NCBI RefSeq assembly: GCF_001422405.1
Contig: NZ_LMMV01000026.1
Span: 128,166 to 192,165 of the forward strand
DNA length: 64,000 nt
Direction of reading: 5' to 3'
DNA from: Pseudorhodoferax sp. Leaf267
GTDB taxonomy: Bacteria; Pseudomonadota; Gammaproteobacteria; Burkholderiales; Burkholderiaceae_C
Shown here: positions 1-64,000 of the stretch, in pieces
Layout of the letters: each line of letters begins with the position of its first letter
Numbering within the stretch: the first letter of the stretch is position 1
The notes under the pieces: model-generated
Databases searched by the model: none
What the model saw: only the letters and a program-made list of their open reading frames with translations
What the model was told of the DNA's origin: nothing
Program-made: the position numbers and the translations under genes

Positions 1-84
1 GCCTTTGCGCCTTCCTTTCCCCTGCCATGGCGGCCGGGGCCGCTGCATGCAGCGCGACCTTCTTTTCTTTCCTTCGGGTGTTCT

Positions 85-1419
85 GTGGAAATTCTTGTTC
101 TCCTGGCCTTGGTCCTGATCAATGGCATGTTCGCGATGTCGGAGATCGCACTGGTCACTGCGCGCCGCGCGCGATTGCAAAAGCTCGTGGACGAAGGCGA
201 TGCGGCGGCCGCGGCCGCCATCAAGCTCGGCGAAGACCCGACGCGCTTTTTGTCCACGATCCAGATCGGCATCACCTCCATCGGCGTGCTGAACGGCATC
301 GTCGGCGAGGCCGCACTGGCCCAGCCGCTGGCCGCCTGGCTGACCGAGCTGGGCGTGCCCGCGCCCTACAGCGGCTATGGCGCGACCGGCCTGGTGGTCG
401 TGCTGATCACCTACGTCTCCATCGTCGCGGGCGAGCTCGTGCCCAAGCGCCTGGGCCAGACGCACCCGGAAACCCTGGCGCGCCTGATCGCCCGGCCGAT
501 CGATTTGCTGGCCACGGCCACCAAGCCCTTCGTGCGGCTGCTGACCATCTCCACCCAGGGCCTGCTGCGCATGCTGGGCGTGAAGGACGGCAACCCCAAC
601 CCCGTGACGGCCGAGGAGATCCACGCCATGCTGGCCGAGGGCACGACGGCCGGCGTCATCGAGTCGCACGAGCACGACATGGTGCGCAACGTGTTCCGGC
701 TCGACGACCGGCAGATCGTGTCGCTGATGGTGCCGCGCAGCGACGTCGTCACGCTGGACGTGAACCTGCCGTTCGAGGAGAACCTGGCGCGCATCGAGGC
801 CAGCGACCATGCGCGCTTCCCGGTGGTGCGCGGCGGGCTGGACGACGTCGTGGGCATCCTCAACGCGCGCCAGTGGCTGTCGCGCGCGCTGCGCGACGGC
901 AACCGCGACCTGGGCCTGCAGGCCATGCAGGAGCCGCTGTACGTGCCCGAGACGCTGACCGGCATGGAGCTGCTGGACAACTTCCGCTCCACCGACATGC
1001 ACATGGCCTTCGTGATCGACGAGTACGGCGAGGTGCAGGGCATCGTCACGCTGCAGGACCTGATCGAGGCCATCACCGGCGAGTTCCAGCCGCGCGACCC
1101 GCAAACGTCCTGGGCCGTGCAGCGCGAGGACGGCAGCTGGCTGCTGGACGGCCACATTCCCGTGCCGGAGCTGAAGGACCGGCTGAACCTGGCCGCCGTG
1201 CCCGAGGAGGAGCGCGGCCGCTACCACACGCTGTCGGGCATGCTGATGCTGCTGTCGGGCCGGCTGCCCAAGGTGGCCGACACCGCCGAGTGGGAAGGCT
1301 GGCGCCTGGAGATCGTCGACATGGACGGCAAGACCATCGACAAGGTGCTGGCCATGCGGCTGGAGGTGGGCACCGGCCCGGCCGTCGAGGCCGCGGCCGA
1401 GCCCGAGGCGCGCGCCTGA
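85..1419 (+). CDS. CNNM/CBS-domain membrane protein (HlyC/CorC family, UPF0053)
   Basis: This is an inner-membrane protein of the family once called hemolysins and now linked to magnesium or cobalt efflux. The N-terminal ~190 residues form the CNNM transmembrane domain and begin with a hydrophobic helix followed by MSEIALVTARRAR, a hallmark of the family. A CBS pair follows (about 205-330; the second CBS has FVIDEYGEVQGIVTLQDL), then the C-terminal transporter-associated (CorC_HlyC) domain (about 345-425). The 444-residue length is typical. The start is a GTG; an ATG further upstream lies in another frame. Its stop overlaps the next ATG, so the lipoprotein gene is probably co-translated. Metal specificity cannot be read from sequence. 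Confidence 0.9.
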   Translation: MEILVLLALVLINGMFAMSEIALVTARRARLQKLVDEGDAAAAAAIKLGEDPTRFLSTIQIGITSIGVLNGIVGEAALAQPLAAWLTELGVPAPYSGYGATGLVVVLITYVSIVAGELVPKRLGQTHPETLARLIARPIDLLATATKPFVRLLTISTQGLLRMLGVKDGNPNPVTAEEIHAMLAEGTTAGVIESHEHDMVRNVFRLDDRQIVSLMVPRSDVVTLDVNLPFEENLARIEASDHARFPVVRGGLDDVVGILNARQWLSRALRDGNRDLGLQAMQEPLYVPETLTGMELLDNFRSTDMHMAFVIDEYGEVQGIVTLQDLIEAITGEFQPRDPQTSWAVQREDGSWLLDGHIPVPELKDRLNLAAVPEEERGRYHTLSGMLMLLSGRLPKVADTAEWEGWRLEIVDMDGKTIDKVLAMRLEVGTGPAVEAAAEPEARA

Positions 1420-1889
1420 TGCTCCATGCCTTCGTGCTGGCCGGCGCGCTGGCGCTGACCGCCTGCGTGGACGGCTACCCGACCGAGGACGCGCCGTTGC
1501 TGGACGAGTCGGCCATGAGCGTGGCCCAGCTGCTGGCCACGCTGAACGGCGTGGGCGGCCGGCCGCATCTTGCGGCGCACTATCGCTACGCGATGGCCGG
1601 CGACTGCGTGCTGCAGGTCACGGCCGGCCGGCGCGGCGCCGAGGCGACGGCGCAGCTGCCGCTGGCCGGGGCCGAGGTGCAGATCCGCACGGCCGACGGC
1701 GAGGAGGACTGGCAGGTGCTGCTGCGCCCGGCCGGCGCGGCGGATGCGGCGCCCGTGCCGATGCTGCAGGGCGGCAAATGGGCCGAGGCGGTGCAGGCGC
1801 GCTCGCTGGTGCAGCAGTTGCAGCGGCGCTGCGCGGCTGCCCAGGCGCTCGCCGGCCTCAGAAGTCCATCAGGCTCAGGCCCACACTGA
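1419..1889 (+). CDS. small putative lipoprotein, unknown function
   Basis: A 156-residue protein starting at an ATG that overlaps the upstream stop codon (ATGA). The N-terminus is a short hydrophobic stretch ending in the lipobox-like LTAC, so it is probably a lipid-anchored periplasmic protein. The mature part has a mixed Asp/Glu and Ala/Leu composition with two later Cys residues, and no family was recognised. Its 3' end overlaps by about 30 bases the 3' end of the convergent phospholipase gene, which is tight packing but common in this genome. The frame stays open far upstream, but only the part after the CNNM gene looks protein-like. Confidence 0.65.
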   Translation: MLHAFVLAGALALTACVDGYPTEDAPLLDESAMSVAQLLATLNGVGGRPHLAAHYRYAMAGDCVLQVTAGRRGAEATAQLPLAGAEVQIRTADGEEDWQVLLRPAGAADAAPVPMLQGGKWAEAVQARSLVQQLQRRCAAAQALAGLRSPSGSGPH

Positions 1890-3063
1890 AGACGGTCTTG
1901 CGCACGTTGTAGTCGATCAGGCTGTCGCCGTAGCCGTGGAAGATCTGCGTGTGCAGGCGCAGCCCGCTGCGCAGCCAGCCCTCGCCCTGCGGCCCCAGGG
2001 CATGCTGCCACTCGAAGCGGGCCGAGCCCTTGCCGTTGGTCTTGAGCGGGTGGCGCAGCGTGAGGCTCAGGTTGTCGCGGTTGGACAGCGTCCAGCCGCC
2101 GGTGATCTCGGCGCGGCCGATGTAGTCCGTGATGTCCGGGTTGTCGTCGCTCTTGGCGTCTTCGCTCAGGCGGTGCCAGACGCGGCCCGTGACGCGGAAG
2201 CGCTCGTCCTTGCTCTCGGCGCCGGCCATCAGGTAGACGCGGTTCCAGCTGCGGGACAGTGGCAGGTTCTGCCCGTTGGACTGGTGCACGATGCCCAGGC
2301 CGCTGTAGCGCAGGCGCCAGCTGCCCAGCTCGGCGTAGGTCGGGTAGACGTAGATCAGCTCGGGCTCGTGGTCGGTGGCGCGGAACGGCCGCGACAGCTC
2401 GGGCGAGAACACCTGCCAGAACGATTGCTGCGAATAGCCCAGCCACAGCGAGTCCACGCGGTCGCCTTCGCGCGGCGTGAGCAGGCCCTGGGCCAGCTTG
2501 GTGCGCACCGAGAGCTGGATGCGCGCCTCGGTGCGGCGGTAGCCCTCCACCTCGGTGGACTGGTTTTCCGGGTTGGGCGTGCCCGGCGTGCGGTTCACGC
2601 TGCTGGACTGCGCCAGCGACAGGCTGACCGGGCGGTAGCCGCGCAGGCTCAGCACGCCGCAGTCGGTGCCCGATTCGAGCTCCCAGACGCGCGACAGCAC
2701 CGAGTAGCGCGTGTCGTGGCAGCGCTCGACCACGGGCGCCTCGGGCGCGGCCAGCGGCGTGTCGGCCACGACGGCGGTGGTCGCCGTGCCGCCGGTGGAT
2801 GCCGGCTTGTTGGTCGTTGCGCCCTGCTGCGGCGTGCGCGCGGCGGCCTGGGCGTTGACGGCCGCGGCCTCCGTGGCCTGCTGCCTGGCCCAGGCGTCGA
2901 AGCAGCGCAGGCGCGCGGCGTCGTCGCCGGCCTGTGCGGCGCAGGTCTGCCACGACGGCACGGAGCCAGGGGCCGGCACGGCGGTCTGGGCCTGCGCCTG
3001 GCTGGCCCAGCCCAACAGCAGGGCCAGCGGCGAGAGCAGGAAGGGAATGCGGAGCAGGGGCAT
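1858..3063 (-). CDS. pldA: outer membrane phospholipase A (OMPLA)
   Basis: Hydrolyses the acyl chains of phospholipids in the outer leaflet of the outer membrane, acting as a dimer in a calcium-dependent way (family knowledge). A signal peptide of about 25 residues ends at SQAQA. A Pro/Ala/Thr-rich linker of about 100 residues precedes the 12-stranded barrel domain. The catalytic His-Ser-Asn set is visible in GIVHQSNGQ followed by SRSWNRVY. The C-terminus ends in Phe, as expected of an outer-membrane barrel. The start is the ATG with GAGGA upstream; another ATG 51 bases further upstream overlaps the previous stop but would bury the signal peptide. It is the last gene of the rep operon. The long linker before the barrel is unusual compared with E. 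coli PldA. Confidence 0.88.
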   Translation of the reverse strand: MPLLRIPFLLSPLALLLGWASQAQAQTAVPAPGSVPSWQTCAAQAGDDAARLRCFDAWARQQATEAAAVNAQAAARTPQQGATTNKPASTGGTATTAVVADTPLAAPEAPVVERCHDTRYSVLSRVWELESGTDCGVLSLRGYRPVSLSLAQSSSVNRTPGTPNPENQSTEVEGYRRTEARIQLSVRTKLAQGLLTPREGDRVDSLWLGYSQQSFWQVFSPELSRPFRATDHEPELIYVYPTYAELGSWRLRYSGLGIVHQSNGQNLPLSRSWNRVYLMAGAESKDERFRVTGRVWHRLSEDAKSDDNPDITDYIGRAEITGGWTLSNRDNLSLTLRHPLKTNGKGSARFEWQHALGPQGEGWLRSGLRLHTQIFHGYGDSLIDYNVRKTVFSVGLSLMDF

Positions 3064-3110
3064 GCGGTGTCCTCGTGCGTGGATGGGGGAATTCGGGCGG
3101 GCGCGATTGT

Positions 3111-3536
3111 TCATTGCCAACCGCCTTGTCGGCGCAGGATGAACGCGCGTTGTGTGCCGGTGTTGCCATCCGTCCACACTCCGCGGATCTCCTTGCCGCA
3201 GGAGCCTTCGACCACTTCGCCGATCCAGTTGGCCGAGATGCGCTGGCCGTCCAGCGATTCCTCCAGCGTGAAATCGCCGTCGTTGGCATCGCCGACCACC
3301 TGGGCCGAGACGCCGTCGCGCTCGACGCGGCCGCGCACGCTGTCGGTCAGTTCCTCGTGGCGCTCCAGCCGCAGCGTGGCGGTGGGCCGGTCGGGGGCAT
3401 CGGGCCACTGGGCACGCCAGGCGCCGTAGAGATGGGCAGCGCGCAGCTCGTGCGGTGCGGGGCAGGCGGGTGGGGTGTCCTGCGCGTGGGTGGCGCCCGC
3501 GGCCAGCGCCAGCAGCGCGGTGGCGAAGGCCTTCAT
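3111..3536 (-). CDS. small secreted protein, unknown function
   Basis: A 141-residue protein with a clear signal peptide (ends ATHA) and a mature part with two Cys near both ends, suggesting a disulfide-bonded periplasmic domain. The fold appears beta-rich (for example TATLRLERHEEL), resembling small secreted proteins that measure or bind a polymer, but I do not recognise the family. The start codon overlaps the stop of the helicase gene (ATGA), so it is translated with it. It sits between the helicase and phospholipase genes, and nothing in the context fixes a role. Confidence 0.65.
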   Translation of the reverse strand: MKAFATALLALAAGATHAQDTPPACPAPHELRAAHLYGAWRAQWPDAPDRPTATLRLERHEELTDSVRGRVERDGVSAQVVGDANDGDFTLEESLDGQRISANWIGEVVEGSCGKEIRGVWTDGNTGTQRAFILRRQGGWQ

Positions 3537-5599
3537 GGCAGGTTGGCCGCCGCCGCGCTGGCCGCCTTCTTCGCAAACTCCGCCCGCAGCGCGCGCAGCT
3601 TCTCGCGCGGGTCTTCCTTCACCGTGGTCTTGTCCAGCCCCATCTCGGCGATGAAGCGGCTGGGCAGGGCGGCCACCATCTCGCGGCCCTTCTTGCGCTT
3701 GCGCGTCCAGGTCACGGCCAGCGTGCGCTGGGCGCGCGTGATGCCCACGTACATGAGGCGGCGCTCTTCCTGCAGGCGCTGCGCGGTCTCGTCGCTGACC
3801 ACCTGCTGGCGGCCGTTGTCGTCTTCGAGCTTGAAGGGCAGCATGCCCTCGTTCACGCCCACCAGCATCACGTGCGGCCACTCCAGGCCCTTGGAGGCGT
3901 GCAGCGTGGACAGCACGACCAGGTCCTGGTCCTTCTCGCGCTCGCTCATGGTGGAGATCAGCGACACGGTCTGCGCCACTTCCATGAGCGACTTGGTTTC
4001 GGTGCTGCTGGACACGCCCGCGCCGTCGTCCAGCTCGCCGCCGCAGCGCGCCGACATCCAGTCCACGAAGTCCATCACGTTGGACCAGCGCGAGGCCGCG
4101 GCCTGCTCGCTCTCCTCGCCGTCGTAGATGTGCTGCTCATAGCCGATCTCTTTGAGCCACTCCATCATGAAGGCGCGCGCATCCTCGGCGCCCATGGTGC
4201 GGCGCGCGCTGTACTCCAGGTGGTTGATGTAGCGGCCGAACTCCTGCAGGCTCTCGAACGCGCGGCGCGGCAGCAAACTGCCCAGCGAGGCCGAGAACAG
4301 CGAGGCGAACAGCGAGAGCTTGTACTGCGTGGCGTACACGCCCATCTGCCCGAGCGTGGTGTGGCCAATGCCGCGCTTGGGCGTGGTGATGGCGCGCAAA
4401 AAGGCCGGGTCGTCGTCGTTGTTGACCCACAGCCGGAACCACGCGCACAAATCCTTGATCTCGGCCCGGTCGAAGAAGCTCTGTCCGCCCGACACCTTGT
4501 ACGGGATCTGCGCCTTGCGCAGCGCCTTCTCGAAGGGCTTGGCCTGGTGGTTGGCGCGGTACAGCACCGCGAAATGGCGGAACTCCTGGTGCTGCGAATT
4601 GGCCCGCAGCGACTGGATGCGCGCCACCACGCGCTCGGCCTCGTGCTCCTCGTTGTCGGCATCGATCACGCGCACCGGCTCGCCCTCGCCCAGCTCGGAG
4701 AACAGCGTCTTGGGGAACAGCTTGGGATTCGGCCCGATCACGTTGTTGGCCGCGCGCAGGATGGCGCTGGTGGAGCGGTAGTTCTGCTCCAGCTTGATGA
4801 CCTTCAAGTTCGGGTAGTCGACCGGCAGCTTCTTCAGGTTGTCCAGCGTGGCGCCGCGCCAGCCGTAGATGGACTGGTCGTCGTCGCCCACGGCCGTGAA
4901 GCGCGCGCGTTCGCCCACCAGCAGCTTGAGCACCTCGTACTGCGTGGCGTTGGTGTCCTGGTACTCGTCGACCAGCACATGGCCCAGCAGGCGCTGCCAT
5001 TTCTCGCGCACTTCGGCGTGGTCGCGCAGCAGGCGCAGCGGCATGCCGATCAGGTCGTCGAAGTCCACGCTCTGGTAGGCCGTGAGCCGCTCTTCGTAGC
5101 GGCCCATGATGCGCGCCGTGATGCGCTCGTTGTCGTCCACGGCCTGCGCCTCGGCCTGCTCGGCCGTCAGGCCCATGTTCTTCCACTTGCTGATGGTCCA
5201 CTGCCAGATGCGGGCCGTGGCCGCGTCGGTGGTGCCGCCGGCGTCCTTCAGGATGCTGGTCACGTCGTCGGTGTCCAGGATGCTGAACTGGGGCTTGAGG
5301 CCCACGCGGTGGCCGTCCTCGCGCACCATGCGCACGCCCAGGGCGTGGAAGGTGCAGATCGTCACGTCCTTGGCGGCGCGGCCGATCAGGTGCTTGGCGC
5401 GCTCGCGCATCTCGGCGGCGGCCTTGTTCGTGAAGGTGATGGCGGCGATGCGCTTGGCTTCCAACCCGGCGTTGATCAGCGCGCCGATCTTCAGCGTGAT
5501 CACGCGCGTCTTTCCCGAGCCGGCGCCGGCCAGCACCAGGCAAGGGCCGTGCACGTAGTTCACGGCCTCCTGCTGGGCGACGTTCAGACCTGATGACAT
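3533..5599 (-). CDS. rep: ATP-dependent DNA helicase Rep (SF1A)
   Basis: A 3'-5' superfamily 1A helicase that restarts and clears replication forks (family knowledge). Visible motifs: Walker A GAGSGKT at residues 25-31, motif Ia TFTNKAAAEM, the DEYQDTN Walker B region, the QSIYGWRGA motif III, QNYRS motif IV, the STLHASKGLEWPHV motif V region, and YVGITRAQ motif VI. Length 688 agrees with E. coli Rep (about 670) rather than UvrD (about 720), and the N-terminal string LNVAQQEAVNYVHGPCLVLA is Rep-like. The gene heads a three-gene minus-strand operon with 4-base overlaps. Confidence 0.92.
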   Translation of the reverse strand: MSSGLNVAQQEAVNYVHGPCLVLAGAGSGKTRVITLKIGALINAGLEAKRIAAITFTNKAAAEMRERAKHLIGRAAKDVTICTFHALGVRMVREDGHRVGLKPQFSILDTDDVTSILKDAGGTTDAATARIWQWTISKWKNMGLTAEQAEAQAVDDNERITARIMGRYEERLTAYQSVDFDDLIGMPLRLLRDHAEVREKWQRLLGHVLVDEYQDTNATQYEVLKLLVGERARFTAVGDDDQSIYGWRGATLDNLKKLPVDYPNLKVIKLEQNYRSTSAILRAANNVIGPNPKLFPKTLFSELGEGEPVRVIDADNEEHEAERVVARIQSLRANSQHQEFRHFAVLYRANHQAKPFEKALRKAQIPYKVSGGQSFFDRAEIKDLCAWFRLWVNNDDDPAFLRAITTPKRGIGHTTLGQMGVYATQYKLSLFASLFSASLGSLLPRRAFESLQEFGRYINHLEYSARRTMGAEDARAFMMEWLKEIGYEQHIYDGEESEQAAASRWSNVMDFVDWMSARCGGELDDGAGVSSSTETKSLMEVAQTVSLISTMSEREKDQDLVVLSTLHASKGLEWPHVMLVGVNEGMLPFKLEDDNGRQQVVSDETAQRLQEERRLMYVGITRAQRTLAVTWTRKRKKGREMVAALPSRFIAEMGLDKTTVKEDPREKLRALRAEFAKKAASAAAANLP

Positions 5600-5718
5600 G
5601 GGGAAGGAGTGGCTGCGGCGGGAAGGCGGCGCGCAAGGCTTGCGCGCGGGGCCGGGGGATCATACCGGTAGGCTTACGTGAGGCTTATTGCAGAAATTGA
5701 ACGTATGCAAGAATTCAT

Positions 5719-5748
5719 TTGACAGAAATCAGGACAAATGAATACATT
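5719..5748 (+). promoter_or_regulatory. putative sigma-70 promoter for the chemotaxis receptor
   Basis: A perfect TTGACA lies at 5719-5724 in an A/T-rich island rare in this sequence. A weak -10 (TACATT) follows at 5743-5748, spacing 18; a 17-base spacing gives ATACAT. The receptor ATG is about 33 bases downstream, with AAGGA at 5768-5772 as ribosome binding site. I saw no clear sigma-28 flagellar promoter here. Confidence 0.45.
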
Positions 5749-5780
5749 CCTCCCCCGGATGAACTCCAAGGATTTCCACC

Positions 5781-7361
5781 ATGTCACGCGCATCCTTCGG
5801 CATCGGTCGTCGCCTGTACCTGCTGGCCTTCGTGCTGGCCGCCGCGCTTGCCGCGGTCGCCTGGTTCGCGCACCTGAAGATGTCGGCCGTGTCCGAGCTG
5901 GCCTCCCGGACCGAGAGCATGCGGGTGCCGCAATTGCGGCGCATGGCGGCAACCGAGCTCAACGTCACGCGCGTCTCGCTGCAGCTGCGCCATGCCATCC
6001 TGGCGCGCACGCCGCAGGAGATGGCGGCCGCCATTGCCGACATCGGCGAGAAGCGCAAGCTGATGGACCAGACGCTGGCCGCCTACGCAGGGGCCATGTC
6101 GCCGGATGACCAGGCCAAGTTCGCGCGGGTCACCGACCTGGTGGCCGGCTTCTGGCAGACCGGCGAGGCCAACCTCCAGTTGATCCAGGCCGGCCGCAAG
6201 GCCGAGGCCTTCGAATTTCTCGTCGACCGCACCATCCCGGCGCGCAACGCCCTGCTCGCGGCAGTGGCCGAACTGGTCGGGCTGCAGGAAGAAGCACTGC
6301 GTGGCGACCTGGCGCAGGTGCGCACGCAGGCGGCCACCACCACGCGCGTGCTGGTCTCGCTGGTGGTCGCCGCCATCGTGGGCCTGGTCGTGTTCGCCGG
6401 GTACATCTCGGCCGTGCTGCAGCGCCGCGTCGCGCAGTCACGCGGGGTGGCCGAGCGGGTGCGCGATGGCGATCTCAGCGCGCACACCCACGACGGGCAG
6501 CGCGACGAGTTCACGCCGCTGCTGACCGCCCTGGGCGACATGCAGCAGGCACTGGGCCGGGTCGTCTCCGGCGTGCGGGCCAGTGCCGTGAGCGTGGCCA
6601 GCGCCAGCGGGGAGATCGCGCAGGGGAACTCCGACCTGAGCCAACGCACCGAGCAGCAGGCCAGCACGCTGCAGACCACCGCCGCATCGATGGACCAGCT
6701 CAGCTCCACCGTGCGGCAGAACGCCGACAGCGCCCGCCAGGCCAACGAACTGGCCCAGGGCGCCAGCGCCGTGGCGTCCCAGGGCGGCAGCGTCGTGCGC
6801 GAGGTCGTGGACACGATGCAGGGCATCAACGACAGCTCGCGCCGGATCGCCGACATCATCAGCGTCATCGACAGCATCGCCTTCCAGACCAACATCCTGG
6901 CGCTGAACGCCGCCGTGGAAGCGGCGCGGGCCGGTGAGCAGGGCCGCGGCTTCGCGGTGGTGGCCAGCGAGGTGCGCAACCTGGCCGGCCGCTCGGCCGA
7001 CGCGGCCAAGGAGATCAAGTCGCTCATCGAGGCCAGCGTGCAGCGCGTGGAGCAGGGCACGGTGCTGGTGGCCCGGGCCGGCACGACCATGGACGAGATC
7101 GTCTCCGCCATCCGGCGCGTGACCGACATCATGGGAGAGATCAGCAGCGCCAGTGCCGAGCAGAGCGAGGGCGTCGCGCAGATCGGCACCGCCGTCATGC
7201 AGATGGACCAGGCCACGCAGCAGAACGCGGCACTGGTCGAGCAGAGCGCGGCGGCGGCGGCCAGTCTGAACGAGCAGGCCCAGACCCTGGTGCAGGCCAT
7301 GGCGATCTTCAAGCTCGATGCCGCGGGCTGGGCGCCCAGGCTGGCGGCACCGGCGGCCTGA
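5781..7361 (+). CDS. methyl-accepting chemotaxis protein
   Basis: A membrane chemoreceptor that signals to CheA/CheW. Topology: TM1 at about residues 10-32, a helical periplasmic four-helix-bundle-like sensor (about 35-190), TM2 at about 192-212, a HAMP domain, and a long cytoplasmic coiled coil. The highly conserved tip is visible: [20 protein letters not shown] followed by [15 protein letters not shown]. Length 526 is typical. The C-terminus ends APAA and has no NWETF-like CheR-docking pentapeptide. An AAGGA ribosome site precedes the ATG at good spacing. It stands alone with its own promoter, so its ligand cannot be inferred from context. Confidence 0.93.
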
Positions 7362-7394
7362 CGACGACCCGGGTGGCCGCATGGCGCGGGGACA

Positions 7395-8372
7395 ATGCGC
7401 CCCGTGCTCGCCATCCTGTCCGTCACCTTCCCCTTCTTCGCACTGATCCTGGCCGGCTACCTGGCCGCGCGGCGGCGCATGCTGCCGCTGGAGGCGATCC
7501 CCGGCCTGAACGGCTTCGTGCTGTTCTTCGCGCTGCCCTGCATGCTGTACCGCTTCGGCGCCAACACGCCGCTGGCGCTGCTGCTGGACCTGAGCGTGGC
7601 CACGGTCTACCTGCTGTGCGGCCTGGTCATGGTGGCCTTCATCGTGGCGGCCAGCCTGAACCGGCGCGTGCGCTGGAACGACGCGGCTTTCGGCGCCCTG
7701 GTCGGCGCGTTCCCCAACACCGGCTTCATGGGCGTGCCGCTGCTGGTGGAGCTGCTGGGCCCCTCGGCCGCCGGGCCGATGATCGTGACGCTGCTGGTGG
7801 ACATGCTGGTGATCTCGTCGCTGTGCATCGCGCTGTCGCGGCTGGACGGCGCGGGCAGTGCCGGCGCGCGCCAGGCGGCCGGCAAGGCGCTGCGCGGCAT
7901 CGTGGTGAACCCCATGCCGTGGGCCATCGTGCTGGGCATCGCCAGCCAGGCCATGGGGCTCACGCTGTGGCCGCCGCTGGGCGCCACGCTGGGCCTGCTG
8001 GCCGACGCGGCCTCGCCTGTGGCGCTGTTCACCATCGGCACGGTGCTGGCGCGCTCGCAGATGCTGGCCGCGCGCGGCCACCACGCGGCGCCGCCGTTGC
8101 GCGACGTGGTGCCGGTCGCCCTGGTCAAGCTGGTGCTGCACCCGCTGCTGGTGCTGCTGGTCGGCGCCTCGGCGATCCAGCTCGGCCTGCCGCTCACGCC
8201 GTTCGCGCTGGTGGTCATCGTGCTGACCGCGGCCTTGCCGAGCGCCAGCAACGTGTCGCTGCTGTCCGAGCGCTTCGGCGCCGATACCGGCCGCGTCGCG
8301 CGCATCATCCTGTGGTCGACGGCGGCGGCGTTCTTCAGTTTCTCGGGAGCGGTGGCGCTGATGAAGGGCTGA
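7395..8372 (+). CDS. AEC family (auxin efflux carrier) transporter
   Basis: An inner-membrane carrier of the BASS/AEC class, which exports or takes up small organic acids such as malate or malonate in bacteria (family knowledge). Ten hydrophobic segments are visible. Family signatures are the N-terminal LILAGYLAARR, GAFPNTGFMGVPLL in TM4, the ASPVALFTIGTVLA region and the C-terminal TAALPSASNVSLLSERFGAD. Length 325 is normal. The 3' end overlaps the end of the convergent oxidoreductase gene by 38 bases. The substrate is unknown. Confidence 0.9.
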   Translation: MRPVLAILSVTFPFFALILAGYLAARRRMLPLEAIPGLNGFVLFFALPCMLYRFGANTPLALLLDLSVATVYLLCGLVMVAFIVAASLNRRVRWNDAAFGALVGAFPNTGFMGVPLLVELLGPSAAGPMIVTLLVDMLVISSLCIALSRLDGAGSAGARQAAGKALRGIVVNPMPWAIVLGIASQAMGLTLWPPLGATLGLLADAASPVALFTIGTVLARSQMLAARGHHAAPPLRDVVPVALVKLVLHPLLVLLVGASAIQLGLPLTPFALVVIVLTAALPSASNVSLLSERFGADTGRVARIILWSTAAAFFSFSGAVALMKG

Positions 8373-9948
8373 CCGGATGCGCGGCGAACAGGCCCGCCAG
8401 CAACTGTTCGACCACGCTGGCCATCGTGAACGCCGAGCTCGTGAAGAACGCCGGGCCCCACAGCAGCATGTTGGCGGCATAGGTGCAGCGGCTGCCGTCC
8501 AGGCGGAACGTCTGCAGGTCGACCGCGACGCCGTCGGACACCTCGCCGTCCAGCCGATAGGGCTGCGCCAGCCCCTGTGCGTGCAGCGATGCGAGCAGCG
8601 CGCCCTGGTGCGGGCTGGCGACACGGCGGTCCACGGCGCCCGTGGCGTTGACCAGCACCCGCGCCTGCTCCAGGCCGAAGCGGTGGGCGATGGTGTAGGC
8701 GCTGCCATCGGGCTGCAGCGCCACGCCGTGCACGCCGGTGCGCACCACGAGCCGGCCCGCACGGTGCAGGGCCAGCAGGCGTTCGGCGGTCGGGATCGGG
8801 CAGGTGGCGGCATAGGTCAACACGGCCGACTCCACGTGCGTGCGGTACAGGCGCTGCTGGTCGGGGCGCAGCCAGCCCTGCGCGAACACCTGCCACAGCA
8901 GGTCTTGCGCGTTGTCCGCCAGGTCGGCCAGGAAGTTCGCGCCGTCGCCACCACTGGCCGCCGCGATGTCGGCGGCCAGCAGGGCGCCGGCATGCCGGTT
9001 CACGGCCTCGGCGCTGTCGCAGTTCGCGTAGGGCGCCAGCACCTGCGGCCAGTCCACGGCCTGGCCGTGGGCCGCAGCCTCCTCGTCGACCAGGGCCTGG
9101 ATCGCGGCCAGCGTCAGCCCGCCCTGGCGGGCCAGGCCGGCCAGCACCGGCGCCACCAGCCGCGTGCGCCGGATCGGCAGCGGCGTGCGGCTGTGCATCT
9201 TCTTGAGCCGGCCCGAGCGCGAGCACAGCACCACCTGCCGCGCGTTGGGACCGGCCCGGTACTGCAGCACGCCGGCCGCATCGCGCACGAAGCTGCAGCC
9301 CGTGCGCGGCGCGAACAGGCGGTTCACGATGTCGTAGGCGCTCAGCGATGCGCCCAGCACATGGCAGGTGGCGTCCAGCGGCAAGTCATCGAGCGCATCG
9401 CCGCCGATGTGCGCAAGCACGTAGACGGCGCCCGCGCCGGCCGGCGCTCTGGGCGCGGCCTGGCGGTCCGGGCAGCGGCCTGTGGTCAGGATGGCCGCAT
9501 CGGCGGCCACCTCGCCACCGTGCCATTGCACGCGCACGCCGCCGTGCGCCGGCTCCTGCAGGCCCGTCACCTCGGCACCGATCAGCTCGACCTGGATGCC
9601 CTTGATGGCCGCGCTGGTCTGCGCGGCCCGCACCGTGTCGGCCAGAAAACGGCCGAACTCGCGGCGCGGCAGGTGGCCTCGCGGGTCGATGGCGCGCTGC
9701 TGGCCGGCCAGCCAGTCCAGGAACGCGCGCCGGTGGCCGGGCACCAGGCACATGGTGCCCGTGGTGTTGTTGATCAGGTAGTCGGCGCAGTCGTCGAGCC
9801 GGTAGGGGTAGCCCGGGCCGAACACGCCGCTGGCCTCGAAGACCGTGATGCGCCGCACGGGGTGGCGGTCCACCAGCTGCCACAGCGCGCTGGTACCGGC
9901 GAAGCCGCAGCCAATGATGACGACGTGGGCAGGCGCTATTTGAGCCAC
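8335..9948 (-). CDS. FAD/NAD(P)-binding oxidoreductase (NAD_binding_9 type)
   Basis: A flavin-dependent oxidoreductase of the group with a single N-terminal Rossmann domain (HVVIIGCGFAGTSALWQL) and a second conserved segment, HVLGASLSAYDIVNRL. The string LINNTTGTMCLVPGH and the C-terminal LLWGPAFFTSSAF also fit the FAD-NAD(P)-binding family found near siderophore and transport genes. About 537 residues. The best start is a GTG lying 13 bases inside the end of the upstream binding-protein gene, which predicts translational coupling; no ATG is available before the Rossmann motif. Substrate unknown. With the PheC-like protein it may form a two-step periplasm/cytoplasm pathway, which is inference. 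Confidence 0.75.
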   Translation of the reverse strand: MAQIAPAHVVIIGCGFAGTSALWQLVDRHPVRRITVFEASGVFGPGYPYRLDDCADYLINNTTGTMCLVPGHRRAFLDWLAGQQRAIDPRGHLPRREFGRFLADTVRAAQTSAAIKGIQVELIGAEVTGLQEPAHGGVRVQWHGGEVAADAAILTTGRCPDRQAAPRAPAGAGAVYVLAHIGGDALDDLPLDATCHVLGASLSAYDIVNRLFAPRTGCSFVRDAAGVLQYRAGPNARQVVLCSRSGRLKKMHSRTPLPIRRTRLVAPVLAGLARQGGLTLAAIQALVDEEAAAHGQAVDWPQVLAPYANCDSAEAVNRHAGALLAADIAAASGGDGANFLADLADNAQDLLWQVFAQGWLRPDQQRLYRTHVESAVLTYAATCPIPTAERLLALHRAGRLVVRTGVHGVALQPDGSAYTIAHRFGLEQARVLVNATGAVDRRVASPHQGALLASLHAQGLAQPYRLDGEVSDGVAVDLQTFRLDGSRCTYAANMLLWGPAFFTSSAFTMASVVEQLLAGLFAAHPVSPSSAPPLPRN

Positions 9949-10718
9949 TTGTCGGCAGCCTGCTGGAGCCCGCCGCGTGCGTCGACCTGGCCCCACACGA
10001 AGCCCATCACGCGCGTGTAGTCGGCATCGTCCACGGGCAGCATGAAGCCCAGCGTGCTGCGTGGCGTGAGCGGTGCGTCGATGAAGGCCGCGTGCAGGCG
10101 TGGGTCGACGCGGCTGTAATGCAGCGCCTCGAAGGTCTCGGTGATCATCACGTCGCCCTTGCCCTCGGCGATCAGCGCCGGGATCTCGGCGTTCTTGTCG
10201 TGCGTGGCGACCTGGGCGGCCTTCAGGTTCTCCAGCACATAGGCTTCGTTGGTGCCGCCCGGGTTCTTGATCACGCGCACCTCGGGCTTGTTCAGGTCGG
10301 CGGCCGTCGCGAATTTCGCCTTGTCGGCGCTGCGCACCAGTGCGACCTTGCCGAAGGGCGCGTAGCCCGGCAGCATGCCGACCAGCCGGATGCGGTTCAC
10401 GTTGCGCGTGATGCCGCCCACGGCCACGTCGAATTTGTCGGCCTGCAGGTCCTTCATGAGGTTGGGCCAGCTCGTGGGCACCCATTGGACCTTCACACCC
10501 AGCTCCTTGGCCATGGCTTCCACCACGTCGACGTCGTGGCCCGAATAGCCCGCATCGGTCTTGATCGCGAACGGCCGGTAGTCGCCCGGCGTGCCGACGC
10601 GGATCAGCTTGCTGTCCATGATCCTGTCCAGCCGCGGGCCGGCCTGTGCGGCAGGGGCCAGGGCCAGGCTGGTGACGAGGGCGGCGGCGGCCAGGGCGAG
10701 AAGCGTGGGGCGGGTCAT
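9936..10718 (-). CDS. periplasmic family-3 solute-binding protein, PheC-like
   Basis: A 260-residue secreted protein with a signal peptide ending AAQA. The fold is the bilobal family-3 binding protein. The strings RVGTPGDYRPFAIKTDAGY and VPTSWPNLMKDLQADKFDVA closely resemble cyclohexadienyl (arogenate/prephenate) dehydratase PheC, an enzyme built on this fold. Either it is an enzyme making phenylalanine or phenylpyruvate in the periplasm, or a true binding protein for an ABC importer; no permease or ATPase gene is adjacent, which favours the enzyme or an orphan receptor. The next gene begins inside its last codons. Confidence 0.72.
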   Translation of the reverse strand: MTRPTLLALAAAALVTSLALAPAAQAGPRLDRIMDSKLIRVGTPGDYRPFAIKTDAGYSGHDVDVVEAMAKELGVKVQWVPTSWPNLMKDLQADKFDVAVGGITRNVNRIRLVGMLPGYAPFGKVALVRSADKAKFATAADLNKPEVRVIKNPGGTNEAYVLENLKAAQVATHDKNAEIPALIAEGKGDVMITETFEALHYSRVDPRLHAAFIDAPLTPRSTLGFMLPVDDADYTRVMGFVWGQVDARGGLQQAADKWLK

Positions 10719-10788
10719 GGGGGCATCCAACAAGTGAGAACTGGAAAGGAGCGGCGCGCGGGCGCCGCAAGCGGCCGGCGAGAATAGC

Positions 10789-11523
10789 TCACAGCGTGCG
10801 CCGCAAGGCTTCGAAGAACAGCTCGGACTGCAACCGCTCGCCCAGCGTCTGGTCGCGCACCTGCAGCGCGATCGCGGCGTCCACCGGCACCAGCGCGCGG
10901 CCCGTGGACTGGGCGATGACCTGGGCCATGCAGGCACGCTCCAGGTAGTACAGGTCGTCGTAGGCGTGGTCGATGCGCGCGCCGCAGACCACCACGCCGT
11001 GGTTGCCGAGGAAGGCCACGTCGGCGCCACCCATGGCCCGCGCGATGCGCTCGCCTTCGGACGCGTCGAGCGCCAGGCCGTTGTAGTGCGTGTCGGCTGC
11101 GGCGCGGCCGTGAAAGCGCATCGCGTTCTGCGACAGCGTGGTGTCCAGCAGCCGGTCGCTCGTCAGCGTGAGCGCCGTGGCATAGGGCATGTGGGTGTGC
11201 AGCACGCAGGCCTGGCCGCACAGCCGGTGGATGGCGGCGTGGATGAACATGGCCGTGGGCTCGACCGCATGGCGGCCGGCCAGCGCGTTGCCTTCGCCGT
11301 CGACCAGCACGATGTCGTCGCCCTGCACCTCGCTCCACAGCAGGCCGCGCGGGTTCAGCAGGAAGCGGCCCGTGCCGTCCGGCAGCTCGATGCTGAAGTG
11401 GTTGCACACGCCCTCGGCCAGGCCGTGGTGCGCGGCCGCGCGCAGCGCCAGGGCCAGGTCGTCGCGCAGGCGCTGCACGGGCGCGGAGTCGAAGTCGTTC
11501 TGGTGCTGGCTGAGCTGGGTCAT
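10789..11523 (-). CDS. class II aldolase/adducin family protein
   Basis: A 244-residue member of the zinc-dependent class II aldolase family (fuculose-phosphate-aldolase-like). Metal-site residues are visible in the HTHMP motif and in a later histidine (FLGNHGVVVCG); the N-terminal substrate loop is GVCNHFSIELPDG. Such proteins cleave or decarboxylate sugar or hydroxy-acid substrates. The substrate cannot be told from sequence. It lies 70 bases upstream of the PheC-like gene on the same strand and may be cotranscribed. The region between them shows no strong terminator. Confidence 0.82.
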   Translation of the reverse strand: MTQLSQHQNDFDSAPVQRLRDDLALALRAAAHHGLAEGVCNHFSIELPDGTGRFLLNPRGLLWSEVQGDDIVLVDGEGNALAGRHAVEPTAMFIHAAIHRLCGQACVLHTHMPYATALTLTSDRLLDTTLSQNAMRFHGRAAADTHYNGLALDASEGERIARAMGGADVAFLGNHGVVVCGARIDHAYDDLYYLERACMAQVIAQSTGRALVPVDAAIALQVRDQTLGERLQSELFFEALRRTL

Positions 11524-11658
11524 GCGGGTGGTCGTGCCGTGTCGTGGGGGGTGCGGCATTGTGCGGGAGGCAGGCCTGCGCCTGCACGGAAAACGACCCG
11601 CCCGTATAGTCGCCCGGCCCTCGCGCCCTGGCCCGCACACACCCCTGGAGATCCCTGC

Positions 11659-12528
11659 ATGACGGACGCTTCCCCCTACACACCGCCCTCGGCCTGGACC
11701 TGGAACAAGGCCAGCGGCGGCCGCTTCGCCAACATCAACCGGCCCATTGCCGGCGCCACGCACGAGAAGGACCTGCCGGTCGGCCGCCACCCGCTGCAGC
11801 TGTATTCGCTGGCCACGCCGAACGGCGTCAAGGTCACGGTGCTGCTCGAAGAGCTGCTGGCGCTGGGCCACGCGGGCGCCGAGTACGACGCCTGGCTCAT
11901 CAAGATCAACGAGGGCGAGCAGTTCGGCAGCGGCTTCGTCGCGGCCAACCCGAACTCCAAGATTCCCGCGCTGTGGGACCGCAGCGGCGCCACGCCCGTG
12001 CGCGTGTTCGAGTCCGGCGCCATCCTCTTGTACCTGGCCGAGAAGTTCGGCGCCTTCGTGCCGGCCGGCGGCGCGGCGCGCGCCGAGTGCCTGTCCTGGC
12101 TGTTCTGGCAGATGGGCAGCGCGCCGTTCGTGGGCGGCGGCTTCGGCCATTTCTACGCCTACGCGCCGACCAAGATCGAATACGCGATCGACCGCTACGC
12201 GATGGAGGCCAAGCGCCAGCTCGACGTGCTGGACCGGCACCTGGCCGACCACCGCTACCTGGTCGGCGACGACTACACCATCGCCGACATGGCCATCTGG
12301 CCCTGGTACGGCGCGCTGGCCCAGGGCCTGCTGTACGAAGCCGGCGAGTTCCTGCAGGTGCAGGACTATGCGCACGTGCAGCGCTGGACGGCCGCCATCG
12401 CGCAACGCCCGGCCGCCCAGCGCGGCCGCATGGTCAACCGCACCTGGGGCCAGCCGGCCAGCCAGTTGCCCGAGCGGCACGACGCGGCGGACTTCGACAC
12501 GCTGGCGGCGCGCCAGCCGGCGCCGTAA
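11659..12528 (+). CDS. yghU: glutathione S-transferase, YghU-like (nu class)
   Basis: A 289-residue glutathione-dependent disulfide-bond reductase. The N-terminal extension (TWNKASGGRFANINRPIAG) before the thioredoxin-like domain is diagnostic of YghU. The thioredoxin domain carries TPNGVKVTVLLEEL and VFESGAILLYLAEKFG, and the helical C-terminal domain carries YLVGDDYTIADMAIWPW. The start ATG follows a CTGGAG ribosome site. It is divergent from the class II aldolase gene across about 135 bases. Recognition is strong; the in-vivo substrate is not known. Confidence 0.9.
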   Translation: MTDASPYTPPSAWTWNKASGGRFANINRPIAGATHEKDLPVGRHPLQLYSLATPNGVKVTVLLEELLALGHAGAEYDAWLIKINEGEQFGSGFVAANPNSKIPALWDRSGATPVRVFESGAILLYLAEKFGAFVPAGGAARAECLSWLFWQMGSAPFVGGGFGHFYAYAPTKIEYAIDRYAMEAKRQLDVLDRHLADHRYLVGDDYTIADMAIWPWYGALAQGLLYEAGEFLQVQDYAHVQRWTAAIAQRPAAQRGRMVNRTWGQPASQLPERHDAADFDTLAARQPAP

Positions 12529-12534
12529 GACCCG

Positions 12535-12690
12535 CATGCCCCGCAATTCCGACGGGTTCCTGCCCGTCCGGCGGATGAACGCGTGGCGGAAATTCGCCGC
12601 GTCGCTGTAGCCCAGCCGCGTCGCGATCGCCTCGTGCGTCATGGAGGCCGTGCGCAGCTCGGCCACGCCGAAGGCCGGGCCTCCCAGGTT
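12535..12690 (-). pseudogene. 3' remnant of an AraC-family regulator
   Basis: The minus strand encodes a convincing second helix-turn-helix of an AraC/XylS protein: VAELRTASMTHEAIATRLGY then SDAANFRHAFIRRTGRNPSE. No upstream effector domain or first helix-turn-helix is present in any frame, and the frame runs on past the usual end without a stop at the normal place. It is therefore a decayed gene fragment of about 50 codons between the GST and transglycosylase genes. It occupies most of this otherwise gene-free stretch (12529-12782). Confidence 0.6.
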
Positions 12691-12782
12691 CTGGCCCCCC
12701 CTCATGCGGCTCGCAAGACGCCCGGCGCCGCGGAATGTGCGGATCGCCCGGATCGCTGGTTGGTTTCGGACAGCGCCTGGCG

Positions 12783-14102
12783 CTACGGCGCCTGCAGCCC
12801 GCGCAGCAGCTCGGGCGTGGGGTAGCCGTCGGCCGGCAGCCCGGCGCTGCGCTGGTAGTTGCGGATCGCGCTGCGCGTGGCCGGCCCCATCACGCCGTCG
12901 GGCGTGCCGCTGGCAAAGCCGCGCACGTTCAGCGCCTCCTGCAGCGCGCGCAGCTGGCTGCGCCCCATGGCCGGCATCTCGCGCGGCCAGGGCGCCTGCA
13001 CGCCCGGGCCGCCGGTCAGGGCCTGCGACAGCAGGCTCACGGCCAGCGCGTAGCTGGTCGAATTGTTGTAGCGCAGGATGGTGCGGAAGTTGGCGCCGAC
13101 CAGGAAGGCCGGCCCACGGGCGCCGGCCGGCAGCAAGATGGTGGCCTCGGCCAGGCTGGGCAGCGGCGCACCGTTCAGCCCCTGCACGCCTTCGGCCGCC
13201 CACTGCGCGCTGGGCTGGCGCAGCGCCTCGTCGGCGCGCCCGTAGTCGAAGCCGGCCGGCAGCTGCACCTCGGTGCCCCAGGGCTCGCCGGCCTGCCAGC
13301 CCGAGCGCGCCAGGAAGTTCGCGGTCGAGGCCATCACGTCGGCCATGCTGCCCCAGATGTCGCGCCGGCCGTCGCCATCGGCGTCCACCGCGTAGGCCAG
13401 GAAGTTGGACGGCAGGAACTGCGTCTGGCCCATCGCGCCAGCCCACGAGCCCACCATGCGCGCGCGGGCGATGTCGCCGTTCTGCAGGATCCTCAGCGCC
13501 GCCAGCAGCTGCCCGCGCGCCCAGTCGGCGCGCCGGCCCTCGAAGCCCAGCGTGGCCAGCGCGTCGATGGTCGGGATGTCGCCGTAGTGCGTGCCGTAGT
13601 TGCTCTCCATGCCCCAGATCGCGGCCAGGATGCCGGCCGGCACGCCGTAGCGCGCGGCGGCGGCGTCGGCCTCGCGGCGCACCTCGAGCAGCTTGTCCTG
13701 CCCGCGCGCCACGCGCTGCGGCGAGACGGCCGTGTCCAGGTATTCCCACACCGTGCGTGTGAACTCGGGCTGGGCGCGGTCGGAGTCGACCACGCGCGGG
13801 CGGTACTGCACGCCGTCGAACGCGCTGTGCAGCGTGGCGTCGCTGATGCCGGCGGCGCGCGCGCTGGTGGAGAACTCGGCGATCCAGCGCGCGAAGTCCT
13901 GCGCGACGGCGGCTTCGGCCGGCAAGGGCGCCACCGCAGGCGCAGCCGCGGCGGGCGCCACGGGCGCTGCCGGTGGTGCCGGTCGTGCGGTAGGGGCTGC
14001 AGCCGTGGGCGCGGGGGGTGTGGGCGGTGCGCTGGCACAGCCTGCGAGCGCGGCGGCCACCAGGGCCAGCAGGCTGGCGCGGCGTGCGGGGAACGGTGTC
14101 AT
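12783..14102 (-). CDS. mltB: lytic murein transglycosylase B (MltB-like lipoprotein)
   Basis: Cleaves the glycan strands of peptidoglycan, forming 1,6-anhydromuramic ends; acts from the inner face of the outer membrane as a lipoprotein. The signal peptide ends in the lipobox LAGC. A Pro/Ala linker follows, then the SLT_2 domain with the catalytic glutamate in AAIWGMESNYGTHYGDIPT and the supporting AGAMGQTQFLPSNF motif. The C-terminal ~65 residues are a peptidoglycan-binding domain type 1 (ALQEALNVRGF, DGVMGPATRSAI). 439 residues. The start could also be an ATG three codons upstream (14111). Confidence 0.92.
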   Translation of the reverse strand: MTPFPARRASLLALVAAALAGCASAPPTPPAPTAAAPTARPAPPAAPVAPAAAAPAVAPLPAEAAVAQDFARWIAEFSTSARAAGISDATLHSAFDGVQYRPRVVDSDRAQPEFTRTVWEYLDTAVSPQRVARGQDKLLEVRREADAAAARYGVPAGILAAIWGMESNYGTHYGDIPTIDALATLGFEGRRADWARGQLLAALRILQNGDIARARMVGSWAGAMGQTQFLPSNFLAYAVDADGDGRRDIWGSMADVMASTANFLARSGWQAGEPWGTEVQLPAGFDYGRADEALRQPSAQWAAEGVQGLNGAPLPSLAEATILLPAGARGPAFLVGANFRTILRYNNSTSYALAVSLLSQALTGGPGVQAPWPREMPAMGRSQLRALQEALNVRGFASGTPDGVMGPATRSAIRNYQRSAGLPADGYPTPELLRGLQAP

Positions 14103-14160
14103 GGAGTGCATGCAGCCGATTTTGTCGCCGCTGCCATTCCGGGGCGCCCGTGGGTGTGTT

Positions 14161-14742
14161 TCAGGCGCCTGCGACTGCCACGTGGACCGCATCGCCGACC
14201 TGGATGTCGCCGCCGGCCACCACGCGCGCCGTGAGCCCGCCATGGCCGCGCAGCGCGTTGTAGGCGCCCGGCCCCAGGGCCGCCTCCATCTTGGAGCAGG
14301 GATCGCAGGGCCCGGTGGCCAGCAGCACCACCTGCGGGCCGATGTGGATGTGCAGCGGTTGGTCCGCGAACAGCGTGCGTGCGGCCAGGAGGTTCAGCCC
14401 GGAGATCACGAGATTGCGGCGCAGGACGGCCGCATCGAGCGCGTCGCGCCCGGTCCAGGCAGCGATCAGCGGCAGGTGCTCGGCCTGCAGCAGCGTGACC
14501 TGGCGCTTGTGCCCGCCCGGCCGCGTGGCAGCCGCCTTGGCGCTGCGGTCGCCCTCCAGCCCGCGGTCCTGCACCGCCACGGCATGGTCGACGCTGCGCA
14601 CGGGGATGTCGCGGCCCGGCCGCAGCAGGATGGCCTGCACGCGGCCGGTGCGCGGAAACTGGCGGGTGAGCTGGCGCAGGTCGGGCAAGCGCGCGATGCT
14701 CGCACGGGCCGGCCGTGCGGCGGCCGTGCGCGGCGGGGTCAA
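14161..14742 (-). CDS. MOSC domain-containing protein
   Basis: A 193-residue protein of the molybdenum-cofactor sulfurase C-terminal (MOSC) family, whose members handle sulfur or bind the molybdenum cofactor. The family signature is near the C-terminus: [20 protein letters not shown], with the conserved Cys followed by [12 protein letters not shown]. The N-terminal part is short; the [12 protein letters not shown] segment matches the MOSC start. It is only 4 bases downstream of the small secreted protein gene on the same strand. The exact substrate is unknown. Confidence 0.82.
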
Positions 14743-14746
14743 CGCG

Positions 14747-15004
14747 TCAGACCGCGTTCTTCAGCGACTTCTTGGCCTTGTTGGCCGAGGCCTTGGCGCG
14801 GTTCTTGTGGTAGCCCGACTTCACGTTGTTCACCGCCTTGCCGACCGGCCCGCTCTTCTTGGCCTCGCTGTCGGCGCGCTTCTCGTCGAGCTTGTGCTTG
14901 GCCGCGTCCGTGGCCTCCGAGGCGGCCTTGCCGACCTGGGCACTGGCGGGGACGGCGGCCAGCAGCGTGAGCGACGTGGCAAGGGCGATCAGGATTTTGT
15001 GCAT
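14747..15004 (-). CDS. small basic secreted protein
   Basis: An 85-residue protein with a signal peptide ending ASA, followed by a Lys/Ala-rich helical mature region ([20 protein letters not shown]). The high positive charge could let it bind nucleic acid or the anionic cell envelope, which is inference only. Similar short Lys/Ala-rich periplasmic proteins are common hypotheticals in Comamonadaceae. The gene ends 4 bases before the MOSC gene. Confidence 0.65.
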
Positions 15005-15103
15005 CTGGGTCTTTCTGGAAGGGGGTGCGGCATGGTGACGCGGTGCAGCGGCCTTGCCTGTCAGCCGCCGCCGCGTCCGTGCGCGCGGCGGCGATGGTGC
15101 CGC

Positions 15104-15535
15104 TCAGCGCACCAGCGTCAGCCGGTCCACTTCGAACTCGGTCTTGCGCAGGCCCTTGTCGAACTCGCCGAGCAGCTCCACGCGCTGCTCGGCGCTGACC
15201 GTCTGGCCGGCCGGGAAGCGCTTGGCGTCGACCTCCACCGTGATGCGGCCCGTGTCGTCGGCAAACGTGTACTTGTCGTCGCCGTCGTGCGAGACGATGC
15301 GGCCCTGCAGGCGGGCGTGCTGGTCGTCCTTGCCGGTGTCCAGCAGCTGCTTGACGGTCACGAGCTGCACCGAGCTAGGGCCGGTGTAGCCGCTGGCCTG
15401 GCCCTGGGCCGGCGCCGGGGTGGCCGCGGCGGCGCTGGGGCCGGTGTAGCCGGGGGCGGGTTGGGCATAGGCCAGAGGCAGCGCGAAGGCCGTGGCGACG
15501 GCGAGGGGCAGGGCGATGAGGCGGATGGAACGCAT
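15104..15535 (-). CDS. NirD/YgiW/YdeI-type stress-tolerance protein (BOF family)
   Basis: A 143-residue periplasmic OB-fold protein of the bacterial OB-fold (BOF) group, whose E. coli members YgiW and YdeI are linked to tolerance of acid, peroxide or cationic peptides. The signal peptide ends AYA. The mature N-terminus carries two copies of GYTGPS separated by an Ala/Pro linker; the BOF core follows with ARLQGRIVSHDGDDKYTFAD, TGRITVEVDAKRF and the RVELLGEFDKG strand. AAGGAG precedes the start. The duplicated GYTGPS shows that the N-terminal motif was copied in tandem. Confidence 0.83.
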   Translation of the reverse strand: MRSIRLIALPLAVATAFALPLAYAQPAPGYTGPSAAAATPAPAQGQASGYTGPSSVQLVTVKQLLDTGKDDQHARLQGRIVSHDGDDKYTFADDTGRITVEVDAKRFPAGQTVSAEQRVELLGEFDKGLRKTEFEVDRLTLVR

Positions 15536-15699
15536 GGTGAAACTCCTTGGGGTTGAGATGAAAGTGCAGCGCCTGTCGCTGCATGGCTGCATTGGACAGG
15601 CCGAAGATGAAGGCAATCTGATGCGCGGCGCGCCGGCCGTGCGCGGCAAGCCGTGCCAGCCGAGCGCGCATCCACAGGCCGGCCTGGGATGATGGCGCC

Positions 15700-16965
15700 A
15701 TGCCCGCGCCTTTGACCCTTGCCACCCTGCGCCGCTACGCCATCGCGCGCACCCTGTTCAAGCCCACCACGCTGCCGCGCGCCATCACCCGGCTGGGCTT
15801 CGTGCAGGCCGACCCGATCCGCGCCCCGGCGCGCGCGCAGGACCTCACGCTGCGCCACCGCGTGGCCGGCTACCGCGCGGGCGACCTGGAGCGGCGCTAC
15901 GGCCGGCTCGGCATCGAGGAGGATTTCTTCGTCAACTACGGCTTCCTGCCGCGCGCGCATGCGGCGCTGATGCACCCGCGCACGCCGCGCCAGGCCTGGA
16001 CGGCCGAGCGCACACGGCAGGCCGCGGCCGTGCTGGAGTTCGTGCGCGCACGCGGCGCCGTGCACCCGCGCGAGGTCGACGCGCACTTCGCGCACGGCAA
16101 GGCCAGGAACTGGTTCGGCGGCAGCTCCAACGCCAGCACGCAGCTGCTGGACGCCATGCACTACGGCGGCCTGCTGCGCGTGGTGCGGCGCGACGGCGGC
16201 ACGCGCGTCTACGCGGCGCGCGACGGCGTGGCGGCCGAGGCGCTGGCGCCGCTGCCGGCCGCGCGCGTCGATGCCTTGCTGGACCTGATCGTCGCCAAGT
16301 ACGCGCCCCTGCCGGCCGCCAGCCTGGGCCAGTTGCTGAGCCATCTGCTGCGCGGCGGCACGCCGCAGTGGTCGGCCGAGCGCGCAGCCGCGCTGGCGCG
16401 CGCGCGGCAACGCCTGGCTATGGCCCGCGTCGACGGCGTGGACTGGTACTGGCCGGCCGCCGACAACCCGGCCGCCAGGCGCTGGCAGCCCGACGCCGCC
16501 GTGCGCCTGCTCACCCCCTTCGACCCCGTGGTCTGGGACCGTCGCCGCTTCGAGCTGTTTTGGAACTGGGCCTACCGCTTCGAGGCCTACACCCCCGCGC
16601 CCAAGCGCGTGCTGGGCTACTACGCGCTGCCGCTGCTGTGGCACGAACAGGTCATCGGCTGGGGCAACCTGTCGGTGGTGGGCGGGGAACTGGTGGCCAG
16701 CTTCGGCTACACCGCGGGCAGCGCGCCGCGCAGTGCGGCGTATCGCGCCGGGCTGGCCGAAGAACTGGCACGCATGCAGGCGTTCCTCGGGCTGGACGAA
16801 GCCCTCAGCCGCCCGGGTCCAGCGCGGACAGCGATGGCTGGGGCAGCGCGTGCAGGGCTTCGTCCAGCGCCTGGCGGCAGCGCGCCTCGTCGCCCACCTG
16901 CTCCATCAGCAGCAGTGCCAGCCGCGCCAGGAACAGCGACTCGCGCGCCGGGCCGGCTGCGGTGA
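15700..16965 (+). CDS. winged-helix DNA-glycosylase-like protein (YcaQ/DUF1006 type)
   Basis: A 421-residue protein of the HTH_42 family. Related members (AlkZ, YcaQ) are DNA glycosylases that unhook interstrand crosslinks. Visible signatures are FVQADPIRAPARAQDLTLRH near the N-terminus and LLTPFDPVVWDRRRFELFW, in which the family's catalytic loop lies. The conserved part ends near residue 370 at EELARMQAFLGL. The remaining ~50 residues are Pro/Ala/Arg-rich, unlike the family, and run antisense across the DUF2783 gene; a lost stop codon is possible. Divergent from the BOF gene over about 165 bases. Confidence 0.8.
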   Translation: MPAPLTLATLRRYAIARTLFKPTTLPRAITRLGFVQADPIRAPARAQDLTLRHRVAGYRAGDLERRYGRLGIEEDFFVNYGFLPRAHAALMHPRTPRQAWTAERTRQAAAVLEFVRARGAVHPREVDAHFAHGKARNWFGGSSNASTQLLDAMHYGGLLRVVRRDGGTRVYAARDGVAAEALAPLPAARVDALLDLIVAKYAPLPAASLGQLLSHLLRGGTPQWSAERAAALARARQRLAMARVDGVDWYWPAADNPAARRWQPDAAVRLLTPFDPVVWDRRRFELFWNWAYRFEAYTPAPKRVLGYYALPLLWHEQVIGWGNLSVVGGELVASFGYTAGSAPRSAAYRAGLAEELARMQAFLGLDEALSRPGPARTAMAGAARAGLRPAPGGSAPRRPPAPSAAVPAAPGTATRAPGRLR

Positions 16966-17029
16966 TGGCCTGGGCGCAGGCCGCGTACAGGCGGTCGCGC
17001 GCATCGGCCTGCAGGGCGACGGTGTTCAT
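16805..17029 (-). CDS. DUF2783 domain-containing protein
   Basis: A 74-residue helical protein matching DUF2783 in its LFLARLALLLMEQVGD core. DUF2783 genes usually sit beside MhpA-like FAD monooxygenases, as here. The ATG overlaps the aldolase stop codon (ATGA), so it is the last cistron of the catabolic operon; an ATG 9 bases upstream is also possible. Its role is unknown. It may be an accessory to the monooxygenase or the aldolase. Confidence 0.75.
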   Translation of the reverse strand: MNTVALQADARDRLYAACAQAITAAGPARESLFLARLALLLMEQVGDEARCRQALDEALHALPQPSLSALDPGG

Positions 17030-17811
17030 TGCTTCCATGAGGGGTCCATCCGGTCGATGCGCCGCAGCATGGCGGCGAACAGGTCCTGCCCCATGGCATC
17101 GCCGCGCAGGAAGCGGCGCGCATCCTCCACGCAGCCTTGGCGCACGGCCTCGGAGATCGGCTGGCGCGGGCCCAGCGCGGCGCCGGCCACCTGCACCTCG
17201 CAGGCACGCTGCAGCGCCCACAGCGTGTACAGCGCCTTGGGCAGCGTCTCGCTCCACACCAGCAGGCCATGGTTGCGCAGGACCACGGCCTGGCAGGCGC
17301 CCACGCTGGCCAGCAGGCGCGGGCCTTCGTCGGCATGCAGCGTGATGCCCTCGAAGTCGTGGTAAGCGACGCGGTCGCTGAGCTGGGCCGCGTAGAAGTT
17401 GCTGATCGACAGGCCCTCGGCGCTGCAGGCCACCGCCATGCCCGCCGTGGTGTGCGTGTGCATCACGCACAGCGCGCCGGGCAGGTGCCGGTGCAGCGTG
17501 GCGTGCGGCGTGAAGCCGGCCGGGTTCACGGGCCAGGCGCTGTCGCTGAGCACGCGGCCGTCCAGGTCCAACTTCACAAGGTTGCTGGCCGTGACCTCGC
17601 TGTAGTGCAGGCCGAAGGGGTTGATCAGGAAGTGGTGCGCCGGCCCCGGCACGCGCAGCGAGATGTGGTTGTAGATGCCCTCGCTCCAGCCCCACAGGTC
17701 GAAGATGCGGTAGCAGGCGGCCAGTTGCAGCCGGGCCTGCCATTCGGGCGCGCCGATGTGCGGCGGGCACGCGGCCAGTGCCGCAGGCAGGGGGTCGTAG
17801 ACGGTGTTCAT
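17026..17811 (-). CDS. class II aldolase/adducin family protein
   Basis: A 261-residue zinc-dependent class II aldolase relative. Metal ligands are visible in VMHTHTTAGMAV and the later histidine of LRNHGLLVW; the N-terminal loop is GWSEGIYNHISLRVPG. It overlaps the monooxygenase gene by 4 bases upstream and the DUF2783 gene by 4 bases downstream, so all three are translated as a unit. A likely role is retro-aldol cleavage or decarboxylation of a product of the upstream monooxygenase, which is inference. It is only distantly similar to the aldolase at 10789-11523. Confidence 0.83.
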   Translation of the reverse strand: MNTVYDPLPAALAACPPHIGAPEWQARLQLAACYRIFDLWGWSEGIYNHISLRVPGPAHHFLINPFGLHYSEVTASNLVKLDLDGRVLSDSAWPVNPAGFTPHATLHRHLPGALCVMHTHTTAGMAVACSAEGLSISNFYAAQLSDRVAYHDFEGITLHADEGPRLLASVGACQAVVLRNHGLLVWSETLPKALYTLWALQRACEVQVAGAALGPRQPISEAVRQGCVEDARRFLRGDAMGQDLFAAMLRRIDRMDPSWKQ

Positions 17812-19436
17812 GCGGTGGTCTCCTCGTGGTGGATGCAGGCGGCGCGGCACAGTGCGGCGGCCAGCGCGCCGGGTGGTGGCAGGCCGGGCCAGCGCGCCGC
17901 GACATGGCCGTCCGGGCGCAGCAGCGTGCAGCCGGGCGCCTGCGGCCGGATGCGGGCCAGCCGCAGCCCGCTGCGGCGTTCGGCATCGGCGATCTCGGCG
18001 ACCAGTGCAGCGTCCTGCGCGTCGCACAGCAGGCTGAAGCCCGTGCCCAGTGCGTCGAGCAGATGGCCCGCGGCCAGCGGCCGGTCGGGCATGGCCTCGC
18101 CAGGGCCGGGGCCGGGCATGGGCTGCGCGTCGGGCGTGGACAGGGGCGAGCCCGCGTAGCGCACGGCCTCGGTCTGGCGCGGGTTCACCAGCTGGGCAAT
18201 GCCGCGGTGGCGCTCGGCCAGCGACAGCGCGGCCTCGCGCAGCAGGTCGAAGCCGCGCGAGGGCGGCGACATGAATTCGGTGCTGCGCATCGCGCTCTCG
18301 GCGTTGATGTGGAAGGCGGCGATGCGCTCGTGCGAATAGCTGTCCAGCAGCGCCGTGCCGGCCTGGCGCTGCGCCACCAGCGCCAGCTTCCAGGCCAGGT
18401 TGTCGGCATCGTCGAAGCCCGAGTTCAACCCGCGCACGCCGAAGATCGGCATGGCATGCGCGGCATTGCCGGCGAACAGCACGCGGCCGTGGCGGTAGCT
18501 CTGCAACGTCATCGCGCCGGCGCGGTAGACCGAGGTCCAGACCGGCTTCCACGGCAGATGGCCTTCGCCGATCGCGTCCAGGTGCCGTTGCACGAAGGCG
18601 CGCACGGCCTCGGGCTGCAGCGCGTCCGCGGTGCTCTGGCCCGGGCGCAGCTGGTAGTCGATACGCCAGATGTCGTCGGGCTGCGGGTGCATCAGCACGG
18701 TGGAGCCGCGGTTCCAGGGTGGGTCGAACCAGGCGCGGCGCTCGGCCGGGTGCCGGCTGGGCAACTCGATGTCGATGATCACGTAGCTGCCCTCGTAGGC
18801 CGCGCCGTGCAGCTCCAGGCCCAGGGCCTTGCGCACGAAGCTCTGGCCGCCATCGCAGGCCACCAGCCAGTCGGCGTGCAGCGTGTAGCCGCCCAGCGCA
18901 TTGCGCGCCTGCAGCGCCACGCCGCCTGCCTGGGGCGTGAGGCCTTCCAGCGCCGTGCCCCAGCGCAGGTCGATCAGCCCCGGCGTGGCGGTGTTGCAGC
19001 GCGTGATGGCGTCCAGCAGGAACTGTTCGATGTAGTACTGCGACAGGTTCAGCATGGGCGGCAGCGGCTGCGCCGCGTCGTGCGGCATCTCGAAGCGCAG
19101 CACCTCGGTGGTCTTGTAGAAGCTGCGTCCGGCCGTCCATGGCAGGCCCTTGGCCAGGAACGCGTCCAGCGCGCCCAGCCGCTGCAGGATCTGCAGGCTG
19201 CGCCGCGACACGCAGATCGCACGGCTGCCGGTGCAGACCGTGTCGTCCGCCTCGAGCAGCACGCTGGCCACGCCCTGGCGCGCCAGGCCCAGCGCCAGCG
19301 CCATGCCGACCGGCCCGCCGCCAGCGATCACCACCGCATGGCTCCGTGCTTCCGCGCCCTGCGCCAGCGGCGGCAGGCGCGGCGCATGGCGCGTGTAGTG
19401 GAACTGGCCGACCGGCGGCGGGGTGCTCTGCGGCAT
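17808..19436 (-). CDS. FAD-dependent aromatic monooxygenase (MhpA-like)
   Basis: A 542-residue class A flavoprotein monooxygenase resembling 3-(3-hydroxyphenyl)propionate hydroxylase, which adds oxygen to phenolic substrates using NAD(P)H. Domains: N-terminal Rossmann (VVIAGGGPVGMALALGLARQ), a substrate and NAD(P)H DG-type region (WLVACDGGQSFVRKALGLEL) and a FAD-binding segment with FAGNAAHAMPIFGVRGLNSG. In that last motif the usual GD Asp is Asn. CCAAGGAG precedes the ATG. It heads the operon with the aldolase and DUF2783 and is divergent from the LuxR-type regulator. The substrate is not determined. Confidence 0.86.
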   Translation of the reverse strand: MPQSTPPPVGQFHYTRHAPRLPPLAQGAEARSHAVVIAGGGPVGMALALGLARQGVASVLLEADDTVCTGSRAICVSRRSLQILQRLGALDAFLAKGLPWTAGRSFYKTTEVLRFEMPHDAAQPLPPMLNLSQYYIEQFLLDAITRCNTATPGLIDLRWGTALEGLTPQAGGVALQARNALGGYTLHADWLVACDGGQSFVRKALGLELHGAAYEGSYVIIDIELPSRHPAERRAWFDPPWNRGSTVLMHPQPDDIWRIDYQLRPGQSTADALQPEAVRAFVQRHLDAIGEGHLPWKPVWTSVYRAGAMTLQSYRHGRVLFAGNAAHAMPIFGVRGLNSGFDDADNLAWKLALVAQRQAGTALLDSYSHERIAAFHINAESAMRSTEFMSPPSRGFDLLREAALSLAERHRGIAQLVNPRQTEAVRYAGSPLSTPDAQPMPGPGPGEAMPDRPLAAGHLLDALGTGFSLLCDAQDAALVAEIADAERRSGLRLARIRPQAPGCTLLRPDGHVAARWPGLPPPGALAAALCRAACIHHEETTA

Positions 19437-19493
19437 GTGGTCTCCTTGGGCTGCGTGTGCAACGGGATTGTGCGGATGCGCCAGCGCCCGGTG

Positions 19494-19513
19494 TGTCATA
19501 ACTTCTGATGACA
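19494..19513. promoter_or_regulatory. inverted repeat in the regulator/operon divergent region
   Basis: A perfect 6-base inverted repeat (TGTCAT, 8-base spacer, ATGACA) lies in the 70-90-base space between the monooxygenase operon and the LuxR-type gene. Its right arm covers the first possible ATG of the regulator. It is a plausible operator for that regulator or for RNA polymerase control of the divergent unit. Evidence is the symmetry and position only. Confidence 0.35.
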
Positions 19514-19525
19514 AGGCAAAGAGAG

Positions 19526-20305
19526 ATGCAGCGCTGGCGAATCCCCCCGCACGACACCCCGCTGGCCGCCGGCGTGGTGGGCCAGGTGCTGGCCGGCATC
19601 GGCACGCCGGGGCTGGCTGCGCACTACCTGCGCGCCATGCAGAACCTGCTGCCCGTGACCTTCTGCACCGTGTTCGCCGTGGGCGCCAGCGGACGCGTCG
19701 AGACCGTCTCGGCCGCCAGCAGCTACGGCCAGACGGCCGAGCGCACGGCCCAGCGCTATGTGGCGCAGCGTTACGACCGCGTCGACCCGCACCTGTGCTG
19801 GCTGGCCGCGCGCAAGCACCCGGCACGCGCACAGCTGTGGCTGGGCCACCACCTGGGCGAGGATCTGGCCGATGCCGATTACCGGGCCGCCTGCTACACC
19901 GAGGTCGGCATCCGCGAGCGCGCCTCCGTGCTGCAACTGCTGCCGGGCGGGCGGCGCACGGCCATCAGCTTCTACCGCAGCCTGGCGCAGCCCTCGTTCG
20001 GCGCGGCCGACTTCGCGCTGCTCGGCGCCCACGCGGCGCTGCTGGCCGAGGCCACGGTGGCGCATGGCCGCCTGGTGGTGGCGTCGTCGGCGCGCGCCGC
20101 CTCGGCCGAGCGCCTGTTGCAACTGAGCCCGCGCGAGCGCGAGGTGGTGCAGCTGCTCGGCGCCGGGCGCACGGCTAAGGAGGCCGCCAGCCGGCTCGGC
20201 ATCTCGGTGGCGACCGTGCGCACCTTGCAGTACCGCGCGTTGCGCCGGCTCGGGCTGCGCTCGGTCAAGGACCTGCTGTTCGAGGGGCTGGCGTCTTCAG
20301 CTTGA
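19526..20305 (+). CDS. LuxR-family transcriptional regulator
   Basis: A 259-residue regulator with a C-terminal LuxR/FixJ helix-turn-helix: LSPREREVVQLLGAGRTAKE followed by ASRLGISVATVRTLQ. The N-terminal ~190 residues are a single unrecognised sensor domain without a receiver aspartate pattern. The start chosen is the second ATG, which has AAGG at about 10 bases; an ATG 18 bases upstream (19508) has no ribosome site and lies in the inverted repeat. Divergent placement suggests control of the monooxygenase operon. The 3' end overlaps the convergent hydrolase gene by 9 bases. Confidence 0.85.
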   Translation: MQRWRIPPHDTPLAAGVVGQVLAGIGTPGLAAHYLRAMQNLLPVTFCTVFAVGASGRVETVSAASSYGQTAERTAQRYVAQRYDRVDPHLCWLAARKHPARAQLWLGHHLGEDLADADYRAACYTEVGIRERASVLQLLPGGRRTAISFYRSLAQPSFGAADFALLGAHAALLAEATVAHGRLVVASSARAASAERLLQLSPREREVVQLLGAGRTAKEAASRLGISVATVRTLQYRALRRLGLRSVKDLLFEGLASSA

Positions 20306-21151
20306 GAGGGCCCGGCCCAGGAACGCGAGGATGTCGCCCGTCACCTCGTCGCGGTTGGTCTCGTTCAGCACCTCGTGGCGCGCGCCCGGGTACAGCTGCA
20401 ACTGCACATCGCGCAGGCCGGCAGCGCGGTAGCGCTGGGCGAGCAGTTCCAGCGCCGCGCCGCCCCCGGCCAGCGGGTCGGCGTCGCCCGACACGATGAG
20501 CACAGGCAGGTCCGCCCGCACCTTGGCGATCTCTGCCGGGTCGGCCGCGCGGCGCAGCGTGGCGATGCCCGTGAAGGGCTCGGGCAGGAAGCCGCAGGCC
20601 GGGTCGGCGCAGTACTTGTCGACCTCGGCCTCGTCGCGGCTCAGCCACTCGAAGCCGGTGCGGTGCACGAAGGGCTTGTTGAAGGCGCTGAGGTCCGTCG
20701 GGCCCTCGGCGGCCAGCACGTCGGCGATGCCGGCGGGCTCGCTGGAGCCGATCAGCACCGCGGCCGCCACATCGGCCGAGTGGTCCAGCAGATACTGCTG
20801 GCTCGCGAACGAGCCCATGCTGTGGCCGACTAGCGCGATGGGCAGGTGCGGATGCTCCGCGCGTATGCGCTGGTTCAACTGGTGCAGGTCGTCCACCCAG
20901 CCGGGCCAGCCGTCGCGGCCCCAGCGCCCGTAGGCCCCGGCGGCCGTGCGGCCCGAACCGCGCCCGTCCGGCGCATAGACCACATAGCCCGCCGCGGTCA
21001 GCGCCTGGCCGAAGCGCCGGTAGCGCCCCGCGTGCTCGCCCAGGCCGTGCTGCAACTGCACGGCGGCGCGAGGCATGCCCGCGGGCGCCCAGCGCCAGGT
21101 CTGGATCGCGATGCCGTCACGCGAGTCGAACGCCAAGGTGGTTTCCTGCAT
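20297..21151 (-). CDS. alpha/beta hydrolase (monoacylglycerol-lipase-like)
   Basis: A 284-residue serine hydrolase of the Hydrolase_4 (monoglyceride lipase) group. The nucleophile elbow is ALVGHSMGSFASQQ; the oxyanion region near the N-terminus is AVQLQHGLGEHAGRYRRF; the acid is in VLIVSGDADPLAG and the catalytic His in YPGARHEVLNETNRDEV. AGGAGG precedes the ATG. It probably cleaves a carboxylic or lipid ester in the cytosol. The gene is upstream-adjacent to, and probably cotranscribed with, the acetyltransferase. Confidence 0.88.
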   Translation of the reverse strand: MQETTLAFDSRDGIAIQTWRWAPAGMPRAAVQLQHGLGEHAGRYRRFGQALTAAGYVVYAPDGRGSGRTAAGAYGRWGRDGWPGWVDDLHQLNQRIRAEHPHLPIALVGHSMGSFASQQYLLDHSADVAAAVLIGSSEPAGIADVLAAEGPTDLSAFNKPFVHRTGFEWLSRDEAEVDKYCADPACGFLPEPFTGIATLRRAADPAEIAKVRADLPVLIVSGDADPLAGGGAALELLAQRYRAAGLRDVQLQLYPGARHEVLNETNRDEVTGDILAFLGRALSS

Positions 21152-21174
21152 GTCGTGCCTCCTGGTGCCGCAGG

Positions 21175-21483
21175 TCAGATCTGGAACGCCGTGCGCACGT
21201 GCGGCTGCACCAGGTCCACGTACTCGCGGTGCTTGCGGATGTAGCCCGCGATGAACTGGCACACGGGGATTACGTTCAGCTGCCGCCCTCGCGCTTCGTC
21301 CAGCACGTGCCGCGCGATCGCCGAGCCCAGGCCCTTGCCCTCGTGCGCGGGCAGCACCTCGGTGTGCGTGAACATGATGGCGCCGGCCAGCAGGTTGTAT
21401 TCGGCAAAGGCCGCGACCTCGCCGTCCAGGCGCGCCTCGTAGCGGTGGCCGGCGATGTTGTTGGTGAAGACGGGTTCGCTCAT
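21175..21483 (-). CDS. GNAT-like N-acetyltransferase (YjdJ/NatD-like)
   Basis: A 102-residue single-domain acetyltransferase of the short YidJ/NATD1 type. The acetyl-CoA-binding segment is VLPAHEGKGLGSAIARHVLD, followed by VIPVCQFIAGYIRKHREYVD, typical of this short family. Its ATG overlaps the stop of the upstream small gene (21480-21483). The acceptor substrate is unknown. Confidence 0.85.
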   Translation of the reverse strand: MSEPVFTNNIAGHRYEARLDGEVAAFAEYNLLAGAIMFTHTEVLPAHEGKGLGSAIARHVLDEARGRQLNVIPVCQFIAGYIRKHREYVDLVQPHVRTAFQI

Positions 21484-21707
21484 GGTGGTCCTTTCTGGCC
21501 CAAGTCTGCCGCATGGGCGGCGGTCGCGGCCAGCGCGTCGGCCACGGTGATGTCGCGTTCGTGCAACCCGGCCGGCAGCACGATCACGCCGTCCTCGTCG
21601 ACCACCAGCCGGTGGTCGGGCGTCCGGCGGCGGCCGAGGCCGCAGCGGCAGCGCGCAGGCCGGGGCTTCGGGGCAGGTGTCGCAGAGGGTGGAGTTGTGA
21701 GGGGCAT
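21480..21707 (-). CDS. small hypothetical protein
   Basis: A possible 75-residue protein ending in a 4-base overlap with the acetyltransferase start. It has a CRCGLGRRR segment followed by HRLVVDEDGVIVLPAGLHER, so it may bind a metal through its few Cys and has a beta-hairpin-like middle. No family was recognised. The ATG at 21707 is chosen because upstream sequence in the same frame lacks protein-like features. Low confidence because the region is short and GC-rich frames stay open by chance. Confidence 0.35.
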   Translation of the reverse strand: MPLTTPPSATPAPKPRPARCRCGLGRRRTPDHRLVVDEDGVIVLPAGLHERDITVADALAATAAHAADLGQKGPP

Positions 21708-21977
21708 GTGTGGGTCTTCGGCGACGTGCGGTAGATGGTTGCGATGGTAGGAGCAGATCGGGGCGGTGCGCAGTGCGAGCCAGAACCGGTCTGGCGGGGC
21801 GCACAGCACGGTGAGACAGAATCGCCGCTCCACGCGCAATCCAGGCATGACATCCGACCAACTCCACATCGACCGGGACATGGCCGCTGCTGAGAAGCCG
21901 GGCCCGCCACGGCGTCGCCCCGATGGCTCGATCTGCTGGTGCCTGCTGGCTCAACCCGCGACGACAAGGATTTCTCC

Positions 21978-23414
21978 ATGCTGACCCGACTCGAAATCGA
22001 CGGTTTCAAAACGTTCGAGCAACTCGACATCAGCTTCAGCCCGTTCACCGTGGTGCTCGGCAGCAATGCGGCGGGCAAGAGCAACCTGTTCGATGCCATC
22101 CGGCTGCTGTCGAACCTGGCAACCCGCGACGTGGCCGAGGCCTTGAAAGACATGCGGGGTGAGCCTTTGGAGCTGTTTCGCCAGACGCCCAAGGGCGGAC
22201 GTGTGAAGCAGATCGTGCTGGCCGCCGAGGTGTTGGTCGATCCCATCGTGCGCGACCCCTGGGGCAGCGAGGTGACGCTCACCCACACGCGCATGCGCTA
22301 CGAAGTGACGCTGGAACGGCGCGAGGTCAAGGCTGGCCTGGAACGCATCCAGGTCGCGCGTGAGGCGATGACGCCGATCCTGCGCAAGGACGACCGGTGG
22401 GCAGACGCGCAGGTCCCGGCCAAGCCGCCCCATGCGGCCACCCGCGCTTTCCGCGATGCGTACCTCAAGTACACCCGGCAAAAGCCCTGGCTGACGACGG
22501 AGAAGCTGGAAGAAGGCCTGTCCTTCAGCATCCACCAGGACGGCAAGCAGGGGCGCAATCGACCGGCGAGCGCCGCCGAGGCGACGGTGCTCTACAGCGT
22601 CACGAACGCCGAATTCCCGCATCTGTTCGCCCTGCGTGAGGAGATGCGCAACTGGCGGATGCTGCAGCTCGACCCCGCTCTTTTGCGCAAGCCGGTTCCG
22701 GTGACCGCGTCGGACGTGCTGGACATCGACGGTGCCAATCTGGCCGCCGTGCTGGCCCGGCTGAAAGCCGAAACCGTCACCGAGCAGCGCCCCGGTGGCG
22801 TGTTGAGCGACATCGCCGCCGAGCTCAACAACCTGATCCCCGGCGTGGTCCGGCTGGAAGCCAGGCTGCACGATGCCAGCCGCGAGTACCGCATCGAGCT
22901 GACGATGCGCGATGGCTTGCCTTATTCCTCTCGCGTGATGTCGGATGGAACCTTGCGTGTTCTGGCCCTGTTGACCTTGTTGAACGACCCCAAGCATCGT
23001 GGCCTCATCTGCTTCGAGGAGCCCGAGAACGGTGTGCATCCCGGGCGGGTTCGGCAACTGGTGCGGCGCCTGCATGACATGGTGTCGACGCCTTCTACCT
23101 ATCAGGGAGGCGAGGATGTGACGCCGCCCCTGAGCCAGTTGCTGCTCAACAGCCATTCGCCTGTGGTGCTTTCCGCCTTGCTCGACGATGGAGACAACCA
23201 GCAGCCGCTCGATGTGGAGATCCTGTTTGCGGATGCCGCCACCGTCAGTGATCCGGTGCGCCAGGAAATGCGCCGCAAGACCCGCCTGCGGCCTGTGGTG
23301 CGGCCCGAGTCGAAGGTGCAAGCGGACCTGTTCGATGAGGCGCATGTTCCACAGGGCCGTGTCTCGATGCTGGAAGTCAACAACGTGCTGGGCACCGTGA
23401 GCGCCGAGGGCTGA
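21978..23414 (+). CDS. AAA ATPase, OLD/RecF-like (AAA_21), putative defense component
   Basis: A 478-residue ABC-type ATPase of the RecF/SMC/OLD class. Walker A GSNAAGKSN is at residues 28-36, the signature-like MSDGTLR is near 320, Walker B GLICFEEPENGVHP is at 342-355 and the H-loop is LLNSHSPVVL. The N-terminal LEIDGFKTFEQLD pattern is the classic AAA_21 start. There is no C-terminal TOPRIM in the same chain; the next gene supplies it. AAGGA precedes the ATG. The gene has slightly less GC-biased codons than its neighbours. Such ATPase/TOPRIM pairs occur as anti-phage systems, for example PARIS; the exact class is not determined. Confidence 0.82.
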   Translation: MLTRLEIDGFKTFEQLDISFSPFTVVLGSNAAGKSNLFDAIRLLSNLATRDVAEALKDMRGEPLELFRQTPKGGRVKQIVLAAEVLVDPIVRDPWGSEVTLTHTRMRYEVTLERREVKAGLERIQVAREAMTPILRKDDRWADAQVPAKPPHAATRAFRDAYLKYTRQKPWLTTEKLEEGLSFSIHQDGKQGRNRPASAAEATVLYSVTNAEFPHLFALREEMRNWRMLQLDPALLRKPVPVTASDVLDIDGANLAAVLARLKAETVTEQRPGGVLSDIAAELNNLIPGVVRLEARLHDASREYRIELTMRDGLPYSSRVMSDGTLRVLALLTLLNDPKHRGLICFEEPENGVHPGRVRQLVRRLHDMVSTPSTYQGGEDVTPPLSQLLLNSHSPVVLSALLDDGDNQQPLDVEILFADAATVSDPVRQEMRRKTRLRPVVRPESKVQADLFDEAHVPQGRVSMLEVNNVLGTVSAEG

Positions 23415-23417
23415 CCG

Positions 23418-24089
23418 ATGCACTACCTGGGATTGGCCCTCTATGCGGAGGGTCCGACGGACGAGCGCTTCCTTGGCCCGTTGCTGCTCCGGCTGTGCGT
23501 GGACATCTGTAATCGCGCATCACGGCAGATGGTCGAGATCAACGACGAGGTACTGGTCCTGAGACATCCGACTGGTCTGGCCGACGCGCCCCGTGAGGAG
23601 CGCGTCGCCGCCGCTGCACAGCAGGCCTTGGGCGCATGGTCAATCCTTTTCGTGCATGCGGACGCCGATGGTGATGCCGCGCGGGCCAGGCAGGAGCGTG
23701 CTCAGCCTGCGCTCGACCGGCTGCGTGACGAGTTCGCGGCGCTCGGGCAAGGCGTCGCCGTCATCCCGGTGCGCGAAACCGAAGCGTGGGCGATCTGCGA
23801 TGGTGATGCATTGCGCAGCGTCTTTGGCAGCACGCTGAACGACCAGGCGCTTCGGTTGCCGGCCAATGCCAGGGCGGTGGAACGCCTGGCCGATCCGAAG
23901 CAATGCCTGCATGACGCTTTTGCGGCAAGCCATGCAGGGATGCGACGACGGCAATCGCGCTCGGTCCACGAAACATTCGGGGCGCTTGGTGAACAGGTCG
24001 CACTGGACCGGTTGCGCGGCTTGCAAGCCTTCGAGGCCCTGGAAAACGAGCTGACGCAGGCGCTGGTGGCCTTGCGCGTGCTGGATTGA
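23418..24089 (+). CDS. TOPRIM-like DUF4276 protein, putative nuclease partner
   Basis: A 223-residue protein of the DUF4276 group, related to TOPRIM nucleases. The catalytic-type glutamate is in YAEGPTDERFLGPL (E11), the DxD-like acidic motif is in FVHADADGDAARA, and a third conserved segment is VIPVRETEAWAICDGDAL. It starts 4 bases after the ATPase stop, so the two form a two-gene operon. By analogy with other OLD-like ATPase/TOPRIM pairs, the ATPase may control the nuclease on phage infection. Its 3' end is convergent with the GST gene with almost no space. Confidence 0.78.
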   Translation: MHYLGLALYAEGPTDERFLGPLLLRLCVDICNRASRQMVEINDEVLVLRHPTGLADAPREERVAAAAQQALGAWSILFVHADADGDAARARQERAQPALDRLRDEFAALGQGVAVIPVRETEAWAICDGDALRSVFGSTLNDQALRLPANARAVERLADPKQCLHDAFAASHAGMRRRQSRSVHETFGALGEQVALDRLRGLQAFEALENELTQALVALRVLD

Positions 24090-24090
24090 G

Positions 24091-24849
24091 CTACTTGCTC
24101 AGCACCCCCTTCACCGGCCGCTCCCTCCCCAGCGTCCGCGCACTCACCGGTGCGCCCGCCGCGATCAGCGCCTCGCGCTGCTGCGGGATCGGCGTGCGCA
24201 CGCAGATCTGCTCGAACGGGGCCAGCGCGCTGAAGCAGGGCGCGCCCAGCACGCGGCCCACGAAGCCGGCCGTGCGCGGCCAGCGTGTCGCGTCCACGGT
24301 GTAGCGCGCAAAGCCCAGGTTGCGGAACGGGGTGGCGATGGCGATGTCGGCCAGCGTGAGGCCGGTGTTGAACAGCGTGCCCTCGGGCGGCAACTGGCCC
24401 TCCAGGTGGTCCAGCAGCGCGGGGATCTCCACGTCGCGCGCCTTGGCCAGCACGTCTTCGTCCACGGCCTGGTTCCAGACGAAGCGGTTGATGACCAGCT
24501 GATTGAAGTAGCGCCAGATGAAGACCTCGCCCAGCACCGAGTCGGCGTACTCCTCCAGCGTGCGCGCGCGGGCGCGCAGCGCCGCACCGGCCGGCCAGAT
24601 GGCGGGCGCGGGCCACTTGTCTTCCAGGTATTCGCAGATCACCGTGGAGTCCACGATGGCCAGGTCGCCGTGCAGCAGCACGGGCACGCGGCGCGCCGGG
24701 CTCAGGTTCTCGAACTCTGCGTTGCCGAAGAAGGGCACGATGGGGTCGATCTCGTAGCGCAGGCCCTTGTGCTCGAGCACGGCGAGCACCTTGCGCACGT
24801 AGGGCGAGATGTAGGAGCCGACGACGGTCAGCGTGGGTTGGTCGGACAT
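24091..24849 (-). CDS. glutathione S-transferase family protein
   Basis: A 252-residue cytosolic GST-fold protein. The thioredoxin-like N-terminus has VVGSYISPYVRKVLAVLEHK and VPVLLHGDLAIVDSTVICEY (Ser-Thr of the glutathione-binding cis-Pro loop); the helical C-terminal domain has FNTGLTLADIAIATPF. It sits between the ATPase/TOPRIM pair and the end of the eCIS operon, with no functional link obvious. About 30 C-terminal residues extend beyond the usual GST length. Confidence 0.85.
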   Translation of the reverse strand: MSDQPTLTVVGSYISPYVRKVLAVLEHKGLRYEIDPIVPFFGNAEFENLSPARRVPVLLHGDLAIVDSTVICEYLEDKWPAPAIWPAGAALRARARTLEEYADSVLGEVFIWRYFNQLVINRFVWNQAVDEDVLAKARDVEIPALLDHLEGQLPPEGTLFNTGLTLADIAIATPFRNLGFARYTVDATRWPRTAGFVGRVLGAPCFSALAPFEQICVRTPIPQQREALIAAGAPVSARTLGRERPVKGVLSK

Positions 24850-24933
24850 GGCGCCTCCGGTGTCTTGTGGGAGCGCGCAGTGTCGCCGAACCCCCGCCGG
24901 GCGCGGCCCACTGCGGCCCGGCCGCCGGGCGCT

Positions 24934-27900
24934 TCAGCTCGTCGAGGGCGGCAGCGTGAACACCATGTTCGCCGCGCCGCGGAAGGTGTCGCCCTTGGGC
25001 ACCAGGAAGAACAGCCGCGTGGTATCGCCGAACACGGTTGCCGCATTGCCGCTGGCTGCGGCGCGCCCGCCGACGACGGCGCCGTAGTCGCCCTGCGCGG
25101 CCGTGAAGCTGTTGCCGGTGACGCTGACCAGCAGGCCCGCGCACATGCTCTGGATGCCCGTGAAGGTGTTGCCGTGCAGCAGCACGGTCTGGAACACGTC
25201 CCGCACCTGGCCCTGCATGAGCAGCCCCATCGTCTCCTTGCCGATGCGCAGCCGCGGCACCTGGTTCTGGCTGAACACGAACCGGCCGCGGCCCGCGCCC
25301 GGGTCGACCTGGAAGCCGCCGCCCAGCAGCCGGTCGACCACCGGGCCGATGCCGTTGTCACTGGGCTCGCCGTACAGCGCCACGTCGCCGCCGAAGCGGT
25401 TGCCCACCAGCTCGCACAGGCCGCTGATGCCCTGCAGCAGCAGCGACGCGGCCTCGGCCGCCGCGATCTCGCAGCCGGCCATGCGCAGGTCGCCCGCGCC
25501 CTCCACGCGCAACCACATGCCGCCACGCTCACCGCGCCCGGCGATCTGCAGGTTGGCCAGCCGCACGTCGGTGTTGGCCGGCAGCTGCAGCGTGGCCTCG
25601 GGGCCCATGCGCAGTGCCAGGTCGCGCAGCTCCAGCGCGGCGAAGCCGCCCAGCACGATGGGCCCCGTCACCGTGACGACGGCCGTCGGCCCGCAGCCGT
25701 GCAGCGACAGCCGCATGCCGCGCTGGCTGGCGAGCTGCAGGCCCTCCAGCGTGTGCGTGCCCGGCAGGAAGCAGATGCACAGTGCGGGCCGGTCGGCCAG
25801 CAGCTTGGCCAGCAGCTCGGTGCTGAGCACCGGGAAATCGCCGCCTTCGCCGATGGTGATCTCGCAGCCGCGCTGTCCGCCGCCGCCCGTGGCCGGCGTG
25901 AAGGCCTTGGCCGCAAACACCACCACCTGCTCGGCGATCGGGTCGCCGCCGCTGGTCAGCAGTTGCGCGCGCACGCGCTGCGCGGCCACCGTGCCCAGGC
26001 GCCAGGCGCATTCCGCCAGGCCCTGCGCGTTGCAGGCCACCACCACGCTGTTGGCGGCCGGGCTGCCGACCTGGCCGCCACCGGCCTCTACCGTGAAGCG
26101 AACGCGCGCGCCCGCCACGGGCAGCGCACCGCGCGCCACGCGCACGCGCAGCGGCTCGGCCAGGGTGCCACCGGGCGTGGTGTCCTGGCCGTCGCCGCCC
26201 ACGTAGAGCAGCTGCGTCATCTGCGTGAGCGGCGGGAAGATGTCGCGGCAGTCGCTGGTGACGCTGACCAAGCCGCCGGCATCGACCTCCACCAACCCCA
26301 GCCGGCACCAGCCATCGACGATGCCGGCGGCTTCGCGCGCCACGGGCTCGCCGTCTGCGTCGCGCGGCCATTCCACGTCGGCGCTGACGGTGCGCGCCGG
26401 GATCTGCCAGTAGTCGCCGGCCCGGTAGCTGCCGCCGGCCTCGAAGCGCACCTGCACGCCGTCCTCCAGCGTGGTCCACACGCCCTCGACGATGGGCAGC
26501 GCGTTCTCGCCGGCCACGGCGGGGCGGTGGTCCCAGCGGCGCAGCACGGGGTGGCGCGCGGCGTCCTGTCCCAGCGTGCCGGGGGGCACGCCGGCCAGCA
26601 CCAGTTCCAGCGCGTCGTCGCCGTCGTTCAGGTACTCGAACAGCTGGCCGGCGCGGCCCTGCAGCTCGGCGTCGTCGTCCACCAGCTCCACGCGGTCGTG
26701 CAGTGCCAGGTCCAGGTTCGCATCGCGCCCGCGCGCGGCCACACGCACCACGGTGCGCGAGGTGGCGGTGTCGATGCGCACCTCCTGCACGGCATAGGCC
26801 ACTGAGCCGTTCTCGCGCGACCACTTGAAGCTGGGCGTGGCGCCGCCGCTGTGGATCTCCACGCGGTAGAGCTGGTTCTCCAGCCGCCGGTAGCCGGCGC
26901 TGGCGGCGATGTCGCACAGGCCAGTGGTGGCCAGCTGCGGCTCCGAGCGCGCGGCCAGGCGCGGGCGCGGCGCCCTGGTCAGCGCGTCCCAGGGGTCGAT
27001 GGCCGAGCCGCAGTGCCACGGCGCCTCGCCCTCGCCCGGCGCCGGCAGCGCGAGCGCACGCACCTGCGCGATCTGGCGCGCGCGCGTGGCCGTGTCCGGG
27101 CCGCCCAGCGCCTGCTCGCGGATGGCGGGCGCCTCCAGCGCGCTGATGTGGCGCTGCCAGGCGCGCAGGTAGACCAGGTGCGTGCCGGCCGGCAGGCGCT
27201 CGGGCACGCCGCCGTCGGGCTGGTTGGCCAGCGAGGCCGGTGCGTCCAGTTCGCACAGCTGGCCCTGCACGTAGTAGCGGCCCGGTTGCACCAGCAGGCT
27301 GGTGGAAGGCAGCGCCACGCTCTGCGCGGCCGTGGGCGCCGCGTTGGTCAGGCGCCAGACCGGGCCCTCGCCGCCCACGGCCCAGGCCGGCTCGGTGCCC
27401 GTGACCGACAGGTTGGCCAGGTCCTGGCCGGTGCCGGTGCTGAACACGGCCCAGCTCGCGCCGCCATCGGCGCTGTGGAGCACGGTGCCGCCGTCGCCCA
27501 CGGCCCAGCCCTCGTTCGCGTCGCGAAAGCGCACGGCACGCAGCGTGGCGCCCGTGCCCGTCGCCACCGTGGCCCAGGTCGCGCCGCCGTCGGTGCTGCG
27601 CAGCGCGGTGCCGGTGTCGCCCACGGCCCAGGCGCTGCTGCCGAGCAGGGCCACGCTGCGCAGGTGTGCGGTGCTGCCGCTGTCCACGGCGGTCCAGCTC
27701 TGGCCGCCGTCGGCGCTCTGCACGATGGCGCCGCCAGGGCCGACGGCCAGGCCGCGCAGCGCATCGGCGAACACCACGCCGTGCAGGCGCGCCACGCCGC
27801 TGGTGTGCGCGGCCCAGGTTGCGCCGGCGTCGGTGGTGGCCAGCACCAGGCCGCCGTCACCCACGGCCCAGGCGCGGTTCGCGTCCAGCACGTGCACGCC

Positions 27901-28359
27901 GCGCAGGTGGGCCAGGTGGCCGGTGCTCTGCGCCGTCCAGCCCGCGCCGCCGTTGTTGGTGCGCAGCACGGTGCCGCCGTCGCCCACGGCCCAGCCCACG
28001 TTGCCCACGCGGCCCAGCGCGCGCAGGTGGCGCGTGCTGCCGGTGGGCGCCAGCGTCCACGCCGTGCCGTTGTTGGCCGTGCGCAGCAGCACGCCGTCCT
28101 CGCCGGCCACCCAGGCATTGGTCGCGTCGAAAGCCTGCACGGCCAGCGCGCGTGTGCCGGCCGTCAGCGCATAGCCCGGGTGCTCGGCCGGCGCGCCGCA
28201 AGGGCCGATCGTGTCCTCGGCCAGCCGCTCGGCTTTGTGGCGCGTGATGTCGCCCTGCTCGTTGAAGTCCGCATCGGTGATCACGCGGCCCTGCTGCATG
28301 CGCACCGCGCTGTAGCGCGCCGCGGGGTCGAAGGTCTCGCGGGAGAGGTCGCCTTTCAT
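24934..28359 (-). CDS. eCIS-associated DUF6519 protein with inserted YCF48-like propeller
   Basis: A 1141-residue particle-associated protein, last gene of the eCIS operon. Residues 1-65 are the DUF6519 N-terminus (KGDLSRETFDPAARYSAVRM, QQGRVITDADFNEQ). Residues ~72-340 hold seven ~40-residue repeats with WAVGDGGT cores, as in YCF48/HCF136 propellers. DUF6519 resumes at ~355 (PGRYYVQGQLCE, REQALGGPDTATRAR). Next come beta-rich regions, an Ig-like domain (RFTVEAGGGQVG) and a C-terminal right-handed beta-helix-like part, also with several Cys. AAGGAAGG precedes the ATG. It is most likely a surface-exposed fibre, adhesin or cargo of the particle; the role is inferred. Confidence 0.82.
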   Translation of the reverse strand: MKGDLSRETFDPAARYSAVRMQQGRVITDADFNEQGDITRHKAERLAEDTIGPCGAPAEHPGYALTAGTRALAVQAFDATNAWVAGEDGVLLRTANNGTAWTLAPTGSTRHLRALGRVGNVGWAVGDGGTVLRTNNGGAGWTAQSTGHLAHLRGVHVLDANRAWAVGDGGLVLATTDAGATWAAHTSGVARLHGVVFADALRGLAVGPGGAIVQSADGGQSWTAVDSGSTAHLRSVALLGSSAWAVGDTGTALRSTDGGATWATVATGTGATLRAVRFRDANEGWAVGDGGTVLHSADGGASWAVFSTGTGQDLANLSVTGTEPAWAVGGEGPVWRLTNAAPTAAQSVALPSTSLLVQPGRYYVQGQLCELDAPASLANQPDGGVPERLPAGTHLVYLRAWQRHISALEAPAIREQALGGPDTATRARQIAQVRALALPAPGEGEAPWHCGSAIDPWDALTRAPRPRLAARSEPQLATTGLCDIAASAGYRRLENQLYRVEIHSGGATPSFKWSRENGSVAYAVQEVRIDTATSRTVVRVAARGRDANLDLALHDRVELVDDDAELQGRAGQLFEYLNDGDDALELVLAGVPPGTLGQDAARHPVLRRWDHRPAVAGENALPIVEGVWTTLEDGVQVRFEAGGSYRAGDYWQIPARTVSADVEWPRDADGEPVAREAAGIVDGWCRLGLVEVDAGGLVSVTSDCRDIFPPLTQMTQLLYVGGDGQDTTPGGTLAEPLRVRVARGALPVAGARVRFTVEAGGGQVGSPAANSVVVACNAQGLAECAWRLGTVAAQRVRAQLLTSGGDPIAEQVVVFAAKAFTPATGGGGQRGCEITIGEGGDFPVLSTELLAKLLADRPALCICFLPGTHTLEGLQLASQRGMRLSLHGCGPTAVVTVTGPIVLGGFAALELRDLALRMGPEATLQLPANTDVRLANLQIAGRGERGGMWLRVEGAGDLRMAGCEIAAAEAASLLLQGISGLCELVGNRFGGDVALYGEPSDNGIGPVVDRLLGGGFQVDPGAGRGRFVFSQNQVPRLRIGKETMGLLMQGQVRDVFQTVLLHGNTFTGIQSMCAGLLVSVTGNSFTAAQGDYGAVVGGRAAASGNAATVFGDTTRLFFLVPKGDTFRGAANMVFTLPPSTS

Positions 28360-28387
28360 GGTCGTCCTTCCTTTCGTTCAGTGGTGA

Positions 28388-30697
28388 TCAATTCACGAGG
28401 AACACGCCGGCCTCCAGGCCCAGGCGCAAATACTCATCGAGCGCGTCGCGCAGGTTGGCCTCGCGCTGCGGCTGTTGCAGGTGCGCGTACACGCCCATCT
28501 CGGCGCCGCTCGCCGCGCCCGTGCGGATCTGCACCGCGCAGCGCTGCTCCAGCTGGCCCAGCGCCGGGTCGCCGTACACGCGCGAGACGAACATGGGCCG
28601 GACCACGGCCTCGACCTCGGCGCGCACGGTGTCTTCCTCGGCGGCGGTGGCCACACTGCCCGCGGCCAGGGCCTGCGCGCGCAGCGCGGCGATGCGCGTC
28701 TCGGTCTCCAGCTGCGGCTGGCAGCGGTAGCGGCGCGGCACCTGCGAGGCGGGCGGCACGTAGCAAAAGCGCACGCAGCCGATTTGCCGGCGTTCGGCCA
28801 GCACAGGCGCGTCGAAGATGCAGTCGCTGGCGTTCAGCGACAGGGCGTGCACCTCGCCGAAGAAGCTGCTGCGCAGCAGGTCCAGCGCGGCGTCGGGCGC
28901 GTCCAGCGCGGGCAGGGTCGCGGCCTCCTGCGCCTGGCCGACCAGGCTGTCGGCCACCGCCACGCCGCGCACCGGGCCGTTCACGGCGATGGGCGCGCAG
29001 ATGCTCTGCAGAACGCGCAGCGCGAGACGGGTGTTGCCGCCCGCCTGCACGGTCAGCGCGCCCGTGCCGCTGGCGGCCGGCAGCAGCGTGCAGTGCGCCA
29101 GCTCCAGCTGGCCCAGGTTGCCGTCCAGCACGTCGAGCGCGCCTTCGAGCAGCAGGCCGTGCAGGAACAGCGCGCCCGCGTTCGGCGCATCGTCGTCGGC
29201 CGTGCCCACCACTTCCAGGCTGCCGGCCCAGTGCGCGCGCACCTGCCGCGCCTCGACGCGGCCCGGCACGCGTTCGACGGAGCCCGGCGGCGCGCCCGGG
29301 ATGGGCAGCAGCGGCCATTGGCCGGCCACGACGAGCAGGCTGGACGCCTCGGCCACCTCGATGCGCAGCGGCGTGGCGGTGTCGATGTCCGACAGGCTGT
29401 CCATCACCACGATCACGCCCGTGCGGCCGGCAGGCTCTGCGTTCCAGGCGGAGGCGGCCGCGCGCAGCGTGGGGAACAGCGTCACGCCGTCGGTGGGCAG
29501 CAGATGCGTGACGCCGACCTGCCAGACGCCGGGGTCGAAGAAGCCGCCGATGTCCTCGTCCACCGCCGTGCCGCTGGCGATGCCGCGGCTGGCCGCGCGC
29601 AGCGCATCGCCGCGGTCGTAGGGGCCGCCGCCGATGTCGGCCACGCTGCCATGCGCCGCGTGCAGCCACACGCGCTCGACTTGCAGCGCGGCCGGGAAGC
29701 CGATGCGCCCGCGCGCCAGGTCCAGCGCCAGCACGCGCGGTGTGGGCAGGGCCAGCTCCACGGTGTCGGGGATGTCGCAGATGCAGATGTCCTCGCGCGG
29801 CACCTCCACGGGCACCGTCTCGCCGGTGAGCTGCACGAAGCAGCGCAGCACCGGGTCGGCCTCGGTCATGAAGCGCGGCGCGGGCTCGGCGATGCCCAGC
29901 CGCGCGCGCTCTAGCTCGGCATGCAGGGCCAGGCGGCGCAGCGGCGCAGGCACGTGCTCCTCGCGCGCGGCCTGTGTGGGGGCGGTGAGCGTGCGTGGGC
30001 GGTTGAACACGGGCGCATCGACGCCGGCCGGGTGCATGGCCCAGTAGCCTGGCTGCGGGCGCGCGCTGATGAAGTCGGCCGCCAGGTCGGCCGGGTTGCC
30101 GCTGCCCAGCGGCTGTGCGCGCAGGCGCCACAGGTAGATGCCGACGTGGGGAATGTTGAAGCGGCCGCCGCGCGTGGCGGCGCGCCGCACTTCCAGCGTG
30201 TGGGCGAAGGGGTCGAAGGCGCCGGCCGAAGCCTGGGCCAGCTCGGCCAGGGCCGCGTCGCGCACCGAGGCCGTGGCGGTCGGGCGCGCGCGCACGTGGT
30301 TCATGTGCTGGGTGGTGCCCAGGCGCTGGAAGAACTCCACGGCCACGGCCGGCCAGCCGGTCACGTCGCGCGCCAGGCGTTCGAGCACGCGCGCCGTGCC
30401 CTTGCCTGCGCGGTACGCCAGCGCATTGGCCGTGAAGCCGCGCATGCTGACGCCGGCAGACGGCACGGGCCGGATCGGCCGCACGCCCAGCAGATCGCCG
30501 ATGTAGGGCACGGTCCACTCGTCGCAGGTCTCGATGAACCAGTTGTCGTAGAGGCGGGCAGTGTCGGCCTCGACGGCTTCGAGTTCGGACTCGATGACCG
30601 CGAGCAGCGCGCGCAGCGGGGCGCCTTGCTCGGCGTCGCGCAGGCGGTGCAGGGAGGGCAGGAGGTGGTAGAGGCGTTCGGGGGTGAGGAGGCTCAT
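28388..30697 (-). CDS. eCIS tail-protein-I-like protein with long C-terminal extension
   Basis: A 769-residue protein. The N-terminal ~180 residues resemble phage P2 tail protein I / the eCIS Afp13-side adaptor domain: LLPSLHRLRDAEQGAPLRAL, then TVPYIGDLLGVRP and AYRAGKGTARVLERLARDVT. This domain normally docks fibres on the baseplate. The other ~590 residues are beta-rich and not recognised; a conserved pair CICDIP and a C-terminal helical segment near the end stand out. The start ATG has AGGAGA upstream. It is the penultimate operon gene, 28 bases before the DUF6519 gene. Confidence 0.78.
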   Translation of the reverse strand: MSLLTPERLYHLLPSLHRLRDAEQGAPLRALLAVIESELEAVEADTARLYDNWFIETCDEWTVPYIGDLLGVRPIRPVPSAGVSMRGFTANALAYRAGKGTARVLERLARDVTGWPAVAVEFFQRLGTTQHMNHVRARPTATASVRDAALAELAQASAGAFDPFAHTLEVRRAATRGGRFNIPHVGIYLWRLRAQPLGSGNPADLAADFISARPQPGYWAMHPAGVDAPVFNRPRTLTAPTQAAREEHVPAPLRRLALHAELERARLGIAEPAPRFMTEADPVLRCFVQLTGETVPVEVPREDICICDIPDTVELALPTPRVLALDLARGRIGFPAALQVERVWLHAAHGSVADIGGGPYDRGDALRAASRGIASGTAVDEDIGGFFDPGVWQVGVTHLLPTDGVTLFPTLRAAASAWNAEPAGRTGVIVVMDSLSDIDTATPLRIEVAEASSLLVVAGQWPLLPIPGAPPGSVERVPGRVEARQVRAHWAGSLEVVGTADDDAPNAGALFLHGLLLEGALDVLDGNLGQLELAHCTLLPAASGTGALTVQAGGNTRLALRVLQSICAPIAVNGPVRGVAVADSLVGQAQEAATLPALDAPDAALDLLRSSFFGEVHALSLNASDCIFDAPVLAERRQIGCVRFCYVPPASQVPRRYRCQPQLETETRIAALRAQALAAGSVATAAEEDTVRAEVEAVVRPMFVSRVYGDPALGQLEQRCAVQIRTGAASGAEMGVYAHLQQPQREANLRDALDEYLRLGLEAGVFLVN

Positions 30698-31013
30698 GGG
30701 GTGTCTCCTGGAACGGTGGCGGGGGCTGCGCGGGGTTGGGAATGGGCATGGACGGGCCATCGCCGCGCTCGGCATGGGGAGCCCTCACCCCTGCCCTCTC
30801 CCAGGGGGAGAGGGAGTGAAAAGCGCGGCCTGGCTCCCTCGCCCCTCTGGGGAGAGGGTTGGGGTGAGGGGCTCGGGCCTGTGCATGGGCCGCGGTTCAT
30901 CGATCGCCGCTCGCCCTCACCCCTGCCCTCTCCCAGAGGGAGAGGGAGCAAGACACGTCCCTCACCCCTGCCCTCTCCCGAAAGGAGAGGGAGAAAGTCC
31001 AGCGCGTGCTTGT
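30698..31013. repeat. intergenic palindromic repeat cluster (REP-like), 4 units
   Basis: No gene lies in this 316-base gap. It holds four copies of one palindromic unit (CCCTCACCCC, then CCCTCTCCC, a short loop, GGGAGAGGG): at about 30782-30815, 30834-30872 (opposite orientation), 30913-30947 and 30959-30990. Each can form a GC-rich hairpin. The same unit recurs in the spacers around 34.05, 36.64, 37.4, 39.68 and 44.8 kb. Confidence 0.8.
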
Positions 31014-33977
31014 TCATAGCGTGGCCTCCACCAAATCCAGCGCCGCCGGGTTCACAAGCAACCACTCCGCCGGCAACATGCTGCGGCCCGCCACATTCCA
31101 CCGCCCACCGAACGCCGGCACGGCCTGCGCCGCAGCAGCCGCCGCAGCCCCCTCGCCAAAGGGCTGCAACACCTCCAGATCCACCGCGACCACGCCCGGC
31201 ACCTGGTGCAGCAGCGCCAGCAGCTCCGCCGCCGTCACCGACTGCCCCAGGTCGCGCGCCTCGAAGCCGAAGGCCTGCTGCACGCGAGCCGAGGCCGCCG
31301 CCAGCACGTCGGCGGCGATGTAACGCCCCTCCACCTGCACCCGCGCCACGCAGCGGAAGTAGCGCAGCACGGATGCCTTCACCACGAACGGCTGCGACGG
31401 GTCGCTCAGGTCCGCGATCGCCTGGCGCAGGTTGGCCAGCACCTCGTCGCCCGGCGCACCGCCGGTCGCGCCGGCCACCGACAGCAGCACGCGCGAGGCG
31501 CCATCGACCCAGGCCAGGTCGGCGCGCGCCTTGCCGATGCCGGGGAAGGCGCGCGCGAAGTCCTGGTAGTCGGGCAGCGAGACCACGCGCTCGAAGGCCA
31601 GAAGGGTCAGCGGCGCGTTGCGCCGCGCGTCGGCCAGCTTCTCGGGGCCCTGCGCGCCGCTGGCCGGCAGCACGTTGTCCACGCCGCGCAAGCCCAGCGG
31701 CATGGCGCGCAGCATGGTCAGCGTGTGGGCCGCCACCTCGCCGTCCGGGCCGATGCCGCTGCGGTAGCGCGCAGACACGTTCATCGTGCCGCTGGGCAGG
31801 CGCGCGCCCTGGCGGCCGTCGCCGAACAGCGCGTGCATGCGCGCGTCGTCGTCGATACGCGTGGCGTAAGCGTGCCGGTCGGGCGCAGCGCCGTGGAGCG
31901 AAGGCAGCTCGTCCCACAGCAGGCCGTTCACGCGCAGCTCCAGCGTGCTGGCCACGCCGCTGGCCGTGGCGGCCGACACATGGGTGGAGGGCGGCTTCTT
32001 GAGCACGAAGCGCTGGTGCTGCAGCGTCGCGTCACCGTTGCCCAGCACCTCGCGCACGCTCTCGCCGTGCGTGGCGTGGACCACGTTGGCGTGGATCTTC
32101 AGGCTCTCGCGCCGGTAGCCGTGCGACAGCGGCGCGCGCAGCACGAGCACGCTGCGCCCGCCGATGTGCAGCACCTCGTCGAGCACGGCGATCTCGGCCG
32201 CGTCCACGCCGGGCAGGTCGGCACGCTGGCCGGCGAAGGCCAGGCGCTGGCCGGCCACCAGGCCCAGCACCATGGCGGCCAGCTCGATGCGCGTGCTGCC
32301 GGCCGCGACGGGCGCCTCGATCGGCAGCTCGGCCAGAGGCTGGCGCCGGCTCGCCACATAGGCCGTGCTGTCGCGGAAGCGGAAGACTTCGGCCGGCGTG
32401 CCGCTCAAGGGCAGGCCGTTGCTGCCGGCCAGGCGCAGCGCCATCGCGCGGCCGGATAGGCCGTAGTCGGCGCGGGCGATCTCGCGCGCGTCGAACAGCG
32501 CATAGGTGGTCGCCTCCTCGTTCGGCGCATCGAACACCATCCAGCTGCCGGGCGACAGCCTGGGCACCGGGCGTTCGAGCACGGCATGGCAGCGCAGCCG
32601 GGCGGCGATGTTGGCGTTGCCCTGCGAATCGGTCCAGACCGTGCGCGGGTCGTCCAGCGTGTCGGGGATCGGGCTGGTGACCGGGCCGATGTCGCCCTCG
32701 TCCCAGCCCTGCGGGTAGGCGTTGCCCTTGAGGTTGCTGGTCGGCAGCGAGGCCCACCTGGGCGCGTTGTGGCCGAAGAAGCCCAGCTTCGCGCCGAACG
32801 TGAACGCGCCGGCCTCGGGCGCGACCGGCGTCGCGCCGGGCTGCACCGACGCGGCGATGGCCTGCACGAGCTGCACGGCGCTCCAGCCCTGCATGGAGAT
32901 CATGGCCTGCAGCTCGGTCTCCTGCCAGGTCTGGCTGGCCACCGTGTTGCCGATGGCGCTGGCCGTGAACGGCACGCTCGTGATCTGCGCTTGCGCGAAG
33001 CCGCTGAACGACAGCGTCATGAACGGCACCTGCCAATACAGCAGCGGCGGCGCGGCCGGCGTCACGGGGTCGGGCAGCGGCTCCAGCTCCACGCGCACGC
33101 GGCGCAGCGCGGTCTCTTCCTCCACGGCCACGGCGCGCAGCACCAGGTGCTTGAGCGTGCTGCCGTTCTTGCCGACGAACAGCAGCAGGTCGCCGGCCTG
33201 CACGCCCGTGACCTGGTCGCTGAAGTACACGCGCGCGACGTCGAGTGCGTCGACCGTGGTGTCCACGGCCAGGCCGGGGTCGAGCCGGAACAGGCCGGCA
33301 CTCGCCAGCCCCGCATGCAAGCCGGTGGTGCCGGGCGCGACGCTGCCCTCGGGGTACAGCAGCGACAGGCGCGGCGTGCCGGCCACCTCGACCAGGGCCA
33401 GGTCGGCCGGCCGCGTCTGGCGCGGCACCAGCGCGTTCCACTCGGCGCGCGCGACGAACTCCTCGCTGGTCTCGAACACCTGCGGCAGCTTGCCCTGCGG
33501 CGGCACGCTCTGCACGGGTGAGCCCGCCGCCAGCGTGCAGACGCCGGGCGCGCCGGGTGCGTCCTCCACCGTGAACACCAGGTGCACGCTGGCCGCCACG
33601 CCGGGCCGCAGCTCGTAGCCCACGGCGCGCGCCAGTTCCAGGATGGAGCGGCGCTCGGTGGCGGTGCGCAGGAAGCCCTCGTTGGCGATGCGCTCCTGGT
33701 AGAAGGTCAGCACGTCGGCCACGCAGGCCGCGGCGTCGGTGAGTGCGACGGCGGGGTCCTGCGGGTCGCGCGTGAGCAGCGCGGCGAGCGGGCGCGGTGC
33801 GGTCGTCGGCGAGCCCGGCGCGCGCCACAGCGGCAGGCTGGACAGCATGCGCTGGTAAAAGCCGGGGTGGGTGTCGATGCGCCAGGCGAGGGTGTCGAGG
33901 CCGGCGTCGTTGTGGATGACGTCGGGCGCGGCGAGGGGTTCGCAGCAGTGGCAGCCGTCGAGGGGGGTGTCGCTCAT
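31014..33977 (-). CDS. putative baseplate assembly protein, baseplate J-like (Afp12/Pvc12 type)
   Basis: A 987-residue eCIS baseplate wedge protein of the gp6/baseplate J class (a large putative baseplate assembly protein). Visible: N-terminal LTRDPQDPAVALTDAAACVA, ADVLTFYQERIANEGFLRTA typical of this class, and the C-terminal half with VSLPDYQDFARAFPGIGKAR, the conserved J-domain region. An N-terminal CHCC motif precedes the domain. The C-terminus (PGVVAVDLEVLQPF) fits the class. It probably makes a triangular wedge with the Afp11-type protein at 34120-36600. Confidence 0.85.
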   Translation of the reverse strand: MSDTPLDGCHCCEPLAAPDVIHNDAGLDTLAWRIDTHPGFYQRMLSSLPLWRAPGSPTTAPRPLAALLTRDPQDPAVALTDAAACVADVLTFYQERIANEGFLRTATERRSILELARAVGYELRPGVAASVHLVFTVEDAPGAPGVCTLAAGSPVQSVPPQGKLPQVFETSEEFVARAEWNALVPRQTRPADLALVEVAGTPRLSLLYPEGSVAPGTTGLHAGLASAGLFRLDPGLAVDTTVDALDVARVYFSDQVTGVQAGDLLLFVGKNGSTLKHLVLRAVAVEEETALRRVRVELEPLPDPVTPAAPPLLYWQVPFMTLSFSGFAQAQITSVPFTASAIGNTVASQTWQETELQAMISMQGWSAVQLVQAIAASVQPGATPVAPEAGAFTFGAKLGFFGHNAPRWASLPTSNLKGNAYPQGWDEGDIGPVTSPIPDTLDDPRTVWTDSQGNANIAARLRCHAVLERPVPRLSPGSWMVFDAPNEEATTYALFDAREIARADYGLSGRAMALRLAGSNGLPLSGTPAEVFRFRDSTAYVASRRQPLAELPIEAPVAAGSTRIELAAMVLGLVAGQRLAFAGQRADLPGVDAAEIAVLDEVLHIGGRSVLVLRAPLSHGYRRESLKIHANVVHATHGESVREVLGNGDATLQHQRFVLKKPPSTHVSAATASGVASTLELRVNGLLWDELPSLHGAAPDRHAYATRIDDDARMHALFGDGRQGARLPSGTMNVSARYRSGIGPDGEVAAHTLTMLRAMPLGLRGVDNVLPASGAQGPEKLADARRNAPLTLLAFERVVSLPDYQDFARAFPGIGKARADLAWVDGASRVLLSVAGATGGAPGDEVLANLRQAIADLSDPSQPFVVKASVLRYFRCVARVQVEGRYIAADVLAAASARVQQAFGFEARDLGQSVTAAELLALLHQVPGVVAVDLEVLQPFGEGAAAAAAAQAVPAFGGRWNVAGRSMLPAEWLLVNPAALDLVEATL

Positions 33978-34006
33978 GGTGTGTCTCCAACGGGGCCGGG
34001 CGGGCC

Positions 34007-34095
34007 CTCACCCCAACCCTCTCCCAGGGGGAGAGGGAGCGAAGAGCGCGGCCTGGCTCCCTCGCCCCCCTGGGGAGAGGGTTGGGGTGAGGGGC
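34007..34095. repeat. palindromic REP-like repeat, two inverted units
   Basis: Two copies of the eCIS-spacer palindrome, facing each other, separated by about 18 bases, fill most of the 142-base gap between the two baseplate genes. The unit is the same as at 30782-30990. Hairpin potential is high; no gene. Confidence 0.8.
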
Positions 34096-34119
34096 GGCAG
34101 CCTTGATCGTTGACGTGGC

Positions 34120-36600
34120 TCATCGCGCCTCCTGCGCCGCATGCACCTCGAACGCGATCCGCCCGTTCTCCGGCGCATTCGGGTCGTTGTCCAGCCGCGC
34201 GATCTCCAGCCGTGCCATCGCGATCCTGCCGGCCTCGATCTCGCCCGCCGCCGACCGCCCCAGCCGCTGGAAGCGCAGCGGCTCCACATGCGACACCCCG
34301 GGCACGGCCATGGCCGCGGCGACCAATGCGCTCAGGTACACGGGCTCGCCGAAGCTGAACCGGTCCGGGTGGAAGAAGCCGCGCGCGGACGTGGCGAACA
34401 CCGCCAGCAGCCGGCGCTGCACGTCGGCCGGGAAGTAGCCCGGCCTGGCGCACACGTGCAGCGCCACGTCCAGCGGCACATAGGCCGGCGCGTCGATCTC
34501 CACGTCATGCCCGGCCAGGCGATAGCGGTCGATGAAGGCGGTGATGCTGTCCTCGAACACCGGGTCGATGCCCTCCTCGCCGCGCCGGTCCACGGTGATG
34601 AACATCGTGTACCAGCTGCCCGTCCAGCGCCGCGTGGCCACGGCGCGCTGCACGCGCGCGTCGCGCATCGTGACCTCGGCGTAGTCGGCCGCCGTCACGG
34701 CGCGCTCCTGGCGGCGAAAGGCCTGGGGCGCGTCCATGCGCGCGCGGGCCACGGGCATGGGCTCCACGCCGCCTTGCGCGGGAAGGGGGTTGCGCACGCG
34801 CACGATTCCGTCGAAGCCGGCGAGCACGTGGGCGATGGCCTCGGCGCCCACGTTGCCCGCGTTGCCGTTGCCGCGGCGCATGCGCGCCTGCAGGCTCTCG
34901 CCGGCCCCGGGCGACAGGCCGTTCACGCCGTCGCCGAAGCGCAGCTGCACCTGGCCGTCGTTGTCGGTCTCCACCACGAACTCGGCCGCCTGCGCGCCGC
35001 TGGCCAGGAGGTCGCGCCGCGCGCTCCAGCGCCGTCGGTCGCCCTGGCTCGTCACGTCCATGGCCTCGCGCGTGTCGGCCAGGTCGCGCTGCAGCGCGGC
35101 CGTGGCCGGGGCCGTGGCATCGACCAGCAGCGGCTGGCCGCCCGCGCCGCGCACCAGGCCCTGGCGCGTGAGTGGCGTGGTCAGGCCTTGCGTGGGCCGG
35201 TAGCGCGGCACGCGGCCGCCGGGCACGGGCTGCAGCGGGTCGGGCCGCGGCGCGCTGGCGCCATGGTCGGCCAGCGTCACGTTGGCGCAGGCACTGGCCA
35301 TGCCGTCGACCAGCACGCCGCCGATGACCTTGGACAGGCACAGGTCGAACGGCAGCGCGTCGTCTGCATGCCAGTGCACCTCGACGAACAAGGCCTCGGT
35401 GACCGGGTCGCTGCGCGGCGCGGGCACGGCGCGCGTGGGGCTGGCCTCAGGGTCCACGCGCGTCAGGCGCACCACCCAGCGCTGCTGCGCGTCGGCGTCC
35501 TGCGCCAGGCCGGTCGTGGTGCTGGCGCGCGACTCCAGCAGCAGCAGGTCGCCCACGCGCAGGCGCAACCGGCTGGTCGCGTCGTCGCGCAGGAAGGCCC
35601 GCGTGGCGCCGCGCGGCAGGCAGCAGGCCTCGTCGCTCCAGGTGTGCAGGCCGATGCGGTTGTGCGCGCTGAACAGCGTGACGGGCGCGAGCAGCTCGAA
35701 GGGCTGGGCGCCGGCCGCGATCAGGTCCTGCGCGGTCTCGGGCGAGCCCAGGCGCGTGGGCACGCCGCTGGCACGCGTGAGCAGCAGCGTGCCGTCCAGG
35801 CCGGTCGCGGGGTCGCAGGCCGGCAGCGTCTGGTTGTCGGCCGCGGCGTCGACCTCGAACGCGACCCAGGCGCGCGCGTTGCAGCCCTCGTGCAGCGTGA
35901 AATTGAGCAGCCGCGTGTGCCGGCGCACCGACACGCGCTGGCGCGCCGTGCCCAGGTAGGCTTCGGTGGCGACCGCGTCCTGGTAGTAGGCGATCTCGTC
36001 GGCGCGCAAGGCCAGGGCCTCGGCCAGCGTGACCATCAGGTCGGCCGGGTTGCGGTTGCGCCAGTCGGGCATCAGCACCGACAGGCGGTCCAGCACCAGG
36101 CGGCGAAAGCTTTGGTAGTCGCGCGCCAGGTAGTCGATGTCGGGGTGCGGCTCGGGCGCGGGCGCGCAGGCAGTGTCGGTGCGGCAGTCGAAGTCGCTCG
36201 GGCAATCGACCTTGAAGCCGAAGTCGATCTGCGCCAGCGCCGGGTCGATGCCGTCGGGCGGCGCGTCCGAGCCGGCCGAGGCCACGAGGCGCAGTGTGTA
36301 GCGCGAGAAGTCGCCGATGCGGTCGACCTCAACCGTCAGCACGTCGCCCGCGGCCGACACGTTGACGACCTGCGGATCGCGCACGCGCACGCCGCCGCGG
36401 ATCTCGACGTTGGAGGGCGTGAGCGGCACCAGCGGCACGGTCGCCAGGTCGTGCACGCAATGCAGCAGCAGCCGCGGCTGGCCGTGCACGACTTCGAGGT
36501 ATTCGATGCCGTTGAACAGGCGCGGCGGCGAGGCCAGCGCGGCGGCGCGCACGGCGGCGACGCGGCCGGGGTTCTGGCAGAGGTATTGGTCAGCGGCCAT
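34120..36600 (-). CDS. putative baseplate assembly protein, baseplate J-like (Afp11/Pvc11 type)
   Basis: An 826-residue eCIS baseplate protein. N-terminal ~130 residues are a beta domain (LFNGIEYLEVVHGQPRLLLH); then DIDYLARDYQSFRRLVLDRL with ADEIAYYQDAVATEAYLGTA, the landmark of the gp6-like wedge; then a central insert; and the J-like C-terminal part with RRQERAVTAADYAEVTMRD and GIDPVFEDSITAFIDRYRLA. It stops just before the repeat-filled gap to the Afp12-type gene. Length is normal for the family (about 800-900). Confidence 0.85.
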   Translation of the reverse strand: MAADQYLCQNPGRVAAVRAAALASPPRLFNGIEYLEVVHGQPRLLLHCVHDLATVPLVPLTPSNVEIRGGVRVRDPQVVNVSAAGDVLTVEVDRIGDFSRYTLRLVASAGSDAPPDGIDPALAQIDFGFKVDCPSDFDCRTDTACAPAPEPHPDIDYLARDYQSFRRLVLDRLSVLMPDWRNRNPADLMVTLAEALALRADEIAYYQDAVATEAYLGTARQRVSVRRHTRLLNFTLHEGCNARAWVAFEVDAAADNQTLPACDPATGLDGTLLLTRASGVPTRLGSPETAQDLIAAGAQPFELLAPVTLFSAHNRIGLHTWSDEACCLPRGATRAFLRDDATSRLRLRVGDLLLLESRASTTTGLAQDADAQQRWVVRLTRVDPEASPTRAVPAPRSDPVTEALFVEVHWHADDALPFDLCLSKVIGGVLVDGMASACANVTLADHGASAPRPDPLQPVPGGRVPRYRPTQGLTTPLTRQGLVRGAGGQPLLVDATAPATAALQRDLADTREAMDVTSQGDRRRWSARRDLLASGAQAAEFVVETDNDGQVQLRFGDGVNGLSPGAGESLQARMRRGNGNAGNVGAEAIAHVLAGFDGIVRVRNPLPAQGGVEPMPVARARMDAPQAFRRQERAVTAADYAEVTMRDARVQRAVATRRWTGSWYTMFITVDRRGEEGIDPVFEDSITAFIDRYRLAGHDVEIDAPAYVPLDVALHVCARPGYFPADVQRRLLAVFATSARGFFHPDRFSFGEPVYLSALVAAAMAVPGVSHVEPLRFQRLGRSAAGEIEAGRIAMARLEIARLDNDPNAPENGRIAFEVHAAQEAR

Positions 36601-36619
36601 GGCAAGCCTCCTGGGGGGA

Positions 36620-36657
36620 GCCCTCACCCCAGCCCTCTTCCAGAGGGAGAGGGAGCA
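36620..36657. repeat. palindromic REP-like repeat, single unit
   Basis: One copy of the eCIS-spacer palindrome (CCCTCACCCC, CCCTCTTCC, loop, GAGGGAGAGGGAG) in the 75-base gap between the gp25-like and Afp11-type genes. Confidence 0.75.
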
Positions 36658-36675
36658 CAGAAGCGATCACGTTGT

Positions 36676-37044
36676 TCATGGCCCCACCTCCCGCGTGAAC
36701 TCCGCACTCCCCGCCTCCTGCGTCTCCAGCACCGTGTAGCGCACCAGCACCGACAGCGTCGCGTCCTCGCTGCGCGCACTCACCTCGTCGATCTGCAGCA
36801 AATGCCCCAGCCACTGCTGCAGCGAGGCGTGCACCAGCGCCTGCACGGTCACGGCCAGCTCGGGGCTGTTCGGCGCGAACACGAGCTGCATGAGGCCGCA
36901 GCCAAAGTCGGGCCGGTTCACGCGCTCGCCGGGCACGGTGAACAGCAGCTGTTCGATGAGGCCGCGCAGATACGTATCGCGCTCGGCCTGCGCGCTGCGC
37001 CCGCGGCCATCGACGCGGTAGGGGAAAGCAAGGTGGGAAGACAT
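36676..37044 (-). CDS. gp25-like baseplate protein (GPW/gp25 family)
   Basis: A 122-residue protein of the phage T4 gp25 / Afp9 family, a lysozyme-like baseplate component that starts sheath assembly. Signatures are HLAFPYRVDGRGR, RDTYLRGLIEQLLFTVPGER (the family EPR-type core is here PGER) and NRPDFGCGLMQLVFAPNS. It is followed 3 bases later on the other side by the PAAR-like gene (37048), consistent with a particle-core operon. Confidence 0.92.
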   Translation of the reverse strand: MSSHLAFPYRVDGRGRSAQAERDTYLRGLIEQLLFTVPGERVNRPDFGCGLMQLVFAPNSPELAVTVQALVHASLQQWLGHLLQIDEVSARSEDATLSVLVRYTVLETQEAGSAEFTREVGP

Positions 37045-37047
37045 GGT

Positions 37048-37368
37048 TCACATCCCTATGACGCGGGTCTGCGCGGCCACGGGCATCAGCGGCGTGCCGG
37101 TCGGTGCGCAGATGGCCTGGCTGCTCAGCAGCAGCACGGGCTGGCCGGTGGCGAACACGCGCGTGGCGGCCACCACCCATTGCGCCGTCACGCAAGGCCC
37201 GTTGCCCTGCGGCGGCGAGAAGGCGCAGCCTGCGACCAGCCAGGGTGCGGCCTGCGTCGCGACCGGCTGGCCCGAGACCAGCACGCGCGGCACGGGCGCG
37301 CTGGGCGTGGCCTGGCCGCCGTGGGCGCAGAGCACGGTGGCGCCGAGGTGGAGGACGGGGCCGGTCAC
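37048..37368 (-). CDS. PAAR-like tip protein
   Basis: A 106-residue protein at the position of Afp10 (PAAR-like spike tip). It contains HLGATVLCAHGG and pairs of Cys (AICAPTGTPL, GCAFSPPQGNGPC) that could hold zinc, as in PAAR and DUF4280 tips. A GTG start is chosen because GGGAGG lies at the right distance and the frame upstream is a repeat. The cone-shaped tip would cap the gp5-like spike. Identification rests on size, Cys/Gly pattern and context; no strict PAAR repeats were counted. Confidence 0.7.
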   Translation of the reverse strand: MTGPVLHLGATVLCAHGGQATPSAPVPRVLVSGQPVATQAAPWLVAGCAFSPPQGNGPCVTAQWVVAATRVFATGQPVLLLSSQAICAPTGTPLMPVAAQTRVIGM

Positions 37369-37381
37369 GGCGCGCCTCCCT

Positions 37382-37492
37382 GGCTCCCTCGCCCCTCTGG
37401 GGAGAGGGTGGGGGTGAGGGGCCGGCACAGGCACAGGCCCCGCCACAGGCAAACACCCTCACCCCAGCCCTCTCCCGCACGCGGGAGAGGGG
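37382..37492. repeat. palindromic REP-like repeats, two units
   Basis: Two copies of the eCIS-spacer palindrome (about 37383-37421 and 37455-37490) in the 145-base gap between the spike and PAAR-like genes. The second has a larger GCACGC loop. Confidence 0.78.
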
Positions 37493-37513
37493 GCAAGAGG
37501 GCGCGGTCGTGCG

Positions 37514-38023
37514 TCATACGATGGTCAACGCGCCCGCGTTGATGTTCACCGTCGGCCCCAGCATCGTCAGCGAAGCGCCCTTGCCGTTCTGGATGTAGAT
37601 GCCCGTGTCGTTCACGATCAGCGTCGCGCCGGTCGCGCTCTTGAGCATGATCCCGCCCGTGGGGCCGGGCAGGTCGCTGATGGTCAGGCCGTTCTGCAGC
37701 GGCGTCTGCAGCGTGATGGCCTGCACGGCCGGCGGCGTGGCGCGGGCCAGCGCCGGCACCTCGGCCGCGCTGCCCCAGAAGCAGCCGACCCAGATCGGGT
37801 GGTCGGGGTCGCCCTGCTCGTACTCGATCCACACGCCCGAGCCGATCAGGGGCAGCGCGAACATGCCGTTCTGGATGCCGGCCACGGGCACGCAGGGCAT
37901 GGCCCAGGTCGAGGGCATCAGCCCCGTCACGTCGGGCACCTGCACCATGAGCCGGCCCATCTGCATGGGGTCGATGTTGTTCATGACCAGGCCGCGGTAC
38001 TTGCCGTAGAACTTCTCGCTCAC
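37514..38023 (-). CDS. spike protein, gp5-like (baseplate assembly protein V)
   Basis: A 169-residue protein with an N-terminal OB-fold domain (KFYGKYRGLVMNNIDPMQMG, RLMVQVPDVTG; then LPLIGSGVWIEYEQGDPDHP and IWVGCFWG), followed by a short beta-helix-forming C-terminus (GGIMLKSATGATLIVNDTGI). This is the gp5/VgrG-C spike of eCIS (Afp8 C-terminal part). The spike is split from the hub, which is encoded by the next gene as a separate protein. Confidence 0.9.
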   Translation of the reverse strand: MSEKFYGKYRGLVMNNIDPMQMGRLMVQVPDVTGLMPSTWAMPCVPVAGIQNGMFALPLIGSGVWIEYEQGDPDHPIWVGCFWGSAAEVPALARATPPAVQAITLQTPLQNGLTISDLPGPTGGIMLKSATGATLIVNDTGIYIQNGKGASLTMLGPTVNINAGALTIV

Positions 38024-38033
38024 GAGGGCTCCT

Positions 38034-39176
38034 TCATACGGGGACTTTCGGAGTGATGGAGACGAGCCCGTTGCGCGTGAGCTCGAAGCTCTGCTTGAAC
38101 TCGCCGCGCTTGAGCGTGCTGGTCACGCTGTTCACGTAGTACAGCCCGTCGTAGGCCACGCCCACGCCGCGCACGCCGACCAGGCCTCTTGCCTTGAGCG
38201 GCCGGCCGTAGCGCAGCACGTCCAGGCTGCCCGTGCCGGTCACGGCGTCCTGCGACTTGGCGGCCTCGGCCAGGCCGGCCGAGATGGCGCGCATGGGGCT
38301 CATCTTGGCCGTGTCCTTCATGACCTTGACGTTGGCCAGCGGCGTGGGCAGCACGGCCAGTGGCGGCTGCAGCGGGTTGATGTTGGGGATCGGTATCGGG
38401 ATCGGCGCGCGCGTGAGCTGGTTCTGGATGAACACGATGGGCAGCACGCCCTTCTCGGGGTCGAACGTGAACGACAGGTTCTCCACGTTCGTCAGCGCGT
38501 CCATGTCCACGTTCAGCGCCGGCTGCGGCACGCCGATCTTGATCTCGGGGCCGAAGTAGGCGATGTTGGTGCCCACCGCCGGCCCCGGCTCCACGTAGAA
38601 CACATAGCCCACCTGGCGCGCCAGTTCCTGGATGTAGGCCAGGTCGGTGCCGCGCTGCGACGGGATCTTGTCGATGGGGATCTGCACGTCGGGGAACAGC
38701 ACCGGGATGATCATGGGGATCAGCCCGAACGGCGCGTACTTGGCGCACAGCAGCGCCACGCGGCCCTCCACCGGCACGGCCGGGAACGGCAGGCCGCTCC
38801 AGTCGATCTTGTCCATGGCGCGGGTGACGTCCTCGCCCGTCACCGTGAGGCTGCCGGGCTGGCCCTGGCTGCCGGCCTGCACCTGCACATGCGTCATCAC
38901 GCCGTCGAAGAGGGGTTGCGGCTGGCCGTTCATGGTCACGACCAGGGTCACGCGCAGCGGCGGCGTGGCGGGGCTCACGTTGCTGGCGCCGGCCAGCAGG
39001 AAGATGGTGTTGAGCTCGGAGCGGGCCGTGATCGAGAACCGGAGCTGGAAGCCCGAGGCGGCGCCGGTGGCCGTGCGCACCTCCACGCTCTCCAAGGCTT
39101 CGAGCACCACGCGCGGCACTGGGATCGGCACGATGGGGCCGATCAGCAGGGTGAGCTGGATGCCTTGAGCGAGCAT
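38034..39176 (-). CDS. hub protein, phage late-control D (gpD/VgrG-N) family
   Basis: A 380-residue protein of the phage gpD/gp27-like hub family, together with the gp5-like spike forming a VgrG split in two (both halves together match Afp8). Features: FDGVMTHVQVQAGSQGQPGS with LTVTGEDVTRAMDKIDWSG, DLAYIQELARQVGYVFYVEP and FELTRNGLVSITPKVPV at the end. It ends 10 bases before the spike gene. The hydrophobic N-terminus (LTLLIGPIVPIPVPRVV) is a beta strand, not a signal peptide. Confidence 0.87.
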   Translation of the reverse strand: MLAQGIQLTLLIGPIVPIPVPRVVLEALESVEVRTATGAASGFQLRFSITARSELNTIFLLAGASNVSPATPPLRVTLVVTMNGQPQPLFDGVMTHVQVQAGSQGQPGSLTVTGEDVTRAMDKIDWSGLPFPAVPVEGRVALLCAKYAPFGLIPMIIPVLFPDVQIPIDKIPSQRGTDLAYIQELARQVGYVFYVEPGPAVGTNIAYFGPEIKIGVPQPALNVDMDALTNVENLSFTFDPEKGVLPIVFIQNQLTRAPIPIPIPNINPLQPPLAVLPTPLANVKVMKDTAKMSPMRAISAGLAEAAKSQDAVTGTGSLDVLRYGRPLKARGLVGVRGVGVAYDGLYYVNSVTSTLKRGEFKQSFELTRNGLVSITPKVPV

Positions 39177-39204
39177 GTCAGTGCCGCCCGGCCGCCCGAA
39201 GGCA

Positions 39205-39235
39205 TTGACGCGCCCCCTCGGGGGGCAGCGATACG
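39205..39235. repeat. short palindrome of a common Comamonadaceae type
   Basis: A CCCCCTC/GGGGGG hairpin with a following GCAGCGATACGCGAAGCG tail. A related CCCCCTTGAGGGGG palindrome lies at about 48360-48377. Both are intergenic and probably fold as hairpins; function unknown. Confidence 0.5.
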
Positions 39236-39259
39236 CGAAGCGATGAGCATGGGGGCATG

Positions 39260-39619
39260 TCAGCCTCCTGCTCCGGGCACGCCTTCGGGCAGCGTGATGG
39301 CGAGTGTCTTGCCGACCTCGGCGACGAGGGCTTCGGGCAGCATCGCGCCGTTCGCATCGCTCAAGCGCCAGTTCTGCTCGGCCGCACCCAGGTGGCGCGC
39401 GGCCAGGTTGTCGAGCCGGTCGCCGGCCACGATGGTGGCCGTCGCCAGGCGCGTGAAGTTCTCGGGCGGCGGCAGGAAGCGGCGCGTGACGAAGACGACG
39501 GTGCGGCCGTCGGGCAGCGTGGCCTGCGCGGTGGGCAGGCCGTAATAGCGGCTGTCGGGCGTGAAGGCCGGCTGGGCAAGTCCGTTGGACTGCATGAAGG
39601 CCTGGATCGGGTCGATCAT
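39260..39619 (-). CDS. LysM-like tube-initiator partner (Afp7 C-terminal part)
   Basis: A 119-residue protein with a LysM-like segment (LATATIVAGDRLDNLAARHL, then GAAEQNWRLSDANGA). In Afp/PVC particles the LysM domain is the C-terminal part of the tube initiator Afp7. Here it is a separate gene just downstream of the CIS_tube gene, so the Afp7 function is split over two genes. A LysM in a particle lacking cell wall targets probably works as a structural clamp. Confidence 0.78.
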   Translation of the reverse strand: MIDPIQAFMQSNGLAQPAFTPDSRYYGLPTAQATLPDGRTVVFVTRRFLPPPENFTRLATATIVAGDRLDNLAARHLGAAEQNWRLSDANGAMLPEALVAEVGKTLAITLPEGVPGAGG

Positions 39620-39666
39620 GGGTGGCTCCTGAACGAAGGGCTGTGTGTCGGCCGTGGCCGCTGGCC

Positions 39667-39701
39667 TTCACCCCAGCCCTCTTCCAGAGGGAGAGGGAGC
39701 G
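39667..39701. repeat. palindromic REP-like repeat, single unit
   Basis: One degenerate copy of the eCIS-spacer palindrome in the 100-base gap between the CIS_tube and LysM genes (CACCCC, CCCTCTTCC, loop, GAGGGAGAGGGAG). Confidence 0.7.
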
Positions 39702-39719
39702 AAGAGAACAGCGCGGCGT

Positions 39720-40382
39720 TCATGCGATGCCCCCGATCCCCAGCGTCGCAAAGCTCACCGGCTGCACCTTCCCCGCCAGCCGCTCCTTGCCCTGCAGATA
39801 CGTCATGAACAAGGCCCCGCCCTTGGACGCGAACCCCAGGTCGTCCACCGTCAGCACGCGCAGGCTGAACGACACCTTGGCGCGGATCGGGTTCAGCGAC
39901 GGGTCGAAGGCCTCCTCGGTGATCGAGAAGTCGGTCAGCTTCACGGGGATGATCCGCGTCTTGCCCCACACGAACAGCAGCAGCGGCGCGAGCATGGGCG
40001 CGATCTCCAGGGTGCCCGAGCCGGCCTGGCTGTCCACGCGTTGCAGCTGCGCCGACGTGGGCTGCGACAGCGCCTCCAGCACCGCCAGCTGCGGGCCGAT
40101 GCCGAAGGCCGTGGCGTTGGCGTTCTGCTCGGGGAACTCCAGCTGGTCGGTGGCGTCGATGTCGGCGTCAAAGCTGATGGTCTCCACGGCCGGGCCCTTG
40201 AAGCGCGTGGGCTCGGCGCGGTTGCCGCCGCCTTCGCCGCCGGCCTCTTGCGGCTGCAGCTTGCGTGTCAGCGTGTCGGCGTTGTATTGCAGCGAGACCA
40301 CGCGCAGCACCTGGGCCGATGCGGGGTCGACCACGACCAGGCCGCCCTTGACCAGCTTGGGGGACTGGGGAGATGTGCCCAT
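39720..40382 (-). CDS. contractile injection system tube-initiator protein (CIS_tube)
   Basis: A 220-residue protein of the CIS_tube family (Afp7 N-terminal part), which joins the inner tube to the baseplate. Features: VVVDPASAQVLRVVSLQYNA, then ETISFDADIDATDQLEFPEQ, LLLFVWGKTRIIPVKLTDFS and EAFDPSLNPIRAKVSFSLRV, all typical. The family often carries a LysM domain at the end; here LysM is encoded in the next gene (39260-39619). Upstream is the DUF4157 gene after a ~36-base gap. Confidence 0.87.
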   Translation of the reverse strand: MGTSPQSPKLVKGGLVVVDPASAQVLRVVSLQYNADTLTRKLQPQEAGGEGGGNRAEPTRFKGPAVETISFDADIDATDQLEFPEQNANATAFGIGPQLAVLEALSQPTSAQLQRVDSQAGSGTLEIAPMLAPLLLFVWGKTRIIPVKLTDFSITEEAFDPSLNPIRAKVSFSLRVLTVDDLGFASKGGALFMTYLQGKERLAGKVQPVSFATLGIGGIA

Positions 40383-40418
40383 GGTGCGTCCTTCACGTCG
40401 TGCGGGGCAGGCCGGGGG

Positions 40419-41840
40419 TCAGGAGCACGACAGCCCGGTGTTGAGGTGGTTGGCGGCGTTGGTGCCGCGCGTCAGCCCCAGGCCCGGCAGCGCGTTGAGC
40501 CGCGCCACCAGCGGGTCGCCCGCGGCGCGCTGGTTCTGCATCATCTGCAGCCAGATCTTGAACTTCATCTCGTTGCACGCGATGCCCACGATGCGGACCT
40601 GGTGGAACAGCCGCATGCTCTCGAAGGCCGCGTCCTGCTCGGTCGTGGCGGCCAGGCCGAATTCGTGGAACAGCGGGCTGAAGGCCTCGGCCATCTGGAA
40701 CGAGCCGGGCGGGGCATTGTTCAGGGTCCACATGTCCAGGAAGTGGCGCGAGAAGCCTTCCGCGTAGATCGCCAGTTCCTCCCCGGGTGTGGCGCTGTGC
40801 GGCGACGAGCCCTGCATGGCCCAGTCGCGCAGGAAGTCCCAGGCGTGCGCGCTCTCGTGTTCGAACACCATCTGGGTGAAGTCGGGGCCGTGCGCGTTGA
40901 GCGCCTGGGGGCCGAACAGGATGAAGATCCGGATCGCGTCCGGCTGCGCAGCGTTGGTGCGGAAAGTGGCAAAGCCGAACAAGGCGTTGTTGCCGATCTT
41001 CTGGTTCAGGTTGCGGTCGTAGTTGACGTGCGTGTCGCTCAGCGTGCCCCACTCGACATAGCGGCCCGCGGCGATCGCGGCGTTGACGTTGGGCGCGGTG
41101 TTCGTCTTTTGCTCCACCGTCGCGCTGCCGCGCAACGCCTCGCCCATCATGTCGGCCACGCACTGGTTGTCGCCGCTGGCGCCCTTGGCGTTCGCCACGC
41201 GCTGGTCCCAGGGCAGGCCGGCCCAGGCCGGGTCGCATGCGCGCGCCAGGCGGTGCAGGCCGCCGCCCTGCTGCACCGTGTGGGTCAGCTCATGGGCCAG
41301 CAGGCGCCGGCCGGCATCGCTGTCGGTGCCGAACTGCCCGGCGCCGAACACGATGTGCTCGCCCACCGTGTAGGCCAGCGCATGCACCGCGCGCGCCGAC
41401 GCCGCGGCGCGCGCATCGGTGTGGATGCGCACGCGGCTGAAGTCGTGGGCATGGGGTGGTGCGCTGGTGCCGGGCGCTGCAAGCTGCAGCGGCTGGCCGC
41501 CGATGCGGGCCGCGGCCTGCTCGGCCTCCTGCTCCAGCGCTGCGCTGCTGCGGCCGGCATCCACGCGCACGCGGCCGAAGTCGTGTGCGAAGCGCGCGGA
41601 CAGCGCCGCGCTGGTGGGCGCGTCCAGCGGCTGGCCCGGCGAGGCCAGCACCTCGCCGACGATGGCGGGCCATGCGCCTGGCGCGGCCTGCGGTGTGGCG
41701 GCGCCGGGTGCGGCGCTGCGCAGCAAGGCCTCCTCGTCGCGCTCGGCCCCGCAGGCGCACTTGCGCTGCAGGAAGCCGCGCGTTGCAGCGGCAGCGGCCG
41801 GGGCGGCGGGCTGCCGGGCCAGCGGTGCGGCGCGGCTCAT
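40419..41840 (-). CDS. eCIS core metallopeptidase-like protein (DUF4157) with second HExxH domain
   Basis: A 473-residue eCIS core-domain protein. N-terminus has LQRKCACG, a motif of the family. The core has HDFGRVRVDAG and HDFSRVRIHTD (two related segments at ~86 and ~132) and the zinc-protease motif AHELTHTVQQ at ~182-191. The unusual part is the C-terminal ~250 residues with a second motif, FEHESAHAWDF (HESAH at ~328-332), followed by GEELAIYAEGF, a possible third glutamate ligand as in gluzincins. It may be a cargo protease/effector whose DUF4157 domain targets it to the tube. Metal binding is inferred. Confidence 0.85.
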   Translation of the reverse strand: MSRAAPLARQPAAPAAAAATRGFLQRKCACGAERDEEALLRSAAPGAATPQAAPGAWPAIVGEVLASPGQPLDAPTSAALSARFAHDFGRVRVDAGRSSAALEQEAEQAAARIGGQPLQLAAPGTSAPPHAHDFSRVRIHTDARAAASARAVHALAYTVGEHIVFGAGQFGTDSDAGRRLLAHELTHTVQQGGGLHRLARACDPAWAGLPWDQRVANAKGASGDNQCVADMMGEALRGSATVEQKTNTAPNVNAAIAAGRYVEWGTLSDTHVNYDRNLNQKIGNNALFGFATFRTNAAQPDAIRIFILFGPQALNAHGPDFTQMVFEHESAHAWDFLRDWAMQGSSPHSATPGEELAIYAEGFSRHFLDMWTLNNAPPGSFQMAEAFSPLFHEFGLAATTEQDAAFESMRLFHQVRIVGIACNEMKFKIWLQMMQNQRAAGDPLVARLNALPGLGLTRGTNAANHLNTGLSCS

Positions 41841-42093
41841 CGCGGTGCTCCCCGCACAATGGCGCGCGCCGCAGCCGTGCCCGCCGACACGGGCACGTGA
41901 GTGCCGGGTTCGCGCGGCGCGGCAAGCCGCTGCGAGGAGCCCGCCGCCGAGAGCTGCGCGAGGGCGCCGGGCTCGGCCAGCAACCGGCCCAGCTCTGCCT
42001 GCAGGTCGGCCTGCAGCGCGGCAGCCATGCCATCGCGTGCATCGGCATGGAAACCCTTCAGGACCAGCCGGTCCACATGCAAGACGATGCGGT

Positions 42094-42097
<4 letters not shown>
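41837..42097 (-). CDS. small eCIS-associated protein
   Basis: An 86-residue protein (RIVLHVDRLVLKGFHADARD at the N-terminus) that overlaps the ATPase stop and the DUF4157 start by 4 bases each. Short proteins beginning this way sit between the ATPase and DUF4157 genes in eCIS loci I recall; their role is not known to me. It is predicted to be helical, with an Ala/Leu-rich middle (AELGRLLAEPGALAQL). Possible chaperone or adaptor for the DUF4157 protein, by position only. Confidence 0.68.
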
Positions 42098-44004
<1,907 letters not shown>

Positions 44005-44040
44005 GGGGCGGGTCCTGAAACGCCCGGGGCCGGGCATAGC

Positions 44041-44686
44041 GATGGCCCGTGCGGGACCCCGCTTCCCCATCCCCTGTGCCCGTGCCGAGGAGCGGAGCGG
44101 CATGGGCGGCGCAAGGGCACCTTGCGCATCGTGGACTGACCCATTGCACCTTGTTTGAACGGAGTGAACGCAGTGAACGAAGTGAGTTGTGCAATGCGCC
44201 CATGCCGTGAGCACCGCAGGTTGCCCGTAGCGCAGCGGAGGGACACGGGAACCGGGGTCGCCTTCTTTTGCTTACTTTTCTTGGCGAAGCAAGAAAAGTA
44301 AGTCGCCCGCGGGGGCGAGACCCCGCACGGTGGCGCAAGCACATTGCTGGAATGGTCGAACCGGCCTTTGATGAAGCACTCTGCTTGCGCAACGGTGCCG
44401 GGATGTGCGCCCGGCAGCGCAGTCACTTTCTCTTGTCTCGGCAAGAGAAAGTAACCAAAGAGAAGCCGACCCCGGTCCCTGCGACCCTGCGCTGCGCTCC
44501 GGGCAACCTGCGCTGCTCGCGTCAGGGGTGCATTGCACAACTCGCACCGTTCGCTGCGCTCACTCAGCTCGAACAGGTGCAATGAGTCAGACCACGAAGC
44601 GCAAGATGCTCTTGCGCCACCCCTGACGCTGCGCTGCTCGGCGCAGGTACAGGGGGCCCGGGGAGCGGGGTCCTGTTCGGGCCATC
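44041..44686. repeat. giant imperfect inverted repeat (~0.65 kb)
   Basis: Two arms of about 265 bases (about 44041-44305 and 44415-44686) match as reverse complements over their whole length, about an axis near 44363. They share GCAGGTTGCCCG, ACCGGGGTCG and GAGTTGTGCAATGC blocks. Inside each arm lies a smaller hairpin (44272-44302 with TTACTTTTCTTG; 44421-44454). A further perfect pair (GCGCAAGCA and its complement) at 44332-44341 and 44382-44390 sits about the same axis. No gene lies in the gap 44005-44905 apart from this element and repeats. Confidence 0.8.
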
Positions 44687-44705
44687 GCTGCGCTCGGCCT
44701 GGGGA

Positions 44706-44882
44706 GCCCTCACCCCCGCCCTCTCCCAGGGGGAGAGGGAGTGAAGAGCGCCGCGCGGGCTGCCTGACTCCCTCGCCCCTCTGGGGAGAGGGTTGGGGTG
44801 AGGGGCGACGGCCTATGCAAGTGCCGCGCTTCATCCACCGCCGCTCGCCCTCACCCCAACCCTCTCCCGGGGGGAGAGGGGG
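44706..44882. repeat. palindromic REP-like repeats, three units
   Basis: Three copies of the eCIS-spacer palindrome (about 44706-44741, 44770-44806 in opposite orientation, 44849-44882) follow the giant inverted repeat and fill the space to the DUF4255 gene. Together with that element they make the 0.9 kb gap in the eCIS operon. Confidence 0.8.
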
Positions 44883-44905
44883 TAAGACAGGGCTGGCCCA
44901 CGCAC

Positions 44906-46246
44906 TCATGTGAACTCCACCGTCCGGTCCAGGAACCCCGGCAGTTCCGGCGGCTCGAAATCCATGTCGATGATGGGGCTGTCGACCCCGTCGATGCGCA
45001 GCCGCGCGAGGTGCACGCCGACCTGCGCATCGGGCACCACGAAGTCCAGCGAGGTCGGCGTGGCGCCCGCCACCTCGGGTGCGTACTCGCTGGCGCCCAG
45101 CACCAGCACGGCCCGCTGCCCCACGCGCAGGGCCGGCGTGAAGACGATGGTGAGCGCGGCCGAGCCATCGCCCGCGCGCCCCACCTGCTGCGGCAGGTTG
45201 GTGATCTGCGGCGCCAGCGTGAGCATGAGCGGGTTGGTCAGATGCACCTGGTCCACGCCCTGCGCATCGGGCCGCGTCACGCGGACCACCACGCGGTACA
45301 CGCCGGCCGGCAAGGCGGCCTGCTGGCCTGCCAGCGAGACGGCGGCCACGGTGGCGGCCGGGCGGTCGGGCAGCTGCTCGGCCAGCACGGGCAGCGTCAC
45401 GTCGATCTCCAGGCGGTCCTGCACCAGCCGCACGCTGCGCGCCGTGCCGTCCAGCAGGCGGCCCTGCAGCACGACCTCGTCGCCGATGGCCGCGACGGGC
45501 TGGCGCAGCGGCAACACGGCGGCCGTGAGCAGCGGCACGGCGGGCACCAGGCCTGGCTGCACGGCGATGCCGGCTTCGCGGCCCGTGACCGGGTCGACGC
45601 GGCCGCGCGTGAGCACCGGCAGCGGCGTGCGCGCGGGGCGCCGGGCCTGGATCAGCACGACCGACGCGCTGTAGGCCACGCTGGGCCGCAGGTGGCTCTG
45701 CGTGGCGGTCCACAGCTTGGACATTTCCTCGGTGTTCAGGTGCTGCGGCGTGAGCTTGATCAGCTCCACCTGGTCGGCCAGGCCCGACTCGGCCAGCGCG
45801 CGCAGGGCCGGCGGCAGGTTGGGCGCGACCACGGGCGAGGGGTTCAGCGCCGTGCGGATGGCCTCGCGCGTGAGCACTGGCATCTCGTGCAGCAGCTGCA
45901 TGGCATAGCCCAGCAGGATCTCGGCATGCAGCTCGCCGCCGCTGTAGGCCGACAGCAGGTAGTGCAGGTCCAGCGCCAGCGGCGGGTTGGTGAGCCGCGC
46001 GCGGCCGGCGCCGTCGCGGGACGGCAGGGCCTCGTTGCGCCAGCCCAGGTTGGGCGTCACGCCGTACAGGAACAGGTTGATCTGCGAGGCCTCGGGGCCG
46101 TCGGTCGGCACCACGCGGTCGGGCGCCAGCAGGCTCACGGTCACGCTGGAGCCCAGCACGCCGCTGATGTTGTGGTTGACCAGCCCGTCGTTGAGCAGGT
46201 CGCGCAGCACGGCCGTGACACCGGCGATGGCCAGGGCCGTGCTCAT
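44906..46246 (-). CDS. DUF4255 protein, tail terminator (Afp16/Pvc16 type)
   Basis: A 446-residue protein. The N-terminal DUF4255 domain (AIAGVTAVLRDLLNDGL, ASQINLFLYGVTPNLGWRNE, then LDLHYLLSAYSGGELHAEIL and LLGYAMQLLHEMPVLTREAI) caps the tube and sheath. The C-terminal ~200 residues are Ig-like beta domains (IGDEVVLQGRLLDG, LPAGVYRVVVRVTRPDAQGV), a known extension of the family. Its start overlaps the stop of the Pro/Ala-rich gene by 4 bases. In Afp the terminator sets the end of the tail. Confidence 0.92.
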   Translation of the reverse strand: MSTALAIAGVTAVLRDLLNDGLVNHNISGVLGSSVTVSLLAPDRVVPTDGPEASQINLFLYGVTPNLGWRNEALPSRDGAGRARLTNPPLALDLHYLLSAYSGGELHAEILLGYAMQLLHEMPVLTREAIRTALNPSPVVAPNLPPALRALAESGLADQVELIKLTPQHLNTEEMSKLWTATQSHLRPSVAYSASVVLIQARRPARTPLPVLTRGRVDPVTGREAGIAVQPGLVPAVPLLTAAVLPLRQPVAAIGDEVVLQGRLLDGTARSVRLVQDRLEIDVTLPVLAEQLPDRPAATVAAVSLAGQQAALPAGVYRVVVRVTRPDAQGVDQVHLTNPLMLTLAPQITNLPQQVGRAGDGSAALTIVFTPALRVGQRAVLVLGASEYAPEVAGATPTSLDFVVPDAQVGVHLARLRIDGVDSPIIDMDFEPPELPGFLDRTVEFT

Positions 46247-46992
46247 CGTGGGTCTCCACGCCTGGCGAGGTAGGCGTCCAGCGACACGGGCTGCGTGCGC
46301 TCGCGTGGGCGCGGCTTGGGCGCGGGCGCCTCGTGCAGGGCCGTCACGTCGATGCGGCCGATGTGGATGTGGACCTCGGTGTCCAGCGGCGCCGTGGGCA
46401 TCGCTGCGCCGGGGCCGCGCGGCGCAGGCGCTGGCAGCGGGGCGGCCGGTGCGCCGGGCGGGCGCGGCGCCGCGTCGGCCATGCGGGGGAGCAGCGGCGC
46501 GGGGTCTTCGCGCGCGGGCGGCCTGCGCCCGGGTGGCGCCGCTCCGGCGTGCGGAGCGCTGGCGCCGGTCGTGGGCGCTGCGGGCGCAGCCGGCGTGCCG
46601 GGCGTGGCCCGCGCCTGCACGCCCGTCGCGTGCAGCGCATGGGGCCGCTGCAAGGCCGGTGCCGCGAGCGTGTCGGGGGCCTGGGGCGGACGCGTCGTGT
46701 CGGGTGCCGGGCGCGTGGGCGATGCGCCGGGTGGGGCATCGGGCAGCACGGTGTGCGCTATGGCCGCGCCGGGGGGCGCGGTGGTCCATGGCGCCACGCC
46801 CGTGCCGGCGTCGGCCTGCGTGTGGGGCGCCGCGTGCCGGGCGGTGGCGCCGGGCCACACCGCGGGCGCGGGCTCGTGCATGGCATCGCCTTCGAATGCA
46901 GGCGCCGCGCCGAACGGCAGCCGCGCATCGGTGCGCACGGTCCACGCGGTGCCCGTGGCGCGCGCGGCCAGCCGGTGCAGCAGGCCGGTCAT
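46243..46992 (-). CDS. Pro/Ala-rich eCIS-associated protein
   Basis: A 249-residue protein, low-complexity and Pro/Ala/Thr-rich through most of its length and so probably disordered. The structured part is the C-terminal ~45 residues (VHIHIGRIDVTALHE, then RERTQPVSLDAYLARRGDPR). This C-terminal motif (VHIGRI and SLDAYLARR) is one I associate with eCIS clusters. ATG overlaps the zinc-ribbon gene stop; its own end overlaps the DUF4255 start. It may link two particle components or act in assembly; function unknown. Confidence 0.65.
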   Translation of the reverse strand: MTGLLHRLAARATGTAWTVRTDARLPFGAAPAFEGDAMHEPAPAVWPGATARHAAPHTQADAGTGVAPWTTAPPGAAIAHTVLPDAPPGASPTRPAPDTTRPPQAPDTLAAPALQRPHALHATGVQARATPGTPAAPAAPTTGASAPHAGAAPPGRRPPAREDPAPLLPRMADAAPRPPGAPAAPLPAPAPRGPGAAMPTAPLDTEVHIHIGRIDVTALHEAPAPKPRPRERTQPVSLDAYLARRGDPR

Positions 46993-47699
46993 CGCGCCTC
47001 CACCAGCGCCAGATAGCTGGCACGCCGCGCCGGGCTCAGCGCGAGGATCTGCGCCTCGCTCCAGCCGTAGGCGCTGGCCAGGCGGTGCACCTCGGCCAGC
47101 AGCACGCGGGCCTGCGCATCGATCTCGTCCCACAGCAGCGCACCCGCGTCCAGCTGGGCCTGGCCGGCATGGCCGCAGGCCACGCACTGCAGCGCCAGCA
47201 CCAGGTCGGCCTGCGGGTCCAGCGCGTCCAGCGCGTCTTCGATGGTGGCCAGCGCGGCGTCGTCGACCTGTGCCAGGTCACCGGCCAGGGTGCAGCGCGC
47301 CAGCAGCGCGCGCATGGCGCGCTCGGCATCGGCTTCGGTGGCGACACCGGCCAGGTCGCGCAGGCTGGGCGCGCGCACGCGCAGGCCGGCGGCCTCGGTG
47401 GTGCGCGGCGCGTCGTCCTCGTCGGCCGTGGCCGGCAGCAGCACGCGCGCATCCAGCGTGAAGGCAAGGCGCTGGCCGCATTGCGTGCAGTCGGCATGGC
47501 CGTCGATGCGCGGGCCGAAGGTGGCGGCGCGCAGGCGCAGCAGGCTGGCGTTGACCTGGCCCAGCGGCCGGTCTGCGATGCCGGCCGCGGGCCAGTCGGG
47601 CCGGGCCGCGGCGGCCAGCAAGGCGCTGCGGTCCAGTGCGTGGCGGCTGGCGCCGCGCTCCCACAGCGAGAGCAGTTCGGGGCCGGCCAGCGCTTGCAT
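46989..47699 (-). CDS. zinc-ribbon eCIS protein, probable baseplate/assembly factor
   Basis: A 236-residue protein directly after the tube gene. Two Cys pairs (CTQC in HADCTQCGQRLAF and CVAC in LQCVACGHAGQAQL) could coordinate one zinc ion. The N-terminus (LLSLWERGASRHALDRSALL) and C-terminus (YGWSEAQILALSPARRASYL) are helical. Proteins of this type sit next to tube genes in many phage-tail-like clusters and are thought to help baseplate assembly; the exact family is not certain. Overlaps the next gene by 4 bases. Confidence 0.72.
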   Translation of the reverse strand: MQALAGPELLSLWERGASRHALDRSALLAAAARPDWPAAGIADRPLGQVNASLLRLRAATFGPRIDGHADCTQCGQRLAFTLDARVLLPATADEDDAPRTTEAAGLRVRAPSLRDLAGVATEADAERAMRALLARCTLAGDLAQVDDAALATIEDALDALDPQADLVLALQCVACGHAGQAQLDAGALLWDEIDAQARVLLAEVHRLASAYGWSEAQILALSPARRASYLALVEAR

Positions 47700-47712
47700 C
47701 GCGTGGCGGCCT

Positions 47713-48237
47713 TCAGGCCGGCTCGTTGAAGGTCGGCTCGGCCGGCTCGACCACGTCGTAGTCGCGTTCCCAGCCCTCGTTCTCCAGCTTCAGCGTCTGG
47801 ATCGCGATGGCGTTGGCGTTCGCGTCCAGGTCCGGCAGCGCCTGGTACTCGGACACCCAGCAGCGGAACACCTTGTAGGCGATGGCGAGCTGGCCGGCCT
47901 CGTTGTAGACCTCGATGATCAGGTCCTTGCGGAAGTCCTTGAGCGACACCTCCGCGCCCAGGCCCGAGCCGAAGTTCCACAGCTTGTTGGCCCACTTCTC
48001 GAATTCCTGGTCGTGCGTGACGCCGCGCTCCAGCGTGATGGCCTCGTACTTGGTGCGCCCGGGCGACTTGCGCGTGGTCGACGGGTCGCCGCCCTCGCGG
48101 TGCTCCACGGGCTCGGTGCTGCGCTTCAAGGCGCCGACCTTGGAGATGCCGGCCACGTAGCGGCCGTCCCACTTCACGCGGAATTTGAAGTTCTTGTAGG
48201 GGTCGAAGCGGGTGGCGTTGACGCTGAATTGGGCCAT
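47713..48237 (-). CDS. inner tube protein (T4 gp19-like, Afp1/Pvc1 type)
   Basis: A 174-residue tail-tube protein of the gp19 family that stacks as hexamers to form the inner tube. Features: RFDPYKNFKFRVKWDGRYVA with GISKVGALKRSTEPVEHREG, then KYEAITLERGVTHDQEFEKW and LDANANAIAIQTLKLENEGW. Only one tube gene is present, where Afp and PVC have two. Gap of 175 bases to the sheath gene contains a hairpin repeat. Confidence 0.93.
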   Translation of the reverse strand: MAQFSVNATRFDPYKNFKFRVKWDGRYVAGISKVGALKRSTEPVEHREGGDPSTTRKSPGRTKYEAITLERGVTHDQEFEKWANKLWNFGSGLGAEVSLKDFRKDLIIEVYNEAGQLAIAYKVFRCWVSEYQALPDLDANANAIAIQTLKLENEGWERDYDVVEPAEPTFNEPA

Positions 48238-48249
48238 TTTTAGTCCTCG

Positions 48250-48390
48250 GTCAGTTGTACCCGGCGCTGCGCCCATCGACGGCGCGGCCCCACGTGGCGA
48301 GCGCAGCGAAGCCCGTTCGGGGGCACCCGCGGAACCGGCTCTGCCGGGCCGCTGGGTGCGCCCCCTTGAGGGGGGATTCGGCTACACGAA
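48250..48390. repeat. sheath-tube spacer with hairpin repeat
   Basis: The 174-base gap between the sheath and tube genes carries no gene. It holds a GCGCCCCCTTGAGGGGGGA palindrome (about 48358-48377) and a GGCTCTGCCGGGCC segment that can also fold. Such hairpins may reduce readthrough or protect mRNA ends so tube and sheath are made in different amounts; this is inference. Confidence 0.5.
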
Positions 48391-48411
48391 GTGAGCAAGA
48401 AACGGGGGTGG

Positions 48412-50010
48412 TCATACTGGAATCTGGCCAGCCATCTGCTGGACCTTGATCACGACGAACTCCGCGGGCTTGAGCGGCGCGAAGCCCACGATCACATTCA
48501 GCACCCCCAGGTTGATGTCGGCCTGCGTCGTCGTCTGGCTGTCGCACTTCACGAAGTACGCATCGCGCGCCGACGCGCCCTGGAACGCGCCCTGGCGGAA
48601 CAGGCCCTGCATGAAGGCGCCGACGTTGAGCCGCACCTGCGCCCACAGCGGCTCGTCGTTGGGCTCGAACACGGCCCATTGCGTGCCGCGGTACAGGCTC
48701 TCCTCCAGGAACAGCGCGAGCCGGCGCACGGGCAGGTACTTGTATTCGTCGGCACTCGCGTCGGCGCCGCGCAGGGTGCGCGCGCCCCAGACCACGCGGC
48801 CGTTCACGCCCATGGAGCGCAGGCAGTTGATGCCCAGCGGGTTGAGCTGGCCGTTCTGCAGGTCGTTCAGGTTGATCTGCAGGTCCTGCACGCCGTTCAG
48901 CGACGCGTCCAGCCCGGCCGGGGCCTTCCACACGCCGCGCGCGACGTCGGTGCGCGCGATGATGCCGGCCACCACGCCGCTGGGCATGAAGGTGTCGACG
49001 CGGCTGTCGCGCAGCGGGTCGATCATGCGCAGCGCCGGGAAGTACAGCGCCGCGTTGCGCGCGGCCGGCCCGCTCAGGTTCAGGTCCAGCCGGCCGTTGC
49101 GCGCGTTGTCCAGCGCGTCGGCGATGGGGCTGGCCCAGGCCGGATCGGGGTCCACGATCAGCATCGCGCGGCGCTCCACGCACATGGCCAGCGCGGCCTG
49201 CCAGACGTCGGCGGGCACCACCGTGTAAGTGGACGGCAGCGTCGTCACGTCGCGCACCAGCGGCGGGATCACGAGCAGGTTGAACAGGTCGGCACCGGCC
49301 AGCGCATGCATGCCGGTGCGGGCCGCGGCATTGCCCAGCAGGTCGGTGTTGGCCAGGGCCGCGCCGTCGCTGCCGCCCGCGCCGGCCACCCAGTTCACCG
49401 TGCCGTCGGCGTCCACGGTGGAGGTCGGCCGCGCGGCGGGCACGTCGTCCAGCGCGCGCGCCAGGGACGACTCGCGCTCCAGCACCAGCGGCAGGTAGCG
49501 CGGGTCGGTTGCGACGGTGGAGACCGAGCTCAGCGTCTCGAACACGAACTCGTCGCGCCCGGCGCGCGGCTGGTAGCGCAGGCGCAGGTTGTAGCGCGTG
49601 TCGTCGGTATTGCCCGCGCCCAGCGCCAGGTCGGTGTCGTGGTCGACCGCGGCCGACAGGCGCCCGCCCCAGGCGCCCACGCTGGCGGCCGTGAGCACCA
49701 GGTCGTCCGCGCCGGGCAGCGTGACGGTGGCCGCCGCCGCGTCGCCGGCCGCCACGCGCACGACCAGCGCCAGCGCGCCGCCGTTGAGGTAGAAGTCGCG
49801 CACTGCGTAGCTCATGGGGCTGGCCAGCGCCAGGCCGCCGAACCGGCGTTCGTAATCGGCATAGCTGGTGAGCATCACGGCCTCGTGGGTCGGGCCGGCG
49901 GTGGCCGAGCCGACGAAGGCCGTGATCGAGGTGGCCACGCCGGTCAGCGTGCGCACGCCGCTGGGCACTTCTTCCACATAGACGCCTGGGTAACTCAGGG
50001 CACTGGGCAT
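48412..50010 (-). CDS. tail sheath protein (Afp2-4/Pvc2-4 type)
   Basis: A 532-residue contractile sheath subunit. The N-terminus YPGVYVEEVPSGVRTLTGVA and TSITAFVGSA are canonical; the C-terminus has NEPLWAQVRLNVGAFMQGLF-like order (PNDEPLWAQVRLNVGAFMQG) and QTTTQADINLGVLNVIVGFA, the handshake arms of the family. A single sheath gene is present. It is the first structural gene of the operon after the small protein at 50038. Confidence 0.95.
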   Translation of the reverse strand: MPSALSYPGVYVEEVPSGVRTLTGVATSITAFVGSATAGPTHEAVMLTSYADYERRFGGLALASPMSYAVRDFYLNGGALALVVRVAAGDAAAATVTLPGADDLVLTAASVGAWGGRLSAAVDHDTDLALGAGNTDDTRYNLRLRYQPRAGRDEFVFETLSSVSTVATDPRYLPLVLERESSLARALDDVPAARPTSTVDADGTVNWVAGAGGSDGAALANTDLLGNAAARTGMHALAGADLFNLLVIPPLVRDVTTLPSTYTVVPADVWQAALAMCVERRAMLIVDPDPAWASPIADALDNARNGRLDLNLSGPAARNAALYFPALRMIDPLRDSRVDTFMPSGVVAGIIARTDVARGVWKAPAGLDASLNGVQDLQINLNDLQNGQLNPLGINCLRSMGVNGRVVWGARTLRGADASADEYKYLPVRRLALFLEESLYRGTQWAVFEPNDEPLWAQVRLNVGAFMQGLFRQGAFQGASARDAYFVKCDSQTTTQADINLGVLNVIVGFAPLKPAEFVVIKVQQMAGQIPV

Positions 50011-50037
50011 AGAGCCTCCTTGTCAAGGGCAAACACG

Positions 50038-50307
50038 TCACGCAGCGCCACGCGGGTCGCTGCGCTGCAGGGGCCTTGCGGCGCGGTAAACGGTCTGGCC
50101 GTCCAGTCCCGACGAAAACTCCATCTCCCCGCTCGCCACGAGTTGCGCGACGGCCGCGCCGGCCACGTCGGGCCTGCAGTGCAGCCACCAGGTGCCGATA
50201 CCGGCCACGGTGTCGCAGGCGTCCGGGTGGGCCAGCAGATAGCGGCGCAGCGCCGCTGCCGTTTGCGTCACCGCATCCATGTTGTCGACCACGGCACCTG
50301 CGACCAC
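50038..50307 (-). CDS. small winged-helix-like protein, first gene of eCIS operon
   Basis: An 89-residue protein (GTG start at 50307) or 80 residues from an ATG at 50280. The helical N-terminus (AALRRYLLAHPDACDTVAGI) with a following hairpin (GTWWLHCRPDVAGAAVAQLV, then GEMEFSSGLDGQTVYR) looks like a winged helix. It starts 27-44 bases after the -24/-12 promoter, so it is the first cistron of the eCIS transcript. It may be a small DNA-binding regulator or a particle assembly factor; no named family recognised. Confidence 0.65.
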   Translation of the reverse strand: MVAGAVVDNMDAVTQTAAALRRYLLAHPDACDTVAGIGTWWLHCRPDVAGAAVAQLVASGEMEFSSGLDGQTVYRAARPLQRSDPRGAA

Positions 50308-50334
50308 CTTGTGAAGTCACGAGCGGTGGGGCCT

Positions 50335-50351
50335 GTGCGAGAAGCGTGCCA
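50335..50351 (-). promoter_or_regulatory. putative sigma-54 (-24/-12) promoter of the eCIS operon
   Basis: On the minus strand the sequence is TGGCACG, 4 bases (CTTC), TCGCA. This matches the sigma-54 consensus TGGCACG-N4-TTGCA except for one base (C for T at -13), with the invariant GG-N10-GC spacing. It lies directly before the first operon gene, and a sigma-54 activator gene is immediately upstream. Best-supported promoter in the window. Confidence 0.65.
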
Positions 50352-50411
50352 CCGTCGGTGACATTGCAAGCGCTTGATTTGATTGATGTTTGTTGCGGAT
50401 GGCGGTGCACG

Positions 50412-50536
50412 GCCGTGTGCTGGGCGACACGGTGCGGCTGCGGGGCACAGGTGTGCCAGAGGCCCGCAAGCGCCGTGTGCCAGGGCTGACGTAGGGGTGT
50501 GTCACCGCCGACACGGCTGTGTGCCGCATGACACAC
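50412..50536. promoter_or_regulatory. cluster of repeated, palindromic sites (putative enhancer)
   Basis: About 60-185 bases upstream of the -24/-12 site lie four related motifs: GCCGTGTGCTGGGCGACAC (50412-50430), the palindrome GGCACAGGTGTGCC (50444-50457), GCCGTGTGCCAGGGCTGAC (50472-50490) and a nested palindrome about 50516 (arms GTGTGTCA at 50497-50504 and TGACACAC at 50529-50536, inner arms ACAC and GTGT at 50511-50522). The position fits upstream activator sites for a sigma-54 activator. The gap 50308-50623 holds nothing else. Confidence 0.55.
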
Positions 50537-50623
50537 CGCTGCGCGCGCATTGCGCGAATGCTTCCACCAAAAGGGGGATGCCGGACGGGCCGACGGAGAT
50601 GTGCGGAAGGGGCGAAGGGCGCG

Positions 50624-51697
50624 CTACACGCCGCCGAGCGCGCGTGCGTTCACGCCGTACTTTTTGGCGAGCCGGCTCAGCGAGGCGCGCTGCAGGCCGG
50701 ACAGGCGCGCGGCCTCGCTGATGTTGCCGCTGCTGCGCAGCAGCACGTCCTGCACGAACTGGCGCTCGGCCTGGTCGGCCGCGGCGCGCTTTGCCGCACG
50801 CAGCGACAGCAGCATGGGCACCATGGCGGCTGCCTGCACGCTGGCGTGGGCCAGCTCGGGCGCGCTGCGGTGCAGCTCGGCCACGCCGATCTGGTCGCCC
50901 TGGCACACCACATGGGCCTTGAGCAGCACGTGTTCGAGCTGTCGCACGTTGCCCGGCCAGTCGATGGCGCGCAGCACGGCGAAGCCGGGCTCGGTCATGC
51001 GGCGCGGCACGCCGTCGGTCTCGCGCGCGGCCTTGGCCAAGAGGTGCGGCACCAGCAGCGGCAGGTCGTCCAGCCGCTCGCGCAGCGGCGGCAGGTGCAC
51101 GCGGAACGCGTCGAGCCGGTACAGCAGGTCGTCGCGGAACTCGCGTGCGGCCGCCTTGCCGCGCAGGTCCACGTTGGACGCGGCGAGCACGCGCACGTCG
51201 GCGTGCAGCAGCTGGTTGCCACCCAGCGCGCGGTAGCTCGAGTCCTGCAGGAAGCGCAGCAGCGCGCCCTGGCCGCGCGGCGACAGGGCCTCGACCTCGT
51301 CCAGGAACAGCGTGCCGCCCTCGGCCAGCCGCACCAGGCCCTGGCGCGCCTGGCTGGCATCGGTGAAGGCCCCGCGCGTGTGGCCGAACAGCTCGCTCTC
51401 GACCAGCTGGTCGGGCAGCGTCGCGCAGTTGACCGGGATGAACGGGCGGTGCCGGCGCGGGCTCTGGTAGTGCACGGCGCGCGCCACCAGTTCCTTGCCC
51501 GTGCCGGTCTCGCCGACGATCAGCAGCGGGGCGGGCCAGGTGGCATAGAGCCGCACCAGGTCCATGGCCTCGCGAAAGCGCGCGCACTGGCCGACCAGGT
51601 GGGTGGACAGCGCCGACGCGGCTTCGTCGCGCGTGGCGGCACTGCACGGCGGCGTGGCAACCGTGCCTGTCCAGGCAGCGCTGTGCTCTGTGTCCAT
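50624..51697 (-). CDS. sigma-54-dependent activator (PspF-like, no sensor domain)
   Basis: A 357-residue bacterial enhancer-binding protein. After only ~35 N-terminal residues comes the AAA+ domain: Walker A VGETGTGKELVAR (62-69), the L1-loop GAFTDA (109-114), Walker B GGTLFLDEVEALSPRG and the sensor/arginine region YRLDAFRVHLPPLRERLDD. The C-terminus is a Fis-type helix-turn-helix (LLRSSGNISEAARLSGLQRA). It lacks a receiver or GAF domain, as does PspF, so activity is probably controlled by another protein. L1 is GAFTDA instead of the usual GAFTGA. It sits directly upstream of the eCIS promoter. Confidence 0.88.
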   Translation of the reverse strand: MDTEHSAAWTGTVATPPCSAATRDEAASALSTHLVGQCARFREAMDLVRLYATWPAPLLIVGETGTGKELVARAVHYQSPRRHRPFIPVNCATLPDQLVESELFGHTRGAFTDASQARQGLVRLAEGGTLFLDEVEALSPRGQGALLRFLQDSSYRALGGNQLLHADVRVLAASNVDLRGKAAAREFRDDLLYRLDAFRVHLPPLRERLDDLPLLVPHLLAKAARETDGVPRRMTEPGFAVLRAIDWPGNVRQLEHVLLKAHVVCQGDQIGVAELHRSAPELAHASVQAAAMVPMLLSLRAAKRAAADQAERQFVQDVLLRSSGNISEAARLSGLQRASLSRLAKKYGVNARALGGV

Positions 51698-51924
51698 GGT
51701 GGTGAACCCCTTGTGCGCCCGCCCGCCTGTCTCCGCTACCGGGTAGGCAAGGTCACTCTATGCCATGCACCTGGCGCTTGTGTTGCGATCTTGTTTTGTG
51801 ACGCGGGACGCATTTCGAAACAGCGATGCGGCGCCGCCGACGATGCGCTCCACGCCCTGCGCAATCGGCTGAACGCACGGGTTGCGGCCCTCAAGAAGGA
51901 CGCGCGCGCCCGGCACAAGCAGCC

Positions 51925-52167
51925 GTGCGCTACGCCGCCCTGCTGACGGCCGAAGCGCTGGCCGAGCTGCAGCGCAACCCGTTCACCTGCCGCATCGCCG
52001 CAGGGGATCCGCTGGAGCGGGAACTGGTCATCCCCTCCGGCGCCACGGGCCATGTGGCGCTCTTTCACATCGAGAGCGACGGTCTGGTGGTCGTCTCGGC
52101 CATTCGGCACCAACGCGACGACGACTGCCACGGGCCACTGAGCGCCCGGCGGCAGGGCTTCGCGTGA
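51925..52167 (+). pseudogene. decayed RelE/ParE-family toxin
   Basis: The 80-codon frame from a GTG ends with a good ParE-like C-terminus: QRNPFTCRIAAGDPLERELV, then SGATGHVALFHIESDGLVVV and SAIRHQRDDDCH. The expected N-terminal ~30-35 residues of a ParE protein are missing, and the sequence upstream in any frame is unlike one. No antitoxin gene is evident beside it. I read it as a remnant; a very short active form cannot be excluded. The upstream gap to the activator gene start (51698-51924) has no gene I can support. Confidence 0.6.
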
Positions 52168-52201
52168 TGGGCCGTCGACGGGCCGCTGTCCGGCTTGGCC
52201 C

Positions 52202-52669
52202 TCAGGCGGCCCGCCCGATCAAGGCCACGGCGAACACCAGCGTGCCCAGCGCCAGGTTCAGCGCCACCAGCTGGCGGATGGTGCCCAGCGGCGCCGCAGC
52301 GGCCGGCCATTGCTGCGCGGCCACGGCGCGGCGCATGGCCGGGAAGGCACGGCCGCGCACCAGGCCGTAGACCCCGGTCATGACGAGCGCCAGCGTGAGC
52401 ATCGCGTGCACGCGCCAGTGCGCGCCCTTGAAGCCGCCCGAGCCCATCAGCATCACCAGGCCGCTGACCCACAGCACGGCGAGCGCAACGTCCACCGCGC
52501 GCAGGAAGCGCGCCAGCGTGGCGGCCATGAAGGGCAGCCGCTGCGGCGGCTCCAGCGTGGCCACGGCGGCGGGCCGCACGGCGAAGTGCATGGTCGCCAT
52601 GCCACCGACCCAGAAGGCGGCCGAGGCGACGTGCAGGAACAGGAGGGTCGTGTAGAGCGTGGGGTTCAT
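52202..52669 (-). CDS. CopD-like membrane protein
   Basis: A 155-residue integral membrane protein with four hydrophobic helices. The N-terminal segment (LLFLHVASAAFWVGGMATMH) and the following helix (DVALAVLWVSGLVMLM) fit the CopD copper-resistance domain family and its small relatives; the conserved His and Met of TM1 are present. Its stop lies 34 bases from the ParE remnant, on the other strand. It starts 7 bases after the stop of the unrecognised 540-residue gene upstream, so the two are probably cotranscribed. Copper function is unproven. Confidence 0.72.
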   Translation of the reverse strand: MNPTLYTTLLFLHVASAAFWVGGMATMHFAVRPAAVATLEPPQRLPFMAATLARFLRAVDVALAVLWVSGLVMLMGSGGFKGAHWRVHAMLTLALVMTGVYGLVRGRAFPAMRRAVAAQQWPAAAAPLGTIRQLVALNLALGTLVFAVALIGRAA

Positions 52670-52676
52670 CGGGCCA

Positions 52677-54299
52677 TCATCCCACCCGACGGGCCGGGCG
52701 CCGCGGCGCGGGCTCCAAAGCCAGCAATTCGGCGGGGAGTTCGTCGTTCCATACCTCGCGGAAGTAGGCCCTGTCGCTGGCCACCAGCTGCGGCAGCAAC
52801 GCGCGCAGCGCAGCCAGCGACGCGGCTGCCGCGCGCAGGTCGCCGGCATGGGCCGTGTACCAGGCGTGTTCGAACAGCAGGCTGCACAGCTGCAGGCCGG
52901 GATAGCGCCGGCGCCCGCTCGCGTGTTCGTCCAGCCGCACGCGCGCCACGTCGGCCCAGCGCGCGGGCCAGGCGCCCGATGCGAAGGTCGGCGCCAGCGC
53001 GCCGGCCAGGTCCGCCAGGCCGCTGCGCGCCAGCGGCACCAGCGCGCGGAACGCCGCAAGCGGCGCCCCGGGCGTGGCGCGGCAGCTGCCGCGCGCAATG
53101 CGTAGCAGGTAGATGGCGTTCCAGGCGGAGCGCGCCTGGGCTTCGGTCTGGTCGCTGAGCCACTCGCTGAACGCGATCCACTGCACGGCGCGGCGCACGG
53201 TGTCGCCGCCGTCGGCCGGGGCCGGCAGGCCCACGCGTTCGAACAGCCAGACCGCCATGCCCATGTTGGCCGCCACGTGCTGCGCGGCGTCGAAGGAATG
53301 CGACTCGAAGGCCGCGGCCAGCGCCCGGCCGAAATGCTGCATGGCCTCGTCGGCGTGGGCCAGCGCCGCCTGCCGGTCGGCCGCCGCCAGGCCCAGCGCG
53401 CGCGAGCGGCAGGCCAGCGCCCACAGGTTGCTCCACTCGAAGCGCACATGCGGGTGCCAGCGCAGCAGCGGCGCGTGGGCCGGGTCGCGCGCCATGGCTT
53501 CGAGCTGCGCCTGCGCCAGCGGCAGGTCGCGCGCCGTGTAGCTGCACCAGGCCGCCACGATGGCCGCCATCGCGCCCAGGTACTCGTGGCCGGCCACGTG
53601 CTGGGCGAGCCGCTGGCGCTGCAGCGCGGCCACGCGCTTGCGCGCCTGCGCGTCGTCGCCGAGCCGGCGCCACAGCAGGGCCTCGTTCAGCGTGACCAGT
53701 GCGCGTTGGAAATCGCTGCCGGCCAGCGCACCGGCCGCGCGCATGGCCTGCAGGGCGCTGGCACCGCCGCCGTCCTGCACCGTGACGGCCCAGCGGCCCT
53801 GGCGCATGGCCTGCTGCGCGGCCACGAGCTGCTGCCAGAACTGCGCGTCCTGCACGTGCACGGCGTCGGGCGGCGCGGCGGCCGGGCCGGGCGGCGCGCG
53901 GCGGCGCGGCGATGACAGACCCAGGAATGCGGCGATCTCGGCCGCGCTGGCGGGCTTGCCGTCCACGCGCAGGCGCAGGCGTTTTGCCTCGCGCGCGGGC
54001 AGCCAGAACGGCCCCTGGCTGCGGCCCTCGGCATTGAGGAACCGCGGGTCGCGCGTCTGGTCCTCGCCCCAGCCGACCTGCAGGCCCCAGGCCTTGAAGT
54101 CGCGGAACGCGCGGCTGACCACCATGCGCAAGGTGCTGGCCGAGGAGACCTGGCCGCGCAGGTCGTCCAGCCGCACGATGCCGGCCGTGCGCTGCGCATG
54201 CTGCAGCCGCACCAGCAGCCACAGCGACTGGTAGGCCGCGTGCCGGCCGTCCACGGTCTGCGGCGAGGTGAGTTCGACGGTGAGGGTGGGCAGCGGCAT
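52677..54299 (-). CDS. unrecognised 540-residue protein, probably helical-repeat
   Basis: I do not recognise this protein. Residues ~1-130 look like a winged-helix unit (YQSLWLLVRLQHAQRTAGIV, then STLRMVVSRAFRDFKAWGLQ), and the rest is Ala/Leu/Arg-rich with TPR-like helical pairs (ATVRR-, AQHVAANMGMAVWLFERVG). No signal peptide or membrane segment is visible. The start is chosen at 54299 because upstream sequence in frame has no protein character. It is followed closely by the CopD-like gene and is divergent from the beta-lactamase gene over about 150 bases. A regulator role is a guess. Confidence 0.55.
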   Translation of the reverse strand: MPLPTLTVELTSPQTVDGRHAAYQSLWLLVRLQHAQRTAGIVRLDDLRGQVSSASTLRMVVSRAFRDFKAWGLQVGWGEDQTRDPRFLNAEGRSQGPFWLPAREAKRLRLRVDGKPASAAEIAAFLGLSSPRRRAPPGPAAAPPDAVHVQDAQFWQQLVAAQQAMRQGRWAVTVQDGGGASALQAMRAAGALAGSDFQRALVTLNEALLWRRLGDDAQARKRVAALQRQRLAQHVAGHEYLGAMAAIVAAWCSYTARDLPLAQAQLEAMARDPAHAPLLRWHPHVRFEWSNLWALACRSRALGLAAADRQAALAHADEAMQHFGRALAAAFESHSFDAAQHVAANMGMAVWLFERVGLPAPADGGDTVRRAVQWIAFSEWLSDQTEAQARSAWNAIYLLRIARGSCRATPGAPLAAFRALVPLARSGLADLAGALAPTFASGAWPARWADVARVRLDEHASGRRRYPGLQLCSLLFEHAWYTAHAGDLRAAAASLAALRALLPQLVASDRAYFREVWNDELPAELLALEPAPRRPARRVG

Positions 54300-54447
54300 G
54301 TGACAGCGGTTACAGCGGTGTGGGTCGGCGGGGGCGGGTGGCTTGGAGGCGCGGGCTGACGTGCCTAGCATCTGGTCTGTCGCGACACCGTGTTCCTGTC
54401 CAACCCTTCGCCCGCATTGTCGGGCGTGCATTCTTCTGGAGACCTTC

Positions 54448-55329
54448 ATGCTCAGCCCCACCACCCGACGCACGCTGCTGCTGGCCGCCGCCAGCCTGCC
54501 GCTGGCCAGCGCCTGCAGCGCCCTGGCCCGCCCCGGCCAAGACGCGGCGCGGGCCGCCTTCACCCGCCTCGAAGCCGACCTGGGCGGTCGCCTCGGCGTG
54601 TTCGCCATCGACACGGCCGACGGCGCCACGCTGGGCCACCGCGCCGACGAGCGCTTCGCCATGGCCAGCAGCTTCAAGGCCATCCTGGCGGCCGCCATGC
54701 TCGCGCGCAGCGTGCAGGAGCCGGCCCTGCTGCAGCGCCTGGTGCGCTACACCGAGCGCGACCTGCTGCCGCATTCGCCGGTCACCGGCCAGCATGTGGC
54801 GCAGGGCATGACCGTGGCCGCCCTGTGCGCCGCCACCGTGCAGTACAGCGACAACGCGGCGGCCAACCTGCTGCTGGAGGTGCTCGGCGGCCCGGCCGCG
54901 TTGACGGCCTATACGCGCACGCTGGGCGACACGCAGTTCCGGCTCGACCGCACCGAGCCGGCCCTGAACAGCGCGCAGGCCAGCGACCCGCGCGACACCA
55001 CCACGCCGCAGGCCATGGCCCGCACGCTGCGCACGCTGGTGCTCGGCGACGCGCTGCCGGCGCCGCAGCGTGCGCAGTTCAAGGACTGGCTGCTGGGCAA
55101 CACCACGGGCGGCGCGCGCATCCGCGCCGGCGTGCCGGCGGGCTGGGCGGTCGGCGACAAGACCGGCACCGGGAACCACGGCGCGGCCAGCGACATCGGC
55201 GTGGTCTGGCCGCCCGGCCGCGCGCCGCTGGTGGTCGTCGTCTACACCTGGCGCGAGGCGGCCGATGCGAAGGCGCGGGAGGATGTGATCGCGGATGCGA
55301 CGCGGGTGGTGGTGGGGTGGATCGGTTAG
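54448..55329 (+). CDS. class A beta-lactamase
   Basis: A 293-residue serine beta-lactamase. The catalytic S-x-x-K is in FAMASSFKAIL, the SDN loop in QYSDNAAANLLLE, the general base Glu in LDRTEPALNS (Glu of EPxLN), and the KTG motif in VGDKTGTGNHGAA. All active-site motifs of an active class A enzyme are intact. The N-terminus has RRTLLLAAA, a possible Tat-type signal, and the cleavage site is near SALARP. CTGGAG precedes the ATG. Subclass (narrow or extended spectrum) cannot be set by eye; a chromosomal Burkholderiales Pen/L2-like enzyme is most likely. Confidence 0.9.
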   Translation: MLSPTTRRTLLLAAASLPLASACSALARPGQDAARAAFTRLEADLGGRLGVFAIDTADGATLGHRADERFAMASSFKAILAAAMLARSVQEPALLQRLVRYTERDLLPHSPVTGQHVAQGMTVAALCAATVQYSDNAAANLLLEVLGGPAALTAYTRTLGDTQFRLDRTEPALNSAQASDPRDTTTPQAMARTLRTLVLGDALPAPQRAQFKDWLLGNTTGGARIRAGVPAGWAVGDKTGTGNHGAASDIGVVWPPGRAPLVVVVYTWREAADAKAREDVIADATRVVVGWIG

Positions 55330-55411
55330 GAGCTATCCGTGGCTCCGGATCTGGTGGTGTCTTTGAGCCGTTGCCGGTGACAAAAGGCACACATCAAGCT
55401 AGCATCGCAAC

Positions 55412-55705
55412 ATGAAGCCCATGCGGTGGAGCGAAGAGAAGAACGACTCGTTGAGAGCAGATCGAGGCGTGTCGTTCGAGAGCATGGTGATTGCGATCGA
55501 GGGTGGGGGGCTGCTGGATATCCTGGCGCACCCCAACCAGGAAAAGTATCCGCGGCAGCGGGTACTCGTGGTCGACTACGAGCACTATGCGTACCTGGTG
55601 CCATTCGTCGAAGAGGCGACCTACTACTTCCTGAAGACGATCATCCCGAGTCGCAAGGCCACACGAGACTATTTGCATCAAGGTGGAGAACATGCCGAAG
55701 ATTGA
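55412..55705 (+). CDS. BrnT-like toxin
   Basis: A 97-residue protein matching BrnT-type ribonuclease toxins and close relatives: RADRGVSFESMVIAIEGGGL, then HPNQEKYPRQRVLVVDYEHY and LKTIIPSRKATRDYL. This 'WSEEKNDSLRADRG...IPSRKATR' pattern is typical of the family. It is followed at once by a CopG-like antitoxin gene whose start overlaps its 3' end, so the pair is a type II toxin-antitoxin system. Lower GC than its neighbours suggests lateral origin. Confidence 0.82.
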   Translation: MKPMRWSEEKNDSLRADRGVSFESMVIAIEGGGLLDILAHPNQEKYPRQRVLVVDYEHYAYLVPFVEEATYYFLKTIIPSRKATRDYLHQGGEHAED

Positions 55706-56021
55706 CGACGACGAGATCGCCATCCTCAGTGCTTTCGAAGAAGGCCAACTTAAGTCCGTCGCGACCAAAAGCGAGCTGGCCAAACTGAAGGCGGCGGCAC
55801 GCGCAACGGCCATCAAGGACAAGCGCGTGAACATCCGGTTGTCGTCGGTCGATCTGAGCGACATTCAGATCAAGGCGTTGGAAGAGGGAATTCCTTACCA
55901 GACCTTGATTGCGAGCGTGTTGCATAAGTACGTCACGGGCCGCCTGACCGAGCGGCCGGTGAGGGCGGCAAGCGCCAACGCGTCGGTTCGGCCCAAGTCA
56001 CGCGGCACTGGCGGAGCCTGA
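55692..56021 (+). CDS. BrnA/CopG-like antitoxin
   Basis: A 109-residue protein of the CopG-type antitoxin group: ELAKLKAAARATAIKDKRVN, then NIRLSSVDLSDIQIKALEEG and PYQTLIASVLHKYVTGRL form the ribbon-helix-helix-like end. Start ATG chosen at 55692 with GGAG upstream; a GTG at 55683 is also possible. It overlaps the toxin gene end by 14 bases. It neutralises the toxin by binding and probably represses the operon promoter. Confidence 0.8.
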   Translation: MPKIDDDEIAILSAFEEGQLKSVATKSELAKLKAAARATAIKDKRVNIRLSSVDLSDIQIKALEEGIPYQTLIASVLHKYVTGRLTERPVRAASANASVRPKSRGTGGA

Positions 56022-56033
56022 TCGGGCCTGCGT

Positions 56034-57419
56034 TCAGCCCGCAAACTCCAGCACCACCCCCAACCCCCGCCCGTCCAGCCCCTGCTCGAAACGCAGCGCC
56101 GCGCCGTGCAGCGCCGCGATGCGCGCCACGATGGACAGGCCCAGCCCGTTGCCCGTCTGGCCCGTGCCCAGCACGCGGAAGAAGCGCTCGCCCAGGCGCG
56201 CGCGGTCGGCCGGCGTGACGCCGGGGCCGTCGTCCTGCACGGCGATGCGCACGCCGCCGCCGGGCAGCGGCGTGGCGGTGATGCGCACCTGGCCGCCCGG
56301 CGCGCCGTAGCGCACGGCGTTGTCCAGCAGGTTGCGCAGCGCGCTGGCCAGCAGCGCGGGTTGCGCCATGACGCGCGCGGCTTGCGCCTCGCACTGCACG
56401 GCGATGCCGCGCGCGTGCGCGGCGGTGGTGTCCAGGCTGCTGAACAGCCAGGCCAGGTCCACCGGCTCCAGGGCGGGTGCGCCGCGCTGCGGGTCGAGCC
56501 GGGCCAGGGCCAGGAGGCTTTCGACCAGCGCGGTGCAGCGGTCCACGTCGTCGCGCAGCGCGCGCAGGTCGGGCGCCGGCGCAGCCTGCTGGCGCTCGAT
56601 GAGCTGCAGGCGCATGCGCAGTGCGGCCAGCGGCGTGCGCAGCTCGTGGGCGGCGTCGGCCGTGAAGCGGCGCTCGGTTTGCAGCGCGTCGGACAGCCGC
56701 GCCAGCAGCGCGTTCAGCGCACCCAGGATGGGCTGCAGCTCGCGCGGCTGCCCGGCCGATGCGACGGGCGTCAGGTGCTGCGGCGACTTGGCGGCGATGC
56801 CGGCGGCCGTGCGTTCCAGCGGCGCCAGCAGGCGGCGGATCACGAACCAGCAAAAGCCGCCCAGCAGCAGCAGCAGGCCGAGCGCGGGCCAGGCCAGCTT
56901 CTCGGCCATCTCCTCGAGCAGCTCGGCGCGCTCGTCCCAGGGCTGGCCGACCTGGGCCTGCAGGCCGGAGGCCGGGTCGCGCTGCACATAGACGCGCCAG
57001 TAGGCGCCGTCCACGCGCACGTTCGCGTGGCCCTTGCGGTGGCTGAAGTCGCGCACGAAGGGCTCGCGTGGCGCGTCGTCGGCGCGCTGCAGCACGCGGC
57101 CATCGGGGGCGACGAGCTGGTAGTAGATCTTGAGCTTGAGCGGGTCGCCGTCTGGCTCGCGCGCGGCGCGCTGCGGCGCAGCGCCCGCCTGCAGGCCGGT
57201 GCCCAGCACCAGGGCCAGGCGCGCGCTCTCTTCGAGCGCGTCGTCGAACACCTCGCTGGACTCGCGCCAGGCCACGCCCACGACGATGGCCAGGCTCACC
57301 AGCCACACGGTGACACTGGCGCCCAGCACCGAGACCAGCAGCCGGCGGCGCAGCGAGTAGTTGCCGGCGGCGCGGTCGACGCTGCGCCGTGCGCGCCAGT
57401 GGCGCCAGCGATGCATCAT
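56034..57419 (-). CDS. sensor histidine kinase (QseC/PmrB-like)
   Basis: A 461-residue membrane kinase. TM1 (about 28-50) and TM2 (about 187-207) flank a periplasmic sensor of about 140 residues; the dimerisation/phosphoacceptor helix has DAAHELRTPLAALRMRLQLI with the H-box His, the N-box is ALRNLLDNAVRYG, and the G-boxes are VQDDGPGV and GNGLGLSIVARI. Its ATG overlaps the stop of the response regulator gene by 4 bases. The signal sensed is unknown; QseBC-like systems answer to iron, polymyxin or quinone signals in relatives. Confidence 0.92.
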   Translation of the reverse strand: MMHRWRHWRARRSVDRAAGNYSLRRRLLVSVLGASVTVWLVSLAIVVGVAWRESSEVFDDALEESARLALVLGTGLQAGAAPQRAAREPDGDPLKLKIYYQLVAPDGRVLQRADDAPREPFVRDFSHRKGHANVRVDGAYWRVYVQRDPASGLQAQVGQPWDERAELLEEMAEKLAWPALGLLLLLGGFCWFVIRRLLAPLERTAAGIAAKSPQHLTPVASAGQPRELQPILGALNALLARLSDALQTERRFTADAAHELRTPLAALRMRLQLIERQQAAPAPDLRALRDDVDRCTALVESLLALARLDPQRGAPALEPVDLAWLFSSLDTTAAHARGIAVQCEAQAARVMAQPALLASALRNLLDNAVRYGAPGGQVRITATPLPGGGVRIAVQDDGPGVTPADRARLGERFFRVLGTGQTGNGLGLSIVARIAALHGAALRFEQGLDGRGLGVVLEFAG

Positions 57420-58075
57420 GGCGGCGCCAGGCCGTAGCCCTGGTTGCGCACGGTGGTGATGAAGCCGCTGCCCAGCTTCTTGCGCAGGTTGTAGACATGG
57501 ACTTCGATCGCGTTGCTCTCGACCTCCTCGCCCCAGCCGTACAGCGCCTCCTCCAACTGCGCACGCGACAGGATCTGTCCGGGCTTGCGCATCAGCGCGT
57601 GCAGCACGGCGAACTCGCGCGCGGTGAGCGTGAGCGCCTGGCCGTCCAGCGTGGCGCGCTTGGCGGCCGGGTCGAGCGTGACGGTGCCGTGCTGCAGGGC
57701 GGCCGCCGGCTGGCGAGCCTCGCGCCGCAGCGCCGCGCGGATGCGGGCCGACAGCTCTTCCAGGTCGAAGGGCTTGACCAGGTAGTCGTCGGCGCCCAGG
57801 TCCAGGCCCTCGACGCGGTCGGCCAGGGTGTCGCGCGCCGTGATCACGATGACGGGCAGCAGCGACTGGCGCGCGCGCAGCGCCTGCAGCACGGCGTCGC
57901 CCGACAGGCCGGGCAGGCCGCGGTCGAGCAGCACGCAGTGGTAGTCGTGCGTGGCCAGCGCCACGGCGGCCTGGTCGCCGCGCTGCAGCCAGTCCACGGC
58001 ATAGCCGTCCAGCTGCAGCCAGGACTGCACGGTGGAGCCGAGCGAGGTGTCGTCTTCGATGAGCAGGATGCGCAT
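57416..58075 (-). CDS. OmpR-family response regulator (QseB/PmrA-like)
   Basis: A 219-residue regulator. The receiver domain has the acidic pair (LIEDDTSLG), phosphoacceptor Asp51 in CVLLDRGLPGLSG and the Lys of YLVKPFD; the C-terminal winged helix has the LTLTAREFAVLHALMRKPGQ and VEVHVYNLRKKLG-like segments (EVHVYNLRKKLGSGF). The gene is first in the two-gene operon. The 140-base upstream gap also holds a degenerate copy of the REP-like palindrome seen in the eCIS cluster (58170-58208). Confidence 0.93.
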   Translation of the reverse strand: MRILLIEDDTSLGSTVQSWLQLDGYAVDWLQRGDQAAVALATHDYHCVLLDRGLPGLSGDAVLQALRARQSLLPVIVITARDTLADRVEGLDLGADDYLVKPFDLEELSARIRAALRREARQPAAALQHGTVTLDPAAKRATLDGQALTLTAREFAVLHALMRKPGQILSRAQLEEALYGWGEEVESNAIEVHVYNLRKKLGSGFITTVRNQGYGLAPP

Positions 58076-58169
58076 GCGCGGGAGGCTACACCGTGGGGAT
58101 GAAGCGAATCTGAGGCGCGGTCAGCGCAGTGCGGCAGAGGCTGCAGGACGGGCGCCTCGCTTGGTGCGT

Positions 58170-58208
58170 GCGGCCTGGCTCCCTCGCCCCTTTGGGGACA
58201 GGGGGCGA
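58170..58208. repeat. degenerate REP-like repeat outside the eCIS cluster
   Basis: A partial copy (GGCTCCCTCGCCCC, TTTGGGGACAGGGGG) of the same palindrome family found in the eCIS spacers. It lies between the response regulator and the solute receptor genes. It is the only copy I found outside the eCIS cluster, and it has lost its second half. Confidence 0.5.
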
Positions 58209-58214
58209 GACAGC

Positions 58215-59177
58215 TCACTCCACCCTGATCTTCGCGTACGCCGCCACCTTCTTCATCTTCGCGATCTCCTGCCCGATCTGCTGCGTGAAAGCGGCCGGCG
58301 ACGTGCCCGACGCATACAGCCCCTGCCCCGCCAGCCGCTCACGCACGGCCGGCTCCTGCAAGGCCGTGGCCACGGCCTGCTGGATGCGCAGCACCTTGTC
58401 GGGCGGCGTCGCGGCGGGCGCGACCAGGCCGAACCACGAGGGCTCGTTGGCCACCGCGTAGCCCAGCTCGGCATAGGTCGGCACCTCGGGCAGCACGTCG
58501 AGCCGGCCGGGCCACGACACGGCCAGAGCCTTGAGCTTGCCGCTCTTCACATGCGGCAACGAGGCCGCCACCTGGTCGAAGTACACGGCGACCTGGCCGC
58601 CCAGCACGTCGTTCAAGGCCGGGCCCGCGCCGCGGTAGGGGATGTGCACCATGCTGGTGCCGGTGCTGCTCTTGAACAGCTCGCCCCACATGTGGCCGAT
58701 GGTGCCGTTGCCCGGCGTGGCGTAAGACACCTGGCCCGGGCGCGACTTCAGGTACTTCACGAGGTCGGCGAAGTCGGCCACTGGCAGCATCTGCGGGTTG
58801 ACGACGATGATGCCGGGCGCCTTCACGATCTCGGTCACGCCCGCGAAGTCCTTGACCGGGTCATAGGGCAGCCTGCTGTAGACCGACGGGTTCACGCCAT
58901 GCGTGGACAGCGTGGCCACGCCCACCGTGAGCCCGTCGCCGGCTGCGCGCGCGACCTCGGCCATGCCGATGGAGCCGCCTGCGCCCGCGCGGTTCTCCAC
59001 CACGACGGACTGGCCCAGGATGCGTTGCAGCGGCTCCTGCAGCGCGCGCCCGGCGATGTCGGTGGCGCCGCCGGGCGGGAACGGAACGACGATGCGCAGG
59101 GGCTTGTCCTGCGAGAACGCAACGGTGGGGATCAGTGGCGAGGCCGCGAGCGCGGCCAGCAGATGGCGTCGGTGCAT
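58215..59177 (-). CDS. Bug-family tripartite tricarboxylate transporter substrate receptor
   Basis: A 320-residue periplasmic receptor of the Bug (TctC) family, abundant in Burkholderiales. Signal peptide RHLLAALAASPLIPTVAFS; the mature protein has LRIVVPFPPGGATDIAGRAL, then VVENRAGAGGSIGMAEVARA and FFKSSTGTSMVHIPYRG-like order (LFKSSTGTSMVHIPYRGAGP), followed by DVLGGQVAVYFDQVA and LPEVPTYAELGY, all hallmarks. No TctA/TctB membrane genes are adjacent, so it is an orphan receptor, which is usual in this group. The ligand is probably a carboxylate but is not determined. Confidence 0.9.
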   Translation of the reverse strand: MHRRHLLAALAASPLIPTVAFSQDKPLRIVVPFPPGGATDIAGRALQEPLQRILGQSVVVENRAGAGGSIGMAEVARAAGDGLTVGVATLSTHGVNPSVYSRLPYDPVKDFAGVTEIVKAPGIIVVNPQMLPVADFADLVKYLKSRPGQVSYATPGNGTIGHMWGELFKSSTGTSMVHIPYRGAGPALNDVLGGQVAVYFDQVAASLPHVKSGKLKALAVSWPGRLDVLPEVPTYAELGYAVANEPSWFGLVAPAATPPDKVLRIQQAVATALQEPAVRERLAGQGLYASGTSPAAFTQQIGQEIAKMKKVAAYAKIRVE

Positions 59178-59253
59178 GGCGTGGGGACCTGGGATGGCAG
59201 TGGTGCCCACGGTGTTTGCAAGTGCCGTGCCGTCGCACGGCATCGCAGGGGGG

Positions 59254-59556
59254 TCAGATGTCGACCGGCACCTGCAGCTTGGTCAATGGAATCAGCCCCT
59301 GGTCGCCGTCTTCGTAGACCAGGTAGGCAGCGGTCGGCGTGATGCTCCAGCAGGCCGTGTAGCGCTGGCCCCGCAGGGTCGCCGAAGCGGTCAGGAAGAG
59401 TTCGCGCACCTCGGGGTCGATGCGGTTCAGCACGGCTTGGTTGGTGCAGGTCTGCGGCGTGAGCCGGATCATGTCGGTGCCCTCGTAGGCCACCAGGTCG
59501 CCGGCAAAGGCGGGAGCGGCCACGAAGGCTGCGCAGAGCAGGGCGATGGTTCTCAT
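59254..59556 (-). CDS. small secreted protein
   Basis: A 100-residue protein with a signal peptide (LLCAAFVAAPAFAGD) and two Cys (TCTNQAV and TACWSITPT), probably a disulfide-bonded periplasmic domain. The TPTAAYLVYEDGDQGLIPL segment is beta-rich. No family recognised; short proteins of this kind occur as orphans in Burkholderiales. It is 76 bases upstream of the Bug gene on the same strand. Confidence 0.6.
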   Translation of the reverse strand: MRTIALLCAAFVAAPAFAGDLVAYEGTDMIRLTPQTCTNQAVLNRIDPEVRELFLTASATLRGQRYTACWSITPTAAYLVYEDGDQGLIPLTKLQVPVDI

Positions 59557-59748
59557 GTCGGACCTCCCGTTGCGGGCGACGCACATGCGTCACGCATGAC
59601 TTGATTGTGGTCAGCGTTGCAGCGATGGCTGTAGGACATGGCGCGCCACGCCATGCGCCGGCGGGCCACATCGGTGTACGACAGAGACAGGTCGCCCGCT
59701 GCGTGCGCGCGATGGGGCATGATCGGCGGTCCCTTTCCGCCGCCCTCG

Positions 59749-60945
59749 ATGCCCGTTTCCCCTGCTGCCGCCGCCCGGCCCGCCTGGCTGGTCGCCAACC
59801 TCGTCGCGCAACTCGCCTTCGGCCTGCTGGCCATGACCATCTGCCTGCCGTCCATGCAGGACTGGCCCACGCAGTTCGGCGCCACGCAGGCCCAGGTGCA
59901 GCTCGGCTTCGGCGGCTATGTCGCCGCCTACGGCGTGGCGCAGCTGGTGTATGGCGCGGTGTCCGACCGCATCGGCCGCAAGCCCGTGCTGCTGGCCGGC
60001 CTGCTGCTCGCCTTCGCCGGCTCGGTGGCGGCGGCGCTGTCCACCGACATCTGGGCGCTGAACCTCGCGCGCCTCGTGCAGGGCGCGGGCTGCGCGGCCG
60101 GCATGGTGATCGGCCGGGCCATGGTGCAGGACCTGTTCACGGGCGGCGAGCGCACGCGCGTGATGGCCTTCATCGGCATGATGATGGGCCTGTGCCCGCC
60201 GGCCGCCATGCTGATCGGCGGCCAGGTCCATGCGCGCGTGGGCTGGCAGGCCAACTTCGTGGTGATGGCGCTGCTGGCCGTGGGGCTGTTCGTGGCCGCG
60301 TGGCGCGGTCTGCCCGCCATGCGGCCCAGCGCGCAGGGCCAGACGGCCGGCCTGCGCCAGCTGGTCGCCGGCTACGTGCAGCTGGGGCGCGAGCCCTCCT
60401 TCGTGCTGCACGTGGCCATCCTCGCCATGACGGCCGCCAGCTTCTACACCTTCCTCGGCGGCGCGCCCCTGGTGCTGGCGAACTACGGCGTGCGGCCCGA
60501 GCGCATCGGCCTGTATGTCATGTGCCCGCCCGTGGCCTATGTGTTCGGCAACCTGCTCACGCAGCGCCTGCTGCGCAATGGCCGCAGCGACGGCTTCCTG
60601 ATGGTGGCAGGCCACGCGAGCACGCTGACCGGCATCGTCACCGTGCTGCTGCTCGGCCTGGCCGGCGTGCACACGCCGCTGGCGCTGGCCCTGCCGCTGC
60701 TGCTGCTGGGCATCGGCCACGGCCTGCTGCTGCCGCCCACGCTGACGGGCACCGTGGGCCTGGTGCCCGCGCTGGCCGGCTCGGCCGCGGCCGTGGCAGG
60801 GCTGATGCAGCAGCTGACGGGTGCGGTCGGCGGCATCGTCGTCGGCCTGGTGCCGCTGCAGGGGCCGGTGTGGCTGGCGCTGCTGATGCTGCTGTTCAGC
60901 GGGCTGGGCTTCGTGGCGCAGCTGGCGCTTTCGCGCAAGCCATAG
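59749..60945 (+). CDS. MFS multidrug transporter (Bcr/CflA-like)
   Basis: A 398-residue 12-helix major facilitator. The A motif is in YGAVSDRIGRKPVLLAGLLL (GxxSDRxGRK), the proline/glycine-rich C motif (LCPPAAMLIGG) marks an antiporter, and LVQGAGCAAGMVIGRAMVQD matches Bcr/CflA drug exporters. The chosen ATG is at 59749; ATGs further upstream in frame would add an Arg-rich unlikely segment. No regulator gene is adjacent. The substrate is unknown. Confidence 0.85.
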   Translation: MPVSPAAAARPAWLVANLVAQLAFGLLAMTICLPSMQDWPTQFGATQAQVQLGFGGYVAAYGVAQLVYGAVSDRIGRKPVLLAGLLLAFAGSVAAALSTDIWALNLARLVQGAGCAAGMVIGRAMVQDLFTGGERTRVMAFIGMMMGLCPPAAMLIGGQVHARVGWQANFVVMALLAVGLFVAAWRGLPAMRPSAQGQTAGLRQLVAGYVQLGREPSFVLHVAILAMTAASFYTFLGGAPLVLANYGVRPERIGLYVMCPPVAYVFGNLLTQRLLRNGRSDGFLMVAGHASTLTGIVTVLLLGLAGVHTPLALALPLLLLGIGHGLLLPPTLTGTVGLVPALAGSAAAVAGLMQQLTGAVGGIVVGLVPLQGPVWLALLMLLFSGLGFVAQLALSRKP

Positions 60946-61155
60946 GGCACAGTGCCTGCCCCTTGCGCACGGCCGGTGCCGGTGCCGGGCGCGTGCGCCA
61001 TGTTGCACCCGTAGCACTGCGCCGCGCCACTGCAACACCAGCGTGTGCCTGGCGCGGCACGATCGCGCCACCGCATGGCGTCCAGCCCTTGCACCAGGCG
61101 TGCTGCGTGCAGCCGGGCGCGGCACCGCTTCGCCACCTGTCCATGAGTCCGCGCC

Positions 61156-62415
61156 ATGAAGCCCATCCGCAAATTCCGTCTGCAGCGAAGCCTGCGGCAG
61201 TTGGGCCCCGGCCTGATCACCGGCGCTGCCGACGACGACCCCAGCGGCATCGCCACCTATTCGCAGGCGGGGGCCCAGTTCGGCTTCTCGATGCTGTGGA
61301 CGGTGGTCTTCACGCTGCCGTTGATGGTGGCCATCCAGATCGTCGGGGCGCGCATCGGCTATGTCACGCGCCGTGGGCTGGCGGCCAACATCCGGCAGGC
61401 CTTTCCGCGCAGCGTGCTGCTTGCCGTGGTGGGCATGCTGCTGGTGGCCAACACGCTGAACCTGGCGGCCGACATCGCCGCGATGGCCGAGGCGCTGCGC
61501 CTGCTGGTGGGCGGCTCGGCCCATGTCTATGCCGTCACCTTCGGGCTGCTGTGCCTGGTGCTGCAGGTTTTCCTGCCGTATCAGGCCTACGTGCGCTGGC
61601 TGAAATGGCTCACGCTGGCCTTGCTCTCCTATGTGGCGGTGGCGTGGACCGTGCACCTGGACTGGGCGCAGGTCGCGCGCGAGATCGTCATGCCGCGAAT
61701 GGCGTGGGACCACGATCTGCTGCTCATGGTGGTCGCGCTGTTCGGCACCACCATCAGCCCCTACCTGTTCTTCTGGCAGGCCGGCCAGGAAGTGGAGGAG
61801 ACCAGCGACAGCGCCCCGCACACCGCCAGCGAGGTGCGCCTGCACCTGCGGCGCATCAAGGTGGACACCATCGCCGGCATGGGGTTTTCGAACCTGGTCG
61901 CGTTCTTCATCATCCTGAGCACGGCGGCCACGCTGCACGCCGCAGGGGTTACCGACATCCAGACCTCGGCCCAGGCCGCCGAGGCCCTGCGCCCACTGGC
62001 CGGCGACTTGGCGTTCCTGTTGTTCAGCCTGGGCATCATCGGGACCGGGCTGCTGGCCGTGCCGGTGCTGGCGGGTTCGGCCGGCTACGCCGTGGCCGAG
62101 GCCGCGGGCTGGCCGGGCAGCCTGAGCGCCCGGCTGGACAAGGGCGAGGGGCGGGGCTTTTACGCCGTGATCGCAGCCTCGACCGTGGGCGGCGTGGCGC
62201 TGTGCTTCACGCCGACCGATCCGGTCAGGGAGCTGTTCTGGGCGGCCGTGCTGAACGGCGTGATCGCCGTGCCCATCATGGTCGTCATGATGCTGCTGGC
62301 CTCGCGCGCCGCCACCATGGGGCCGCATGCCATCGGCCGGCGGCTGCGCTGGATGGGATGGGTGGCCACGGGCGCCATGGCGCTGATGGTCGTCGCGATG
62401 CTGGTGACGTTGTAG
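61156..62415 (+). CDS. NRAMP-related divalent metal transporter with altered metal-site motifs
   Basis: A 419-residue membrane protein with ~11 helices of the NRAMP (natural resistance-associated macrophage protein) fold. TM1 has GAADDDPSGIATYSQAG where classical NRAMPs have DPGN; TM6 has TISPYLFFWQAGQEVEE where the manganese-selecting Met is normally found (MPH). Both changes argue against simple manganese uptake and fit the NRAMP-related (NRMT-like) group. The 210-base upstream gap shows nothing clear. Start ATG has an upstream gag-type site only weakly. Confidence 0.82.
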   Translation: MKPIRKFRLQRSLRQLGPGLITGAADDDPSGIATYSQAGAQFGFSMLWTVVFTLPLMVAIQIVGARIGYVTRRGLAANIRQAFPRSVLLAVVGMLLVANTLNLAADIAAMAEALRLLVGGSAHVYAVTFGLLCLVLQVFLPYQAYVRWLKWLTLALLSYVAVAWTVHLDWAQVAREIVMPRMAWDHDLLLMVVALFGTTISPYLFFWQAGQEVEETSDSAPHTASEVRLHLRRIKVDTIAGMGFSNLVAFFIILSTAATLHAAGVTDIQTSAQAAEALRPLAGDLAFLLFSLGIIGTGLLAVPVLAGSAGYAVAEAAGWPGSLSARLDKGEGRGFYAVIAASTVGGVALCFTPTDPVRELFWAAVLNGVIAVPIMVVMMLLASRAATMGPHAIGRRLRWMGWVATGAMALMVVAMLVTL

Positions 62416-62442
62416 CGGCCCGATGTTCCGCGCGGCTGCGGC

Positions 62443-63600
<1,158 letters not shown>

Positions 63601-63888
63601 GGTGCGGCGGGTCCGGCGGTCGAGACAGCGGCGAGCCTAGCGCGGCACAGGCATGCGGCCTGTCGCCTTGGCTACCGCGCGCCGCGCCGGGCCGCCTGTT
63701 GTGCCCAGCCCCGCGGCCGTACGCCGGTGCTGTTGCCGCGGCACGGGCTGGCGCGGGCCAGCTGCGCACGCACGCGGGGGGTGGGCCGCGTCCCACAGGC
63801 GCAACCGCATTCGGCGCACCCGCTGGCCGTGGGCAAGCCGCCAGCATGGCGCTGCGGGCCATTCCAGGCGCCGCTTGCAGGAGATGCC

Positions 63889-64000
63889 ATGACCACCACC
63901 AAGCACAAGCGAGACGACGGGCCGTGGGACCACGAGAACCCCAAGCACAAGAAGGGCGAGCCGAGCAAGACCTTGACGCCGTCGCAGAAGGCCACGGCCA
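63889..64000 (+). CDS. small basic protein, partial (window edge)
   Basis: The start of a Lys/Thr-rich protein (TTTKHKRDDGPWDHENPKHK, then KGEPSKTLTPSQKATA), cut by the window end. CAGGAG lies 8 bases before the ATG. Small basic proteins of this type (DDGPWDHENPK) are common hypotheticals in Comamonadaceae. Function unknown. Confidence 0.7.
   Translation, partial: MTTTKHKRDDGPWDHENPKHKKGEPSKTLTPSQKATA

What the first reader, a model, noticed from the sequence alone, without database searches (positions are those of the whole stretch)
24934..50307. A complete-looking eCIS locus, transcribed as one ~25 kb minus-strand block
The sequence shows sheath, tube, DUF4255 terminator, AAA+ ATPase, DUF4157, CIS_tube, LysM, gpD hub, gp5 spike, PAAR-like tip, gp25, two baseplate J-like proteins and a tail-protein-I-like protein in one orientation, many with 4-base overlaps. 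This is the known gene set of extracellular contractile injection systems (Afp, PVC, MAC), not of a prophage (no capsid, terminase, integrase) or T6SS (no TssBC-type or membrane genes). Inference: it makes a secreted or cell-associated syringe-like particle.
Basis: partly seen in the sequence, partly recalled or inferred. Interest (0 to 1): 0.8.

Follow-up and report, generated by a model that had tools for sequence, protein, structure and literature searches.

The report
Injection-machine operon with dedicated sigma-54 switch
A bacterium carries the full gene set of a syringe-like contractile injection machine, and next to it sits a candidate dedicated switch (a sigma-54 activator plus a small DNA-binding-like protein) that some relatives also carry beside another class of contractile weapon.

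Summary
The eCIS locus is real: 19 minus-strand genes (24934-50292) encode sheath, tube, Pvc16 terminator, AAA+ ATPase, DUF4157 protein, CIS_tube, LysM-like, hub, spike, PAAR-like tip, gp25, two J-like wedges, a gp48-like protein and a DUF6519 (eBAP5) fibre candidate with a beta-propeller insert. Corrections: 4 of 18 gene junctions are 4-base overlaps; ORFs in several gaps translate a dispersed repeat. A wh84 profile finds 37 places in 34 of 399 genomes of the order: 13 within 5 kb upstream of a contractile sheath gene of the eCIS/phage type, 12 within 10 kb of a T6SS sheath gene (TssB-TssC fusion in the four checked end to end). The activators form one clade (100/100); 28 of 33 have GA[FY]TDA instead of GAFTGA. 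I infer a portable sigma-54 control cassette of contractile machines. It is a minority trait: 5 of 46 named related eCIS loci with visible upstream DNA have it. No sigma-54 control of eCIS appeared in the listings searched. Function is inferred, untested.

The parts
50624..51697 (-). sigma-54 enhancer-binding protein (bEBP), 357 aa: AAA+ 34-200, lid, Fis-type HTH 309-343, no receiver or other N-terminal sensor domain found; loop GAFTDA instead of GAFTGA
   Evidence: Pfam; motifs; clade with 32 other cassette bEBPs, 100/100
50415..50534 (.). three palindromes GTGTN8ACAC (50415-50430, 50499-50514, 50519-50534): predicted enhancer sites of the bEBP
   Evidence: only three in the window, expected 0.57, 4 of 100 shuffles reach three; the genome-wide list of 60 TGTCN6SACAC matches has no other group of three within 120 bp; similar trio in L024
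50336..50351 (-). -24/-12 sigma-54 site TGGCACGCTTCTCGCA
   Evidence: p=0.006 against Markov resampling; no control window of this locus as high
50038..50292 (-). wh84, small winged-helix protein (84 aa; start may be GTG 50307, GTG 50292 or ATG 50280), first gene of the operon
   Evidence: family alignment; AlphaFold2 pLDDT 86.7; winged-helix matches
48412..50010 (-). sheath, 532 aa
   Evidence: Pfam; PDB
47713..48237 (-). tube protein (gp19 type), 174 aa
46989..47699 (-). T4_baseplate-like protein, 236 aa (weak, E 0.0017, below cut-off)
   Evidence: conserved in relatives
46243..46992 (-). Ala/Pro-rich protein, 249 aa, with a conserved C-terminal tail (about 205-246)
   Evidence: tblastn
44906..46246 (-). 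Pvc16_N (DUF4255) terminator, 446 aa
44005..44905 (-). not a gene: repeat-bearing gap between Pvc16 and ATPase (the 302-aa ORF 44001-44909 is judged spurious)
42094..44004 (-). AAA+ ATPase with winged-helix N-terminal domain, 636 aa
   Evidence: Walker motifs
41837..42097 (-). small conserved protein, 86 aa
   Evidence: tblastn matches in 13 of 89 loci
40419..41840 (-). DUF4157/eCIS_core protein, 473 aa, with HELTH (183) and a second HExxH, HESAH (328); cargo candidate
39720..40382 (-). CIS_tube, 220 aa
39260..39619 (-). LysM/tail-X-like, 119 aa (weak, E 0.0087)
38034..39176 (-). hub (VgrG-like), 380 aa (weak family match; conserved in relatives)
37514..38023 (-). spike, Phage_base_V, 169 aa
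37048..37368 (-). PAAR-like DUF4280 tip, 106 aa
   Evidence: E 9.3e-4, below cut-off
36676..37044 (-). gp25 wedge, 122 aa
34120..36600 (-). baseplate J-like protein 1, 826 aa
   Evidence: TIGR02243; PDB 9gtp
31014..33977 (-). baseplate J-like protein 2, 987 aa
   Evidence: TIGR02243
28388..30697 (-). gp48/tail-protein-I-like, 769 aa
   Evidence: E 3.3e-5, below cut-off
24934..28359 (-). DUF6519 (eBAP5) tail-fibre candidate, 1141 aa, with a Ycf48/BNR beta-propeller insert (about 75-345); the stretch is far shorter in the five relatives where both flanks align
   Evidence: eBAP5 = DUF6519 in PMC12923769

Best explanation
The window holds an apparently intact contractile injection system of eCIS type in a probable betaproteobacterium, and it is switched on by its own sigma-54 activator. 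Shown: the structural gene set; the adjacent activator gene; a -24/-12 element and three palindromes between it and the operon; RpoN in the same genome; the same activator-wh84-promoter arrangement before eCIS in other genera and phyla. Inferred: the activator, which lacks a sensor domain, binds the palindromes and remodels sigma-54 RNA polymerase at the -24/-12 site, so that wh84 and the machine are made together; wh84, a winged-helix protein made from that promoter, acts in trans on the activator or its sites (co-activator or brake, as PspA or HrpV do for other sensor-less activators, recalled). The particle binds a target through the DUF6519/propeller fibre and delivers the DUF4157 double-HExxH protein as candidate cargo.
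For: Gene set. Activator. Promoter and palindromes. wh84 family. Test: the wh84 profile finds 37 places in 34 of 399 genomes, own genome included; activator upstream in 25 of 30 fetched, 22 of 26 after dropping the window, two seed loci and one at a contig edge. Context of the 37: 13 sheath within 5 kb downstream, 3 sheath within 50 kb, 12 T6SS within 10 kb, 9 neither. In the 46 named eCIS loci with 2.5 kb or more before the sheath, the five with a clade activator all have wh84; the two with another activator do not. -24/-12 score of 21 or more within 150 nt upstream of wh84 in 10 of 10 scored of the 13 sheath-adjacent loci, against 1.5% of 3376 control windows; in 9 of 9 wh84 loci the best site lies 47-81 nt upstream. 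Activator clade 100/100 against 11 paralogues of the own genome and 2 others. RpoN.
Against: No expression data. The cassette is a minority trait: 5 of 46 such named loci; the closest ATPase relatives (L070, L072, L073; also L077) have no activator hit and no site above chance. The loop is GAFTDA, not GAFTGA; in VfmH of Dickeya this variant gave no sigma-54 pull-down (PMC10714721), though DVU2106 with GAFTDA has a reported regulon (PMC4641369). Only 3 of 9 T6SS-side and 3 of 7 orphan loci have the site upstream of wh84; in L170 9% of its own control windows score as high. Unanchored whole-window scans for the site found no excess. Nine of 37 wh84 loci are near neither machine, and two of the 37 are marginal matches (6.3e-4, 9.2e-4). 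wh84 is rare outside the order: 4 further genomes of 398, activator beside one of these 4. L135 has wh84 without an activator hit. Promoter score weights were set by me from the recalled consensus.
Confidence: 0.7

Rival explanations
1. An ordinary eCIS: the neighbouring activator and small protein are chance neighbours or control something else.
For: 41 of 46 named related loci with visible upstream DNA lack the cassette; 9 of 37 wh84 places stand apart from either machine.
Against: wh84 and activator are linked in 25 of 30 loci; one activator clade at 100/100; -24/-12 sites in 10 of 10 scored sheath-adjacent loci against 1.5% of controls; the three palindromes are grouped like this nowhere else in the genome list.
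Confidence: 0.17
2. The machine is not released but works inside or from the cell, as in Streptomyces (cytoplasmic) or haloarchaea (membrane-bound, T6SS-like).
For: Sheath and J-like proteins are closest among solved structures to the haloarchaeal and S. coelicolor systems; no tape-measure protein was recognised, as reported for Streptomyces. Seven proteins reach 19-residue hydropathy of 1.6 to 1.8 (Pvc16, hub, DUF6519, sheath, both J-like, ATPase), so a membrane contact is not excluded.
Against: No segment above 1.81 was found in the simple hydropathy scan, and a DUF6519/eBAP5 fibre candidate is present, while the two Streptomyces clusters described lack a conventional fibre gene.
Confidence: 0.35
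3. A defective prophage or tailocin remnant.
For: Sheath, tube, spike and J-like proteins have PHROG tail matches.
Against: eCIS-type Pvc16_N, eCIS_core and CIS_tube; all 671 phage sheath matches below 60% identity; no capsid, terminase or integrase family among the window proteins scanned.
Confidence: 0.02

Closest known systems
Streptomyces coelicolor CIS (IId; PDB 8BKY, 8BL4; PMC10066040, passages read)
   Same: Sheath similar over its full length (1.5e-69); J-like protein similar to 9gtp (2.8e-9; that 9gtp is of the same system is inferred from its shared sheath sequence); no recognised Afp14 tape measure
   Different: Here a DUF6519/eBAP5 fibre candidate and the sigma-54 cassette; the S. 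coelicolor cluster has no Cis10 PAAR protein and its particles are cytoplasmic
Haloarchaeal T6SS-like CIS (PDB 9EZM; PMC11566945, passages read)
   Same: Best-scoring solved sheath (1.2e-69); no tape-measure homologue
   Different: Bound to the cytoplasmic membrane; genes in two subclusters
Sigma-54 activators of T6SS (VasH, Sfa2; review PMC10482370, passages read)
   Same: Activator working with RpoN on a contractile machine
   Different: Here before an eCIS, no sensor domain, GA[FY]TDA loop in 28 of 33, paired with a small winged-helix protein; no sequence comparison with VasH or Sfa2 was made
GerE, BTAD and RfaH regulators of eCIS (PMC8213781, passages read)
   Same: Regulator genes next to eCIS operons
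   Different: None of these is a sigma-54 activator; the word sigma does not occur in that paper's main text
eBAP5 (DUF6519) eCIS fibres (PMC12923769, passages read)
   Same: DUF6519 marks baseplate-anchored fibre proteins
   Different: This one has a six-repeat Ycf48/BNR propeller inserted near its N-terminus; the passages seen mention propellers for eBAP3

Membership tests
eCIS | sheath, tube, Pvc16, AAA+ ATPase, eCIS_core, CIS_tube, spike, gp25 and J-like genes in one cluster | tested here: met
eCIS | no phage head genes and no T6SS membrane or TssB/TssC genes in the cluster | tested here: met
   Pfam scans of the cluster proteins and some flanking ones; PHROG scan of ten; the own genome's only VipB match lies on another contig
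eCIS | particle is released and acts outside the producing cell | not testable with these tools
   needs microscopy and fractionation
eCIS subtype IId | sheath nearest to IId members | tested here: inconclusive
   Streptomyces CIS among the best solved matches and Streptomyces loci among the 80 ATPase relatives kept; no tree with dbeCIS reference sequences was made
sigma-54 enhancer-binding proteins | Sigma54_activat AAA+ domain with Walker A and B, and Fis-type HTH | tested here: met
sigma-54 enhancer-binding proteins | GAFTGA loop or a working variant | tested here: inconclusive
   GAFTDA; variant with a reported regulon in DVU2106, doubtful in VfmH
sigma-54 promoters | GG and GC doublets ten bases apart in a -24/-12 element upstream of the regulated gene | tested here: met
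   activity itself not tested. 21 of 21 collected sites keep GG and GC, but they were picked by score
T6SS | TssB/TssC sheath | tested here: not met
   sheath is Phage_sheath_1/1C; no VipB match on the window's contig

The most novel reading that the evidence does not exclude
A sensor-less sigma-54 activator, mostly with a GA[FY]TDA loop, and a small winged-helix partner form a portable control cassette of contractile injection machines: it drives a subset of eCIS in several lineages (also the different two-sheath eCIS-like locus of the genus mates) and was passed once, within the sampled tree, to T6SS clusters of the fused TssB-TssC kind, so that two machine classes share one switch.
Probability: 0.55. 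Interest if true: 0.7.

Novelty: new variant of a known kind. Interest (0 to 1): 0.52.

Why it matters
When and why bacteria build eCIS particles is poorly understood; GerE, BTAD and RfaH are the regulators named in the survey passages read here. A candidate dedicated sigma-54 switch with predicted promoter and binding sites makes the question directly testable, would link eCIS regulation to that of a T6SS class, and gives a sequence tag (wh84) for finding more.

Tried and rejected
Rejected as genes: ORFs 30694-31017, 33974-34123 and 44001-44909, which look coupled by ATGA overlaps but largely translate repeats.

Rejected as the same activator: the bEBPs beside eCIS in two Desulfobacterales loci (L099, L118) fall among ordinary activators and have no wh84 hit; probably a separate recruitment.

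Led nowhere: PADLOC gave only AAA+ matches (IetA, TRIP13) for the ATPase among the cluster proteins scanned; PDB sequence searches of hub, gp48-like and T4_baseplate-like proteins found nothing at the thresholds used; Foldseek of the wh84 model gave no match at E 0.001 or better, and the second look gave only the general winged-helix fold; unanchored scans for -24/-12 sites were below chance, 25 against 38 expected and 76 against 85, so the site counts only through position and conservation. The 249-aa and 86-aa proteins stay without a named family.

Not settled: the organism's name. That it is betaproteobacterial is inferred from one same-order genome (G207) whose activator piece is identical to that of a named Betaproteobacteria MAG (L090). 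The DUF4157 protein's C-terminal part has only a weak Peptidase_M91 match (0.019).

Selection effects: the nine wh84 seeds came from eCIS loci, eight of them with an activator upstream; counts without seeds are given. L193 (a paralogue) was dropped from the tree because its matched piece was 41 aa. L153 was left out of promoter scoring (contig edge), L034 out of the ATPase alignment. VipB was searched only in the 34 genomes with wh84.

Corrected on checking: an earlier reading that L122 lacks wh84 (single-sequence search) was wrong; the profile finds it (1.8e-13).
Full report
What is there. The window is G000:C26:128166-192165 of a 6.53 Mb genome in 27 contigs, 65-76% G+C in 2-kb steps. ORF listing and a codon-based gene finder give 19 minus-strand genes from 50292 down to 24934, and Pfam and NCBIfam name most of them as eCIS parts. 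The sheath is nearest to solved sheaths 9ezm (1.2e-69), 8bky (1.5e-69) and 8bl4; 8BKY and 8BL4 are the S. coelicolor CIS (passage of PMC10066040), and 9EZM is named in the haloarchaeal T6SS paper (PMC11566945; search listing, passages). Against phages the top-ranked sheath match is 29.5% identical, and none of 671 matching records reaches 60%.

What needs correcting. Of 18 junctions between the 19 genes, 4 are 4-base overlaps (46989/46992, 46243/46246, 42094/42097, 41837/41840). Six gaps hold copies of a palindromic repeat; ORFs there translate repeats. CCCTCACCCCNNCCCTCTCCC occurs 66 times in the genome and not in the reversed control; 11 of the 66 are inside this operon. One continuous transcript is plausible, not shown.

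Fibre and cargo. The last gene (1141 aa) carries DUF6519 (4.4e-77), called eBAP5 in PMC12923769, a baseplate-anchoring domain of eCIS fibres (passages). A Ycf48/BNR propeller (six repeats at DNA level) sits between residues about 75 and 345; in the five relatives with both flanks aligned (L023, L025, L029, L094, L112) the stretch is far shorter; a sixth, L027, aligned on one side only. The DUF4157 protein has HELTH at 183 and HESAH at 328, the latter in a region with only a weak Peptidase_M91 match (0.019). It is a cargo candidate by analogy with PMC8213781; nothing here shows that it is delivered.

The control region. Upstream, on the same strand, lies a 357-aa activator with a sigma-54 AAA+ domain and Fis-type HTH but no sensor domain found. 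Between it and the operon are three GTGTN8ACAC palindromes, the only ones in the 64 kb (expected 0.57; 4 of 100 shuffles reach three). A genome search with TGTCN6SACAC lists 60 matches (25 for the reversed control), with no other group of three within 120 bp. Downstream of them is TGGCACGCTTCTCGCA, 60 nt before the assumed start of wh84, the 84-aa first gene (p=0.006). RpoN is encoded in the genome (PF04552, 5.5e-65). A locus in another genus of the family (L024) has the same kind of promoter and three similar palindromes, the first two also 20 bp apart.

Conservation test. A genome-contig scan with the ATPase alignment kept 80 named loci. Among these and nine longer stretches from other genomes, tblastn found an activator in 11 of 89. 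In 17 loci then examined by phmmer, activators were seen in 11 and wh84 in 8 besides the window. In nine wh84 loci including the window the best -24/-12 site lies 47-81 nt upstream of the assumed start, p 0.016 or less each; four activator-less loci (L070, L072, L073, L077) have none (p 0.28-0.88); of four loci scored from the sheath instead, L022 and L099 have a site (p 0.05, 0.008) and L122 and L118 do not (0.16, 0.81). Base rate: of the 80 named loci, 46 show 2.5 kb or more before the sheath; 7 of these 46 have an activator hit, 6 have wh84 by profile (L090, L098, L116, L122, L125, L135); the five activators of the clade all go with wh84, the two outside it (L099, L118) do not. So the cassette is a minority trait of this machine.

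A profile from nine wh84 sequences matched 34 of 399 genomes of the order, 37 places, the window included. Thirty were fetched: 25 have the activator upstream on the same strand. By position, 13 of 37 are within 5 kb upstream of a Phage_sheath_1C gene on the same strand, 3 within 50 kb of one, 12 within 10 kb of a T6SS VipB (one of these divergent, one 6.9 kb away), 9 near neither, some of these on short contigs. The 12 belong to a long-ORF class (634-851 aa open frames). TssB-TssC fusion was shown by Pfam in one (L181) and by end-to-end alignment in three more (L180, L182, L185); a fifth (L186) matched residues 4-442, close to the end of the fetched stretch. Of 33 VipB places in these 34 genomes, 14 are of this class and 12 have wh84; none of the other 19 has. 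Promoter scores: 10 of 10 scored sheath-adjacent loci (of 13; the window and two seeds among them), 2 of 3 far, 3 of 7 orphan and 3 of 9 T6SS loci reach 21 within 150 nt upstream, against 1.5% of 3376 control windows; for L170 alone 9% of its controls do. In several T6SS loci a -24/-12-like site lies instead in the gap after wh84, without a control.

The activators as a family. The 32 cassette activators besides the window's score 237.9 bits or more against it; the 12 own-genome paralogues score 223.6 or less. In a tree of 46 rows, 33 cassette activators form one side of a branch with 100/100 support against 11 paralogues and the two Desulfobacterales activators. The nine T6SS-side activators sampled (of 12 places), with two orphans, form a set at 100/99 lying among eCIS ones, one change by parsimony; the forks just around it are weaker (81/85, 83/75), and the root is by midpoint, so the direction is an inference. 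In the loop 28 of 33 have GA[FY]TDA, 2 GAFTTA (identical rows), and one each GAYTSA, GAYTHA and GAYTGA; among paralogues and the two others, one has GAFTDA. Such variants are listed as compatible with activity in D. vulgaris (PMC4641369), with a doubt from VfmH (PMC10714721).

Spread. In a phylum-wide sample wh84 is in 5 of 398 genomes including the own, with the activator beside it in one of the other four. Genus mates carry wh84 (4 of 4 tested; a fifth, G004, in L028) with a different two-sheath eCIS-like locus, so the cassette is kept while the machine differs.

Literature. Searches pairing contractile injection system with sigma-54, enhancer binding protein, sigma54 and RpoN returned no paper whose listing concerns sigma-54 control of eCIS; for, 15 of 41 papers were listed. 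The word sigma does not occur in the main text of five eCIS papers searched for it; in PMC10066040 it occurs five times, in the passages seen as a supplier's name or a reference to another sigma factor. Subscription papers and preprints are not held, so absence is limited to this library.

Noticed in passing
window 21978-23414 (+), next ORF 23418-24089 (+): AAA_21 ATPase matching PADLOC's HEC-01A at 3.5e-201, followed by a 223-aa ORF that was not scanned: a candidate anti-phage defence pair just downstream of the eCIS operon.
   Followed up: partly
window 30782-44886: Dispersed palindromic repeat, 66 exact pattern matches in the genome of which 11 lie in the eCIS operon; three more lie at C1:86562-86732, about 5 kb from the genome's own T6SS VipB match (C1:91314). 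Why it gathers there is unexplained.
   Followed up: partly
L183 (G080:C2): Activator and wh84 with a good -24/-12 site stand before a papain-family protease and a peptidoglycan-binding protein; that genome's sheath match is on another contig.
   Followed up: partly
L099, L118: Desulfobacterales eCIS loci have a different sigma-54 activator upstream, apparently recruited independently.
   Followed up: partly
L135 (Dyella subtropica): wh84 profile match (8e-13) upstream of an eCIS sheath without an activator hit in the fetched stretch.
   Followed up: no
window 54448-55329 (+): Beta-lactamase-family gene (Beta-lactamase2, 5e-42).
   Followed up: no
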